A stretch of DNA of 53,123 nt from Bacteroidales bacterium (GTDB lineage Bacteria > Bacteroidota > Bacteroidia > Bacteroidales > Marinilabiliaceae), in assembly GCA_024401295.1 (NCBI GenBank), contig JAKSLG010000018.1:1-53123 (forward strand). Reading direction: 5' to 3'. Below are positions 1-53,123 of this stretch, piece after piece. The position numbers and the translations under genes were made by a program. The notes beneath the pieces were generated by a model. That model made no database searches. It saw only the letters and a program-made list of their open reading frames with translations, and was not told where the DNA came from. Each line of letters starts with the position of its first letter. The stretch's first letter is position 1.

Positions 1-747
1 GGTGCAGATGCTCCGGAAAAGGCTGGTTTTTACTACGCATGGGGCGAGACAGAAACCAAAGAAAACTACAACTGGAGCACATACAAGTGGTGTAAAGGTT
101 CGGATCATACGCAGACAAAATACGTTCCTCAGTCGTATTCATCTTATGGCTATGAAGGCTTCTATGATGACAAGGTGACTCTCGAAAAGGCCGACGACGT
201 GGCCTCACAGACATGGGGTGGCAGTTGGGTAGTCCCAACACTCACCCAGCAGGAGGAACTCCGCGACGAATGCTACTGGGTATGGACAAATACCTATAAT
301 AGAGTAAGCGTAAACGGTTACATCGTCTATAAGGCTAAGAAAGTCAGTGACAAAGGAGAAAAGGTAACTTCAATAAGCACTCCTTCACCTGATTATGACG
401 TTGCTACGGATGCGCATATTTTTCTCCCTGCTGCGGGCTACCGTTTGGACACGAATCTCGATCGTGTGGGCGACCAAGGACTCTACTGGTCGTGTTTGCT
501 CAGTGCGAGTAACTCCAGCCGCGCGTGCCGCTTTGACTTTGGCTCGGGCCACGTGGCTTGGGGCAGCGACGGCCTCCGCTATCTCGGGTTCTCTGTGCGC
601 CCTGTGTGCACGGTTGAAAAGACCCCAACCGCCATCGACTCTATCAACACCGACAATGCCGGCAAGGTAACCAAAACCATCGAAAACGGCCAAATCATCA
701 TCATCCACAACAACAAGAAATACGACCTCTCAGGTCGCGAATTGTAA
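1..747 (+). CDS. Fib_succ_major-type surface protein, 3' part (5' end outside window)
   Basis: The reading frame is open from the first base, so the start lies upstream; the GTG at 175 is internal. The visible 248 residues form a Fibrobacter-succinogenes-major-like domain (motifs YAWGET, WGGSW, FLPAAGYR, GFSVRPVC), a fold related to C-type lectin/FGE domains. They are followed by a tail ending in NKKYDLSGREL. The gene at 31955 carries the same domain, nearly identical in the stretch before FLPAAGYR but strongly different at 481-582. The tail recurs at the ends of both BspA-like proteins in this window. Probably secreted and surface exposed, though the signal peptide is not visible. A palindrome and a strong terminator follow the stop. 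The family assignment is firm; ligand and role are unknown. Confidence 0.8.
   Translation, partial: GADAPEKAGFYYAWGETETKENYNWSTYKWCKGSDHTQTKYVPQSYSSYGYEGFYDDKVTLEKADDVASQTWGGSWVVPTLTQQEELRDECYWVWTNTYNRVSVNGYIVYKAKKVSDKGEKVTSISTPSPDYDVATDAHIFLPAAGYRLDTNLDRVGDQGLYWSCLLSASNSSRACRFDFGSGHVAWGSDGLRYLGFSVRPVCTVEKTPTAIDSINTDNAGKVTKTIENGQIIIIHNNKKYDLSGREL
481..582 (+). other. Hypervariable block of the Fib_succ_major domain (candidate DGR variable region)
   Basis: Codon by codon against 32951-33052, most third bases are identical while many first and second bases differ (ctc/tac, aac/ttc, cgc/aac, tgc/tac, gac/tac, ggc/tac). The flanks show the reverse pattern: identical residues with changed third bases. 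This fits adenine-directed replacement of AAC-type codons, but no template repeat or reverse transcriptase is in the window. Inference only. Confidence 0.4.
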
Positions 748-754
748 TTCTCTC

Positions 755-783
755 GTAGAGACGTGGCATGCCGCGTCTCTAAC
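755..783. repeat. GTAGAGACG palindrome
   Basis: The sequence GTAGAGACG, core TGGCATGCCG, then CGTCTCT forms a near-perfect palindrome just after the stop codon. It has the same arms as the palindromes at 31082-31264 and 31844-31917, so it is a member of a small dispersed family. Confidence 0.6.
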
Positions 784-793
784 AGAAACATAA

Positions 794-826
794 AGAGACG
801 TTGCCCATCAGCAGCGTCTCTTTTTT
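794..826 (+). terminator. Rho-independent terminator
   Basis: An 11-bp stem (AGAGACGTTGC with GCAGCGTCTCT, one wobble pair), loop CCATCA and a run of six T. It ends the surface-protein transcript. Its arms resemble the GTAGAGACG family and may derive from it. Confidence 0.75.
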
Positions 827-929
827 GTCATTCGGCAACCTTCAAAAATATTCCCTTACAGCAAACTCAAATTGTTCGATGAATATAATGTTGATCTGAA
901 GAGGTAAAAAGTACAAAAAGAAGATAGAT

Positions 930-963
930 ACGCTCAGAGGTTGTTGTCTTCTGGGCGTTTTTT
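930..963 (+). terminator. Second terminator with no gene in front of it
   Basis: An 11-bp stem (ACGCTCAGAGG with CTTCTGGGCGT), loop TTGTTGT and a T run. It lies about 100 bases after the previous terminator with no open frame between. It may be a backup terminator or the 3' end of a small RNA; no promoter box is visible between 827 and 929. Confidence 0.55.
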
Positions 964-1027
964 GATTGCTGATGGCACAAAAACTCTGTCATACAACATA
1001 ATAAGGAACATCGTATCAAAAAAACGA

Positions 1028-1035
1028 TATATTTG
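1028..1035 (+). promoter_or_regulatory. -7 promoter box TATATTTG
   Basis: It matches the Bacteroidetes -7 consensus TAnnTTTG and lies 80 bases before the ATG of the OmpA-domain gene. No convincing -33 TTG is seen at the usual spacing. Confidence 0.5.
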
Positions 1036-1115
1036 TGCATTGCAAACATCGGGAAAAGGTCCATGAGCAATAGACAGATTGCAATGCTCCTTTGTTCGAA
1101 CTAAAACATTGAATT

Positions 1116-2192
1116 ATGGCAGACGAAAAAGGCAAAATCCGCGTACACGGAAAGGCACAGAATCGAACAGTCTTAGGCATCGTCAATGCATATCTGACAA
1201 TGCATCCTCAAACAACAGCCGACGAATTGCGCAAGGCGTTTCCATGTACTGTTGCAAAAAAGTATGAGAAGAATGACAATGACAGCTATGGACTCTTCCG
1301 CGAAATTGTGACTGTCGATGGCAAGCGACTCTGGAAAGATACCGAAAAGGAGGCTGTCAGCGACCTTAACCATTTTGAACAGGCCGACGAGACGATTCAT
1401 ACCGCCGACGGCAAGGAACTGGCGATGGTGTCAACTTGGGTCGAGAGCGACTACAAGGCCATGATTGAGTGGGCGAAGCAGTATGGCATTGAGGTAGCCT
1501 CGTTCGAGAAGGCTGAAGCGCTCAAGAAGGGCAGTTATCGTTTTGAATATCTCGACGGCTATGTTGCGCCGCTGATGGCGGCCGCTGCGGGTGCTGTGGC
1601 GGAAGCCGAAGCCCAGGCAGATGATGGCGAAGAGAAGAAAAAAGAGTGCAAATGCAAGTGCAAGAAATGGTGGATTATCCTGCTCATCATCTTGCTGATA
1701 CTTCTGTTGCTTCTGTTGTGGTGGCTGTTCTGCGGCAAGAAGTGCTGCTGCAAGTGCGGTTGCAATAAGGATGCCGTTGCTGTTGTTGATTCTGCCTCGC
1801 TTGTCGAGCAGGCCAAAGCTGTTCAGGACAGCCTTGTTGTTGAGGCTGTGAAGAATATCGAGAAGATTGAGAAGAAATTCAATACGGCAAAATTCTTCAA
1901 GGGCAAGGCTGACCTGTCGGACGACACGAAGGCTGTCCTTCAGGATCTTGAGTCGTTGCTCAAGGAGAATTCAAATCTCAAGCTGAAGCTCATTGGTCAT
2001 ACGAGCAGCGAAGGCAACGAGACGTATAATCAGAAGCTTTCCGAAGACCGTGCGAAGGCCGCTGTCGATTTCCTCGTATCGCGTGGCATCGATGCCAGCC
2101 GCCTCATGTTTGAAGGCAAAGGCAGTTCAGAGCCGGTGAGTGACAATCCTGAAGAGAACCGACGTACGGAGTTCGTCGTGATTGAGGAGTAG
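1116..2192 (+). CDS. OmpA-domain protein with a cysteine-flanked central membrane anchor
   Basis: A 358-residue protein with no signal peptide. Residues 1 to about 170 are a soluble N-terminal domain I do not recognise. Residues about 185-207 are one membrane span, almost all Ile/Leu with Trp pairs at both ends. It is bracketed by basic cysteine clusters: ECKCKCKK before, CGKKCCCKCGC after. Residues about 250-358 are an OmpA/MotB peptidoglycan-binding domain (FNTAKFFKGKADLS, LIGHTSSEGNETYNQ, RGIDASR). The layout implies an inner-membrane protein with the N-domain in the cytoplasm and the OmpA domain reaching the cell wall, as in MotB, rather than an outer-membrane barrel. A promoter box lies 80 bases upstream and a terminator directly follows. 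No partner genes adjoin it. The cysteines could hold metal or form disulfides; that is a guess. Confidence 0.8.
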   Translation: MADEKGKIRVHGKAQNRTVLGIVNAYLTMHPQTTADELRKAFPCTVAKKYEKNDNDSYGLFREIVTVDGKRLWKDTEKEAVSDLNHFEQADETIHTADGKELAMVSTWVESDYKAMIEWAKQYGIEVASFEKAEALKKGSYRFEYLDGYVAPLMAAAAGAVAEAEAQADDGEEKKKECKCKCKKWWIILLIILLILLLLLLWWLFCGKKCCCKCGCNKDAVAVVDSASLVEQAKAVQDSLVVEAVKNIEKIEKKFNTAKFFKGKADLSDDTKAVLQDLESLLKENSNLKLKLIGHTSSEGNETYNQKLSEDRAKAAVDFLVSRGIDASRLMFEGKGSSEPVSDNPEENRRTEFVVIEE

Positions 2193-2218
2193 GGGAGAAG
2201 AATCAGACAAATAAAGGT

Positions 2219-2257
2219 GCATCATCCGAATGATTTTTTCGGGTGATGCTTTTTTTT
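2219..2257 (+). terminator. Rho-independent terminator
   Basis: A 12-bp stem (GCATCATCCGAA with TTCGGGTGATGC), loop of seven bases and a T run. It overlaps the stop codon of the convergent histidine kinase gene at 2256. Confidence 0.85.
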
Positions 2258-3386
2258 AGATTTTTATTCTGATTGTTGTGCCTTCGCCGATGGCGGTATC
2301 TGCCACGAAAATCTTGCCTTTGTGGTATTCGCAGATGATACGTCGGGCAAGTGCGAGTCCGATGCCCCATCCGCGTTGCTTGGTTGTGAATCCGGCATCG
2401 AAGATGCGGCGTGCTGTTGCGCGTGTCATGCCCTTGCCCTTGTCGGTCACGTCGATGATGGCTTTTGTGCCATCATGTGTCTGGTTGATGACGATGTCGC
2501 CTCGTCCGTTCATTGCGTCGGCAGCATTGCGGCAAAGATTCTCTATGGCCCATCCGAGGAGGACGGGATTGTGTCGGACTGGTGTCTGATTGTCAGACAG
2601 GTTGAGTTGTATATTGATGCTTTGCGGCATTCGTGAACGGAGATAGCTGACGATTGATTCGAGTGTCTGTCCGATATTCTGGTCGACCATATCTGGCGAA
2701 GATCCGATTTTTGAGAAACGGTCTGCAACATGCTTCAGCCGTTCGGTGTCGCGTTGTATTTCAGTTGCGACAGTCTGTGGCTCGACGTCGCCGCTTGCGA
2801 GAAGGTCGGTCCATCCGTTGAGCGCGGTTATTGGCGTTCCGAGCTGATGTGCTGTTTCGCGTGCTAGTCCTATCCAGACCTTGTCCTGTTCGCGCTGTTT
2901 TGCCCGGCTGAACACGAGATATGCGAAGATGATGAAGAGAGCGGCGAGAGCGATGGCCACGGCAGGGAAGAGCGACAGACGCCTGATGACCGATGATTCG
3001 GCATAATAGATATGCTGAATGTTGCTCTGCCCAATATTGATGTCGAACATGTGTCCGTCTTTCTTCATCTCCTCCAATGCGGCCTCGACATCATCAACAT
3101 TGCGTGCAGAGATAACGGCATCGAGCGAGTCGGTCACAATGACCGGAATTGATGTATTGCCTTGGATTATGTTGAAGAGGAAATCGATAATTTCGCTGTC
3201 GTCGCGTTCATCTTGCGAAATAAGTTTCGTTGCCTCGGCCCATTGTTCCATTTTGTCACGTTCCTCCTTTTCGACGTTCGAGACGATGACGCTTGAAAAC
3301 CATAGGACAAATATGCAAATTGCGCATGCAAAAGCCATCAAAGCTAATAAGCTGAACTGCTGATATTTCTGCGATTTGTGATTCAT
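2256..3386 (-). CDS. Orphan sensor histidine kinase
   Basis: A 376-residue membrane histidine kinase. Membrane spans lie at about 15-36 and 135-158 and enclose a short periplasmic sensor of roughly 100 residues. There is no HAMP or PAS domain. The HisKA region holds the phospho-acceptor His180 in ARETAHQLGTPI, the form typical of Bacteroidetes kinases. The ATPase domain has an N box (NLCRNAADAM, about 282), G1 (DKGKGM, about 317) and G2 (GWGIGLAL, about 342), so all catalytic motifs are present. No response regulator gene adjoins it; the neighbours are an OmpA-domain gene (convergent) and uxuA (divergent). It may sense hexuronates for uxuAB, but nothing in the sequence proves it. The ATG start is followed directly by the first hydrophobic span. 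Confidence 0.88.
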   Translation of the reverse strand: MNHKSQKYQQFSLLALMAFACAICIFVLWFSSVIVSNVEKEERDKMEQWAEATKLISQDERDDSEIIDFLFNIIQGNTSIPVIVTDSLDAVISARNVDDVEAALEEMKKDGHMFDINIGQSNIQHIYYAESSVIRRLSLFPAVAIALAALFIIFAYLVFSRAKQREQDKVWIGLARETAHQLGTPITALNGWTDLLASGDVEPQTVATEIQRDTERLKHVADRFSKIGSSPDMVDQNIGQTLESIVSYLRSRMPQSINIQLNLSDNQTPVRHNPVLLGWAIENLCRNAADAMNGRGDIVINQTHDGTKAIIDVTDKGKGMTRATARRIFDAGFTTKQRGWGIGLALARRIICEYHKGKIFVADTAIGEGTTIRIKI

Positions 3387-3397
3387 AGCAAAAAATA

Positions 3398-3408
3398 TTT
3401 GTTACAAA
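3398..3408. promoter_or_regulatory. Short palindrome TTTGTTACAAA between kinase and uxuA
   Basis: An 11-base inverted repeat in the divergent spacer. The half TTTGTTAC recurs at 3433-3440 just before the uxuA -7 box. It could be a regulator site; chance is not excluded in AT-rich DNA. Confidence 0.25.
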
Positions 3409-3437
3409 GCGGTACTATAGATAACATGTTGTTTTGT

Positions 3438-3445
3438 TACTTTTG
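3438..3445 (+). promoter_or_regulatory. -7 promoter box TACTTTTG for uxuAB
   Basis: It matches TAnnTTTG and lies 25 bases before the uxuA ATG, giving a short leader. Confidence 0.45.
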
Positions 3446-3470
3446 ACCCAAAATTAATGATTTTATTAAT

Positions 3471-4742
3471 ATGGAAAGAACTTGGCGCTGGTTTGGTAAG
3501 AAAGATAAGATCACACTTGCCCAACTTAAGCAAATTGGCGTAGAGGGCATTGTTACCGCTCTCCACGATGTACCTCTGGGTCAGGTATGGACTCAGGAGA
3601 AGATTCATGAGCTGAAAGCATATATCGAGAGCTATGGCATGAAATGGAGTGTTGTTGAGTCGCTCCCTGTTGTTGAAACTATCAAATATGCTGGTCCTGA
3701 CCGCGACGAACAGATAGAAGTTTACAAGGAGAGCCTGCGCAACCTCGGCAAAGAGGGAGTGAAGTGCATCTGCTACAACTTCATGCCTGTGCTCGACTGG
3801 GCGCGTACCGACCTTTCGCACGAGAATCCAAATGGTGCAAACAACCTCTACATGGACTGGGGACAGTTCGCATATTTTGACATCTATATCCTTCAGCGTC
3901 CTGCTGCACGTGCAGACTGGGCTGCCTTCTCGAAGGAGCACAAATGGGGTCGCGACCTTGTGGCTGAGGCCGACAAGATAAAGGAGACAGCCACTCCAGA
4001 ATTCGACCATGCAATGGTTGAAAACATCATCATCAAGACTCAGGGCTTTGTCTCGGGCAACTTCAGCGAGGGCGATTCTGCTCCAGTGCAGAAGTTCCGC
4101 GATCTGCTCAAGCTCTATGACGGCATCAACAAGGAACAGCTCCAGCAGAACATGAAATACTGGCTCGAGGCTATCATGCCTATCTGTGAGGAATATGACA
4201 TCAATATGTGCGTACATCCGGATGATCCACCATATCCTGTGTTCGGTCTGCCACGCATCATCGGTCGCACCGATGATATCCAGTGGATGCTCGATGCTGT
4301 GCCAAACAAGCATAACGGCTTGACATTCTGCGCCGGTTCGTTCTCGGCTGGCGAGCACAACGACTGTGTTGCCATGGCAAAGCAGTTTGCTGACCGCACA
4401 CACTTCGTTCATCTCCGTTCGTGCCACATCTTCCCTAACGGAAACTTCACGGAAGCAAGTCACCTTGGTGGCCGCGGCGATCTCATCGAACTCTGCCGCA
4501 TCTTTGAACAGGCTGAGAAAGACGGCAAGTGCAACTCAGGCCGCCGACTCCCTATGCGCGTCGATCACGGCATGACCTTCACCGACGAGCCAGGCGGTGT
4601 CTTCGACGAGAGCAATCACGGACACAATGCCGGCTACACACTCCTCGGACGAATGTTTGCCATGGGACAGATTCAGGGCATCATGGCCACTGTCGACCGC
4701 GAGTTAGGCATCGAGTACAAACAGCCAGGCTTCTACGATTAA
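3471..4742 (+). CDS. uxuA: D-mannonate dehydratase UxuA
   Basis: A cytoplasmic Mn/Fe-dependent enzyme that dehydrates D-mannonate to 2-keto-3-deoxygluconate (EC 4.2.1.8) in glucuronate breakdown. The 423-residue product begins with the family hallmark MERTWRWFGKKD. It also has VTALHDVP, the metal/substrate segments CVHPDDPPYPVFGLPR, FCAGSF and FVHLRS, and a C-terminal RVDHG motif. It is slightly longer than the E. coli enzyme (about 394), which is usual for Bacteroidetes. Its stop is 13 bases before the uxuB start, so the two are an operon that turns fructuronate into KDG. KDG kinase and aldolase and a hexuronate porter are not in this window. It is transcribed away from an orphan histidine kinase. 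Confidence 0.95.
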   Translation: MERTWRWFGKKDKITLAQLKQIGVEGIVTALHDVPLGQVWTQEKIHELKAYIESYGMKWSVVESLPVVETIKYAGPDRDEQIEVYKESLRNLGKEGVKCICYNFMPVLDWARTDLSHENPNGANNLYMDWGQFAYFDIYILQRPAARADWAAFSKEHKWGRDLVAEADKIKETATPEFDHAMVENIIIKTQGFVSGNFSEGDSAPVQKFRDLLKLYDGINKEQLQQNMKYWLEAIMPICEEYDINMCVHPDDPPYPVFGLPRIIGRTDDIQWMLDAVPNKHNGLTFCAGSFSAGEHNDCVAMAKQFADRTHFVHLRSCHIFPNGNFTEASHLGGRGDLIELCRIFEQAEKDGKCNSGRRLPMRVDHGMTFTDEPGGVFDESNHGHNAGYTLLGRMFAMGQIQGIMATVDRELGIEYKQPGFYD

Positions 4743-4755
4743 TAGTATATTGACA

Positions 4756-6342
4756 ATGAAACTAAATGATATTCTCTCCGAGAAATTTGATGCCTCGGAA
4801 TGGGAGGCAAAAGGATATCTCCTCCCAAAATTTGACATAAAGGCTGTTGCCGCTAAGACACATGCCAACCCTACGTGGGTCCACTTCGGCGGTGGCAACA
4901 TCTTCCGTGCATTCCCTGCAGCCATCCTCAATGACGCCCTCAACACTGGCGAATATGATCGCGGCGTTATCGTTGCCGAGACTTTCGACTACGAAGTCAT
5001 CGACAAGGCTTATGCACCATACAACAATCTCTCGCTTGCCGTTTCACTCTGTTCTGATGGCAATATCGAGAAAAAAGTCATCGCCTCTGTTACCGAAGCG
5101 CTGAAGGCCGACTATCAGTTTACCGACTGGCAGCGCCTGGTTGAGATATTCCGCAACCCATCGTTGCAGATGATCTCTTTCACCATCACCGAGAAAGGCT
5201 ACACATACAATGAAGCTGACCTCGCTCGCGGTCTGCAGCCAGTCTTTGCCATGGGAAAAGTATGCGCACTCCTTCTTGAGCGTTTCAAGGTCGGTCAGAT
5301 GCCGCTCACAGTTCAGTCAATGGACAACTGCTCGCACAATGGCGACAAGGTAAAAGCCGGTATCGCTGCCTACGCAGAGCGTTGGGTGAAGGACGGACTT
5401 GTGCCTGCTGAATTCCTCGCTTATCTCAAAGATGCTTCGAAGATCACCTATCCTTGGTCTATGATCGATAAGATTACTCCACGACCACACGCAAAGGTTA
5501 AGGAACTTCTTGTTGCCGATGGCTTTGAGGATAACGATTATATCGAGACTGAGAAGCACACGTTCACAGCTCCTTTCGTCAATGCCGAGGAAGTGCAGTA
5601 TCTCGTTGTTGAAGACAACTATACGAATGGTCGTCCACCACTCGAATTGGGTGGAACGCTTTATACCACACGCGAGATCGTAGATCAGGTGGAGACCATG
5701 AAGGTGACGACATGTCTCAATCCACTTCATACAGCGATGTCAATCTACGGATGTATGCTCGGCTACACACTCATCTCTGCCGAGATGGCCGATGAAGATC
5801 TCCGTTCTTTCATCCAGAAGATTGGATATATCGAGGCTATGCCTGTTGTTACCGATCCGGGCGTTCTCAATCCTTACGAGTTCATTGGCGATGTGATCAA
5901 CAAGCGTCTTCCTAATCCTTTCATGCCTGACGCGCCACAGCGTATTGCTTCTGATACAAGCCAGAAGCTGCCAATCCGCTTTGGAGAAACGCTCCGCAAG
6001 TATCATGAGCGCGGACTCGACAAGAAGAATCTTGTTCTCATTCCGCTCACACTTGCCGGTTATGCACGCTATCTGAAAGGCGTCAAGGACAATGGTGAGA
6101 GCTTCGAACCATCGCCAGACCCACTGTTGGCAGAACTTCAGGCCATCGTCGCACCGCTCCAGATTGGTCGTGCCGATCAGGACTGGTCATGCCTCCGCAC
6201 TCTCTATAGCCGCAAGGATGTCTTTGGTGTTGACCTCTATGAGATAGGCATTGGAGAGCAGGTAGAGTCTATGGTCAAGGAACTTTATGCAGGTCCAGGC
6301 GCTGTACGCAGCACCCTCCACAAATACACTCTCGCACGCTAA
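4756..6342 (+). CDS. uxuB: Mannitol dehydrogenase family oxidoreductase, probably fructuronate reductase UxuB
   Basis: An NAD-dependent polyol dehydrogenase of about 528 residues. The N-terminal nucleotide-binding segment WVHFGGGNIFRAF and the C-terminal mannitol dehydrogenase domain (ITPRPH, CLNPLHTAMSIYGCML, LPIRFGETLRKY) identify the family. Placement directly after uxuA indicates the step D-fructuronate to D-mannonate (EC 1.1.1.57). Tagaturonate reductase or mannitol dehydrogenase are alternatives that motifs alone do not exclude. The frame is open to a TTG at 4750, but the ATG at 4756 is the better start. A clear terminator follows the stop, closing the two-gene operon. Confidence 0.88.
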   Translation: MKLNDILSEKFDASEWEAKGYLLPKFDIKAVAAKTHANPTWVHFGGGNIFRAFPAAILNDALNTGEYDRGVIVAETFDYEVIDKAYAPYNNLSLAVSLCSDGNIEKKVIASVTEALKADYQFTDWQRLVEIFRNPSLQMISFTITEKGYTYNEADLARGLQPVFAMGKVCALLLERFKVGQMPLTVQSMDNCSHNGDKVKAGIAAYAERWVKDGLVPAEFLAYLKDASKITYPWSMIDKITPRPHAKVKELLVADGFEDNDYIETEKHTFTAPFVNAEEVQYLVVEDNYTNGRPPLELGGTLYTTREIVDQVETMKVTTCLNPLHTAMSIYGCMLGYTLISAEMADEDLRSFIQKIGYIEAMPVVTDPGVLNPYEFIGDVINKRLPNPFMPDAPQRIASDTSQKLPIRFGETLRKYHERGLDKKNLVLIPLTLAGYARYLKGVKDNGESFEPSPDPLLAELQAIVAPLQIGRADQDWSCLRTLYSRKDVFGVDLYEIGIGEQVESMVKELYAGPGAVRSTLHKYTLAR

Positions 6343-6366
6343 GAAACAATAAATACGAGCAAAGCA

Positions 6367-6401
6367 AAGGTGGAATGGTTGATGCCATTCCACCTTTTTT
6401 T
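6367..6401 (+). terminator. Rho-independent terminator after uxuB
   Basis: A perfect 12-bp stem (AAGGTGGAATGG with CCATTCCACCTT), loop TTGATG and a T run. It lies in the gap to the convergent gene ending at 6412 and may serve both directions. Confidence 0.9.
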
Positions 6402-6411
6402 ATGTCGTTGC

Positions 6412-9400
6412 TCAGATAGTCATGATGTCATAGCCGAGCTCGGCCATCTGTTTGCGCAGCTCGACGCCGTCGCTCTTGACAACGCTGATGCCAAGCGAGC
6501 GGCTTGGGATCTGCTTGTAGATGTCTGCCGAGACAGCCGAGACGATATCGGCTTGAATGATCTTGTATTCAAGAAGGTCGTGGAGCACCGAACCAGTCTG
6601 TGTGATGTTCTGTTTTTCGATTTCCGACACTTTGTCGGTGCGATAAAGGACGAGACCGTTTTCGGCACGCACGACGGTGAAAAGGATGTCGCCATCGAAG
6701 CATGGACAAGCGAATGCCAGTTTGGCATCAGCACGCTGGAATTCCTTATATTGCTCCTTTTCGAGAATTTCCTTGAGGGCCACTTTTGTCACCATTCCGT
6801 CTTCATAGGCCATGAGGAGATAAGCGTTGCGTTCATGTTCGTGAATGGCAATTGTCAGCTCGGCATCGTCGGCATAGCATTCGTTGACGATCTGATATTT
6901 CGAATCGGGCAGGAATTGCAGATATGCAATAGGTTCTTCGAAGCCTTCGTCCCAGTTGAACAGCACATTGTTGCGCAACTGACCTGTGGCAATCTTGGCC
7001 AACTCCCGGTTTTCGTCCTTGCTCTGTCGTTCTGGCTCAGATGCCGGTTCCGGTTCCGGTTCTGGCTCTGCTGTTGCTGGAATCTCGTCAACAGGCTGTG
7101 GCTCAGCGGATTCAGCGACCGTTTCTTCTTCAACATCTGCCGGCTTCGTTTCGAGGTTATTGATAATCTCGTCGAAATTGAACTCTGTGTTTGATGCCGG
7201 CATTGAGGCAGCATTTTTGAGTCGCTGCACGCGGAATTGTCTGAGATAGTCACCATTGAGCGGCTCGCACGAGCTGCCCTGTCGCTCATAAACCTTCGTG
7301 TGGAGAGTGATGATGGCGTTGAAGCATGGTTTGACTTTGACAATATAGACTACGCAGCCATCTTCGTTTTCGTCGAAGCTTGTCTCGATGAGCGAATTGG
7401 CAATGAGACCGAGATATTGCTTGACTTGGTTATGGAAGAAGATGTCGTATTTGTCCTGGCTATACTGAAACTGTCGATATGCAAGGTCGTTTCCGATGCC
7501 GATAGCCGTTCCTTCGTTGTTGACGCCGATGTACAGCGTGCCGCCCTGCGTATTGAGGAATGCGCATACTACCTTGAGAATTGTCTGCACCTGCTGTGCA
7601 AGGTCTGGGCGCATGTTGTTGTCTGGCGGATAGACCATGCTGGTCTTGAACTCGACCTGCTTGTTCTCTTTGCCATAGTTCTTGTGTGCCGACTTGCGTT
7701 GTTTGAGGTTGAGATGCTCAAAAATCTTCGTGTCGATTTCGGCGCGTGATTTCACGCTTGCAAAGTCGCCCAAGAGGTTGTAGGCCAGGACAAGCGAAGC
7801 CAGTTCCTTGAGTCCGAGTTCGCTGTCGTTGGCAATCGTGTTCCACAGTTCGGCATTATGCTCCGGATGGTTGCGTCGGCTGATGATGAGCAGCTGCATG
7901 AAGCGGAAATGAAGCTGGCTTTCGCGCATGAACATCTCAGGTCCGGCCTTCTCGATTTCGCGCAATTTCTCTTCATCGACTTTTTCGTTGATTGAAAATT
8001 CGTGGAGCATCTTCATCAGCTCCATGCGCCAATGATAGTATTGCATCGACTGCTTGTCGTCGGTCAGCATTGCAATGATGCGGGCCATGCCAAGGTAGCT
8101 GTATGCACGCATCGTGTTTTCGACGGCGGCCTGTCGGTCCATCAGAAGCATGAGCTCGTGTACGTACGAGTTGTCGAGTTGTGCATCGGCCTGCAGCACC
8201 TCCTTGTCGTTGCTCTGTCCGTCGTGGATGGCGTCAACGGCATAGTTCTGCATCAGGCGATAGAAGGCATAGCCTTCGTCCCAGTTCGGGCGTGCGATAT
8301 GCTTGATGAATGTCGTGCTGACATTGCTTCGGCGTGTGTCGTCATCTTGTTCAACTTCAACGAGGATATAATCGCCAGCCTTCACCTCGCTATCCACGAC
8401 GATGTTGCTTGGAATTGTCGCGTTGAGCGGATAGCCTTCAGCCGAAACGCCGTTGAGACCGTTGCCAAGCCTGCTCTTGACGAGCATCTGGAATGTGTTG
8501 CCATACGAAACTTCGTCGTGTATATATTCGCGGATGAGCTTGGTCATCGTGAAGCGACATTCGCCATCAGGCTTGATCGAAATGACCTTGGCAGGCAAGA
8601 CGAGCGGATTGCCATCGTCGTCAACGAAGACCTTGTCGATGATGCGCGGATTCCATTTGACAATCTCCGAGAGAACGATTGTTCCTTCGCCCTTGACGTT
8701 GTCCATGACAATCTTGCAGTGGAAAGTAGGCTCCGACGTGTCGTCGAGCTGACCATCGATGATGATATCGACTTCGTCGCCTTGTTCTGGCAGCATCTTT
8801 ACGAATTCCGGCGTCGTATTCTGCTGCACCTTCTCGCTGTTGAGCGCAACCTCAATCTCGTTCCACAATTTCTGATATGACGTAAGGTCATCTTCGTTGA
8901 GCTTGATCTTCTCGTTCAGGCCGCCGTTGACCATGATCTGCTGCTGATGCCATGGCAAAAGATCTTCGGGCAGAACAGGCTCGCTGTCATCCTCGTTTAT
9001 CGGCAAAACCTGAATGCCGCTGTCGCCAATGCGAAGCTGCGATTTGTTGCCCTTGTATGTCTTCATCACGATGTTGTCGTCGAACGAATCATCGTCCTGA
9101 TCTGTGATGGCAGCAAGCTTTTCAACAAGAACCTCGACCTTGCTGATGTCTTCCCACGAAAAACGCATGATTGTCGCGCCGGAACCCATCAGGCAACGAA
9201 ACGAACGCTCGAGAAGCGTTCTTGGCGATGTCGGCGAGACAAACGACGCATAGCGAAACAGCATTGCCCTGTTTAGTTGCATGTCGCATGGCAAAACGCT
9301 CTGCTGTTCCTCATTGAGCGTCTGGACAAGACACTGCTCCATGGCCAATGCCTTGATAATCTGATGTATAGATTCGCTCGATGCTGCCGACGCATAATCT

Positions 9401-10458
9401 GCATTGGCCTTCTCGCTGCGTATATACATCTCGATGAGTTTGATAAAAGCACTGCGGAAAGGCTCCTGCTTCCAGTATTCAAGCGGATTGAGCTCGATGA
9501 TGCGAAAAATATCGCCCATCTTGCATTTCATCAGTTCCGGCTTGAGCGAAAACAACGTAACCAGAACACCAAGCTTATGCTGAGGCTGATATATATAACC
9601 CGACATCTCGAGCTTGCTCAGCAAATCGGCAATATACTGTTCATGACTCTCCTGCCCGACAATCTGTATAGCTTCCGTAAACCGGCTCGACACATCGATG
9701 CTCGCGCTCAGTCGTTCCTGAAGCATCTCGCGCTCCATTCCCGATGTCTGTTTCAGAATATCGCTCTTCTCGAGCAACCATAATATGTCCGACTGCATCT
9801 CCTCAATCATCTCCGACTGATCGTCCCGACCCGAAATCTCATGCTGAAGCCATTCTGTGCATACCTCGTCAAACGTCTGCCCGCTTATCGTTCCAAAAAG
9901 CAACTCAACAAATTCACCCTTCTTCCATTCCGTCTCACCCTGGCGACCCTTCAGCGCCTCTGTCATCTTATGCGGAAGCGTACTGCTCGCCCTCCGTATC
10001 GAATTATTCTCGCCCGTTTCAACCTTCAGGCTCAGCCGTGTTCCACTTTGATCCGTCACCTTGCATTTGACGTGCTGATAGGCATATAGCCTCGTATGCG
10101 AATCATCCAGATGAAATATGAATCCATAGGTATCCGACAACAGATACGTCCGGTTTTCGCCGCCGTGGGGTATTATCTTTGTAACGACAAAGTCATAGAC
10201 CGACCCTATCTTGTAAAACTGTTTTATGTATGGCGAGAAATCCTGAACCAGCGTCAGATCGCCCGTGTTTTCGTTATAGTCTTTCACCAGACACCTCAGC
10301 GTCGCGGGTATATCTTCGTTAAGCTGAAACCGCAGCAGACTTATCGGATATTGCCTTCCATCGTCAAGCGTCACAATGTAGCATTTTCGGTTGTTTATAA
10401 CCTTCGTCGTTCCATCGACGGGCAGCGTCAGCACTTGCCCTTTCCTAAATTTGTTCAT
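6412..10458 (-). CDS. Very large AlbA_2-domain (Schlafen-like) protein of unknown role
   Basis: About 1348 residues. I chose the ATG at 10458; the frame opens at a TTG three codons upstream. The N-terminal 150 residues (GQVLTLPVDGT, YIVTLDDGRQYPIS, LSDTYGFIFHLDD) look like consecutive small beta-barrels of OB/S1 type. A long mostly helical middle part follows, with another beta-rich segment around 560-720. Residues about 935-1085 are an AlbA_2 putative nucleic-acid-binding domain (QVEFKTSMVYPP, ICxFLNTQGGTLYIGV-like GGTLYIGVNNEG). An acidic Pro/Glu linker with repeated EP pairs lies at about 1120-1146, then a beta-rich tail. There is no signal peptide or membrane span, so it is cytoplasmic. 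No partner genes: it sits alone between uxuAB and a BspA gene. RNA binding or a translation or stress role is a guess; an antiviral role is possible because AlbA_2 occurs in defence proteins, but nothing here proves it. Confidence 0.75.
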   Translation of the reverse strand: MNKFRKGQVLTLPVDGTTKVINNRKCYIVTLDDGRQYPISLLRFQLNEDIPATLRCLVKDYNENTGDLTLVQDFSPYIKQFYKIGSVYDFVVTKIIPHGGENRTYLLSDTYGFIFHLDDSHTRLYAYQHVKCKVTDQSGTRLSLKVETGENNSIRRASSTLPHKMTEALKGRQGETEWKKGEFVELLFGTISGQTFDEVCTEWLQHEISGRDDQSEMIEEMQSDILWLLEKSDILKQTSGMEREMLQERLSASIDVSSRFTEAIQIVGQESHEQYIADLLSKLEMSGYIYQPQHKLGVLVTLFSLKPELMKCKMGDIFRIIELNPLEYWKQEPFRSAFIKLIEMYIRSEKANADYASAASSESIHQIIKALAMEQCLVQTLNEEQQSVLPCDMQLNRAMLFRYASFVSPTSPRTLLERSFRCLMGSGATIMRFSWEDISKVEVLVEKLAAITDQDDDSFDDNIVMKTYKGNKSQLRIGDSGIQVLPINEDDSEPVLPEDLLPWHQQQIMVNGGLNEKIKLNEDDLTSYQKLWNEIEVALNSEKVQQNTTPEFVKMLPEQGDEVDIIIDGQLDDTSEPTFHCKIVMDNVKGEGTIVLSEIVKWNPRIIDKVFVDDDGNPLVLPAKVISIKPDGECRFTMTKLIREYIHDEVSYGNTFQMLVKSRLGNGLNGVSAEGYPLNATIPSNIVVDSEVKAGDYILVEVEQDDDTRRSNVSTTFIKHIARPNWDEGYAFYRLMQNYAVDAIHDGQSNDKEVLQADAQLDNSYVHELMLLMDRQAAVENTMRAYSYLGMARIIAMLTDDKQSMQYYHWRMELMKMLHEFSINEKVDEEKLREIEKAGPEMFMRESQLHFRFMQLLIISRRNHPEHNAELWNTIANDSELGLKELASLVLAYNLLGDFASVKSRAEIDTKIFEHLNLKQRKSAHKNYGKENKQVEFKTSMVYPPDNNMRPDLAQQVQTILKVVCAFLNTQGGTLYIGVNNEGTAIGIGNDLAYRQFQYSQDKYDIFFHNQVKQYLGLIANSLIETSFDENEDGCVVYIVKVKPCFNAIITLHTKVYERQGSSCEPLNGDYLRQFRVQRLKNAASMPASNTEFNFDEIINNLETKPADVEEETVAESAEPQPVDEIPATAEPEPEPEPASEPERQSKDENRELAKIATGQLRNNVLFNWDEGFEEPIAYLQFLPDSKYQIVNECYADDAELTIAIHEHERNAYLLMAYEDGMVTKVALKEILEKEQYKEFQRADAKLAFACPCFDGDILFTVVRAENGLVLYRTDKVSEIEKQNITQTGSVLHDLLEYKIIQADIVSAVSADIYKQIPSRSLGISVVKSDGVELRKQMAELGYDIMTI

Positions 10459-10568
10459 AATTATCAATGAGTTTTATTCGTATTTGCGAATATAACGAAA
10501 AAATACGTGGAAATATTTTCTCTGTCAAATAAAAAGAATTGTTGAAAACAATCGTATTGGTCTTCCGC

Positions 10569-10891
10569 TCGGCGTAGGTTCTGCCTTGAATATAGTTAAT
10601 GCGCAGTTTTATGTTCATTTAGCTGACGCTCAGTCTTTGTTCATTTCTTCTTTGCACCGGTCAAAGAAGACTGCGAAGCTGAACGTCAGTTAAACCGAAC
10701 CAAAGAAGAAACCTCGTCGCAGAGAGCTGTCTCGCTAAAAAATCGTCTCACTCAGCTACACGACAAAAACCCGCTTCGCTCAGACATTTGCCGTGCTTCA
10801 CGCTGATCTTACCGATTTTTACCTCCGGTCAGCTTCGCAGTCTTAACGCAAACAGCTCAAGGCGACTTTCATGGCTTCGTTGAAGCCATTT
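10569..10891 (+). repeat. Dispersed intergenic repeat, copy C
   Basis: It starts with a GGCGTAGGTTCTGCC module and ends with TCAAGGCGACTTTCATGGC and a GAAGCCATTT hairpin arm. These ends are shared with the copies at 14161-14673 and 33342-33857, but the interior differs. It contains many short inverted repeats and no convincing gene. It fills most of the 600-base gap before BspA-like gene 1. Confidence 0.65.
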
Positions 10892-10991
10892 CGAAAACAG
10901 GCTCTTTTGTTCGGCATAAGTTCCATGACCACGTTTTTTTCTGAACGACACACTGAAAAAAAGGTAAACAAGTTAGAAATGCACATGAAAA

Positions 10992-11016
10992 GCAAATTTT
11001 TCATGCAAAAATTTGC
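10992..11016. promoter_or_regulatory. Perfect 10-bp inverted repeat over the -33 box
   Basis: GCAAATTTTT, spacer CATGC, AAAAATTTGC. The right arm overlaps the TTTG at 11012-11015 that serves as -33 element of the BspA-like gene. Position and symmetry suit an operator for a dimeric regulator; the regulator is unknown. Confidence 0.45.
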
Positions 11017-11043
11017 CCGAAACTCTCTTTTGTAATATTTTTG
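11012..11043 (+). promoter_or_regulatory. Promoter TTTG-N20-TATTTTTG
   Basis: A -33 TTTG at 11012-11015 and a -7 TATTTTTG at 11036-11043 with a 20-base spacer, a full match to the Bacteroidetes promoter pattern. It lies 40 bases before the start of BspA-like gene 1. Confidence 0.7.
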
Positions 11044-11083
11044 CTTTTACATATCATATTTACATACCAAACGCAACAAAAAA

Positions 11084-14083
11084 ATGAAACAGAAAATCCT
11101 ATCCCTTATCTTCATTGCAATCTTCGGCATTGCAGCAAAAGCACAGACAATAGTAGATAGTGGCGACGGATGGTCGCTCGACAGCGAGGGATTACTGACG
11201 ATAACGAAGGATTTTACGTTCTATTATTCTTCAGATATTCCATGGTATGCATCACGAAACAATGTGAAAAGCGTTGTGATTGCTGAAGGAGTAACAGAGA
11301 TTGCTGAATATGCATTCCAAGGTTGTTCTGGTCTGACGAGCGTGACGATCCCAAAGGGTGTCACAAGCATAGGTAATTATGCATTTTACGATTGCTCAGG
11401 TCTGACGAGCGTGATGATCCCAAAGGGTGTTATGAGCATCGGTTATTTTGCGTTCGAAGGATGTGACATAGAGGAATTGCATCTTGAATCTGTTGAGTCG
11501 TACTGCAATATCTCATTTGGTTATGGTTCTAGTCCCTTGAGTTCTGCCTGGGGCGACGTGAAGCTGTATGTAGGTGAAGACGAAGTGACTTCGTTAGTAA
11601 TCCCTGAAGGTGTCAAAACGATCAATGATTCCGCGTTCAAAGGTTGTTCTGGTCTGACGAGCGTGACGATCCCAAAGAGTGTTATGAGCATCGGTTCTAG
11701 TGCGTTCGAGTATTGTTATGACATAGAGGAATTACATCTTGGTTCTGTTGAGTCGTACTGCAATATCTCATTTGGTTATGGTTCTAGTCCCTTGTATTCA
11801 GTCTGGGGCGACGTGAAGCTGTATGTAGGTGAAGATGAGGTGACTTCGTTAGTAATTCCAGATGGGGTCACAGCTATTAATGATTATGCATTTAAAAACT
11901 GTTTAGGCCTGACGAGCGTAACGATACCCGAAGGTGTCGGAAGTATTGGTGATTATGCATTCTCTGGTTGTTCTGGTTTGACAGGCGATTTGACGATACC
12001 CGAAGGTGTCGAAAGTATTGGTGATTATGCATTCTCTGGTTGTTCTGGTTTGACAAGTATAGAAATACCCTCAAGTGTCAAGAGCATTGGTAGTTCTGCG
12101 TTCTTTGGTTGTGATATAGAGGAATTACATCTTGGTTCTTTTGAGTCGTACTGCAACATCTCATTCGGTAATTTTTATTCTAGTCCTTCGTATTCAGTCA
12201 GGAGCGACACGAAACTGTATGTAGGTGAAGATGAAGTGACTTCGATAGTAATTCCGGATGATGTTACTACCATTAATTGTGGTGCATTCCAAGGTTGTTC
12301 TGGTCTGACAAGCATCACTATACCATCAACTGTCAAGATCATCGATGATTATGCGTTCTCTGGCTGCTCTGGTCTGACGAGTGTGACGATACCGGAAGGC
12401 GTTGAAGGCATTGGTAATAATGCGTTCTCTAGCTGCTCTGGTCTGACGAGTGTGACGATACCGGAGAGTGTTAAAAGCATTGGTAATAATGCGTTCTCTA
12501 GCTGCTCTGGTCTGACGAGTGTGACGATACCGGAAGGCGTTGAAGGCATTGGCGGGAAAGCGTTTGTGAATTGCTCTGGTCTTGTATGTGTAGACATAAG
12601 ACCGACGAATGTGGAATATAATCAAGATAGTGACGATGAAACGCAGACTTTTTATAATTGCGACGAACTCAAATATGTATTCCTTTATCAGACTAGCGTT
12701 GTCAACAATCTGACGGATATTTTCCCGACATACAAAACAATCGATAGATTCTTCGTGCCGGATGACATTCTTGCATATTATAGAAGTCAATATGCTTCAA
12801 ACAATGATTTAAAGGACAAATTCACAGGCTTTAGTCTGATAGAAAAACGTGGAGCAAACGATACAGAAGAAGTCGTTGCTTTGAGTCTTGAAAAAGGCAG
12901 CTACAATTTCATAGCATGGGCAGTCAACAATGGTGAAAAGGTGCGTGAAGACGAGGAGATTTCCATTGTTCTTACCCATGATTTCGACCTTGATGCTGAC
13001 AACGTGACATGGCAGACGCTTGGCACGGCAGAGCATCCTTTCAAGGGAATTTTTGAAGGCAACACACTAAGCGTGATTGGCAACCGTCGTGCCGATGCTG
13101 TTCAACCTAAATCTATCTTCGGATATATCGGTGAGGGCGCAGAGATTCGCAATGTGGTCTTCAGCGACTTCATCATCGATGCCACATCGGCAGGCGTAAC
13201 AGATGGAGGCAAGACATATTATGGCCTCGTGGCTAGGGAAAACAAAGGTCTTATCCGCAACAGCATCTTCGAAGGCCGAATGGAGATAGATGCCGACGCA
13301 GACGACATCGAGAATGCCGAGGCTTGCCTTGTCATCGACAACGAAGAGGGCGGCGAACTCGACCATGTGATTGGCTATTTCGAAGGTCTCGACGGCGAGG
13401 TGACAGGTAACAAGGCTTCGATAATCGTGATTCAGAACATAGGTCACGGCCGCACGCGAGGCCATAAGAAGAAGAGCGCATCTAACGGCAAGACGAAGTC
13501 GAAAGGCAACAGCACGGTGAGCGCCGAAGTGCCAGACGACATCAACCTCAACTATCGTCTCTTCACCGATGAGGAGTTTGCCGGTGCAGAGCCAGCCTAC
13601 TGGCTCAACTTCGATGGCGAAGGCTATTCGGGCGACTTCAACGGCGATTGGGCACAAGGCACCAAGCATCCGGTACTCGCCAAAGATGGTCATCTCGGCG
13701 CAACAGTCGGCATCAGATATAACGTCGAGAATCGCGATGAGAGTGTCCTCGGCATGTCGCCGGTCTTCTTTGCAGCATCGAAGAGTTCTGTCGAGGTGGA
13801 ATATTCAGAGAAACCACTTTCGATAGAGGTCAACGGCACGGAGATAGACGCCGCCCAGCTTGGCGACATGAAGGCGAAGTTCAGCCTTGCCTCGATAGAC
13901 ACGAACAGCGGCAACGTGAATGTCGTCCTGAAATACGAGAAGCAGAGCACTCCTACAGCCGTTGAAGGCATCAATGCCGATGGCTCAAAGAATGTCGTCA
14001 AGACGGTTGAGAATGGTCGTGTAGTGATTATCCGCAATGGCGTGAAGTATGACCTTGCGGGGCGCGTTTTGGGTGATAAGTGA
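11084..14083 (+). CDS. BspA-like leucine-rich-repeat surface protein 1
   Basis: A 999-residue secreted protein. A signal peptide (MKQKILSLIFIAIFGIAAKA) is followed from about 45 to 500 by treponemal-type leucine-rich repeats of the BspA/LRR_5 kind. The unit is CSGLTSVTIPxGVxSIGxYAF. The repeats are interrupted three times by a related insert with ESYCNISFG and KLYVGEDEVTS, which points to internal duplication. Residues about 600-780 are a beta-rich segment resembling GLUG-type modules (TLGTAEHPFKGIFEG, YYGLVARENKGLIRNS). The C-terminus ends in the shared tail NGVKYDLAGRVL. BspA-type proteins bind host or matrix proteins in related species; that role is inferred. The paralogue at 33925 is very close over the C-terminal half. 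Its own promoter with a palindromic operator candidate lies upstream and a terminator follows. Confidence 0.88.
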   Translation: MKQKILSLIFIAIFGIAAKAQTIVDSGDGWSLDSEGLLTITKDFTFYYSSDIPWYASRNNVKSVVIAEGVTEIAEYAFQGCSGLTSVTIPKGVTSIGNYAFYDCSGLTSVMIPKGVMSIGYFAFEGCDIEELHLESVESYCNISFGYGSSPLSSAWGDVKLYVGEDEVTSLVIPEGVKTINDSAFKGCSGLTSVTIPKSVMSIGSSAFEYCYDIEELHLGSVESYCNISFGYGSSPLYSVWGDVKLYVGEDEVTSLVIPDGVTAINDYAFKNCLGLTSVTIPEGVGSIGDYAFSGCSGLTGDLTIPEGVESIGDYAFSGCSGLTSIEIPSSVKSIGSSAFFGCDIEELHLGSFESYCNISFGNFYSSPSYSVRSDTKLYVGEDEVTSIVIPDDVTTINCGAFQGCSGLTSITIPSTVKIIDDYAFSGCSGLTSVTIPEGVEGIGNNAFSSCSGLTSVTIPESVKSIGNNAFSSCSGLTSVTIPEGVEGIGGKAFVNCSGLVCVDIRPTNVEYNQDSDDETQTFYNCDELKYVFLYQTSVVNNLTDIFPTYKTIDRFFVPDDILAYYRSQYASNNDLKDKFTGFSLIEKRGANDTEEVVALSLEKGSYNFIAWAVNNGEKVREDEEISIVLTHDFDLDADNVTWQTLGTAEHPFKGIFEGNTLSVIGNRRADAVQPKSIFGYIGEGAEIRNVVFSDFIIDATSAGVTDGGKTYYGLVARENKGLIRNSIFEGRMEIDADADDIENAEACLVIDNEEGGELDHVIGYFEGLDGEVTGNKASIIVIQNIGHGRTRGHKKKSASNGKTKSKGNSTVSAEVPDDINLNYRLFTDEEFAGAEPAYWLNFDGEGYSGDFNGDWAQGTKHPVLAKDGHLGATVGIRYNVENRDESVLGMSPVFFAASKSSVEVEYSEKPLSIEVNGTEIDAAQLGDMKAKFSLASIDTNSGNVNVVLKYEKQSTPTAVEGINADGSKNVVKTVENGRVVIIRNGVKYDLAGRVLGDK

Positions 14084-14115
14084 TAAGTTTGTAAGTTTTA
14101 AGTTTTCATAAGTGG

Positions 14116-14148
14116 CGACGCCGAGTTTTGACTTGGCGTCGTTTTTTT
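14116..14148 (+). terminator. Rho-independent terminator
   Basis: Stem CGACGCCGAGT with ACTTGGCGTCG (one wobble), loop of four bases, then seven T. The same terminator follows the paralogue on the other strand at 33867-33900, so the duplicated unit includes it. Confidence 0.85.
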
Positions 14149-14160
14149 GTTCGATTATGT

Positions 14161-14673
14161 TGTTCGGCGTAGGCTCTGCCTTGAATATAGTTTTATGTTC
14201 ATTAGCTTACGCTCAGCTGTGCAGTCTTTTCTGTGCCGCTCAGAGAAAACGAAGCAAAAGAGAGCTCGTCGCCGGCATTTTTTTTCATGAGCCTTCTCTT
14301 CATTTCTTTTCTGTCCGTCAGAAAAGAAACCGAAGCAAAGAAAAGACTCTGCCGCAGCACTTCCGTGCCTAAGATTTCTGCTGCGAGCCTACGACCGCTA
14401 AAACGCCTCGCTCCGCTCGTTGAACGGCACCGGTCGTTTAACGGCTCTCCGGGCGAAATCTTTTAACGGCACTCCACTGAGGCGGCATTTTTTCTCTTGA
14501 TGTTCTTCACAGGCTCAAGGCGACTTTCATGGCTTCGTTGAAGCCATTTTTGAAGGTGACCTTTTGCTTGAGCGGTGTCACTCCACTGAGGCGGCATTTC
14601 TTCTCTTGATGTTCTTCACACTAAAAACAACAGCTCAAGGCGACTTTCATGGCTTCGTTGAAGCCATTTGGGG
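14161..14673 (+). repeat. Dispersed intergenic repeat, copy A (arm of the long inverted repeat)
   Basis: About 510 bases, nearly identical in reverse orientation to 33342-33857. It contains perfect small hairpins: TTCTTTTCTG/CAGAAAAGAA and ATGGCTTC/GAAGCCAT. Its 3' third is an internal duplication: CACTCCACTGAGGCGGC through GAAGCCATTT occurs at 14471-14550 and again at 14580-14669. A 77-codon open frame inside (14233-14466) is identical in both copies, but I regard it as a by-product of the repeat. Confidence 0.8.
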
Positions 14674-14744
14674 AACTAAACCAATCATGTGCATTTGATT
14701 ATGGTGATTGATGGCGGAAAGGTGCCGCATAAACGCCGAATGGA

Positions 14745-14760
14745 TGTAGAGACGTCGCAT
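14745..14760 (+). repeat. Half copy of a GTAGAGACG palindrome
   Basis: GTAGAGACGTCGCAT matches the left half of the palindrome at 31082; the right half is missing. Apart from this, 14674-14815 shows no gene. Confidence 0.4.
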
Positions 14761-14815
14761 CGAGATTGAAGGAAGCCGTTTGTCCTGCGATGTTTATTTC
14801 AAGAGTCCTGTCGGT

Positions 14816-16159
14816 CTATTTTTTGAAGAGCTTCATCTGTCTGATAATCATGAATCCGACGATGATGGCCGAGATCGTGTCGGCGATAGGCATGCTCCAC
14901 CATACGCCGTCTGTGCCGAAGAAACGAGGCAGGATGATGAGGAATGGGATGAGCATGAGAAGTTGTCGTGTGAGCGATAGGAAAATGGCTTTCTTAGCCA
15001 TTCCGAGCGACATGAAGAATCCAGTCGATGTGATTTGGAATCCGACGATTGGGAAGACGATTGTCATGACGCGGAGTGCGTGAATGGCGATGCCGGCCAT
15101 TTCAGGATCGTCAACGAAGAGGCTTATAGGCACCTGCGGGAAGAACATGCTCATGATGAAGCATGACGACGTCACGCAGACGGCAGCCACGACGGTCAGC
15201 CTGTATGCTCTGATCGAGCGGTTGATTTGTCCGGCGCCATAGTTGTAGCCGAGAATAGGCTGCATGCCCTGATTGAATCCGTTGGCAATCATGATGAAAA
15301 CGAAAGCGATGCGGTTGGCAATGCCGTATGCGCCGACATAGTAGTCGCCTCCATATTCTCCGAGGCTTTTGCATATGAGCGAGACGATGATGCAGGCGCA
15401 GAAATTGGTGAAGAATGGTGCGGCACCGATGCTGATGATGTCGCGTGCAATTTTTGCGCTGAACGTGAATGCACGTCGGCTGAAACGCAGATAAGTGTCA
15501 GGACGTGTGTAGTGGAAACAGATGCCGCAGAAGGCTGTAGCCTGTGCGCAGAGCGTTCCGATGGCTGCGCCGCGGATGCCCAGTTCCATGACGAAGATGA
15601 AGATGTAGTTGAAGACGGCATTGATGGTGACGGCGGTCAGCGTGGCCGCCATGGCACGTTGCGGATATCCCGAAGCGCGCACGACGTCGTTGAGACCGAG
15701 ATAGAGGTGCGTGAGCACATTGCCGCAGAGCAGTGTCTGCATGTATTCACGGGCGTAGGGGAGCGTTGCTTCGCTGGCACCGAAGAAGAGCAGGATAGGG
15801 TCGAGGAAGATGAGCGCGAGCGTCATGAAGGCGAGTCCGATGGCGGTGTTGAGCCATACGACGTTGCCGAGAGCCGTTTCGGCGCCTTCCTTGTCTCTCT
15901 GTCCCATCTTGACCGAGATGAGTGTTGAAGAACCAACTCCGACCATTGCTCCGAATGCGGCGCTGAGGTTCATGACGGGGAATGTCGTTGCGAGTCCGGC
16001 CAATGCCAACGGGTCGCATCCGCGTCCGATGAAGATGCTGTCGACCATATTGTAGAGCGATGCGGCAGTCATCGCAATGATTGATGGCGTTGAATAGCGC
16101 AGGAGCAGACGGCCGATGCGCTCGGTGCCGAGTTGTTGCTGTCGGGTGTTATTTTCCAT
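14816..16159 (-). CDS. MATE family multidrug/metabolite exporter
   Basis: A 447-residue integral inner-membrane protein with about twelve hydrophobic spans arranged as two MatE halves. The N-terminal segment (IGRLLLRYSTPSIIAMTAAS, YNMVDSIFIGR) and the internal repeat are typical of the MepA-like branch, which exports cationic drugs or metabolites using ion gradients. The substrate cannot be read from sequence. Its start overlaps the end of the upstream membrane-protein gene by 11 bases, so the two are co-transcribed and probably translationally coupled. No clear terminator is seen after the stop. Confidence 0.92.
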   Translation of the reverse strand: MENNTRQQQLGTERIGRLLLRYSTPSIIAMTAASLYNMVDSIFIGRGCDPLALAGLATTFPVMNLSAAFGAMVGVGSSTLISVKMGQRDKEGAETALGNVVWLNTAIGLAFMTLALIFLDPILLFFGASEATLPYAREYMQTLLCGNVLTHLYLGLNDVVRASGYPQRAMAATLTAVTINAVFNYIFIFVMELGIRGAAIGTLCAQATAFCGICFHYTRPDTYLRFSRRAFTFSAKIARDIISIGAAPFFTNFCACIIVSLICKSLGEYGGDYYVGAYGIANRIAFVFIMIANGFNQGMQPILGYNYGAGQINRSIRAYRLTVVAAVCVTSSCFIMSMFFPQVPISLFVDDPEMAGIAIHALRVMTIVFPIVGFQITSTGFFMSLGMAKKAIFLSLTRQLLMLIPFLIILPRFFGTDGVWWSMPIADTISAIIVGFMIIRQMKLFKK

Positions 16160-16586
16160 TCTTCTCGCGGTTTTGCTTTCTTATCTGGCGGAAGTCATCG
16201 ACAATCATCAGAGCCTCGTTGCGAATGGCCAGAGGCAATTCTATGCGGCGAAGTCCGAGGCTCTTGAGCCATCCCGTGACTTCGTGCATTTGGAGAGTCA
16301 GCAGCACTTCGCGAAACTCCTCCTGCTCCTCATCGCTATAGTCGTCGGCTGTCCTGCCACGATATGCGTCGAGTTCCTCATCGCTGTAATAGATAATCTC
16401 CTCGCTGAGCGTCAGCAAGGTCTCGGCCTCGCACACTTCGTGTTCGCCGCAACATTCGAGGTTCGGATTAGGCTTTTTGCGCGAAGATGCAAATTCAGAT
16501 TCGTCGATGTGCTTGCGGCTTTTTGCCAGATAGACAATCAGGCCGATTGTCAGCACACCTATCACGATGAGAACAATTAATGTCAT
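16149..16586 (-). CDS. Conserved small single-span membrane protein
   Basis: 145 residues from the ATG at 16586; the frame extends upstream past it, but that ATG starts right at the membrane span (MTLIVLIVIGVLTIGLIVYL). Then come a CCGEHEVCE cysteine motif, an acidic YYSDEELDAYRG segment and a helical tail (LLTLQMHEVTGWLKSLGL). Similar small proteins occur in many Bacteroidales and are sometimes labelled phospholipase, without a visible lipase motif; I see no catalytic triad. The -7 box TAACTTTG lies 25 bases upstream. It is the first gene of an operon with the MATE exporter. Confidence 0.75.
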   Translation of the reverse strand: MTLIVLIVIGVLTIGLIVYLAKSRKHIDESEFASSRKKPNPNLECCGEHEVCEAETLLTLSEEIIYYSDEELDAYRGRTADDYSDEEQEEFREVLLTLQMHEVTGWLKSLGLRRIELPLAIRNEALMIVDDFRQIRKQNREKNGK

Positions 16587-16610
16587 TTCTGCTGCTGTTT
16601 TTTTCGAATG

Positions 16611-16618
16611 CAAAGTTA
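16611..16618 (-). promoter_or_regulatory. -7 promoter box TAACTTTG (reverse strand)
   Basis: It matches TAnnTTTG and lies 25 bases before the ATG of the small membrane protein gene; it drives the two-gene operon with the MATE exporter. Confidence 0.5.
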
Positions 16619-16684
16619 CTCCAACTTTGGCAACGTAGGAATCCAAAAATACGCCTAATTGATTAAAAAATCATAATTGAGAGC

Positions 16685-16692
16685 TATCTTTG
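16685..16692 (+). promoter_or_regulatory. -7 promoter box TATCTTTG
   Basis: It matches TAnnTTTG. The frame of the next gene also opens at a TTG inside this box (16690), which cannot be the start if this is the promoter; this supports the ATG at 16714. Confidence 0.5.
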
Positions 16693-16713
16693 CACATCGT
16701 AAAAACGACAACA

Positions 16714-17388
16714 ATGGAAATATTGACAAAAATCAGCGCATTTCTCAATCGCTACAGATGGGCCATCACGCTCTCGCTCTTCGTCTGCTGCATCTCGCAG
16801 CAATGTGCAATCAGCTCGCTGCGAAATGAAATCGCTTTCCTGCGCGACAAATACGAGGCTCCAGCAGCCAACGAATCGCTGTCAGACGACGTTTCTTCGG
16901 ACGAAGTCGTGAACATTGCCGCCGAAAACACATCTGCCGGCAACGAGACAGCAGAGTCCAATTCGAATCATAACGCGCTGATAATATGTATCATAGCCGC
17001 CATCATCGTCGGAATATGGCTGTTTCTGGCATGGCGCAGATCGCTCTTCCCGTTCAATGCTCGCATCAGCGGCAAGATTTGGCAGGATTTCAGCGGCCGC
17101 ATCGTCTATACGCTCACGATAAACAATCACGGACGTGCCGATGCCAACATCGACAATGCGATGATTGAGTTCATCAACATCAACGACAGACGCAAATTCC
17201 GAATGCCGGTGACCGATTTCCCGCTGATGCTGACGAAAGGCACAAAACACAGCGTCAACGTGTCGCTGCAGCGGCTTTTCGAGCAGAATCCCGACCTGAC
17301 AAATTTCAAGATGATACGTGTGAGCGTCGACATCAACGGCAAACGACAGAATACGCTCCCTCTCGGAATACGATTCAAGACAGCATAA
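16714..17388 (+). CDS. Two-span membrane protein, unknown function
   Basis: 224 residues from the ATG at 16714. The first span (about 14-30) ends in CCISQQCAIS and is followed by a short charged loop that is probably periplasmic. A second span lies at about 90-110 (IICIIAAIIVGIWLFLAWRR). The remaining 115 residues form a beta-rich soluble domain (YTLTINNHGRADANI, TDFPLMLTKGTKHSVNVSLQ). I do not recognise the family. The soluble part looks like an immunoglobulin-like or LEA-type beta sandwich, but that is only an impression. It lies between the MATE operon (divergent) and the DUF2723 gene, which has its own promoter. Confidence 0.65.
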   Translation: MEILTKISAFLNRYRWAITLSLFVCCISQQCAISSLRNEIAFLRDKYEAPAANESLSDDVSSDEVVNIAAENTSAGNETAESNSNHNALIICIIAAIIVGIWLFLAWRRSLFPFNARISGKIWQDFSGRIVYTLTINNHGRADANIDNAMIEFININDRRKFRMPVTDFPLMLTKGTKHSVNVSLQRLFEQNPDLTNFKMIRVSVDINGKRQNTLPLGIRFKTA

Positions 17389-17412
17389 AGCCGAAAAATG
17401 GTCTCTTTAGGC

Positions 17413-17441
17413 TTGAATTCAATATTTATGTTGTAATTTTG
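17413..17441 (+). promoter_or_regulatory. Promoter TTG-N18-TAATTTTG
   Basis: A -33 TTG at 17413-17415 and a -7 TAATTTTG at 17434-17441, 22 bases before the ATG of the DUF2723 gene. Confidence 0.55.
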
Positions 17442-17462
17442 AAGTCCATTAATCTAATGTAG

Positions 17463-20400
17463 ATGAAACAATACAATTTCCTAAATCGCCTTGTAGGTTG
17501 GATTGTCTGTGCAATTTCCGCAATTACCTACATATTGACAACAGAGGATTCGGCCAGTTTCTGGGACTGCGGCGAATTCATTGCAACGGCAAATAAGCTT
17601 CTCGTAGGACATCCTCCTGGAGCGCCATTCTTCATGATTGTCGGTCGATTCTTTGCAATTCTTGCCCCATCGCCGGAATTGATTGCAAAATCAATCAACA
17701 TCATGTCGGCTCTTGCAAGTGCATTCACGATACTTTTCCTTTTCTGGAGCATCACGCATCTTGCAAAGAAAATCTTCATCGATGATGAAGAGAACATCGA
17801 GCCATGGCGCATCTGGGCCGTTATGGGCGCAGGCGTTGTCGGTGCGTTGGCATACACTTTCTCAGACACATTCTGGTTCTCGGCTGTCGAAGGCGAGGTC
17901 TATGGCATGTCGTCGCTCTTCACTGCTGCCGTATTCTGGGCAATTCTGAAGTGGGAAAACGTGGCCGACGAGCCTCATTCAAACAGGTGGATCATCCTGA
18001 TTGCCTATCTCATGGGCCTCTCGATCGGCGTGCACCTGCTCAACCTCCTCTGCATCCCGGCAATCGTCATGGTCTATTACTTCAAGAAATATACCATCAC
18101 GACGGCCAACACCATCAAGGCATTCCTCCTTTCGTGTGTCATCCTTGCTGCCATTCTCTACGGCATCATTCCTGGCATCGTGAGCGGAGCTTCATATTTT
18201 GAGCTCTTCTTTGTCAACGAACTTGGCTTTGCCTTCAACACGGGCGCAGTCATCTATGCGTTCCTCCTTTTGGGTCTGCTCATCTGGGGCATCTATTTCA
18301 CGTTCAAGAATGAGCATAAGATATGGAACACGATTCTGACATCGATAGCCGTCATCATTCTCGGCTATTCATCGTTTGCGATGGTTGTGATTCGTTCGAA
18401 TGCCAATCCGACGATGGACCAGAACTCGCCGGAAGATGTCTTCAACCTCATGGGCTATCTCAACCGTGAGCAGTATGGCGACTGTCCGCTCTTCTACGGA
18501 CAGCATTTCAATTCGCCTGTTGACCGCGAATCGATGAGCCAGAACGAGGGCAAGCCTGTCTATATGCAGAAGAACGGACGCTACGAAATCGTAGATACTC
18601 GTCCTGTCTATAAATATACCGACAACATTGTCTTCCCTCGCATGTACAGCAGCGACAGCCGTCATGTCGAGCAGTACAAGGCTTGGACGAACTTCGAAGG
18701 ACGCGTAGTCAACGTGCGCGATGGCGAGGGCGGCCGCGAGACAATCGTGCGTCCGACATTCTTCGAGAACATCCGTTTCTTCCTTGCCTATCAGGTGAAT
18801 TTCATGTACTGGCGCTATTTCATGTGGAATTTTTCCGGTCGCCAGAACGACATTCAGAGCAATGGCGAATTGATTCACGGCAACTGGATTACGGGCATTC
18901 CGTTCATCGATAATGCGATGCTTGGCGATCAGGATCTGCTTCCGGATTCGCTCAAGAACAACAAGGGACATAACCGCTATTTCATGCTTCCGTTCCTCCT
19001 TGGTCTGGCTGGTCTTTTCTATCAGGCCGGCAAGGGCAAGAAAGGCAAGCAGGGCTTCTGGATTGTCATGTTGCTCTTCTTCATGACAGGTCTGGCAATC
19101 GTTGTCTATCTCAACCAGACTCCATGTCAGCCACGCGAGCGCGACTATGCTTACGCAGGTTCGTTCTATGCTTTTGCAATATGGATCGGCCTTGGCGTTC
19201 TGCCTGTTGTCGAATTCCTTCGCAAGCTGAAATTTGCAAATGGCGTCTCGGCCATTGCCGCTTCGGTCATTTGTCTGCTCTTCGTGCCATGCGTAATGGC
19301 TCAGCAGAACTGGGACGACCACGATCGTTCGGGCTGTACGATTGCACGCGATCTGGCATATAACTATTTGAATACTTGCGATGAAAATGCAATCATCTTC
19401 ACCAATGGCGATAACGATACTTTCCCATTGTGGTATGCACAGGAAGTTGAAGGCATTCGTACCGATGTTCGCGTCTGCAACCTCTCATATCTCTCGACAT
19501 GGTGGTATTGCGACCAGATGAAGCGCAAGGCCTATGACAGCGATCCGCTTCCTATTTCGTTCACTCACGACCAATATTCGGGCGACCGCGACATCATCTA
19601 TCTGCTCGACCGCAACAAGCAGGCCATCGACCTTGCAAAAGCCATCGACTTCGTCCGTTCCGACGATGTCTTGACTAAGTCGATACCGGAATATGCAGAA
19701 AGATTATGCTTCATCCCTGGACGCAAGTTCACATTGCCGGTTGACAGCGCTGCCGTGCTCCAGAACAATGTGGTTTCGGCCGACTATGCCGGCGACATCG
19801 TCAAGCAGATGAACATCAACCTCTCTGGCAAGCGATACATTCAGAAGAACGAATTCATGGTTCTCGACATGCTCGTTCAGAACAACTGGAAACGACCAAT
19901 GTATTATGCCGTGACAGTAGGTCAGGAGAACTACGTCGGACTGAACAACTATTTCCAGCTCGAAGGTCTCGCATATCGCATTGCTCCAGTATCGTCGGTT
20001 GGCGGTCAGGGACGTGTCGATACAGAAAAGATGTATGACAAGGTGATGAATCAGTTCCGCTGGGGCTTCTACAACAAGCCAGGCATCTATCTCGACGAGA
20101 ACAAGACTCGCATGGCAAGCAATCTGCGCCATAATCTTTCGCGCCTTGCAAGTGCACTTGTCGAAGAGTCGCTCGCGCTTGCCGATACCGATGAAGCTGC
20201 ATCGACCGAGAAGCGCCAGAAGGCAATTGCCGTCCTCGATAAGATTCAGGCCGAATTGCCGGATTCGCTCATCCCTCATAACTTCTTCAGCCTCACACTC
20301 GCCGAGGGCTATTACCTCACAGGCGAGAATGCAAAGGGCGATGAAATTCTTGAGCATTATTCTCTTGAAAACTGGCAGGAGCTCAACTACTACATGAATC

Positions 20401-20558
20401 TGCCAATAGAAAAGATATCGACAGATGAAGTTCAGCGTTGCATTGCTATCTTCTCATACATCGAGAAAACAGCAGAGCAATTCAAGCGCAGGGAGCTTGT
20501 TGACAAGCTCGAAAAAGACTATACATCGCTGCTCGATAAATTCGAATATATGATGTAA
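17463..20558 (+). CDS. DUF2723 membrane protein, putative protein O-glycosyltransferase (GT117/TMEM260-like)
   Basis: 1031 residues. The first 330 carry about ten hydrophobic spans and the DUF2723 signature (LTTEDSASFWDCGEFIATANKL cut here to SASFWDCGEF, then VGHPPGAPFF). Two further hydrophobic stretches lie at about 510-550 and 575-615, then a soluble C-terminal part of about 400 residues rich in Asn, Tyr and charged helices. The family is related to eukaryotic TMEM260 O-mannosyltransferases and is classed with GT-C glycosyltransferases. The conserved acidic Asp-Cys-Gly-Glu motif fits a catalytic loop facing the periplasm. Bacteroidetes glycosylate many secreted proteins, so a role in protein or envelope glycosylation is likely but unproven here. 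The polysaccharide deacetylase and thiS-thiE follow closely, forming one operon. Confidence 0.88.
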   Translation: MKQYNFLNRLVGWIVCAISAITYILTTEDSASFWDCGEFIATANKLLVGHPPGAPFFMIVGRFFAILAPSPELIAKSINIMSALASAFTILFLFWSITHLAKKIFIDDEENIEPWRIWAVMGAGVVGALAYTFSDTFWFSAVEGEVYGMSSLFTAAVFWAILKWENVADEPHSNRWIILIAYLMGLSIGVHLLNLLCIPAIVMVYYFKKYTITTANTIKAFLLSCVILAAILYGIIPGIVSGASYFELFFVNELGFAFNTGAVIYAFLLLGLLIWGIYFTFKNEHKIWNTILTSIAVIILGYSSFAMVVIRSNANPTMDQNSPEDVFNLMGYLNREQYGDCPLFYGQHFNSPVDRESMSQNEGKPVYMQKNGRYEIVDTRPVYKYTDNIVFPRMYSSDSRHVEQYKAWTNFEGRVVNVRDGEGGRETIVRPTFFENIRFFLAYQVNFMYWRYFMWNFSGRQNDIQSNGELIHGNWITGIPFIDNAMLGDQDLLPDSLKNNKGHNRYFMLPFLLGLAGLFYQAGKGKKGKQGFWIVMLLFFMTGLAIVVYLNQTPCQPRERDYAYAGSFYAFAIWIGLGVLPVVEFLRKLKFANGVSAIAASVICLLFVPCVMAQQNWDDHDRSGCTIARDLAYNYLNTCDENAIIFTNGDNDTFPLWYAQEVEGIRTDVRVCNLSYLSTWWYCDQMKRKAYDSDPLPISFTHDQYSGDRDIIYLLDRNKQAIDLAKAIDFVRSDDVLTKSIPEYAERLCFIPGRKFTLPVDSAAVLQNNVVSADYAGDIVKQMNINLSGKRYIQKNEFMVLDMLVQNNWKRPMYYAVTVGQENYVGLNNYFQLEGLAYRIAPVSSVGGQGRVDTEKMYDKVMNQFRWGFYNKPGIYLDENKTRMASNLRHNLSRLASALVEESLALADTDEAASTEKRQKAIAVLDKIQAELPDSLIPHNFFSLTLAEGYYLTGENAKGDEILEHYSLENWQELNYYMNLPIEKISTDEVQRCIAIFSYIEKTAEQFKRRELVDKLEKDYTSLLDKFEYMM

Positions 20559-20570
20559 AGCCATCGGTCG

Positions 20571-21209
20571 ATGAACACTGACTGGATCATACAGCCGCCT
20601 GAAATTCTCAGGCGGCTTTTTCCTAACTCGTTGTGGCGTCTCGATAGTCATGAACGCAGGGAAATAGCCTTCACGTTTGACGACGGACCCGTGCCAGAGC
20701 AAACGCCTTGGGTGCTCGACATTCTGGCAAAATATGGCATAAAAGCGGCCTTTTTCTGTGTTGGCGACAATGTTCGCAAATACCCGGAAATTTTCGAACG
20801 CATCTGTGCCGAAGGACATATCGTCGGCAATCATACGTTCAACCATCTTCAGCTCTTGCATTCGGGGTGGAGCGACTATCGCAAAAACATCGACATGTGC
20901 AATGACGTCGAGAACAACAGGGCGCATTTCTTCCGCGCACCTCATGGACAGATAACGCCATGGCGTGCCAGACAGCTCACGCAGAGTGGTCAGTTTCAGA
21001 AAATTGTCTTTTGGGACGTGATGCCTAAGGACTATGACCGTAACCTCACACCGCAGCAAGTTTTCGACAACATCAACCGCTATGCGCGCAACGGCTCAAT
21101 CATCGTCATGCACGACTCGATCAAGGCTGGCGAACGTATGCGATATGCACTCGAAAAAACTATTAATGAATTCGGCGAAAAGGGATTTTCGTTTGTCCCA
21201 ATAGCCTGA
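20571..21209 (+). CDS. Polysaccharide deacetylase (NodB homology domain)
   Basis: 212 residues covering one NodB/carbohydrate esterase 4 domain. Motif 1 TFDDGP is at about 34-39 with both Asp residues, motif 2 GNHTFNH at about 86-92 supplies the metal His pair, and motif 3 RAPHG is at about 122-126. A late FWDVMPKDY and IVMHDS complete the set, so it should be an active metal-dependent N-deacetylase. There is no signal peptide, so it probably acts in the cytoplasm or is exported otherwise; the substrate is unknown. It starts 12 bases after the DUF2723 stop and ends 18 bases before thiS. Confidence 0.9.
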   Translation: MNTDWIIQPPEILRRLFPNSLWRLDSHERREIAFTFDDGPVPEQTPWVLDILAKYGIKAAFFCVGDNVRKYPEIFERICAEGHIVGNHTFNHLQLLHSGWSDYRKNIDMCNDVENNRAHFFRAPHGQITPWRARQLTQSGQFQKIVFWDVMPKDYDRNLTPQQVFDNINRYARNGSIIVMHDSIKAGERMRYALEKTINEFGEKGFSFVPIA

Positions 21210-21227
21210 CATAAAGATTTTTGAACC

Positions 21228-21425
21228 ATGAAAATCACAGTCAACGACGAAGAGATTGAATTTGCAGGCCAGACAGTAGCCGACCTCTCGAAGCAGCTTT
21301 CGCTGCCAGACAAAGGCGTTGCCGTTGCCGTCGATATGCAAATGGTGCCACGCGCACAGTGGCCGGAGACAAACCTCAGCGATGGACAAAAAATCATCAT
21401 CATCAAGGCTGTCAGCGGAGGATAG
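21228..21425 (+). CDS. thiS: Sulfur carrier protein ThiS
   Basis: 65 residues with the ubiquitin-like fold pattern and the C-terminal Gly-Gly (KAVSGG). ThiF adenylates this end and it is converted to a thiocarboxylate to give sulfur for the thiazole ring. The adenylating enzyme ThiF is not in the window. It is followed after 3 bases by thiE. Unlike the other two thiamine loci here, this pair has no riboswitch in front. It is the third gene of a run that begins with the DUF2723 protein, so it may be read from an upstream promoter. Confidence 0.93.
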   Translation: MKITVNDEEIEFAGQTVADLSKQLSLPDKGVAVAVDMQMVPRAQWPETNLSDGQKIIIIKAVSGG

Positions 21426-21428
21426 GTT

Positions 21429-22079
21429 ATGATGACACAGACACAGCTCAATTGTTTCACGCTTCAGTTCATCACACATCGCAACGAACAGCTCGATGAG
21501 GTCGAAGCTTCACGCCTTGCGCTCGAAGGCGGATGCCGATGGATTCAGTTGCGAATGAAAGATGCTTCGCACGACGAGATTGTTGCCGCAGCCAGGAAAA
21601 TCATGCCTCTGTGCCGCGAATATGAAGCGGTCTTTTTGATTGATGATCATGTCGATATATGTGCCGAAGTCGGTGCTGACGGCGTTCATCTCGGCAAAAA
21701 CGACATGGACCCGGCCGAAGCACGCGCCATACTTGGCAACAAGGCAATCATCGGCGGGACATGCAATACTTTTGCCGACATACAGAATATTCACGAGAAA
21801 GTCGATTATATAGGCCTCGGCCCATTCCGTTTCACGACAACGAAGAAAAAGCTCTCGCCTGTCCTCGGACTCGACGGCTATCGGAATATCGTGTGGCAAT
21901 GCCGCGAACGTGGCATAAACACGCCTATCGTCGCCATCGGAGGCATCACAGAAGCCGATATCCTCGACATCATGAATTCAGGTCCTAACGGCATCGCGCT
22001 TTCCGGCACAATCATGAATGCCGACAAGCCTGTCGAAACAACTGAACGACTCGTCAAGACACTCCGTTATCGCATCTGA
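21429..22079 (+). CDS. thiE: Thiamine-phosphate synthase ThiE
   Basis: 216 residues, a TIM-barrel enzyme that joins the pyrimidine diphosphate and thiazole phosphate to thiamine phosphate (EC 2.5.1.3). Visible family motifs are WIQLRMKD, FLIDDHVDIC, GVHLGKNDM, YIGLGPFRFTTTKK and VAIGGITEADI. The products of thiC and thiG/thiH, encoded elsewhere in this window, feed it. The start codon is three bases after the thiS stop. A weak hairpin and T run follow. Confidence 0.95.
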   Translation: MMTQTQLNCFTLQFITHRNEQLDEVEASRLALEGGCRWIQLRMKDASHDEIVAAARKIMPLCREYEAVFLIDDHVDICAEVGADGVHLGKNDMDPAEARAILGNKAIIGGTCNTFADIQNIHEKVDYIGLGPFRFTTTKKKLSPVLGLDGYRNIVWQCRERGINTPIVAIGGITEADILDIMNSGPNGIALSGTIMNADKPVETTERLVKTLRYRI

Positions 22080-22082
22080 GAA

Positions 22083-22108
22083 ATATCTGTTCCGAGATAT
22101 ACTTTTTT
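22083..22108 (+). terminator. Weak terminator after thiE
   Basis: A 6-bp stem (ATATCT with AGATAT), loop GTTCCG, then ACTTTTTT. Short, but in the right place between the convergent thiE and EamA genes. Confidence 0.45.
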
Positions 22109-22124
22109 CAAGAAAAGGATTTTT

Positions 22125-22985
22125 TCATCTGTCTGCCACAACAATTCCCGCCACGATCAATGCCGTGGCGCATATTGTTATTCCTGTCACCTCGCCTTGC
22201 ATTAGTAGGGCCGAAGTGATGAGTGAGACAACAGGCAACAGATACAGGAAATTGTTGGTGCGGACGACACCGATTTTGTTCACCGACACATTCCATAGCC
22301 ACAGGCAGCCTGCCGAGGCAATCGCTCCAAGATAGAATATTGATCCGACGACTTTTGCCGACGATGTCATGGCTTCAAGCTCACTGTTGTCAAATATTAT
22401 TATTGCTATCGGAAGTATCGTGACAAGCGAATAAAACATCATTCTTCTCTCGACAACAACCTCTTTCAAGCTCTTGCCGATTCTTCCGAGCACAACCGAA
22501 TAGATGGCCCACATTACTGCACATGCCATCGCCAATAAATCGCCAGTAGGAAATATGTCTATCAGCATTTTACCATCGGTCACCAGAAGTAATACTCCAA
22601 AGAATGCAACGAGCGAACCGGCTACATATCTGAGGCTTGGCAATTCTCTCCTCAGCACTAATTCTATTGCGGCAGAGATGACGGGAACGGTTGCGCATAT
22701 CAAACCCACGTTGACGGCCGTCGTTCGCTGCAACGCCATGTATTCCAAGAGGAAATAGACAGAACCGCCGCAAACGCCTGTCAGAAAAATCTTCAGTTCG
22801 GTTTTGTTTCGCTCAAATTGGAGTCTCTCGCGATTGAGCGAAAGCAGAAGGACGTATGCCAATGCAAATCGCATCGTCATGAGCGTAATCGGCGATACAC
22901 CAACATCAAGCACTTGCTTGGAAGCTACAAAAGTCGAGCCCCAAACAAGTGCTGTGATAAATGCGGGTATGTATTTTTTAATCAA
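22125..22985 (-). CDS. EamA/DMT family transporter
   Basis: 286 residues with ten hydrophobic spans in two EamA halves (ALVWGSTFVASKQVL in the first, AMACAVMWAIYSVVLGR in the second). It is a drug/metabolite transporter; the substrate is unknown. The start appears to be a TTG at 22985: the protein begins naturally there (MIKKYIPAFITALVWGS), no ATG is available nearby, and the upstream PurF-like gene stops only 4 bases earlier. The pair is therefore co-transcribed. The next internal Met, at about residue 36, would cut off the first span. Confidence 0.88.
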   Translation of the reverse strand: MIKKYIPAFITALVWGSTFVASKQVLDVGVSPITLMTMRFALAYVLLLSLNRERLQFERNKTELKIFLTGVCGGSVYFLLEYMALQRTTAVNVGLICATVPVISAAIELVLRRELPSLRYVAGSLVAFFGVLLLVTDGKMLIDIFPTGDLLAMACAVMWAIYSVVLGRIGKSLKEVVVERRMMFYSLVTILPIAIIIFDNSELEAMTSSAKVVGSIFYLGAIASAGCLWLWNVSVNKIGVVRTNNFLYLLPVVSLITSALLMQGEVTGITICATALIVAGIVVADR

Positions 22986-22989
22986 TGAT

Positions 22990-24399
22990 TTAGCCCCAGC
23001 TTGAATTGTCCCAGCAGTGTGTACACAGACACTCTTTTGGCAAACCTATGGCGTCAACGAGATCTTCAAGACGCTGGAACTTCAATGTTGTAAGGTTGAG
23101 GTCCTTGCGAATCTGCTCAACCATGTTCTTGTACTCCTGCGAATCAGGATCGGCATATTTTGAGAAATCAACATCTTCCTTGCCCTCGAGTTTGATGATG
23201 GCCTTGCGTGTTGCAAGTTCCAAAGTCGTACGTGAGCGGCTGAAATTCAAATATTCGCATGGGTAAATCAGCGGCGGACAAGCCACACGCATGTGTATCT
23301 CTTTGATGCCGGCATTTGTCAAGTCCTGCACATTGTCGCGTAACTGAGTGCCGCGAACGATAGAGTCATCGAGGAAGACGCCTTTCTTGCCTTTTATCAG
23401 AGCCTCGTTTGGCAAAAGCTTCATCTTTGCAACGAGTTCGCGCATCTTCTGGTTCTGTGGCATGAAGCTACGTGGCCACGTAGGCGTATATTTTGCGTAT
23501 GGACGCATGATGTGCAATCCTGACTGATGGCTGTAGCCCATTGCATGACCCGTGCCCGAATCTGGAATGCCGGCAACGAAATCTGCATCTTTAACATCGT
23601 CGTTTTCAGCAAGTTTGCATCCGCAACGATAACGCGATTCATCAACGTTGATGCCTTCATAGCATGATGGTGGGTAGCCATAATAGACCCAGAGGAATGA
23701 GCAGACCTGCATCTGCTTGTTGCGTTCGCGCAGAGTCTTGTATTCGTTTGCCTTGATTGAAACAATCTCGCCTGGTCCTATGTATTTTTCAATCTTATAG
23801 TCGAGGTTGAGGAACGATGTCGTTTCTGAAGCAACGCATGTTGCGCCGTCTTTCTTGCCGATAACGATTGGCGTACGGCCAAGTTTGTCGCGACCGGCAA
23901 TTATCTCTTCGCCGCAGAGGATGAGAATCGAGCACGAACCTTTGATTTTGTCATAGACATTTTCGATGCCTTCCTTGAAACTTGCTTTTTCGCATATCAG
24001 CATGGCAACCAATTCGGTCGGATTGATGCCGCCCTGACTTGTCTCGGCAAAATTCTTGCCCTGCTCGAGCAATCCTTGAGCCAGCTCGTCGAGGTTGTTG
24101 ATTTTTGAGACTGTCGTAATTGCGAAACGGCCCAAATGAGAGAAGATGACCAGCGGTTGTGCTTCTGTGTCACTGATACATCCGATGCCGGCGGTGCCGC
24201 AGAATGAAGCTGCATCGGCCTCAAATTTGTTTCTGAAATATCCATTTTCGAGGCTATGGATAGCTCTTTGAAAGCCTTTCTCTGTCGAGAAGATTGTCAT
24301 GCCACCGCGCTTGGTGCCAAGGTGCGAGTGATAGTCGGTGCCATAGAATATTTCTGACACACAATCAGTTGTTGAAACTGTTCCAAAAAAACCGCTCAT
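22990..24399 (-). CDS. PurF-like amidophosphoribosyltransferase homologue lacking the catalytic cysteine
   Basis: 469 residues with an N-terminal Ntn glutamine-amidotransferase domain and a C-terminal phosphoribosyltransferase domain. Authentic PurF has Met-Cys-Gly at its start, the Cys being the glutaminase nucleophile; here the protein begins MSGFFGTVS, so the Cys is Ser. The PRPP-binding loop VFLDDSIVRGTQ is intact (about 339-351). Cysteines that match the 4Fe-4S ligands of the Bacillus-type enzyme are present: about 232 (QVCSFLWV), near 372-379 (ACPPLIYPCEY) and the terminal CLCTHCW. It may use free ammonia, depend on another subunit, or have a regulatory role. A separate normal PurF must exist elsewhere if the cell makes purines this way. 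It shares an operon with the EamA transporter. Confidence 0.88.
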   Translation of the reverse strand: MSGFFGTVSTTDCVSEIFYGTDYHSHLGTKRGGMTIFSTEKGFQRAIHSLENGYFRNKFEADAASFCGTAGIGCISDTEAQPLVIFSHLGRFAITTVSKINNLDELAQGLLEQGKNFAETSQGGINPTELVAMLICEKASFKEGIENVYDKIKGSCSILILCGEEIIAGRDKLGRTPIVIGKKDGATCVASETTSFLNLDYKIEKYIGPGEIVSIKANEYKTLRERNKQMQVCSFLWVYYGYPPSCYEGINVDESRYRCGCKLAENDDVKDADFVAGIPDSGTGHAMGYSHQSGLHIMRPYAKYTPTWPRSFMPQNQKMRELVAKMKLLPNEALIKGKKGVFLDDSIVRGTQLRDNVQDLTNAGIKEIHMRVACPPLIYPCEYLNFSRSRTTLELATRKAIIKLEGKEDVDFSKYADPDSQEYKNMVEQIRKDLNLTTLKFQRLEDLVDAIGLPKECLCTHCWDNSSWG

Positions 24400-24463
24400 C
24401 GATATCGGTATTTGCTAAGATTTAAAAAATTGCTTGCCGCTCATCGAGCCACTAAACCAATGG

Positions 24464-24471
24464 CAAATATA
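24464..24471 (-). promoter_or_regulatory. -7 promoter box TATATTTG (reverse strand)
   Basis: It matches TAnnTTTG and lies 64 bases before the start of the PurF-like gene. The -33 element is unclear. Confidence 0.45.
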
Positions 24472-24519
24472 ATACATTAATAGTTATTATCATGAAGAAA
24501 GCGCACTCTACTTTTAGAT

Positions 24520-24562
24520 AAAAAAATAAAAAAAATGGCACCACGCCGGATGACGCAGTGCC
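24520..24562 (-). terminator. Rho-independent terminator after thiC
   Basis: On the reverse strand a 9-bp stem (GGCACTGCG with CGTGGTGCC, two G-U pairs), loop of eight bases, then a long T-rich tract. It separates thiGC from the PurF-like operon. Confidence 0.7.
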
Positions 24563-24587
24563 TATGCTTGTGTCTCAATGTTTTATC

Positions 24588-26324
<1,737 letters not shown>

Positions 26325-27092
26325 TTATCCGAGGAATGCTGTGAGCGGCGAGCTCGCCTGTGCCACGTCCGATACGCCGCCAAGTCCGGCCTCGTAAGCT
26401 CTGCGTCCTGCAACGACGGCCTCCTTGAAAGCTATTGCCATCTGAACAGGATCGCCTGCCACGGCTATTGCCGTGTTCACGAGGCATGCCGCTGCGCCCA
26501 TCTCCATGGCTGCTGCCGCATGACTTGGTGCGCCGATGCCCGCATCAACAACAACTGGCACATGCGACTGCTCTATGATAATCTTCAGAAAATCTTCTGT
26601 TCGCAATCCCTTATTTGAACCGATAGGTGCAGCAAGCGGCATAACTGTCGCTGCGCCAGCTTCTTCCAGTCTCTTGCAGAGCACTGGGTCGGCCTGGCAA
26701 TATGGCAAAACGACAAAGCCCATCTTCACGAGCTTCTCTGTCGCCTTCAGTGTCTCTGTCGAATCCGGCAAGAGATAACGTGGATCCGGATGAATCTCGA
26801 GTTTGAGCCAGTTTGTGCCGAATGCCTCGCGCGACATCTGTGCAGCAAAGACGGCCTCCTCGGCATCGCGTACTCCGCTCGTGTTCGGAAGAAGCTGTAT
26901 GTTCGGATTAATGATATGCTTCAGCATATCGTCGTCAGATGAGCCAAGGTCCACTCGCTTCATGGCTACTGTCACCATCTCTGTCTCCGATGCAACAATC
27001 GACTGCTTCATCAATTCGTTGTTCGAGAACTTTCCGGTTCCCAGGAAAAGTCGCGAATTGAATTCGCGTCCGGCAATGACCAATTTTTCCAT
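26325..27092 (-). CDS. thiG: Thiazole synthase ThiG
   Basis: 255 residues, a TIM barrel that builds the thiazole phosphate ring from deoxyxylulose phosphate, dehydroglycine and the sulfur of ThiS thiocarboxylate. Family motifs: [10 protein letters not shown] at the start, [67 protein letters not shown] and [11 protein letters not shown]. The Schiff-base lysine is expected in KLEI. First gene of the thiG-thiC unit, with a TPP riboswitch and terminator in its leader. Its partner ThiH, which supplies dehydroglycine, is 21 kb away. Confidence 0.97.
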
Positions 27093-27127
27093 ATCTATAT
27101 GTTTTTTTCTATTTTCCTACACAAAAC

Positions 27128-27159
27128 AAAAAAACGCCACGGCTCCAGCAACCATGACG
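27128..27159 (-). terminator. Regulated terminator of the thiG leader
   Basis: On the reverse strand a 10-bp stem (CGTCATGGTT with AGCCGTGGCG, several G-U pairs), loop GCTGG and seven T. It stands between the TPP aptamer and thiG. Its left arm region CTGCGTCA (27155-27162) is exactly complementary to TGACGCAG in the aptamer 3' side (27202-27209), giving an alternative antiterminator. Confidence 0.75.
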
Positions 27160-27193
27160 CAGCGCATTGTATTACAGCAATTTATCTTTGCCA

Positions 27194-27270
27194 AACAATC
27201 CCTGCGTCAGCATTATCTGCATCAGGTTCTTAGGGTATATTCTCAGCCTGTGGGCACCCCCTTGTCTTTC
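27194..27270 (-). promoter_or_regulatory. TPP riboswitch (THI element) for thiGC
   Basis: On the reverse strand the aptamer core is clear: GGGGGTGCCC, GGCTGAGA, ATACCC, GAACCTGATGCAGATAATGC and TGACGCAGGGA, the conserved thi-box. It begins a few bases after the promoter. With TPP bound, the 3' side of the aptamer is held and the downstream terminator forms; without TPP the antiterminator pairing is possible. Confidence 0.95.
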
Positions 27271-27275
27271 GCAAG

Positions 27276-27283
27276 CAAAGATA
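27276..27283 (-). promoter_or_regulatory. -7 promoter box TATCTTTG (reverse strand)
   Basis: It matches TAnnTTTG and lies just ahead of the TPP aptamer, so transcription should start almost at the first aptamer base. The same box in the same relation precedes the thiH riboswitch. Confidence 0.65.
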
Positions 27284-27402
27284 GTGAGTTTTTGAATATT
27301 TTATACCAAACTGACCAAAAACATCGATTTTGGACATGCACAACGAACGGAACCGTGCGTCTGAATCGCTTGCCGGATTAATATCTTTTAGCACAAATAT
27401 CC

Positions 27403-27432
27403 TTTGGCTCAAATATTTATTGTCTATATTTG
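27403..27432 (+). promoter_or_regulatory. Promoter TTTG-N18-TATATTTG
   Basis: A -33 TTTG at 27403-27406 and a -7 TATATTTG at 27425-27432, 17 bases before the chosen ATG of the TonB-dependent receptor. It supports the start at 27450 rather than the longer frame from 27330. Confidence 0.6.
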
Positions 27433-27449
27433 CCACAACAAACAACGCG

Positions 27450-29777
27450 ATGAAAAATATCCAAATCCTAATTTTCGCCTTTTTGCTTTGTGTGTGCGAT
27501 GTGGCTGCACAAAAGATATATGGCAAGATCACCGACGCTCAGACTGGCGAATCGCTCGTTGGTGCAACGATATATGTTGCATCACAGTCGAAAGGCACAA
27601 CCACAGACATCGATGGAAAATATTCTCTTCCATTGCCAAATGGAAGTTATGTTGTTTCATTCTCTTTCATGGGCTATGAAACCGAAACCATCACTGTAAA
27701 TGTCAAGGGCAACACCTCTTTAAATGTGAGACTTAACTCTTCATCGAGAAATATCGATGAGATTGTTGTTACGTCGCAGAACAAGCAGGAGCAGCTCTCA
27801 AAACCGGAGATGGGCGTCGAGAAACTGCAGTCGAAGACAATCAAGAGCGTTCCTGTTCTGCTTGGCGAGACCGATGTCATCAAGGTGATGCAGCTCATGC
27901 CAGGAGTACAGGCCGCAAGCGAGGGAAGCACAGGCTTCAGCGTGCGAGGCGGCAATCCCGATCAGAACCTTGTTCTGCTCGATGGTTCAACCATCTACAA
28001 TGCAGGCCACTTCATGGGCTTCTTCTCGGTTTTCAACAATGATGCCGTCAACGATGTCAAACTCTATAAGGGCGATATACCAGCAAGTTATGGTGGCCGA
28101 CTTTCATCATTGCTTGAGGTTAACATGAAAGATGGCGACAAGCAAAACTATCATCTTAACGGCGGTGTCGGACTCATTTCGTCGCGACTGACCATCGACG
28201 GCCCGATAGTGAAAAACCGAACGTCGTTTCTTGCGAGTGCACGACGCACATATTTTGATATCTTCCTGCCGTTTGCGACAAACGAATCGGCCCGCGAGAG
28301 CAGCATATATTTCTACGACCTCAACGCGAGAATCTCGCATAAGATAAACGACAACAACCATATTTTTGCAAGCGGTTATCTCGGTCGCGACCTCTTCGAC
28401 TATCCTATTGCAGGAATGGCATTCGGCAATAAGTCGGCTTCGCTTCGATGGAGCCATATCTTCAATCAGAAGAACTATCTCAACGTCACGTTCCATGCCG
28501 TCAACAGCGACTACGATCTGACCATGGATTTCGATGCGGCATCGAAAGCTTCTCTCACGTCTGTGATCAAGGACCTCTCGTTGCGTGCCGATTTCAGCTC
28601 GAATGTGGGAATGACGCATGCTCTGGTCTATGGTTTTCAGGTGACACGTCATGGTTTTCAACCAGGATCGGCTCGCGGTGGCGGCAGCATGGCACTCTTT
28701 GGCGAAATTGTCATGCCGGAAAACAAGGCGATAGAGACATCGGTCTTCATCGGCAATACCGAGACGATCGGCACGTCGCTGACGCTTCGCTATGGTCTGC
28801 GTCTCTCAACGTTCCACAACTACGGACCAACAACTCTATATAAGTACGACAGCGAATATAATCTTTCCGAAGAGATTGAAAAAGGCAGTGGTTTCTACCA
28901 TAACAACTTTGGCATTGAACCTCGCTTCGCATTGTCATATCTCCTGAATGAACACTCTTCAATCAAAGCTTCATATACACGTACCTATCAGTATATGCAA
29001 CAGGCAAGTGTGTCATCGTCCGGCACGCCGATGGATGTGTGGTATATGGCTTCGCCGAACGTCAAGCCACAGCTCTCTGATCAGGTCTCCATGGGCTATT
29101 TCCACAACCTTATGGAAAACCGTATCGAGCTCTCTTTTGAGACATTCTACAAGGCGATGCAGCATACCATCGACTTCAAGGATCATCCGCATGTGATGCT
29201 CAATAAGTACCTCGAAGGTCAGTTGCGTTTTGGCAGTTCGCGTTCGTATGGCATCGAGCTTATGGCCAAGGCCGATTTCGGCCGATGGAACGGATGGGTG
29301 AGCTATACGCTGTCGCGTGCCGACCGCAAGATCGACGGCATCAACAACGGCAATCGCTACCTCTCGCCTTACAATCACACACACGATGCAAGCATCGTGG
29401 CGTCATATCGCTTCAACGACCGCATAAGCGCATCGGGCAACTGGGTCTTCATCAGCGGTGCACCGACAACATTCCCTGTGGCACGTTATGAAGTCGGAGG
29501 CGAAATCGTCCCGTACTATTCGTCACGCAACGGCGACCGGATGCCAAACTATCATCGTCTCGACCTCTCGCTGACCATTCAATGCAAGAACAATCCTCGC
29601 CGCCGATGGAAAGGCGAATGGGTCTTCTCGTTCTATAATGCCTATAACCACCACAACACGTGGGCCATCCATTTTGAAAGGCAGGACGACGAGGTTGAAA
29701 ACACATACGTCATAAAAGCAAAGAGCGTATATCTCTTCCCGATAATCCCATCTGTCTCATACAATTTTAAATTCTGA
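27450..29777 (+). CDS. TonB-dependent outer-membrane receptor with carboxypeptidase-like N-domain
   Basis: 775 residues from the ATG at 27450. This start gives a signal peptide (MKNIQILIFAFLLCVCDVAA) and lies just after a good promoter. Next comes a CarboxypepD_reg-like domain (about 22-100: GKITDAQTGESLVGATIYV, FSFMGYETETI). A plug domain follows (about 130-220: MQLMPGVQAASEGSTGFSVR, NLVLLDGSTIYNAGH). The rest is an outer-membrane beta barrel of about 550 residues ending in SYNFKF, with a terminal aromatic residue. It imports a large or scarce nutrient using TonB energy. The following gene is a DUF4249 lipoprotein six bases away, a known partner arrangement distinct from SusC/SusD. The substrate is unknown; no enzymes adjoin it. 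Confidence 0.93.
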   Translation: MKNIQILIFAFLLCVCDVAAQKIYGKITDAQTGESLVGATIYVASQSKGTTTDIDGKYSLPLPNGSYVVSFSFMGYETETITVNVKGNTSLNVRLNSSSRNIDEIVVTSQNKQEQLSKPEMGVEKLQSKTIKSVPVLLGETDVIKVMQLMPGVQAASEGSTGFSVRGGNPDQNLVLLDGSTIYNAGHFMGFFSVFNNDAVNDVKLYKGDIPASYGGRLSSLLEVNMKDGDKQNYHLNGGVGLISSRLTIDGPIVKNRTSFLASARRTYFDIFLPFATNESARESSIYFYDLNARISHKINDNNHIFASGYLGRDLFDYPIAGMAFGNKSASLRWSHIFNQKNYLNVTFHAVNSDYDLTMDFDAASKASLTSVIKDLSLRADFSSNVGMTHALVYGFQVTRHGFQPGSARGGGSMALFGEIVMPENKAIETSVFIGNTETIGTSLTLRYGLRLSTFHNYGPTTLYKYDSEYNLSEEIEKGSGFYHNNFGIEPRFALSYLLNEHSSIKASYTRTYQYMQQASVSSSGTPMDVWYMASPNVKPQLSDQVSMGYFHNLMENRIELSFETFYKAMQHTIDFKDHPHVMLNKYLEGQLRFGSSRSYGIELMAKADFGRWNGWVSYTLSRADRKIDGINNGNRYLSPYNHTHDASIVASYRFNDRISASGNWVFISGAPTTFPVARYEVGGEIVPYYSSRNGDRMPNYHRLDLSLTIQCKNNPRRRWKGEWVFSFYNAYNHHNTWAIHFERQDDEVENTYVIKAKSVYLFPIIPSVSYNFKF

Positions 29778-29783
29778 TTTACA

Positions 29784-30626
29784 ATGAAATATATCGCCTT
29801 ATTTATATCGTCTCTTTTAATCCTGTCGGCATGTTCTGAAGATATCGATCTGACACTCAGCACGACACATCCGTTCTTTGTTGTCGATGGTCATATCTGC
29901 GACGAGGTGTCGCCATACAACTTTGTCAGACTGACAATGTCGTCGGACTATTTCCAGAATACGGAATCGCCGGCCGTCCGTGGCGCGTCGGTCGTGATAA
30001 ACGATGGCGAACAGGACATTGTCTTCGAAGAGCAGGAGCCAGGCTATTACATGGCACCGGCCTTTTTTGCCGGCATGCACGGGAAGACATATCATCTGAT
30101 AATCTCAAACGTTGATATTGATGGCGATGGGGTTAATGAAAGCTACACTGCCGAAAGTGTCATGCCCCCTACATATGGCATCGACTCTGTGAAATGTACC
30201 TACGACAACTTCTTGGAAATCTACAAGATAGGCATGTATGCCCATGAGGATACTTCGACAGAGAACTTCTATATGTTTGGCTATTCATATAACGATTCGC
30301 TCGTCTGCGACTCATACCTCGACTATGCCATAACCGACGATTCGTATTTCAGCAGCGACTACTGCTGGGGCGCAACTATCAGCACTCTGAGAGAGGATTT
30401 CCTCAAGAGCGGCGTCATCAACGTTGGCGATACTATCACCGTTCATGCCCTTTCTATCAACGAAGATCTTTTCAAATACATAGCCGCTGTTGATGACATC
30501 GACAGTGGCTCGAATCCGATGTTCAGCAGCACGCCGGCCAATGCCGTCGGCAACATCAGCAATGGCGCTCTCGGTTTTTTCACGGCCATGGCTGTCGTTC
30601 ATGTTCAGTGTTTTGTAGAAAAATAA
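29784..30626 (+). CDS. DUF4249 lipoprotein, partner of the TonB receptor
   Basis: 280 residues with a lipoprotein signal (IALFISSLLILSACSED): lipobox Cys at about 17, followed by Ser-Glu-Asp, a sequence that in Bacteroidetes favours surface export. The body is beta-rich (FFVVDGHICDEVSPYNFVRL, VVINDGEQDIVFEEQEPGYY, YHLIISNVDIDGDG), as in the DUF4249 family whose members sit next to TonB receptors. It is likely a surface-exposed accessory that helps capture the receptor's cargo. It shares the operon with the receptor. No T-rich terminator directly follows; a repeat fragment begins 30 bases downstream. Confidence 0.85.
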   Translation: MKYIALFISSLLILSACSEDIDLTLSTTHPFFVVDGHICDEVSPYNFVRLTMSSDYFQNTESPAVRGASVVINDGEQDIVFEEQEPGYYMAPAFFAGMHGKTYHLIISNVDIDGDGVNESYTAESVMPPTYGIDSVKCTYDNFLEIYKIGMYAHEDTSTENFYMFGYSYNDSLVCDSYLDYAITDDSYFSSDYCWGATISTLREDFLKSGVINVGDTITVHALSINEDLFKYIAAVDDIDSGSNPMFSSTPANAVGNISNGALGFFTAMAVVHVQCFVEK

Positions 30627-30656
30627 TGCTGCCTTCCTTCGTGATCTTCCAGTTGC

Positions 30657-30830
30657 AATATTGTTTGGCATAGGCTTCGGCTTTGCATGTTGTATCTTCT
30701 TACTTGGTTTTGTCTTCATTAGCTTACGCTCAGCATCGCAGTCATTTTTAGCTCTGGAAATGCCGGCGACGAGCTCTCTTTTGCTTCGTTTTCTCTGAGC
30801 GGCACAGAGAAAATGAAGAGGAAACTAAGC
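30657..30830. repeat. Dispersed intergenic repeat, fragment D
   Basis: A rearranged fragment. A degenerate start module (GGCATAGGCTTCGGC) and CATTAGCTTACGCTCAGC lie in forward orientation. The segment GCCGGCGACGAGCTCTC to TCTGAGCGGCACAGAG follows in reverse orientation relative to copy A. Mosaic structure, no gene. Confidence 0.55.
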
Positions 30831-30953
30831 ATGCAAGGACAGAGCCTATTTAAAAAAAAGCAACATTTTAGACATTGTTTCGTAAAAATGAACAACAAGT
30901 GCATTCCATAAAAGAAACATGTTGAAATATTTGCAAGAAACAAATAAAATATT

Positions 30954-30985
<32 letters not shown>

Positions 30986-31010
30986 GGCCTTAGGCCTATA
31001 CGATAAAATA

Positions 31011-31062
31011 ACGACGAGGGCATACCCATGCGCGATGAGCGCATCGGGTGTGCCCTCGTTGT
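31011..31062. terminator. Long hairpin, possible bidirectional terminator
   Basis: About 23 paired bases (ACGACGAGGGCATACCC then ATGCGC on the left, GCGCAT then GGGTGTGCCCTCGTTGT on the right, one bulge). The flank TTATTTTAT on the reverse side and TTTCT on the forward side give only weak T tails. It may end the receptor/DUF4249 transcript. Confidence 0.45.
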
Positions 31063-31081
31063 TTCTGCGTGGTCCAATGCC

Positions 31082-31161
31082 GTAGAGACGTCGCATGCGG
31101 CGTCTTTACAAAACGTGCAGAATGTCCAATCGCCCGTAGAGACGGTGTGTACACCGTCTTA
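31082..31161. repeat. Two GTAGAGACG palindromes
   Basis: 31082-31109 (GTAGAGACG, core TCGCATGCGG, CGTCTTTAC) and 31136-31161 (AGACGGTGT-GT-ACACCGTCT perfect). They have the same outer arms with different cores, spaced about 54 bases start to start, and lie directly ahead of the 75-bp element at 31190. Confidence 0.7.
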
Positions 31162-31189
31162 TGCGAAATGTGGTTGAAACCAATCGGCC

Positions 31190-31264
31190 GTAGAGACGTT
31201 TGATCAAACGTCTTGAAAAATAAAGACACAATGTGGTTGAAGACGTTTTATAAAACGTCTCTAC
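31190..31264. mobile_element. 75-bp palindromic MITE-like element, copy 1
   Basis: The ends are inverted (GTAGAGACGTTT ... AAACGTCTCTAC). Each half contains a perfect 20-base palindrome: AGACGTTTGATCAAACGTCT at 31193-31212 and AGACGTTTTATAAAACGTCT at 31241-31260. Copy 2 at 31844-31917 is identical except for one missing A. It has no coding capacity. It could be a miniature transposable or REP-like element mobilised in trans; target-site duplications are not evident. Confidence 0.65.
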
Positions 31265-31311
31265 GCAAATAAAACGACAATTAACAAGAATACAAACAAT
31301 TAAAAACAGAA

Positions 31312-31830
31312 ATGCCAATGAGAAAGAAAATCTTCTCTCTGCTAACGATGCTGACAGTCAGCCTCGCAGCCATGGCCGATGATGTTCCGGGCGTCACCGT
31401 CGAATACCTCGACGCAGGCAGCGCCTCCTACGTTCAGGCCATAAGCGCCATAGGGCGCATCGAGTTCAAGGATGGCAATGCCACCATCGTCTTCAAGGAT
31501 GCTGAGGCCGGCACCGAAGACCTCGGCTCCATCTCGGCCATCCGTCGCATCTCCTTCGGTGCCGTCAGCGAAAGCGACATCACCGAGGACGACGACACAC
31601 CGACCGCCATCACCACAGAACGCAAGGTCAGCGTTAGCGCCTATCCAAACCCTACGGCCGACCATCTCCACATCAGCGGTTTGGCAGACGGACAGCAGGT
31701 GCGCCTCTTCACGTCCGACGGCCGTCTGACCCTTGTCGGAACATCGGCCGACATCGACCTCACTGGCATGCCCAACGGCATCTACCTCCTGCAGGTCGGC
31801 AAGGATGTAATCAAGGTCATCAAGAAATAA
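31312..31830 (+). CDS. Small secreted protein with type IX secretion sorting domain
   Basis: 172 residues from the first ATG; a second ATG two codons on (31318) would start the signal peptide directly (MRKKIFSLLTMLTVSLAAMA). A region of about 75 residues follows (VEYLDAGSASYVQAISAIGR, EDLGSISAIRRISF) with the same IGRIEF/ISAIRRISF-type strands twice. The C-terminal 70 residues are a type A T9SS sorting domain (VSAYPNPTADHLHIS, GQQVRLFTSDGRL, LTGMPNGIYLLQVG, IKVIKK). It should cross the outer membrane by T9SS and be attached or released. Function is unknown; the mature part is tiny. It is bracketed by the two MITE-like elements and precedes the coiled-coil/Fib_succ_major gene. Confidence 0.82.
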   Translation: MPMRKKIFSLLTMLTVSLAAMADDVPGVTVEYLDAGSASYVQAISAIGRIEFKDGNATIVFKDAEAGTEDLGSISAIRRISFGAVSESDITEDDDTPTAITTERKVSVSAYPNPTADHLHISGLADGQQVRLFTSDGRLTLVGTSADIDLTGMPNGIYLLQVGKDVIKVIKK

Positions 31831-31843
31831 AAGACCAATTGGT

Positions 31844-31917
31844 GTAGAGACGTTTGATCAAACGTCTTGAAAAATAAGACACAATGTGGTTGAAGACGTT
31901 TTATAAAACGTCTCTAC
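31844..31917. mobile_element. 74-bp palindromic MITE-like element, copy 2
   Basis: A direct repeat of 31190-31264 (one base shorter) with the same terminal inverted repeats and the same two perfect palindromes. It lies between the T9SS cargo gene and the next surface gene. The two copies flank the cargo gene like the ends of a composite cassette. Confidence 0.65.
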
Positions 31918-31954
31918 GCAACAAAATGTAAAAACAATAAAAAACGAAAATACA

Positions 31955-33088
31955 ATGAAAAGAATTTTCATTTCAGCCCTCGCACTCTTAGGTATGGGTG
32001 TCATGGCTAACGCACAGGAAAAGGTGACTATCCACAACGGCTCAGAGAGCTATGTGACAAACGTAGAATACATAACATTTGATGCTACTGATGCTGATGA
32101 TGCTGTTTCGGTTTCAGCACTTCAGACTGAAATCACAACGTTGACGGGAGAAAAGACAACGCTCGAGGGTCAGGTGTCGACGTTGACCAGTGAGAAAGCT
32201 GAACTTGCAACTGCAAAGACCACTCTCGAAGGTCAGGTATCGACATTGACAAGCGAGAAGGCTGAACTGGCAACTGCAAAGACGACCCTCGAAGGTCAGG
32301 TATCGACATTGACAAGCGAGAAGGCTGAACTTGCAACTGCTAAGACAACACTCGAGGGTCAGGTATCAACCTTGACAAGCGAGAAGACAGCTTTAGAGAC
32401 AAAAGTAAAGTCGATGGAATATGCACTTGGTGAAAGAGCAAAGGTTCACGAGTATGTTGATTTGGGTCTTACAAGTGGCACCCTCTGGGCGACAATGAAT
32501 GTAGGTGCATCAAGTCCTGAAGACTATGGCGACTATTTTGCATGGGGCGAGACTGCGCCTAAAAGTGACTATAGCTGGAGTACATATTTCGACACCAATG
32601 ATGGAGGAAAAACTTTCTCCAAGTACAAAAATATTGGAGGTAAAAAAGAACTCGACGATGCCGACGATGTAGCCGTTCAGGCATGGGGCGGAGCGTGGAA
32701 GATGCCGACCAAGACTCAGCAGGACGAGCTCTGTAACGAGTGTTACTGGGTCTGGACTTCTTCTTACAACGGCAAGAGTGTTAATGGCTATATAGTTTAC
32801 AAGGCAAAGAGCGACAGCGACAAGGGAAAGAAGATCTATAGCGGCAGTACTCCATCAGCCGACTATGATGTTGCTACGGATGCCCATATTTTCCTGCCCG
32901 CTGCGGGCTATCGCGACAGTGGCAACCTCGGCTACGTAGGTGGCCGCGGCTACTTTGGGTCGCGTTCGCTCAACACGAACTTCTCCAACAACGCGTACGA
33001 GTTGTACTTCTACTCGAGCGGCGTGCTCACGAGCGGCAGCAACCGAAGCTACGGTCTGTCGGTTCGTCCCGTCTGCCCAGGTAAGTAA
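31955..33088 (+). CDS. Secreted coiled-coil protein with C-terminal Fib_succ_major domain
   Basis: 377 residues. A signal peptide (MKRIFISALALLGMGVMANA) is followed by a short beta segment (VTNVEYITFDA). A coiled coil at about 50-160 is made of three exact 21-residue repeats plus a partial fourth (unit TTLEGQVSTLTSEKAELATA plus Lys), i.e. three heptads each. The last 225 residues are a Fib_succ_major domain (YVDLGLTSGTLWATMNVGA, YFAWGETAPKSDYSW, WGGAWKMPT, FLPAAGYR, GLSVRPVC). The stalk would hold the lectin-like head away from the cell. The head is very close to that of the gene at the window start except in a hypervariable block. Unlike that gene it ends four residues after RPVC, without the shared tail. 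A terminator follows. Confidence 0.85.
   Translation: MKRIFISALALLGMGVMANAQEKVTIHNGSESYVTNVEYITFDATDADDAVSVSALQTEITTLTGEKTTLEGQVSTLTSEKAELATAKTTLEGQVSTLTSEKAELATAKTTLEGQVSTLTSEKAELATAKTTLEGQVSTLTSEKTALETKVKSMEYALGERAKVHEYVDLGLTSGTLWATMNVGASSPEDYGDYFAWGETAPKSDYSWSTYFDTNDGGKTFSKYKNIGGKKELDDADDVAVQAWGGAWKMPTKTQQDELCNECYWVWTSSYNGKSVNGYIVYKAKSDSDKGKKIYSGSTPSADYDVATDAHIFLPAAGYRDSGNLGYVGGRGYFGSRSLNTNFSNNAYELYFYSSGVLTSGSNRSYGLSVRPVCPGK
32156..32389 (+). repeat. 63-bp in-frame tandem repeat (coiled-coil stalk)
   Basis: Three full units at 32156-32218, 32219-32281 and 32282-32344, and a partial one to 32389. Each encodes 21 residues, exactly three heptads, so gain or loss of units changes stalk length without a frameshift or loss of heptad phase. 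Confidence 0.9.
32951..33052 (+). other. Hypervariable block of the Fib_succ_major domain (candidate DGR variable region)
   Basis: The counterpart of 481-582. The block is rich in NNC codons (tac, aac, ttc, tcc, agc), and the substitutions against the other gene fall mainly on codon positions 1 and 2. It is located, as in known DGR targets, at the extreme 3' end of the gene. No template repeat is found in the window. Confidence 0.4.
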
Positions 33089-33111
33089 TCATCCAATGTC
33101 ATGAATCACTT

Positions 33112-33139
33112 AAGGCTGCCCATTGGGCGGCCTTTTTTT
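33112..33139 (+). terminator. Rho-independent terminator
   Basis: Stem GGCTGCCC with GGGCGGCC (G-U pair), loop ATT and seven T, 24 bases after the stop codon. Confidence 0.85.
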
Positions 33140-33156
33140 GTGGCACAACATTTTTT

Positions 33157-33181
33157 TGCAAGGCAGGAGCCTACGCCGAAC
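33157..33181 (-). repeat. Extra copy of the repeat start module
   Basis: The reverse complement reads TTCGGCGTAGGCTCCTGCC, the module that opens copies A, B and C. Here it is alone; 33182-33341 shows no gene and no other recognised feature. Confidence 0.5.
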
Positions 33182-33341
33182 AGAGGTCGCGAATCGTACT
33201 AGCCTCTAATCGATAACGCTAATCCTTCGAGATGCCTTCGGGATCCGTTCGAGATGGTCGTGCAGATATTGCGAGGAAAATTGTGACGCGAAAGGGTAGG
33301 GCATTTGTGAACAAAAAGCGGCACCGAAGTGAAGTTGCTTT

Positions 33342-33857
33342 CCCCCAAATGGCTTCAACGAAGCCATAAGTGTCGCCTTGACCTGTTGTTTTTAGTGAGA
33401 AGAACGTCAAGAGAGAAATGCCGCCTCAGTGGAGTGACACCGCTCAAGCAAAAAGTCACCTTCAAAAATGGCTTCAACGAAGCCATGAAAGTCGCCTTGA
33501 GCCTGTGAAGAACATAAAGAGAAAAAATGCCGCCTCAGTGGAGTGCCGTTAAAAGATTTCGCCCGGAGAGCCGTTAAACGACCGGTGCCGTTCAACGAGC
33601 GGAGCGAGGCGTTTTAGCGGTCGTAGGCTCGCAGCAGAAATCTTAGGCACGGAAGTGCTGCGGCAGAGTCTTTTCTTTGCTTCGGTTTCTTTTCTGACGG
33701 ACAGAAAAGAAATGAAGAGAAGGCTCATGAAAAAAAATGCCGGCGACGAGCTCTCTTTTGCTTCGTTTTCTCTGAGCGGCACAGAAAAGACTGCACAGCT
33801 GAGCGTAAGCTAATGAACATAAAACTATATTCAAGGCAGGAGCCTACGCCGAACAAC
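33342..33857 (-). repeat. Dispersed intergenic repeat, copy B (arm of the long inverted repeat)
   Basis: The reverse complement of 14161-14673 with few differences. Together with the adjoining terminator and the BspA-like gene it mirrors the arrangement at 11084-14673. Confidence 0.8.
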
Positions 33858-33866
33858 ATAATCGCA

Positions 33867-33900
33867 TAAAAAAACGACGCCAAGTCAAAACCTGGCGTCG
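33867..33900 (-). terminator. Rho-independent terminator
   Basis: On the reverse strand, stem CGACGCCAGG with CTTGGCGTCG around TTTTGA, then seven T. It is the twin of the terminator at 14116-14148 and ends BspA-like gene 2. Confidence 0.85.
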
Positions 33901-33924
33901 CCTATAAACTTATTACTTTAAAAC

Positions 33925-36753
33925 TTAAAACTTATCACTTAAAACTCGTCCCGCAAGATCATATTTCTTGCCATCGCGGATAATTACCACGCGACCGTTC
34001 TCAACCGTCTTGATGGCTTTCTTGGTGCCTACGGCATCGATAGCGTCGACGGCTGTCGGAGTGCTTTGCTTCTCGTATTTCAAGACGACGTTCACGTTGC
34101 CCTTGTCTGTATTTACTGAGGAGAGGCTGAATTTAGCTTTCATGTCACCTATCTGCGAGGCATTTATCTCCGTTCCGTTGACTTCTATCGAAAGCGGTTT
34201 TTCTGAATATTCTACCTCGAGAGAACTTTTCGACGTTGCAAAGAAGACCGGTGACGGACCGAGAACACTCTCGTCACGATTCACTACGTTATACTTGACT
34301 CCGACTGTCGCACCATGCTCACCCTTGGCAGCAACCGGATGCTTGGTGCCTTGTGTCCACTCGCCTGTGAAAGTGCCTGAGTAGCCTTCGCCATCAAAGT
34401 TGAGCCAGTAGGCTGGTTCTGGACCGGCAAATTCCTCATTGGTGAAGAGGCGATAGTTGAGGTTAATGTCGTCTGGCACTTCGGCGCTCACCGCGCTGTT
34501 ACCTTTCGAACTGCTCTTGCCATTCGATGCACTCTTTTTCACGCTGCCTCGTGTGCGGCCATGGCCGATGTTCTGAATCACGATTATCGAAGCCTTGTTG
34601 CCCGTCACTTCGCCGTCGAGACCTTCAAAATAGCCAACCACATGGTCGAGTTCGCCATCTTCGTTGTCGACTACAAGACAAGCCTCTATGTTTTCTGCAT
34701 CTGCATTTGCATCAATTTCAATTCTGCCTTTGACAACGCAGTTGCGGATAACACCCTTATTGTTCTGAGCGATGAGACCATAATACGTTATGTTGCTGTC
34801 CTCATCCTTTACACCATTGCTTGATGTAGCATTGATGACGAAATCGCTGAAGACCACATTACTGATTTCAGCATCCGCACCAACATGTCCGAATATTGAG
34901 CCTGGTTGAGCAGCATTGTCCTGGCTATTGCCTTTGATGTTGTGTTGCTGACCATCAAATGTGCCATTGAAAGGATGCTCTTCAGTTCCGAGCGTTTTCC
35001 ATTCAACATTACCTGCTTCAAGGTCAAGATCTTCAGAGAGAACAATGGAAATTTCCTCATCCTTACGCACCTGTTCGCCATTGTTGACAGCCCATGCGAT
35101 GAAGTCATAGCTCTCTTTGTCGAGAGTCAAAGCAATTGCCTTTTCTTCATCTGCGCTTGTTTCCTCTTTTTCAAGATAGCTGAAACCGACGAACTTATCA
35201 CTTATTTGAAAATAATTCTTTCTATAATCATCAAGAAGATTGTCTGGCACGAAGAATCTTTTGATTGTCTTGTATGTCGGGAAAATATCCGTCAAATCAC
35301 CGACAACACTCTCTTGATAAAGGAATACATATTTGAGTTTGTTGCAATCTCCAAACGTATTATAATTTCCTTTCGAATCTTTATTATAGGTGACATCTCC
35401 TGTCGATAGGATTGACACGCTAGTTAAATTGGAACAACGATAGAAGGCATTGAAGTTAATTGTTTCGACTTTCTCGGGAATAGTAATATTTGTCAAATTC
35501 GAACAGCCTTGAAAAGCATAACTGCCGATTTCTGTAACATTTTCAGGAATTGTAATATTCTTCAGCGCAGAACAATACACGAAGAAATATTGACCGATTT
35601 TTGTAATATTTTTTGGTAGGGTAACGCTCTCCAGTTTTCCGCAACTTTGGAAAACGGCATCGTCGATGCTTGTGACGGTTTCAGGGATTGTGACATTCTT
35701 CAGATTTGAGCATGCGCTGAAAGCATAACGGCCTATGCTTGTGATGTTTTCATGAATGACAATACTTGTGAGACCAGAACAACCAGAGAAAGTCGATTCA
35801 TTGATTTTTGTAACATTCTTAGGAATTTCGATGCTCGTCAGTTTTTTGCATCCGCTAAAAGCACCCGTACCGATCTCATAAACATTCTCGTGCATTATAA
35901 TCTTCGTCAAATGTCCACAACCTGGAAATGCATAATCATTGATACTTGTAACGTCCTCGGGTATTGTGATTTCTGTAATCTCTTCATTCTTACTGTCATC
36001 AATCAACTTTACCTCATTAGCTGACGCAGCGTTATTGAATACTTTTTTGCCAAAAGTCATCTTGCACCATCGTTCAATAGATGGTATATGCAACTCCGTC
36101 AAATTTTGGCAATAAAAGAAGGCCCAATCGCCTATTGTTTTAACGGTTGAAGGAATAGTTATGCTCTTAATAGCTATACAATTGTAGAAAGCGCATTGAC
36201 CTATTTCTGTGACACCTTCATGTATTTTGACGCTCACCAAATATTTACAGTTACGGAAAGTGTGACCATTGATCTCTGTGATTTCTTCAGGGATTTCAAT
36301 TTCAGTAATCTCTTCATCCTGGACAAACAATTTTATGTCCGTAGAGGTAGAATAATACACATCTGTTCCAAATGAAACTTCGCACCAATCTTTAAGCGAA
36401 GCAATATGTAACTCCTTTATGCCAGAGCATTCACGGAAAGCACGATCGCCTATTGTTTTAACGGTTGAAGGAATGGTAATGCTCGTGATTTTTGCGCACT
36501 GATATAAGGCATAAGCGCCAACAGAAGTCACGCCTTCCTCAATAACAACGGCTGTAATATTCTCTTTGGAGCTATACCACGGAGCTTTATTATTAGAGCT
36601 ATCATAATCTGTCATCGGGCCTTCGCCGCTTATCGTCAGTGTGCCTTCATCATTCAATGTCCATGTCACATTTGAACCACAATAACCAGTTGTCTGGCTC
36701 CATGCGAACACGGAGCAGAGAAGCATAGCAACAAGTGCAATCAGATTTTTCAT
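33925..36753 (-). CDS. BspA-like leucine-rich-repeat surface protein 2
   Basis: 942 residues. A signal peptide (MKNLIALVAMLLCSVFAWSQ) is followed by leucine-rich repeats of LRR_5/BspA type from about 50 to 500 (ITIPSTVKTIGDRAFRECSG, IPENVTEIGSYAFQGCSNLT). These are more diverged from each other than in the paralogue. Then comes the same C-terminal module (FIAWAVNNGEQVRKDEEIS, LGTEEHPFNGTFDGQ, NIGHGRTRG, AYWLNFDGEGYSG) and the tail ending KKYDLAGRVL. The C-terminal 400 residues are clearly closer to protein 1 than the repeats are, so the pair arose by duplication, or their 3' halves are kept alike by gene conversion. Probable cell-surface adhesin; the ligand is unknown. Confidence 0.88.
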   Translation of the reverse strand: MKNLIALVAMLLCSVFAWSQTTGYCGSNVTWTLNDEGTLTISGEGPMTDYDSSNNKAPWYSSKENITAVVIEEGVTSVGAYALYQCAKITSITIPSTVKTIGDRAFRECSGIKELHIASLKDWCEVSFGTDVYYSTSTDIKLFVQDEEITEIEIPEEITEINGHTFRNCKYLVSVKIHEGVTEIGQCAFYNCIAIKSITIPSTVKTIGDWAFFYCQNLTELHIPSIERWCKMTFGKKVFNNAASANEVKLIDDSKNEEITEITIPEDVTSINDYAFPGCGHLTKIIMHENVYEIGTGAFSGCKKLTSIEIPKNVTKINESTFSGCSGLTSIVIHENITSIGRYAFSACSNLKNVTIPETVTSIDDAVFQSCGKLESVTLPKNITKIGQYFFVYCSALKNITIPENVTEIGSYAFQGCSNLTNITIPEKVETINFNAFYRCSNLTSVSILSTGDVTYNKDSKGNYNTFGDCNKLKYVFLYQESVVGDLTDIFPTYKTIKRFFVPDNLLDDYRKNYFQISDKFVGFSYLEKEETSADEEKAIALTLDKESYDFIAWAVNNGEQVRKDEEISIVLSEDLDLEAGNVEWKTLGTEEHPFNGTFDGQQHNIKGNSQDNAAQPGSIFGHVGADAEISNVVFSDFVINATSSNGVKDEDSNITYYGLIAQNNKGVIRNCVVKGRIEIDANADAENIEACLVVDNEDGELDHVVGYFEGLDGEVTGNKASIIVIQNIGHGRTRGSVKKSASNGKSSSKGNSAVSAEVPDDINLNYRLFTNEEFAGPEPAYWLNFDGEGYSGTFTGEWTQGTKHPVAAKGEHGATVGVKYNVVNRDESVLGPSPVFFATSKSSLEVEYSEKPLSIEVNGTEINASQIGDMKAKFSLSSVNTDKGNVNVVLKYEKQSTPTAVDAIDAVGTKKAIKTVENGRVVIIRDGKKYDLAGRVLSDKF

Positions 36754-36803
36754 ACTTATGTTATTATTTTATTTATAGCTACTTAATGTTCTACAATACG
36801 GTG

Positions 36804-36811
36804 CAAATATA
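36804..36811 (-). promoter_or_regulatory. -7 promoter box TATATTTG (reverse strand)
   Basis: It matches TAnnTTTG and lies 51 bases before the start of BspA-like gene 2. The upstream sequence does not contain the GCAAATTTTT palindrome seen before gene 1, so the paralogues are probably regulated differently. Confidence 0.5.
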
Positions 36812-36908
36812 GGTGTTTTTTGGAGGGTTTTGTAACAATTGTCTGCATATTTGGAATGAGGGTTGAATAAAAAGAGTGGTTGTTTTTAGATTTGTTGGTG
36901 ATAATGTT

Positions 36909-36916
36909 TAAATTTG
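36909..36916 (+). promoter_or_regulatory. -7 promoter box TAAATTTG for frr
   Basis: It matches TAnnTTTG, 34 bases before the frr ATG. Confidence 0.5.
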
Positions 36917-36949
36917 CGCAGAAAAAAGAAACAATAGATATTAAAAAAT

Positions 36950-37513
36950 ATGCAAGAAGAGGTAGAATTCGTGCTCGATACGGCCAAGGAGCAGATGCAG
37001 AAGGCAATAGAGCATCTTGACTATGAGCTTGGCAAGATCAGAGCTGGCAAGGCTAATCCAAAGGTTTTGGATGATGTCAAGGTTGATTATTTTGGTTCGT
37101 TGACTCCACTTTCTCAGGTTGCGAGTGTGACAGTTCCTGATCCACGTACGATTACGATTCGTCCATGGGAGAAGAATATGATTCCTGTCATAGAGCGAGC
37201 AATCATGGCTGCAAATCTGGGCATGAATCCGGATAATAATGGTGAGATGATCCGAATTCTTGTTCCACCATTGACAGAGGAGCGCCGTCGTGATCTTGCA
37301 AAGCAGGCGAAGGCAACTTGCGAGAATGCGCGTGTTGCAATCCGCAATATGCGTCGTGACTCGAACGAGGAGTTCAAGAAGATGAAGAAGGACGGCCTTG
37401 CAGAGGATGCCCAGAAGGATGCTGAGGCAGAGGTTCAGAAGCTTCACGATGCATTCATGAAGAAGGTTGATGAGCTTTATGCTGCAAAGGAGAAGGACAT
37501 TATGACGGTATGA
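36950..37513 (+). CDS. frr: Ribosome recycling factor
   Basis: 187 residues, the usual length. The protein frees ribosomes from mRNA after termination together with EF-G. Family motifs: KIRAGKANPKVLDDVKVDYF, LSQVASVTVPDPRTI, RPWEKNMIPVIERAI, LGMNPDNNGEMIRI, PPLTEERRRDLAKQAK and VAIRNMRRDSNEEFKKM. Cytoplasmic and essential in bacteria. It has its own promoter here and is followed by a hairpin terminator; pyrH and tsf, its frequent neighbours in other phyla, are absent. Confidence 0.97.
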   Translation: MQEEVEFVLDTAKEQMQKAIEHLDYELGKIRAGKANPKVLDDVKVDYFGSLTPLSQVASVTVPDPRTITIRPWEKNMIPVIERAIMAANLGMNPDNNGEMIRILVPPLTEERRRDLAKQAKATCENARVAIRNMRRDSNEEFKKMKKDGLAEDAQKDAEAEVQKLHDAFMKKVDELYAAKEKDIMTV

Positions 37514-37540
37514 TTCCGCCACGTGTCTTATAAAAATAAG

Positions 37541-37575
37541 GAAGACGCCTGAGTCATTTGACTTGGGCGTCTTCG
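37541..37575. terminator. Bidirectional terminator hairpin after frr
   Basis: A stem of about 15 bp (GAAGACGCC-GAGTC with GACTT-GGGCGTCTTC, two mismatches) between the convergent frr and DUF4954 genes. It is T-rich on both sides (CTTTCTT forward, TTATTTTTAT reverse). Confidence 0.65.
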
Positions 37576-37600
37576 CTTTCTTATTGCTTGTATATTCCGG

Positions 37601-39415
37601 TTATTGCTGTCCTCCGATTATCTTGTTTGCAAGTCGCATGTGCTTGCTGAAATATTTGCGGCATATTTCGACCGATTTGTTGGTGTCGAACGTTCCTTTA
37701 ACGATTGTGTATTCGTGCATGGCCTGGCTGTCGTTGCTGTCGAGTCCGTATCCGACGGACATCTTGCGGTTGAAGTCCTTTTGTGCATCAGCCAGCATTC
37801 CGTTCATGAGGCTTGTGTAGCCTGAGATGACTTTTTCGGCTTCTTCCTTGTCTGGTTCTCCGCTGATGCCGTAGTTTTCTCGGACCATTTTAGCGCACCA
37901 GGTGCTGACGTCGGACTCGTAGTAGAGTGCGAGAGCGTCGAATGCCTTTGCGATGTCGGCCACGGAATGGTAGAGTCCTTGAGCGAGGTTGCTTTCGAGA
38001 GCTTCCATCTGGTCCTTAGGGACGATGAGTCCGCCGCAGTCGGTCCATTCGGTAGGCGCGCCTTCATATTCCTGCGATTTGAGATATGATTCGAGGACGA
38101 AGGCTTGTGCGACTTCGTTGTATGCGTTGCGAGCGCGGACGAGCAGTCCTTTCTGTATGCGGACGCCATTGACGAGAATCGTATCGCCAGTGGCCGACGC
38201 GATCATTTCGTCGGCTTTATGGACTGCTTTGATCATCTTGCCGATGGTCATCGGATTGAAGACTTCTGTGGTGAAGAGGTCGCGTGCGATGCTCTCGATG
38301 CGAAGGTCGCGTCGATGCCATTTGACCTCGTCGCGGAAGAGTCCCATTGTCTTGAGGTTCTGTGCAGGCAATAGGTAGCTTTCGCCTTGTTTCTCAATGA
38401 GATATGAGAATGGGAAGTCGGAAGTGTCAGGGTTTGACTTATGTGCTCCGACAACCATTGTGTATGCTCCGATATGTGCCGGTTCGAGCACATAGCTTCC
38501 GCTGCCGGTCTTGACACCACGGTCGAATATAGCCTGATGGTTTGGTCCGAGTCGATAGTGGTGGTTCGATGCGTTTGTTGCGCTGCCGGCGTTGAAGAAT
38601 GAATACATGGCGGCAATGAGGAGCGATGTCTTGTGGTGCGAGACTGTGTATGGTCCGCAGAAGGCAGCGACGCCTTCGCCGCAGAAGAGCTGGCAGTTGG
38701 CAAAGACGAGACAGTTGTCGGCCATGAAACCGCTTCCGACGAGCGAGCATTGTCCGATGTATGAGCTCTTGATGATTGCAGCATCGGTTATTTGTGCGCC
38801 TTCGGCAACGATGAAATCATGCATGATGACGTTGGCTCCGATGATGGCAGGCAGGACGTTGAACGAAAGGATAGTGCCGTTTTCGAGCAACGAGCAGCCG
38901 TTGAGTCGGGCACCTTGTCCGATGCGTACATTATGAATGGTCTGACAGCCGATGATCTGTGCACCTTCAGCAATGACGGCCTTGCCTTTGAATGCTTTCG
39001 CTTCTTTCTCGACAAGGCGGTTGTAGCTTTCGACCATTGCCTTGTTGTAGCGATGCATGGCAACCATGTATGCGATGTTGTTGGTGAGGTCTTGCGAGAG
39101 TTTGACTTCGCGTCCGCCAGCCTCGTTGACGACACACACCTCGTGTCCGATGCCAAATGTTGAGTCAGATTCAGATATGATTGATCCGCAGTCGATGATT
39201 CGTGCGCCGTTGCCAATCTTGTAGCCACCGATGCCCACTCGGATGTTGCACAAAGTGACATTATTGCCTATTTCGACTTTGCCGCAGAACGAGACGTTGC
39301 GAATCTTCGATATTTCGAAGGTATCGGATACTTTGATGTCGTTCCAGTCGGTTGCGATACAACCTTGTGCAGCGAGCTGCACAATTTCATCAGACCTTAG
39401 ATTTCTCATTTTCAT
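37601..39415 (-). CDS. DUF4954 left-handed beta-helix protein
   Basis: 604 residues. The first 300 contain hexapeptide-type turns (GKVEIGNNVTLCNIRVGIGG, AVIAEGAQIIGCQTIHNVRI, GQGARLNGCSLLENGTIL), the pattern of left-handed beta-helix acyl- or nucleotidyl-transferase-like proteins. A conserved SHHKTSLL/NHHYRLGPNHQA segment follows, and then a helical C-terminal part. The domain is DUF4954, found almost only in Bacteroidetes. It is likely cytoplasmic, with no signal peptide; the reaction is unknown, possibly sugar or lipid acylation. The ATG overlaps the stop of the upstream yfhO gene by one base (TGATG), so translation is coupled. A second in-frame ATG lies two codons later. Confidence 0.85.
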   Translation of the reverse strand: MKMRNLRSDEIVQLAAQGCIATDWNDIKVSDTFEISKIRNVSFCGKVEIGNNVTLCNIRVGIGGYKIGNGARIIDCGSIISESDSTFGIGHEVCVVNEAGGREVKLSQDLTNNIAYMVAMHRYNKAMVESYNRLVEKEAKAFKGKAVIAEGAQIIGCQTIHNVRIGQGARLNGCSLLENGTILSFNVLPAIIGANVIMHDFIVAEGAQITDAAIIKSSYIGQCSLVGSGFMADNCLVFANCQLFCGEGVAAFCGPYTVSHHKTSLLIAAMYSFFNAGSATNASNHHYRLGPNHQAIFDRGVKTGSGSYVLEPAHIGAYTMVVGAHKSNPDTSDFPFSYLIEKQGESYLLPAQNLKTMGLFRDEVKWHRRDLRIESIARDLFTTEVFNPMTIGKMIKAVHKADEMIASATGDTILVNGVRIQKGLLVRARNAYNEVAQAFVLESYLKSQEYEGAPTEWTDCGGLIVPKDQMEALESNLAQGLYHSVADIAKAFDALALYYESDVSTWCAKMVRENYGISGEPDKEEAEKVISGYTSLMNGMLADAQKDFNRKMSVGYGLDSNDSQAMHEYTIVKGTFDTNKSVEICRKYFSKHMRLANKIIGGQQ

Positions 39416-41892
39416 CAGGATTTTTTGGTTTTAAAGCCATAGACAGCCGCTGCGATGACGAGCAGAGCGATGATTATCGAGGCTACGATAGATATGACGT
39501 TGCCAATGGCGTATGATTGCGGACGGAATTCGAAGCGGATGGTATGTTCGCCGGCAGGCACCTGAAGTGCGCGGAGAATGTAGTTGGCGCGGACGATTTC
39601 GGCTTCGTTGCCATCGATATATGCTTTCCAGCCTTTGTCGTAGAATATCTCGCTGAACACGGCAACACGTTCAGTGGCCGATTTCGTCTGATATTCAAGT
39701 GCATCAGGTGCATATCTGGTGCGAACAATCGTCGATGTGCTGTCGGCTTGCGAATGCATTTCGGCGCCTTCGATGATGGCCGTTGTTGCAAGATCTTCAG
39801 CACCAATCATCTTGATTGCCTCGTCAGGCGTTTCTGCCTTGGCAACAGCATCGACAAACCAAGCTGCGCCAAGCGTATATGGATTGACGAGCGGCTTCTG
39901 CTGCGGATTATAGATGAAATATTTCGTATTGAGCATATTGAGCGCCGCTGAGCTTCCCAAAACGCGGTCTATGCCTTCATAATCCTGATTTTGCAAAGCA
40001 CCGACAAGCATCTGGTATTCAGTCACGAGATAGCGGTCGATGACATCCTGATAGCGACGCAGTTTTGCGCCATGATATCCGCCCACCGACTGGTGGAAAT
40101 ATGAAGTGCGGACCTCGTTGAACGGATTGACATAGAGCGACATGACACGATGTGGCTGCTTGTCGGCCATGATAGCTTTGTCGGCTTCGGAGAGAACAAA
40201 TTCGCTCTGCTTGACATTTGCTTTTGCGCTGAAATTCTTGTCGCCAAGATAGCGGCGGTCAATCTGCCACAGGTCGATGAGAACGAGCACGATGATCGTG
40301 CTCATCGCAATCTTGTCGCTCAATGTGCGAGTTGAGAAGAACCACAACGCCGATGACGCAAGGATGATGAAGACAGCCGAACGCAATGCATCGCTCCGTG
40401 TCAGTTCAATGCGCGCATCGATGATGCCTTGCTGCAAAGCCAGATATATCGGATTCTGCTTGCCCATGTCTGCAAACTGCGCGAGCTCGTCCTCCGACAT
40501 GAAGTCATAGAACAACGTCGGAACGGCCGCAATGAGAAGGCATACGCCACCGGTCAGACCAATCGCTGCAAAGAATTTCCCAAGTTCATATTTGATGCGC
40601 TCCGGATTTTCCCATATCTCCTTCAGACCAAGCATGCCAAGCATCGGAATGGTCACCGTTGCAATGACGAGAGCCATTTCGACAGTACGGAACTTGTTGT
40701 AGAGCGGGAAATGATAGAACATGAAATCGTTGAAGAAGGCAAAATTCTTGCCCCACGCAAGCATTATCGAGAAGATGGTCGCTGCAACGAGCCACCACTT
40801 CTCGCGACCCTCATAATAGAAAAGGCCGATGAAGAAAAGGAAGCAGATAACTGCGCCGACATAGACAGGACCCGACGTGAAAGCGCGTCCGCCCCAATAT
40901 TTCTGAACCTGCTGGGCAACGACGTCGCGCAATTGCGTGTCGAGCTCCTGAACAGTCTTGTTTTCATAGCCGATGGCCTCCGATGCGCCGCCTACAACAT
41001 TCGGAATGATAAGCGTCGGCGTCTCGTGGATGCCGTAGCTCCAGCTGAAGGCATATTCGCGGTCAAGACCAGTCTCCTTTGGCGTATCATCGCTCTTGGT
41101 GCTTGTCAATTCCGACGCTCCACGAATCGAATATTTGCCATATTCATATGTAGTCCAGAGATTTGTGACGCTTGGCAAGATGGCCAGGAGAGCCGCTGCG
41201 CACAGGATGCCGACATTCTTGCCGAAATCGGCAATCGTCTTGTCCTTGATCGCATAGATGAACTTTGCAATGAGCATAACCATCAGACACAGAGCCAGAT
41301 AGTAGGTTATCTGAATGTGGTTATATGCCAGTTCGAGACCAAGCGTAATGGCCGTCATGATTCCGCCAATGATGCGGTGGCCGCTGAAGACCAGCATCAC
41401 TCCGGCAATGACCGAAGGCATCAGCGCGATTGCATAGGCCTTGGTGATATGTCCGGCCGCAATGATGATGAGGTTATATGACCCGAAGGCAAAAGCGACT
41501 GAGCCGGCAATTGCCACCCAGCGGTTCATCTTGAGGCTGACCATCAGCACGTAGAAGCCCAGCATATACATGAAAAGGATGGCCATCGTAGTGTACGGAA
41601 GGCCTAATCGGAGCCATTTGCTGAGTCCGTGGAAGATGTTGGACGATGAATCGCCCTTGATCTGATAGGCTGGCATTCCGCCAAACATCGAATCGGTCCA
41701 CTGGGCTTTTTCGCCCGTTGTCTTTTCATATTGCACCAGCTCGTTGGCAGCGCCTATCGCGTGTGTGTTGTCCATCTGTGGAAGGCTGCGACCTTCGAGA
41801 ATTGGCAGGAAATAGAGCACGCTGAGCAACACGAAGCCAATGATGACAGCCGCGTGTGGCCAGCTGACTGAGAAAATCTTCTTCAGGTTCAT
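39415..41892 (-). CDS. YfhO family membrane protein
   Basis: 825 residues with about thirteen hydrophobic spans. An N-terminal span (HAAVIIGFVLLSVLYFLPIL) leads into a periplasmic loop with MDNTHAIGAANELVQYEK and the MFGGMPAYQIKG motif. Many spans follow to about 540, then a periplasmic C-domain (VFSEIFYDKGWKAYIDGNEA, LRALQVPAGEHTIRFEF) and a final span. This is the YfhO architecture, a GT-C-like family tied in Gram-positives to glycosylation of lipoteichoic acid; in Bacteroidetes the acceptor is unknown. It is coupled to the DUF4954 gene downstream and lies 20 bases after punA. Confidence 0.88.
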   Translation of the reverse strand: MNLKKIFSVSWPHAAVIIGFVLLSVLYFLPILEGRSLPQMDNTHAIGAANELVQYEKTTGEKAQWTDSMFGGMPAYQIKGDSSSNIFHGLSKWLRLGLPYTTMAILFMYMLGFYVLMVSLKMNRWVAIAGSVAFAFGSYNLIIIAAGHITKAYAIALMPSVIAGVMLVFSGHRIIGGIMTAITLGLELAYNHIQITYYLALCLMVMLIAKFIYAIKDKTIADFGKNVGILCAAALLAILPSVTNLWTTYEYGKYSIRGASELTSTKSDDTPKETGLDREYAFSWSYGIHETPTLIIPNVVGGASEAIGYENKTVQELDTQLRDVVAQQVQKYWGGRAFTSGPVYVGAVICFLFFIGLFYYEGREKWWLVAATIFSIMLAWGKNFAFFNDFMFYHFPLYNKFRTVEMALVIATVTIPMLGMLGLKEIWENPERIKYELGKFFAAIGLTGGVCLLIAAVPTLFYDFMSEDELAQFADMGKQNPIYLALQQGIIDARIELTRSDALRSAVFIILASSALWFFSTRTLSDKIAMSTIIVLVLIDLWQIDRRYLGDKNFSAKANVKQSEFVLSEADKAIMADKQPHRVMSLYVNPFNEVRTSYFHQSVGGYHGAKLRRYQDVIDRYLVTEYQMLVGALQNQDYEGIDRVLGSSAALNMLNTKYFIYNPQQKPLVNPYTLGAAWFVDAVAKAETPDEAIKMIGAEDLATTAIIEGAEMHSQADSTSTIVRTRYAPDALEYQTKSATERVAVFSEIFYDKGWKAYIDGNEAEIVRANYILRALQVPAGEHTIRFEFRPQSYAIGNVISIVASIIIALLVIAAAVYGFKTKKS

Positions 41893-41912
41893 ATCTTATC
41901 TAATGTGTTTTA

Positions 41913-42734
41913 TCAGAGCGATTCAACAAGTTCCTTAATCACCTTCGTCATCAGAGGCTCTGCGGCGCCTGCCACCTTCTGAACCTCTTCGTGGCTCACC
42001 TCGACAATCTCGCCTGGCACGCCCGAATCGGTGATGATCGAAATGCCGAATATCTCCATTCCGGCATGATGCGCAACGATGACTTCAGGCACTGTTGACA
42101 TGCCGACGGCATCGCCACCAAGAATGCGGAACATCTTGTATTCCGAAGGTGTCTCGAATGTCGGACCTGTTGTGCCGACATACACGCCGCTTGCGAGTTC
42201 AATGCCGTTTTTCTGACCGATCTCGAAGGCACGCTTGATGAGGCGCTTGCTATAGACTTCGCTCATGTCTGGGAAACGAGGTCCGAACTCATCGAGATTC
42301 TTGCCGATGAGCGGATTTGTTCCGAACATGTTGATGTGGTCGGTGATGACCATGATCGTGCCGACCTTGAAAGTCGGATTGAGACCGCCGCTGGCGTTCG
42401 ACACGAAGAGCGTGTTGATGCCGGCAACCTTCATCACTCGCGCAGGGAATGTCACCTGCTCCATCTTGTAGCCTTCGTAGAAGTGGAAACGACCTTGCAT
42501 CGCCAAGACCGGCACACCGCCAATGCGACCGATGATCATTCGGCCTGAATGGCCTTCGACTGTCGAAACAGGAAAATGTGGAATATCCTTGTAATCAATT
42601 GATTTTTCGATATCTATCTCGCCAACAAGACCGCCAAGTCCTGTGCCGAGGATGATGCCTACTTTAGGCTGCTCCGAGAATTGGCTTTTCAAATAAGCTG
42701 CAGCCTCATTGATTTGAGCTATGAGTTCTGACAT
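41913..42734 (-). CDS. punA: Purine nucleoside phosphorylase
   Basis: 273 residues, the trimeric inosine/guanosine-type phosphorylase (EC 2.4.2.1). Visible: phosphate-binding GTGLGGL near residue 30, SGRMIIGRIG, MQGRFHFYEGY, VSNASGGLNP, GPTFETPSEYKMFRILGGDAVGMSTVPE (shown in parts: GPTFETPSEY and GGDAVGMSTVPE) and the active-site IITDSGVPG. It salvages purines in the cytoplasm. Its first 29 bases overlap the end of lpxK, so the two are translated from one message. Confidence 0.94.
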   Translation of the reverse strand: MSELIAQINEAAAYLKSQFSEQPKVGIILGTGLGGLVGEIDIEKSIDYKDIPHFPVSTVEGHSGRMIIGRIGGVPVLAMQGRFHFYEGYKMEQVTFPARVMKVAGINTLFVSNASGGLNPTFKVGTIMVITDHINMFGTNPLIGKNLDEFGPRFPDMSEVYSKRLIKRAFEIGQKNGIELASGVYVGTTGPTFETPSEYKMFRILGGDAVGMSTVPEVIVAHHAGMEIFGISIITDSGVPGEIVEVSHEEVQKVAGAAEPLMTKVIKELVESL

Positions 42735-43752
42735 GGTTGTAGATTTTTTTTGTTAAGGCCTCATGGCCGTCAAATAATATTTTTAACTCTATCGGCAAAT
42801 ATAGTGTTTTTGCAACGAAGTCGGATGCTGTCAATCGTTCTTTTAGCATTGGCTGAGCCGCAAGACGGCTGAAATCTTTCTCTGTCATGACGATATCTGC
42901 ACCGCCCAACACTTCCGCGGCTGCAATCATTGCGTCGATGTCGCCCTCGTCGAATGCATGATGATCGGCAAAAGTCATGGTCTTCACATTGCTGCAATGC
43001 TGTGCAATCTCGTCGAAAAACGGTTGCGGACGGCCGATGCCGGCAACGACGACGGCCTTTTGCGGATATTCACTCTCGACATCGCCTTTCTCGTTGCGAA
43101 GATGACCATATCCGATGCCGGCAAAGAAAAGCTGCGTATGAGGTGCAAAATGTTTTGCTATGGAATTGCGCTCGTCAACGCTCATGTCGAGCGGACACTT
43201 GTTGACAACCACGATGTCGGCACGTTTATATCCTCTCCAAGGCTCGCGCATATTGCCCGCAGGAAAAGTCCAGTCGTGCCACATCGGACGCGCATAATCG
43301 GCCATCACGATGCTCATGCTCGGCTTGCTGCTGCGATGCTGAAAGCCGTCGTCCATCACGACGACATCGACTTTCTCGCTGTCAATCAGATGGTTGATGG
43401 CTGCCGAACGGTCTTCGGCCACAACGACCGGCACATGGAATTTCTGCATCATCTGAAACGGTTCATCGCCGATTTCGGCCGCTGTCGAACGATTGTCGCC
43501 AACGACCAGTCCGCGTGTCTTGCGGCCATAGCCTCGGCTCGCAATGCCAACGCGTTGCCCGTCGAGATGCCTGAGCAAAAACTCGGCAAAAGGCGTCTTG
43601 CCTGTTCCGCCAACGGTGATGTTGCCAACGCAAATCACGGGTTTGCCAAATGCCGTCTGACGAAGGAAATGCTTGTCATACAACCAGTTGCGAACAGACA
43701 TAATGCTCGCATAGATGGCTGTGAACGGCAATAGCAGGAGGCGGAGATTCAT
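42706..43752 (-). CDS. lpxK: Tetraacyldisaccharide 4'-kinase LpxK
   Basis: 348 residues. A membrane-associated kinase that adds the 4'-phosphate to lipid A precursor (EC 2.7.1.130). It has an N-terminal hydrophobic anchor (LLLPFTAIYASIMSV), a P-loop variant VGNITVGGTGKTPFAEFLL, the ASRGYGRKT motif, GDEPFQMM, and VVMDDGFQHR with the catalytic Asp/His region. A C-terminal TEKDFSRL completes the set. It starts an operon with punA, yfhO and DUF4954 and lies just after mlaF with a 7-base gap, so the whole run from mlaE down may be one transcript devoted to envelope work. Confidence 0.95.
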   Translation of the reverse strand: MNLRLLLLPFTAIYASIMSVRNWLYDKHFLRQTAFGKPVICVGNITVGGTGKTPFAEFLLRHLDGQRVGIASRGYGRKTRGLVVGDNRSTAAEIGDEPFQMMQKFHVPVVVAEDRSAAINHLIDSEKVDVVVMDDGFQHRSSKPSMSIVMADYARPMWHDWTFPAGNMREPWRGYKRADIVVVNKCPLDMSVDERNSIAKHFAPHTQLFFAGIGYGHLRNEKGDVESEYPQKAVVVAGIGRPQPFFDEIAQHCSNVKTMTFADHHAFDEGDIDAMIAAAEVLGGADIVMTEKDFSRLAAQPMLKERLTASDFVAKTLYLPIELKILFDGHEALTKKIYNHVRTHSSNQ

Positions 43753-43759
43753 GGCCGGA

Positions 43760-44506
43760 TCATTTAAGTTTTGTCACGATGTTGCGCGTTGTGCTAATGA
43801 ATTCGTCGAGCGGCTCGCAGTCCGACCCGACAATCGTGTCGCTCGAACCTTCCCACGCCTTGCGGCCTTCGTTGATGAAGATAATCTTCTCGCCGATGCT
43901 GAAGACCGAGTTCATGTCGTGGGTATTCATGATGGTCGTGATTCCGTATTCCTTCGTGATTTCGCTGATCAGGTCATCGATGACGGCGGCCGTGACAGGG
44001 TCAAGACCCGAGTTCGGCTCGTCACAGAAGAGATATTTCGGATTGAGCGCAATGGCACGTGCAATGGCCACGCGCTTCTGCATGCCGCCGCTGATCTCCG
44101 ACGGATAGAGCTTGTTCGAGTTGATGATGTTGACGCGATGAAGACAGAAATTAGCCCTCTCGCGACGCTCCTCGAGAGTCATGTCGGTGAACATGTCGAG
44201 TGGGAATCGCACATTGTCTTCAACCGTCATCGAATCGAAAAGGGCCGAACCCTGAAAGAGCATGCCAACTTCCTGACGCATAAGGTTTTTCTGCTTCATG
44301 CCAAGGTTGCATGTGCTTCGTCCGTCATAGCGGATGTCGCCCGAATCGATGTCGTAGAGGCCAACGAGCGACTTGAGCAGCACCGTCTTGCCCGAACCGC
44401 TTTTGCCTATTATGAGGTTTGTCTTGCCAGTTTCAAACGTGGCATCAATGCCGTGGAGAATGGTGCGTTCGCCAAACGACTTGACAACATTTATTGCTTC
44501 GATCAT
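43760..44506 (-). CDS. mlaF: ABC transporter ATP-binding protein MlaF-like
   Basis: 248 residues. Walker A is GKSGSGKT, the Q-loop lies in GMLFQGSALFDSMTVEDNV, the signature is SGGMQKR, Walker B is YLFCDEPNSGLD and the H-loop is NTHDMNS. The FQGSALFDSMTV and EPNSGLDPVTAAVID forms are typical of the Mla/Ttg2 phospholipid-transport family. It powers retrograde or anterograde lipid movement with the permease MlaE encoded immediately upstream (4-base overlap). The substrate-binding MlaD gene is not adjacent. Confidence 0.93.
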   Translation of the reverse strand: MIEAINVVKSFGERTILHGIDATFETGKTNLIIGKSGSGKTVLLKSLVGLYDIDSGDIRYDGRSTCNLGMKQKNLMRQEVGMLFQGSALFDSMTVEDNVRFPLDMFTDMTLEERRERANFCLHRVNIINSNKLYPSEISGGMQKRVAIARAIALNPKYLFCDEPNSGLDPVTAAVIDDLISEITKEYGITTIMNTHDMNSVFSIGEKIIFINEGRKAWEGSSDTIVGSDCEPLDEFISTTRNIVTKLK

Positions 44507-45243
44507 GAGAGGAGAAGTTGAGTGATGATGAGATTAAACATCAGGACAACGATGCTGCTGATGACAACGGCCGTCGTGCTCGATTTGCCCACTTCAAGTG
44601 CACCGCCATGCGTGTAATAGCCACAATATGAGGCGATTGACGCTATGATAAAGCCGAAGATCGTCGACTTGAAAAGCGAATAGGCAACATAATACGGCTT
44701 GAAAATGAAGTGAATGCCTTCGAAGAAAGCATCGGTTGGCACAAGCCCCGTATATTCGCCAGCAACATATCCGCCGATGATGCCGATCGCTATGCTGTAG
44801 ATCACCAGAACCGGCACGCTTAAAATCATCGCGATGACCTTTGGCGCAACAAGATGATTCGCCGAATTGACACCCATAATATCCAGAGCATCAATCTGTT
44901 CCGTTATGCGCATCGTGCCAATTTCCGACGATATGTTCGAACCGACCTTGCCCGCAAGGACGAGGCAGATGATGGTTGGCGAAAATTCGAGAATGATACA
45001 CTCGCGAACGGCATAGGCCACTGTCGAAGTCGGGATGAGCGGATTTCCCAGATTGTTGGCCGTCTGGATGCAGACAACGGCACCAACGAAAAATGATATG
45101 ATGGTAACGATGCCAATCGAGTCGATGCCGATTTTTTCAATCTCGTCCAGGATGCGATTGCCGAAAATCCGCCATTTTAACGGCTGTCGACATACTCGCG
45201 TCATGAACACGAAGTATCTGCCAATGTGAGAGATAGGTGACAT
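44503..45243 (-). CDS. mlaE: MlaE family ABC permease
   Basis: 246 residues with five to six hydrophobic spans. MlaE features: the N-terminal amphipathic stretch, then IGIVTIISFFVGAVVCIQTA, CIILEFSPTIICLVLAGKVG, SEIGTMRITEQIDALDIMGV and the conserved LVAPKVIA. It is the inner-membrane permease of the Mla phospholipid transport complex. First gene of the mlaE-mlaF-lpxK run. The -7 box TACATTTG is 41 bases upstream on the reverse strand. Confidence 0.94.
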   Translation of the reverse strand: MSPISHIGRYFVFMTRVCRQPLKWRIFGNRILDEIEKIGIDSIGIVTIISFFVGAVVCIQTANNLGNPLIPTSTVAYAVRECIILEFSPTIICLVLAGKVGSNISSEIGTMRITEQIDALDIMGVNSANHLVAPKVIAMILSVPVLVIYSIAIGIIGGYVAGEYTGLVPTDAFFEGIHFIFKPYYVAYSLFKSTIFGFIIASIASYCGYYTHGGALEVGKSSTTAVVISSIVVLMFNLIITQLLLS

Positions 45244-45283
45244 TACTTATTCTTTTATAAATTTTTTCTTGCGAAATAGCTTT

Positions 45284-45291
45284 CAAATGTA
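45284..45291 (-). promoter_or_regulatory. -7 promoter box TACATTTG (reverse strand)
   Basis: It matches TAnnTTTG, 41 bases before mlaE; probable promoter of the mlaEF-lpxK-punA run. In the same divergent spacer no clear box is seen for manC. Confidence 0.5.
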
Positions 45292-45361
45292 TAAAAATAG
45301 TCTTATTTTGGCACAAAATTAGTGAAGATTTAGTTTTATGGAATCATAAAAAGGGATCATT

Positions 45362-46435
45362 ATGAATAATATATATTGCATTATCATGGCAGGCGGTTTG
45401 GGCAGCCGCTTGTGGCCACTGAGCCAGGCTTCTATGCCAAAACAATTTATCGACCTCATGGGAATCGGACGAACAATGCTTCAGCTCACCTTCGACCGAT
45501 TCAGTTCAATGTGTGACACTGAGCATTTTGTGGTTGTCACGAACGAGGAATATTACGAAACTGTCTGTCAGCAACTTCCGGAAATTCCTCTCAAGAATAT
45601 CCTTCGCGAACCGTTCCGACGCAATACGGCAACGTGCATTGCCTTTGCAACAGCATATATCAAGCAGCTCGATCCAAACGCTGTATGCGTGGTGACGCCT
45701 GCCGACCATCTGATCCTCAACGAGATGCGTTTCGTCAAGAGCGTACAGACTGCTGTCGATTTCGCTGCTGTCAACGATGCTCTCGTGACTGTCGGCGTCA
45801 AGGCACACAAGCCGGAAACGGCCTTCGGCTATATTCAGTTTGGCGATCCTGTCGGCGACAACTATCCGCAGCTTCACCTCGTCAAGACATTCACCGAAAA
45901 GCCTAATCTCGAGATGGCTCAGATATTTTTCGAATGTGGCGAATTCGTGTGGAACTCGGGTGTATTCGCATGGAGTATCTCAAGCATCGAAAAGGCATTG
46001 CAGAAGTTCTTGCCTAATACGCAGAAGCAGTTTACAATGCTCGACGCCATTCCTCGCTCACACTGGACACGCGAAAGCGTTCGCATGGCCTATGACGAAT
46101 GCGAGAATATCTCCATCGACTACGGCGTCATGGAACGTGCACAGAATGTCTATGTCGAACTGACCGATGCCGCATGGAGCGACCTCGGAAGCTGGGAAGC
46201 CATCTACGAGCAGGGCCAGAAAGATCAGAATGGCAACACTTCTATCAGCGGTCAGGTCATCCTCAAGGGATCGAAGGACTGCCTCGTCGATATCCCTGCC
46301 GGCAAGACTTGCATCGCCGACGGAATGGACGGCTACATGATTGTTGACAATGGCGAAATGCTCCTCATTTGCCCTCGCTCAAAGTCACATCTGACGTCTT
46401 CTTATGCTGCCGAAATTAGCGCTGCAACTGAGTAG
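45362..46435 (+). CDS. manC: Mannose-1-phosphate guanylyltransferase
   Basis: 357 residues, a nucleotidyltransferase making GDP-mannose from mannose-1-phosphate and GTP (EC 2.7.7.13). The N-terminal pyrophosphorylase motif is MAGGLGSRLWPLSQA, followed by PKQFIDLMG, REPFRRNTATCIAFA, TPADHLI, FTEKPN, WNSGVFAWS and a late SDLGSWEAIYE. Only the transferase domain is present; the isomerase domain of bifunctional ManC is missing, as is usual for short forms. Cytoplasmic; GDP-mannose feeds capsule or glycoprotein sugars such as GDP-fucose. nnrD begins 2 bases after the stop. Confidence 0.94.
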   Translation: MNNIYCIIMAGGLGSRLWPLSQASMPKQFIDLMGIGRTMLQLTFDRFSSMCDTEHFVVVTNEEYYETVCQQLPEIPLKNILREPFRRNTATCIAFATAYIKQLDPNAVCVVTPADHLILNEMRFVKSVQTAVDFAAVNDALVTVGVKAHKPETAFGYIQFGDPVGDNYPQLHLVKTFTEKPNLEMAQIFFECGEFVWNSGVFAWSISSIEKALQKFLPNTQKQFTMLDAIPRSHWTRESVRMAYDECENISIDYGVMERAQNVYVELTDAAWSDLGSWEAIYEQGQKDQNGNTSISGQVILKGSKDCLVDIPAGKTCIADGMDGYMIVDNGEMLLICPRSKSHLTSSYAAEISAATE

Positions 46436-46437
46436 AA

Positions 46438-47922
46438 ATGAAGATTTTTGAGCAGAACGACATCCGCGACATCGATGCCGAAACAATTCGACGCGAAGGC
46501 ATCACGTCGGATGCACTCATGGAACGTGCCGCAAAAACGGTCAGCGACTGGGTGCTGCAAAATGTCGATTCCGAACGCAAAATCGTCATTGTGGCCGGAC
46601 CTGGCAACAATGGTGGCGATGGACTCGTCGTTGCTCGTCATCTTTCACTCTGCTTCGATGTCACGCTCTATTCCTTCACCGGCACCAATGGCAAACGTTC
46701 GGCCGACAATGCCCTCAATGCAGACAGGCTGAAAAACAGCCGTGTGCATTATCTTGAAAATCCTCACGACATCGAATTTCCACAGGGATGCCTCATCATC
46801 GATGCGCTTTTTGGAACAGGTCTTTCGCGACCTGTCGAAGGCGAGCTTGCCAACGTGATTCATCAGATCAACAACTCTGGCTGCGAAGTGCTGAGCATCG
46901 ACCTGCCGTCTGGCTTGGGTAACGAAGATTCGCTCAAACATCTCGACCATTATATAATAGTAAAGGCAACGCACACGATTGCCTTCCAAATGCCGAAGAT
47001 AGCCTTCTTCATGCCCGAAGCCGAACAGTTCGTCGGCAACGTGACCATAACCGATATTGGTCTCAATGGCGAGGCAATCGCCGAAAAGACAACGCGATTT
47101 TTCTTCACCGAAAAAGGTGATATCACGCCAAAGATTCGTCTCCGCAGTCGTTTCGCTCACAAAGGCGACATGGGACGGGCAATGATTTTTGCTGGTTCAT
47201 ACGGCATGATGGGCGCTGCACAACTTTCGGCCAAGGCTTGCCTCCGAAGTGGAGTCGGACTGCTGACAATGACCATTCCACAATGTGGCTACGAGATTAT
47301 GCAGATTGGTGTGCCGGAAGCAATGGTCGTCACCAATGGCAAGACTTCGCTCGAATGGACCGATAAAATGGCCGACACACGTCTGAAAGCCATCGCCATC
47401 GGACCGGGAATCGGACGTGATGAGCAGACGACATCTTTTGTCTCACACATACTATATATATATAATAGTATTCCGAAGGTCATCGATGCCGATGGACTCT
47501 GGCACCTGTCAAAGATTCGACGAAGCGGCGAAATGCCTTCGCTCGAAAATGCTGTCCTCACACCGCACGATGCCGAATTCGACAATCTCACCACGCCACA
47601 TCTGACGCGCAAGGAACGTCTCGACGACGCTTCACTCTTTGCCACGACAAACAAATGCATCGTCGTGCTCAAAGGCGCAAACACAGCAATATGTCTGCCT
47701 GACGGCACAATACACTTCAATTCGACAGGTAATCCTGGAATGGCAACGGCCGGCAGCGGCGATGTCCTGACGGGAATCATCACTGCACTCCTTGCGCAAG
47801 GCTACTCTACGACCGATGCCGCAATCATCGGCGTTTTCAACCATGGTGCTGCCGGCGACCGCGCACGCGACGTCCATGGCGAACAGGCACTCATCGCCTC
47901 TGACATAATTGCAGAGCTCTAA
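46438..47922 (+). CDS. nnrD: Bifunctional NAD(P)H-hydrate epimerase/dehydratase
   Basis: 494 residues that repair hydrated NADH and NADPH. Residues 1 to about 215 are the YjeF_N epimerase domain (VVAGPGNNGGDGLVVARHL, LIIDALFGTGLSRPVEG, LSIDLPSGLG). Residues about 225-494 are the ribokinase-like dehydratase (AGSYGMMGAAQLSAKACLRS, AIGPGIGRDEQT, LTPHDAEF, and the nucleotide site NPGMATAGSGDVLTGII). Both activities look intact. The ATG follows manC after 2 bases, so they are co-transcribed although the functions are unrelated. Confidence 0.95.
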   Translation: MKIFEQNDIRDIDAETIRREGITSDALMERAAKTVSDWVLQNVDSERKIVIVAGPGNNGGDGLVVARHLSLCFDVTLYSFTGTNGKRSADNALNADRLKNSRVHYLENPHDIEFPQGCLIIDALFGTGLSRPVEGELANVIHQINNSGCEVLSIDLPSGLGNEDSLKHLDHYIIVKATHTIAFQMPKIAFFMPEAEQFVGNVTITDIGLNGEAIAEKTTRFFFTEKGDITPKIRLRSRFAHKGDMGRAMIFAGSYGMMGAAQLSAKACLRSGVGLLTMTIPQCGYEIMQIGVPEAMVVTNGKTSLEWTDKMADTRLKAIAIGPGIGRDEQTTSFVSHILYIYNSIPKVIDADGLWHLSKIRRSGEMPSLENAVLTPHDAEFDNLTTPHLTRKERLDDASLFATTNKCIVVLKGANTAICLPDGTIHFNSTGNPGMATAGSGDVLTGIITALLAQGYSTTDAAIIGVFNHGAAGDRARDVHGEQALIASDIIAEL

Positions 47923-48025
47923 AATGACACACAAAAACAATCTTGTATGTGACTTTGCAAGGTTGTCTTCCATCCATTAAACAAGCAGAAATCACTATTC
48001 GTAATCGTTTTTGGGAATTATTCCC

Positions 48026-48033
48026 TATCTTTG
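48026..48033 (+). promoter_or_regulatory. -7 promoter box TATCTTTG for thiH
   Basis: The same octamer in the same place relative to the aptamer as at the thiGC riboswitch; transcription should begin just before the TPP aptamer. Between nnrD and this box (47923-48025) I see no other feature. Confidence 0.65.
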
Positions 48034-48042
48034 CCAACGCAA

Positions 48043-48118
48043 AGACAAAGGGGTGCCGACAACGGCTGAGAACATACCCTCATAACCTGATGCAGATAAT
48101 GCTGACGCAGGGATTGAC
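48043..48118 (+). promoter_or_regulatory. TPP riboswitch (THI element) for thiH
   Basis: The conserved thi-box elements run in order: GGGGTGCC, GGCTGAGAAC, ATACCC, AACCTGATGCAGATAATGC and TGACGCAGGGATTG. The core is almost the same as at thiGC. No T-tailed hairpin follows in the 96 bases to the thiH ATG, so control here is probably at translation or through another structure. Confidence 0.95.
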
Positions 48119-48214
48119 TTGGTTCTTCTCTTCTTTGCCTTTACGGATTTAAATGTTTAATTTATAATTGGTTGTGATCTGCACATCCAAACTCATAATT
48201 CGTAATTTAGGAAA

Positions 48215-49342
48215 ATGTTCTCCGATGAATTAGCAAAAATCTCGTGGGACGACACCACGAAATTCATCTACTCCCGCACCGAGGCCGACGTGCGTCGTGC
48301 TCTTGCCAAGGAGCATCTCAATGTTGAGGATTTCATGGCGCTTATCTCGCCTGCCGCTGAACCATATCTTGAACAGATGGCCGCGCTCAGCAGAAAGTAC
48401 ACGTTGGAGAGATTTGGCAAGACTATCTCGATGTTCATTCCGCTTTACATCACCAACTCATGCACCAACTCGTGCGTCTATTGCGGCTTCCACGTCTCTA
48501 ATCCAATGAAACGCACCATATTGACCGAAGAGGAGATCGTCAACGAATATAAAGCCATAAAAAAGCTCGGCCCGTTCGAAAATCTTCTTATCGTCACGGG
48601 CGAGAATCCTGCCAAGGCCGGTGTGCCTTATCTCGCCAAGGCCCTCGACCTTGCAAAACCTTATTTTGCAAACCTCAAAATCGAGGTCATGCCGCTCAAA
48701 TCCGAGGAATATAAGGAGCTCACAGAGCATGGACTCAATGGTGTAATCTGCTTTCAGGAGACGTATAACAGAGCCAATTACAAGATATATCATCCGCGTG
48801 GCATGAAGTCGGATTTCGAATGGCGTGTCAATGGCTTCGACCGTATGGGACAGGCCGGCGTCCATTCAATCGGCATGGGAGCACTCATCGGACTCGAAGA
48901 GTGGCGAACAGACATGACCATGATGGCTTACCATCTGCGCTATCTGCAGAAGAACTACTGGAAGACAAAATATAGCGTCAACTTCCCACGTATGCGTGTG
49001 GCAGAAAACGGCGGCTTCCAGCCTAACGTCGTCATGAGCGACAAGGAGCTTGCACAGCTCACATTCGCGTTCCGAATCTTCGACCATGATGTTGACATCA
49101 GCTATTCGACACGTGAACCAGCGTTCATACGCGACAACATGGCAACATTGGGCGTGACAACAATGAGTGCTGCCAGCAAGACTGAACCTGGCGGCTACTA
49201 CTCATACCCGAAAACACTTGAGCAGTTCCACGTCAGTGACGAGCGTACCGTCGATGAGGTCGTCGAAGCACTCAAGAAGGCTGGTCGCGAGCCGGTTTTC
49301 AAGGATTGGGACGCTACATTCGACCATTGCACAATGGAATAA
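48215..49342 (+). CDS. thiH: 2-iminoacetate synthase ThiH
   Basis: 375 residues, a radical SAM lyase that splits tyrosine to give dehydroglycine for ThiG (EC 4.1.99.19). The cluster motif CTNSCVYCGF (CxxxCxxC) lies at about 88-96. Other ThiH features are FIPLYITNSC, LIVTGENP, VICFQETYNRANYKIYHPRG (exactly 20 shown), IGMGALIGLEEWRTD, SVNFPRMR and the BATS-type C-terminus with STREP and TKTEPGGY-like SKTEPGGYYSYP. It stands alone behind its own TPP riboswitch and is followed by a strong terminator. Confidence 0.96.
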   Translation: MFSDELAKISWDDTTKFIYSRTEADVRRALAKEHLNVEDFMALISPAAEPYLEQMAALSRKYTLERFGKTISMFIPLYITNSCTNSCVYCGFHVSNPMKRTILTEEEIVNEYKAIKKLGPFENLLIVTGENPAKAGVPYLAKALDLAKPYFANLKIEVMPLKSEEYKELTEHGLNGVICFQETYNRANYKIYHPRGMKSDFEWRVNGFDRMGQAGVHSIGMGALIGLEEWRTDMTMMAYHLRYLQKNYWKTKYSVNFPRMRVAENGGFQPNVVMSDKELAQLTFAFRIFDHDVDISYSTREPAFIRDNMATLGVTTMSAASKTEPGGYYSYPKTLEQFHVSDERTVDEVVEALKKAGREPVFKDWDATFDHCTME

Positions 49343-49353
49343 CCATATCAGGA

Positions 49354-49387
49354 GCAGTTGCATTCGAAAAATGCAGCTGCTTTTTTT
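49354..49387 (+). terminator. Rho-independent terminator after thiH
   Basis: A perfect stem with one G-U pair (GCAGTTGCATT with AATGCAGCTGC), loop CGAAA and seven T. Confidence 0.9.
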
Positions 49388-49615
49388 GTTGCTGCATACA
49401 AAACCCGCAAGAATGTCAAAACGGATAGAGATGCGTAAATTGCTATTTTTAAAAACTTTATCGCATCATGCCGACGCTCACAAGAAGCAAAAAATCGGAC
49501 AATGATTGTCCGTCATTGCGCTGCCGCGAAAAATAAAGCGCACATTCAGACGCCGCCGGGTGCATTCTCTGCAATGTAGAAATGGTTTAAATAAAGAAGT
49601 TTTTACTCATTTCCG

Positions 49616-49646
49616 TTGGACGACTACAACTTGTGAGTTAATTTTG
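49616..49646 (+). promoter_or_regulatory. Promoter TTG-N20-TAATTTTG for the frd/sdh operon
   Basis: A -33 TTG at 49616-49618 and a -7 TAATTTTG at 49639-49646 with a 20-base spacer. The leader is about 50 bases. The rest of the spacer (49388-49615) shows no gene. Confidence 0.65.
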
Positions 49647-49700
49647 CGTTTAAGAAAAATAAAATCAAAAAAATATCTTAACTAAACATCAATTAATCTT

Positions 49701-50381
49701 ATGAGTGGATTATTTAATTCATCAATCGGAAGAAAGTTGTTGATGAGTATCTCAGGTTTGTTCCTCGTGCTCTTCCTCCTCTTCCACATGTCGATGAACC
49801 TGGTTGCTGTGTTCTCTGGCGATGCATACAACGCTGTATGCGGATTCCTCGGCACAAACTGGTATGCACTTGCTGGTACAGCAGTATTGGCATTGGGTAT
49901 GGTTGTACACATCGTGTACGCGTTCATCCTTTCATTCAAGAACCGTGCAGCACGCGGTAACGACCGTTATGAGATGAGCGCACGTCCAAAGAACGTTGAA
50001 TGGGCTTCACAGAACATGCTCGTTCTCGGTATCATCGTTTGCCTCGGCATCTGCCTCCACCTCTCACACTTCTGGTACAAGATGATGTTCGCAGAGTTGG
50101 CTGGTATCGAAAACGAGATTGCTGCAACTGATGGTACAGCTTGGATGCAGTTCTACTTCAGCCAGCCAGTTGTTGCTGTTCTCTACATCGTATGGTTCGC
50201 GGCATTGTGGTTCCACCTTACACACGGTTTCTGGAGCGCATTGCAGACACTCGGTTGGAACAACAATGTATGGATCGACCGTCTTCAGTGCATCTCTTGC
50301 TGGTTTGCAACAATCGTTTGCGGCCTCTTCGCTGTGATTGTAATCGGATTCTTCTTTGGATTATTCCCAATTTTCGGTTAA
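49701..50381 (+). CDS. frdC: Succinate dehydrogenase/fumarate reductase cytochrome b subunit
   Basis: 226 residues with five hydrophobic spans and conserved His residues that would bind two hemes (FHMSMNLVAVF, VVHIVYAFIL, CLHLSHFWYKMMF, LWFHLTHGFWSAL). It belongs to the b558-type family of anaerobic Bacteroidetes and epsilonproteobacteria. It anchors the enzyme in the inner membrane and exchanges electrons with menaquinone. First gene of frdCAB, with a good promoter. In such organisms the complex mainly reduces fumarate to succinate during fermentation; direction cannot be told from sequence. Confidence 0.95.
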   Translation: MSGLFNSSIGRKLLMSISGLFLVLFLLFHMSMNLVAVFSGDAYNAVCGFLGTNWYALAGTAVLALGMVVHIVYAFILSFKNRAARGNDRYEMSARPKNVEWASQNMLVLGIIVCLGICLHLSHFWYKMMFAELAGIENEIAATDGTAWMQFYFSQPVVAVLYIVWFAALWFHLTHGFWSALQTLGWNNNVWIDRLQCISCWFATIVCGLFAVIVIGFFFGLFPIFG

Positions 50382-50411
50382 TCCTTAACAATAAACTGAA
50401 AACGAAATTTT

Positions 50412-52391
50412 ATGAGCACTATAGATTCTAAAATTCCAGAAGGCCCAGTGGCCGAAAAGTGGACCAACTACAAAGCTCACCAGAAGCTCGTTAACCCAGC
50501 AAACAAGCGTAAGCTCGACATTATCGTCGTTGGTACAGGTTTGGCTGGTGCATCTGCAGCTTCAACTCTCGCTGAGATGGGCTTCAATATCCTCAACTTC
50601 TGCATCCAGGACTCACCTCGTCGTGCACACTCAATCGCTGCACAGGGTGGTATCAATGCTGCAAAGAACTATCAGAACGATGGCGACTCTGTATATCGCC
50701 TCTTCTACGACACAGTAAAGGGCGGTGACTACCGTGCACGCGAGGCAAACGTATACCGTCTTGCTGAGGTGTCTAACAACATCATCGACCAGTGTGTTGC
50801 TCAGGGTGTGCCTTTCGCTCGTGAGTACGGCGGACTCCTCGCTAACCGTTCATTCGGTGGTGCACAGGTTTCTCGTACTTTCTACGCTAAGGGTCAGACA
50901 GGTCAGCAGCTCCTCCTCGGTGCATACTCTTCACTTAACCGTCAGATCAAGGCTGGCAAGGTAAAGAGCTTCAATCGTTATGAGATGCACGACATCGTCA
51001 TGATCGACGGCCGTGCTCGTGGTATCATCGCTAAGAACCTCGTAACTGGTAAGTTCGAGCGTTTCGCAGCTCACGCAGTAGTTATCGCTACTGGTGGTTA
51101 TGGTAACACATACTTCCTCTCGACAAATGCAATGGCTTGCAACTGTTCAGCTGCAATTGCTGCATACCGCAAGGGCGCATATTTCGCTAACCCATCATAT
51201 GTTCAGATCCACCCGACTTGTATCCCTGTTCACGGCGACAAGCAGTCTAAGTTGACTCTTATGTCTGAGTCACTCCGTAACGACGGCCGCATCTGGGTTC
51301 CAAAGAAGGAAGAAGATGCTAAGGCACTTCAGACTGGCAAGAAGAAGGGTTCTGACATCCCTGAAGAGGATCGCGACTACTACTTGGAGCGTCGCTACCC
51401 AGCATTTGGTAACCTCGTGCCACGTGACGTTGCTTCACGTGCTGCTAAGGAGCGTTGCGACAAGGGCTTCGGCGTAAACAACACTGGCAAGGCTGTATTC
51501 CTCGACTTCTCTGAGGCTATCAACCGTCTCGGTATTGATGTCGTTCGCCAGCGCTATGGCAACCTCTTCGATATGTACGAAGAAATCACAGACGTTAATC
51601 CAGGCGAGTTCGCTAAGGAAATCAACGGCGTTAAGTACTACAACCCAATGATGATCTTCCCTGCTATCCACTACACAATGGGTGGTATCTGGGTTGACTA
51701 CGAGCTCCAGACTTCTGTCAAGGGTCTCTTCGCAATCGGTGAGTGTAACTTCTCTGACCACGGTGCTAACCGTCTTGGTGCATCAGCCCTTATGCAGGGT
51801 CTTGCAGATGGTTACTTCGTTCTCCCATACACAATCCAGAACTATCTCTCTGACCAGATCACTGTTCCTCGTTTCTCAACTGACGCTCCAGAATTCGCTG
51901 AAGTTCAGAAGCAGTGCGAAGAGGCTGAAAAGCAGCTCCTCTCTATCAAGGGTAAGCGTTCAGTTGACTCTATCCACAAGGAACTTGGTAACGTTATGTG
52001 GGAATATGTTGGTATGGGCCGTACAAAGCAGAGCCTCGAAACAGCTCTCGAGAAGATTAAGGCTATCCGCAAGGAATTCGAGACTAACCTCTTCGTTCCT
52101 GGCACAAACGATGGCATGAACATCGAGCTTGACAAGGCTTTCCGCTTGAAGGACTTCATCATCATGGGTGAACTTATCGCATACGACGCACTCAACCGCA
52201 ACGAAAGCTGTGGTGGTCACTTCCGCGAGGAATATCAGACTGAAGAGGGCGAAGCTAAGCGCGATGACGAGAACTTCTTCTACGTTGGTTGCTGGAAGTA
52301 TGAGGGCTCAGACGAGGCTACTCCTACTCTCATCAAGGAACCACTCGTATATGAGGCTATCAAGGTTCAGACTCGTAACTACAAGAATTAA
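50412..52391 (+). CDS. frdA: Fumarate reductase/succinate dehydrogenase flavoprotein subunit
   Basis: 659 residues. The FAD-binding fold is at about 39-70 ([20 protein letters not shown]), with the covalent-FAD region [17 protein letters not shown] in which His is the expected attachment residue. Active-site segments: [43 protein letters not shown]. The C-terminal domain ([29 protein letters not shown]) supplies catalytic Arg/His. It is cytoplasmic and bound to the membrane by FrdC through FrdB. Codon choice is strongly biased in this operon, as expected for high expression, and looks unlike most other genes in the window. Confidence 0.97.
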
Positions 52392-52395
52392 TTAA

Positions 52396-52436
52396 GAATT
52401 TAGAATTAAGAATTAAGAGACTATTCGAGATTCGAG
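52396..52436 (+). repeat. Short direct repeats between frdA and frdB
   Basis: GAATT(T)A units (AAGAATTTAGAATTAAGAAT) followed by ATTCGAGATTCGAGATTCG. Low-complexity AT-rich filler in an otherwise tight operon; no hairpin or start site is evident. Confidence 0.4.
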
Positions 52437-52460
52437 ATTCGCAATTAAAAAGAAAAGACA

Positions 52461-53123
52461 ATGGAAAATACAATGAAAGTCAACTTTAAGGTTTGGCGTC
52501 AGAAAGATGCTAAGTCTAAGGGTGAATTCAAGCTATATACAGACATCGAGACTACTCCTGATACATCATTCCTCGAGACTCTCGATATCCTCAACGAAAG
52601 CCTCGTTGAGAAGGGCGAGGAGCCTATCGCTTTCGACCACGATTGCCGCGAAGGTATCTGTGGTATGTGCTCGCTCTACATCAATGGTCACCCACACGGT
52701 CCTGCAACATTGGCAACAACTTGCCAGCTCTATATGCGTCGCTTCAAGAATGGCGAGACAATCACTGTTGAGCCATGGCGTTCGGCTGGTTTCCCTGTTA
52801 TCAAGGACTTGATCGTAAACCGTAACGCTTACGATCAGATTCAGCAGGCTGGTGGCTACGTATCATTCGCTTGTGGCGGTGCACAGGATGCCAATGCTAT
52901 TCCAATCTCTAAGGAGAACGCTGACCTCGCAATGGACGCTGCAACATGTATCGGTTGCGGTGCTTGCGTTGCAGCTTGTAAGAACGGTTCGGCTATGCTC
53001 TTCGTTTCTGCAAAGGTTAGCCAGTTCGCTCTCCTCCCACAAGGTCAGGTTGAAGCTGCTCGTCGTGTTAAGGCTATGGTTGCCAAGATGGATGAGCTCG
53101 GCTTCGGTAACTGTACAAACACA
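52461..53123 (+). CDS. frdB: Fumarate reductase/succinate dehydrogenase iron-sulfur subunit (3' end outside window)
   Basis: 221 codons are visible from the ATG at 52461 (another ATG four codons on) to the window edge. The 2Fe-2S domain carries CREGICGMC with a further Cys at about 93 (LATTCQLYM). The start of the ferredoxin domain shows [15 protein letters not shown], giving the 4Fe-4S ligands. It carries electrons between FAD and the hemes. It lies 69 bases after frdA across an AT-rich spacer with short repeats. The gene is cut by the window end; the missing part should be some 30 residues with the last cluster ligands. Confidence 0.95.

Follow-up and report, generated by a model that had tools for sequence, protein, structure and literature searches.

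Codon pattern in two target-like genes of a Bacteroidales contig points to a diversity-generating retroelement

The window, a stretch of 53,123 nucleotides, carries two short blocks, 481-582 and 32951-33052, whose encoded residues differ from one block to the other where the third codon bases are largely shared. What kind of process would write such a pattern? A diversity-generating retroelement (DGR) had been proposed from the letters alone, and this reading is supported: close relatives possess a template with AAC codons, an adjoining reverse transcriptase (RT) and target differences confined to adenines, and blocks of the window's own genome fit the template. Both blocks are thus very probably (about 0.94) DGR variable repeats, copied from an AAC template by the RT of a cassette into dispersed target genes.

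The positions of the blocks were confirmed, each falling close to the 3' end of its gene, VP1 or VP2, both of which look secreted, and the open reading frames (ORFs) and translations likewise place the repeat at the 3' end of both coding sequences, as had been predicted. VP1 (1..747, forward strand) is a DGR target gene of which the 3' part remains; its ORF is open at the 5' end, the start having been lost at the contig end, and its translation comprises a putative lectin-like domain and a short C-terminal tail. VP2 (31955..33088, forward strand) is, by ORF and translation, a complete target gene of 377 aa with a signal-like N-terminus (judged by eye), coiled-coil repeats and a C-terminal domain that is Fib_succ_major/Lcl_C-like by relationship. 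The domains of VP1 and VP2 are 58% identical, and the target proteins are presumably surface binders. The name Fib_succ_major found no formal support in either protein and is used here by relationship only. In Pfam, VP1 matches Lcl_C alone, weakly and below the cut-off (E=0.064), with PF09603 (Fib_succ_major) not listed at E<=1; for VP2, PF09603 is absent among the 25 of 64 Pfam families displayed, which are matches of coiled-coil type only. A PF09603 search of the window's own genome (G000) gave three places, one above the cut-off and none within the window. VP1 and VP2 are linked to the family because C15, a paralogue in the same genome, matches both PF09603 (below the cut-off) and VP2. None of 177,635 sequences of solved structures matched the target domain at E<=1. 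Upstream of VP2 lies a partner gene (31312..31830, forward strand), whose product of 172 aa bears a sorting domain for type IX secretion (PF18962 Por_Secre_tail, E=4.2e-7), and blastn finds related stretches near congener target genes in L173, L214, L216, L224, L235 and L237. The idea that the VP2 locus is a congener cassette locus minus its RT was dropped; the match is limited to the module of partner gene and target, which is present elsewhere too.

Between the two blocks, over codons 13-43 after the motif FLPAAGYR and with the best single-codon gap, third bases are identical in 23 of 30 aligned codons, slightly fewer than the claimed 25 or so of 31. The claim that more than half of the codons change at base 1 or 2 held (21/30), and residues differ in 22/30. 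The opposite pattern expected outside the block was also found: across 129 upstream codons the third base differs in 82 and the residue in 49, and the third base is changed even in 43 of the 80 upstream codons that keep their residue. Third positions within the blocks have a high share of C and G. The concern that GC-biased third positions could produce the signal was not borne out by two nulls (p<=5e-5 each), which rule out chance or codon bias as its cause; both p-values are optimistic, since the block was chosen by eye. With residues fixed and codons drawn from the usage of the window, a mean of 9.6 third-base identities is obtained and none of 20,000 draws reaches 23; the residue-changing codons by themselves keep the third base in 16/22 cases, where this null yields 7.1 on average (p=5e-5). 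If the third bases of the block are instead permuted among its own codons, identities average 12.7, compared with 23 observed (p=5e-5). When the pair is widened to 43 aligned codons it shows 19 third-base differences and a ratio of base-3 to base-1/2 change of 1.12, ranking 86th of 91 own-genome pairs (strongest first). Among 14 blocks of the own genome, 71/91 pairs have a ratio below 1, against 0/91 for the upstream stretches; this set leaves out the C24 blocks and further C40 and C1 domains, which the search pattern missed.

Complete cassettes are found in other members of the genus. G009 and G013 each carry a target gene, an accessory gene, an all-AAC template and a DGR-type RT, and in this genus the cassette runs from the target gene through a small accessory gene and the template repeat to the RT. 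The template, about 198 bases long with AAC at the variable codons, adjoins the RT in G009, in G013 (two cassettes) and in G006; another template lies beside an RT in G084. The congener RT matches RVT_1, and as a query it finds matches in 6/15 genus genomes at E<=0.001. Its best match among solved structures is 8ub7 (E 2.1e-35), which we take to be the RT of the Bordetella phage BPP-1 DGR, with the common segment G(L/I)PIGxLTSQLF. The accessory protein of 185 aa has no match in NCBIfam or PHROGs, and in Pfam only MutS_I, below the cut-off (E=0.053).

The orthologous cassettes of G009 and G013 offer the most direct comparison. Their templates show 0/198 differences, and their adjacent target repeats differ at 28 positions, 27 of them at A (27/53 A-sites versus 1/145 other sites). 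Outside the repeat the two genomes differ at 19/471 positions upstream and 6/900 downstream, so that hypervariation is confined to the repeat. The adjacent target of G009 equals the template at all 36 bases of a shared 3' end, GGGTTCTCGGTTCGCCCTGTCTGCCCTGGGGTTCAG, and that of G013 at all but one. With identical templates and diverged targets, these cassettes of sister species preserve a natural trace of mutagenic retrohoming among Bacteroidales. By analogy with known DGRs, the RT would reverse-transcribe the template RNA, inserting random bases wherever it reads an adenine, and the resulting cDNA would take the place of the 3' part of targets that have the template's 3' end, the shared stretch at which mutagenic homing would initiate. 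An AAC in the template would mutate to NNC, keeping the third base and altering the residue; because AAC stands at the variable codons, residues vary and third bases remain constant. Targets would also be located elsewhere in the genome, away from the cassette.

Mismatches to templates follow the same rule across the genus. Two G009 repeats differ from the G009 template at 24/52 adenines versus 0/131 other bases and at 22/52 versus 0/131, and two G013 repeats show 24/52 versus 1/131 and 31/52 versus 0/131. G012 repeats fit the G006 template (23/46 versus 6/140, 27/46 versus 1/140, 25/44 versus 4/139 and 24/46 versus 6/140 for four of five repeats, the fifth being shortened by the search pattern). 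Repeats with more mismatches at other bases occur in G004 (C56, 26/50 adenine versus 22/130 other; C52, 27/52 versus 15/131), G014 (C106, 30/52 versus 35/131; C98, 30/52 versus 29/131) and G008 (30/52 versus 32/131), and two G004 repeats compared with the second G013 template give 27/54 versus 12/129 and 28/54 versus 9/132. Five further RT-adjacent pairs of template and target of the same domain class give 24/54 versus 1/129, 18/45 versus 0/135, 18/41 versus 2/139, 21/39 versus 0/141 and 12/37 versus 1/143; a G084 paralogue has a weak adenine bias (29/54 versus 39/129, p=0.0025). A control comparison of one template with another, G006 against G009, gives no excess at adenines (7/52 versus 16/128, p=0.52). 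Congener repeats were mostly found with a pattern that requires the non-adenine frame over 39 bases, which helps these counts; two RT-adjacent repeats and the G009-G013 comparison are independent of it. The G012 C92 repeat and the G009 and G013 paralogues missed by the pattern stand outside the template comparison.

Measured against the G009 template, VR1, the variable repeat of VP1 (421..606, forward strand), has 33/52 adenine versus 18/131 other mismatches, and VR2, that of VP2 (32891..33073, forward strand), 27/52 versus 27/131 (p=4.4e-5). Because of these 18 and 27 non-adenine mismatches, VR1 and VR2 are either old or from another version of the template, and they probably derive from related, not identical, templates. 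Within VR2, 32960-32998 has zero mismatches to the DGR-type pattern, a pattern itself built from VR2 and its sister blocks. About a dozen target-like blocks are spread over many contigs of the own genome; paralogues are abundant, with several in one stretch. Adenine bias relative to the G009 template reaches p<0.01 in 11 of the 12 blocks compared with it, C1a being outside this comparison. The best fit is the block near 3.1 kb of C11 (34/52 versus 5/131), and a 13th block, in C15, fits the second G013 template (30/54 versus 9/132). C16 has no adenine bias (26/50 versus 53/130, p=0.12), so some paralogues are not targets. Of the shared 36-base 3' end, C11 (near 3 kb), C34 and C36 retain the first 29, 24 and 23 bases; VR1, VR2 and the C11 block at 26 kb are altered within its first 21.

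The cassette itself was recovered in close relatives and not in the window's own assembly, which is 74.97% complete. There, neither the RVT_1 profile nor the congener RT found an RT at E<=10, and the accessory gene was not found. A search with the template pattern gave 8 matches, all in target repeats and none all-AAC; a more general pattern gave 0, and the same pattern also missed the RT-adjacent template of G084. Likewise, RT, accessory gene and template were not found in G012, which is 91% complete and has repeats fitting the G006 template. The distance from a target to a contig end is at most 1.5 kb in 3/12 cases in G000 (p=0.02) and in 17/35 over eight genomes (a hand-picked list); since targets are often near contig ends and the assembly is 75% complete, the cassette could be lost in assembly. 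By inference, a cassette of its own existed or still exists in the window species and is missing here through incomplete assembly or loss.

VR1 looks frozen, not hypervariable. Its block 481-582 equals the copy in the congener G009 at 101/102 bases, and over 421-606 the two differ at 7 positions, 5 of them in 592-606 and 1 within 481-582. Hypervariation confined to the repeat was not seen between the window and G009, with 2 differences in 421-591 versus 7/390 upstream; VR2 had no orthologue for this comparison. The G009 copy has a similar relation to the G009 template (32/52 adenine versus 21/131 other mismatches). VR1 would be a retired target. That two species have the same frozen target suggests that what a DGR writes can be fixed and inherited as a variant.

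These observations give weight to the possibility that the targets are fossils: a DGR was once present, its RT and template were lost and the blocks are now inherited unchanged. This is at one with the DGR reading as to origin and concerns the present state only, for which it falls a little short of an even chance; that a DGR is active at present in the window species has about even odds. Loss is favored by the failure to find RT, accessory gene and template in the assembly, by the near-identity of VR1 in two species and by short RT stretches that G004, G005 and G013 carry in short open frames, which suggest cassette decay in the genus. Strains of Treponema denticola without the DGR core also keep leftover targets, according to the available excerpt of PMC4891356. 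Against it stand the incompleteness of the assembly, the closeness of targets to contig ends and the retention of the shared 3' end in C11, C34 and C36.

For the origin of the pattern itself, gene conversion or shuffling among paralogues, which are numerous and sometimes clustered, might have mixed shared and different codons, and VR1 does differ from its G009 copy mainly just 3' of the block; conversion, however, spreads existing variants, would not vary bases 1-2 and keep base 3, and would not give 0/131 non-adenine mismatches to an all-AAC template, making it very improbable. Least probable of all, and strongly disfavored, is that a binding loop came under ordinary positive selection with biased codon usage and without any retroelement, for although third positions are C/G-rich and hypervariable codons inflate adenine counts because the AAC codons of the template sit there, the pattern exceeds both nulls, one holding residues fixed and the other local third-base content, the C of AAC, counted as non-adenine, is kept as residue selection would not predict, G009 and G013 repeats differ almost exclusively at A-sites, and RT-adjacent templates exist.

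Targets of this domain class have already been published for DGRs. The accessible part of a survey of human-microbiome DGRs tabulates 9 Fib_succ_major and 47 DUF1566 target proteins and describes, for another target, a template-target pair with every substitution at adenines (PMC4159848). The system described here shares that domain class and differs from those DGRs, as far as that part goes, in its many dispersed target-like genes in one genome, a frozen target and an assembly in which no cassette was found. In T. denticola, the excerpt cited above describes one template and RT serving two to seven targets per isolate, some remote (PMC4891356); remote and possibly leftover targets are common to both systems, but T. 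denticola belongs to another phylum and more target-like blocks occur here (14 analyzed, not all proven targets). Among cyanobacteria, an excerpted study covers 21 genomes with 121 diversified genes, 76 of which are remote targets; its C-type lectin paralogues are dispersed and diversified from a template, as the target-like paralogues here would be, with a different domain family and phylum (PMC7517822).

Relatives of VP2 are encoded by 435 stretches in the genome_contigs collection; the analysis kept the 80 best, from 79 loci. A strict codon signature (ratio <0.7) occurs in 10/24 loci with a testable block pair, all 10 in genomes without a congener-like RT match, as judged with one RT query and with genome completeness not given; the same single query finds a congener-like RT at E<=1e-10 in 6/49 genomes. 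It is a tentative and rather unlikely proposal that orphan targets are common in Bacteroidales, with Fib_succ_major-like proteins rewritten by transient or extra-bin DGR cassettes. If true, genomes lacking an RT would hold many receptor variants written by a DGR and later frozen, and these could move between species as fixed binders, as may have happened with VP1. A codon pattern read by eye has led to a located system, and this suggests that the inverted codon-position change is enough by itself to recognize DGR-written genes where RT and template are missing, which would be useful for incomplete genomes.

RT relatives are also present in 4 IMG/VR contigs (51-52% identity), each with a template and a target, and RT matches occur in 102 phage and 248 plasmid records, all below 60% identity; two template patterns gave 0 matches each in viral_contigs. 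The congener RT resembles that of the BPP-1 DGR in its best solved-structure match and in the (L/I)GxxxSQ segment, contained in the G009 RT. Unlike BPP-1, the system here has several target genes and an accessory protein without relatives in NCBIfam or PHROGs. BPP-1 has a hairpin 3' of its repeat; none was seen 3' of the repeats here (z 0.87 for the G013 target, -1.37 for VP2 and 0.19 for VP1). The stem 3' of VP2 is terminator-like.

Two secreted-looking genes of the window carry variable repeats: VP1 (1-747), which is truncated at the contig start, with VR1 at 421-606, and VP2 (31955-33088), with VR2 at 32891-33073. Each block sits close to the 3′ end of its gene, as predicted, and the Fib_succ_major label given to both proteins holds by relationship only. 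The original prediction also described a core block (481-582 and 32951-33052) in which third bases are kept and residues changed, and this was borne out, with 23 of 30 third bases identical and 22 of 30 residues different; in the 129 codons upstream, VP1 and VP2 differ at 82 third bases and 49 residues. GC-biased third positions, suspected as a source of the signal, do not account for it (codon usage null, 0 of 20,000 draws; local third-base content null, p=5e-5), these values being optimistic because the block was selected by eye. When the block is widened, 19 of 43 third bases differ and the signal for that single pair becomes weaker. VP2 additionally contains near-identical coiled-coil repeats (EKTTLEGQVSTLTS / EKAELATAKT; 32120-32420) between its signal-like segment and its lectin-like domain. 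The 172-aa product of the gene directly upstream (31312-31830) carries a T9SS sorting domain and is perhaps a secretion or display partner; stretches related to this gene were found close to targets at several congener loci. The gene call is uncertain on the minus strand at 6412-10467, where an open frame of 1351 aa, matching Schlafen AlbA_2, overlaps many plus-strand ORFs.

Related blocks are found elsewhere in the same genome, for which the assembly is 2.3 Mb and 75% complete. Searched at the protein level with the VP2 domain, the genome yielded 37 matches (E<=10), with several falling in the same gene, and 14 blocks were extracted by their FLPAAG...RPV frame. Change at codon base 3 relative to bases 1-2, a ratio below 1 being taken here as the codon signature of diversity-generating retroelements (DGRs), was lower in the block than upstream in 91/91 pairs, and fell below 1 in 71/91 block pairs and 0/91 upstream stretches. 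The frame TCGCGTTCGCTC-NNC-ACG-NNC-NNC-TCC-NNC-NNC-GCGTAC is common to VR2 and two blocks on contig C11, at ~3.1 kb and ~26.1 kb. The template search pattern was derived from these three blocks themselves, and its reversed control gave 0 matches.

This pattern matched 9 of 15 genus genomes. All-AAC copies occur in congeners G009 and G013 and a slightly different version in G006, each adjoining a reverse transcriptase (RT). The G009 cassette is ordered target gene, 185-aa accessory gene, template and 395-aa RT; that of G013 has the same parts and order, its target gene being truncated at the contig start. The RT has an RVT_1 match and a G(L/I)PIGxLTSQLF segment, and its best match among solved structures is 8ub7 (E 2.1e-35). 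DGRs have known MutS-like accessories, and the sole match of the accessory protein is MutS_I, below cut-off (E=0.053). G013 additionally carries a second RT and a second template, of YWSSTP type (L172, G013:C10, ~2.1-4.0 kb), so this single genome has both types of template. The target beside this template mismatches it at 25/54 adenines and 2/132 other bases, and a window-genome block on C15 at 30/54 and 9/132.

Mismatches to the templates, aligned with every mismatch weighted alike, concentrate at adenines. Four G009/G013 repeats differ from the G009 template at 22-31/52 adenines and 0-1/131 other bases, although most congener repeats came from a pattern already requiring the non-adenine frame over 39 bases. 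Four of the five G012 repeats were run against the G006 template and gave 23/46 v 6/140, 27/46 v 1/140, 25/44 v 4/139 and 24/46 v 6/140. Among blocks of the window genome, 11 of 12 show the bias against the G009 template at p<0.01, the exception being that on C16 (p=0.12); VR1 gave 33/52 v 18/131, VR2 27/52 v 27/131 and the C11 block at ~3.1 kb 34/52 v 5/131. The control, G006 template against G009 template, gave 7/52 v 16/128 (p=0.52). Comparison of the orthologous G009 and G013 cassettes is independent of the 39-base pattern choice and is direct evidence that a cassette of this type was recently at work: all 198 template bases are identical, whereas 28 sites differ between the target repeats beside them, 27 of these falling at one of the 53 template adenines; flank differences number 19/471 and 6/900.

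VR1, by comparison, looks frozen. The 3′ part of VP1 has a copy in G009 with 96% identity over 767 bases, and the remainder of the 19 kb fetched around that copy has no match to the window at that level, so the gene may have been transferred between species. The G009 copy of VR1 mismatches the G009 template at 32/52 adenines and 21/131 other bases. VR1 and this copy differ at 7 positions: 472, 579 and a further five within 592-606, the stretch expected to hold the homing end; upstream of VR1 there are 7 differences in 390. With flanks about as diverged, the cassette repeats of G009 and G013 show 28 differences, so VR1 seems to have been left unrewritten in both lineages since the copies parted, though G009 has a cassette. 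A target-like repeat at G009:C7:53446-53628 contains two stop codons and is perhaps a pseudogene.

Neither RT nor accessory gene was found in the 75%-complete assembly of the window genome, nor was a template by pattern searches. Targets lie <=1.5 kb from a contig end in 3/12 cases in this genome and in 17/35 over eight genomes (hand-picked list); cassettes may thus be lost in assembly. RT, accessory gene and template were likewise not found in G012, which is 91% complete and whose repeats fit the G006 template, and the short stretches of RT sequence found in G004, G005 and G013 suggest that cassettes also decay. The probability that a DGR is presently active in the window species is put at about one half.

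For the Treponema denticola DGR, published work describes remote targets as well as leftover ones where the core is missing (PMC4891356), and remote targets are also described in cyanobacteria (PMC7517822); one survey notes that remote targets would escape its detection (PMC8144416). Fib_succ_major and DUF1566 targets are already published (PMC4159848; PMC8934634), and DGR diversification of Bacteroides tip pilins is cited in PMC12632263. DGRs with targets of this domain class are therefore already known, and the window adds a further example. Literature searches turned up no title on the window genus, which is a weak negative.

In a wider survey, 79 loci were fetched with VP2 (best 80 of 435 stretches), of which 24 had testable block pairs. 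Within this set, the base-3 ratio was below 1 in 31/67 block pairs and 0/67 upstream, it was lower in the block than upstream in 63/67, and 10 loci had a strict signature (a pair <0.7). A congener-like RT was found in 6 of the 49 genomes of these loci and in none of those of the 10 strict-signature loci. Loci L046, L053, L094 and L100 each have four to six target-like blocks clustered per fetched stretch, with the codon signature in some pairs; a congener-like RT was not found in their genomes. A general template pattern matched in 3/58 genomes, with clear templates in G013 only, and is not exhaustive because it missed the template adjoining the RT of a further genome, G084. In G084 and four IMG/VR contigs, RT and template accompany an adjacent target of the same domain class, with 12-24 adenine mismatches and 0-2 others, and a further G084 paralogue has a weak adenine bias (29/54 v 39/129).
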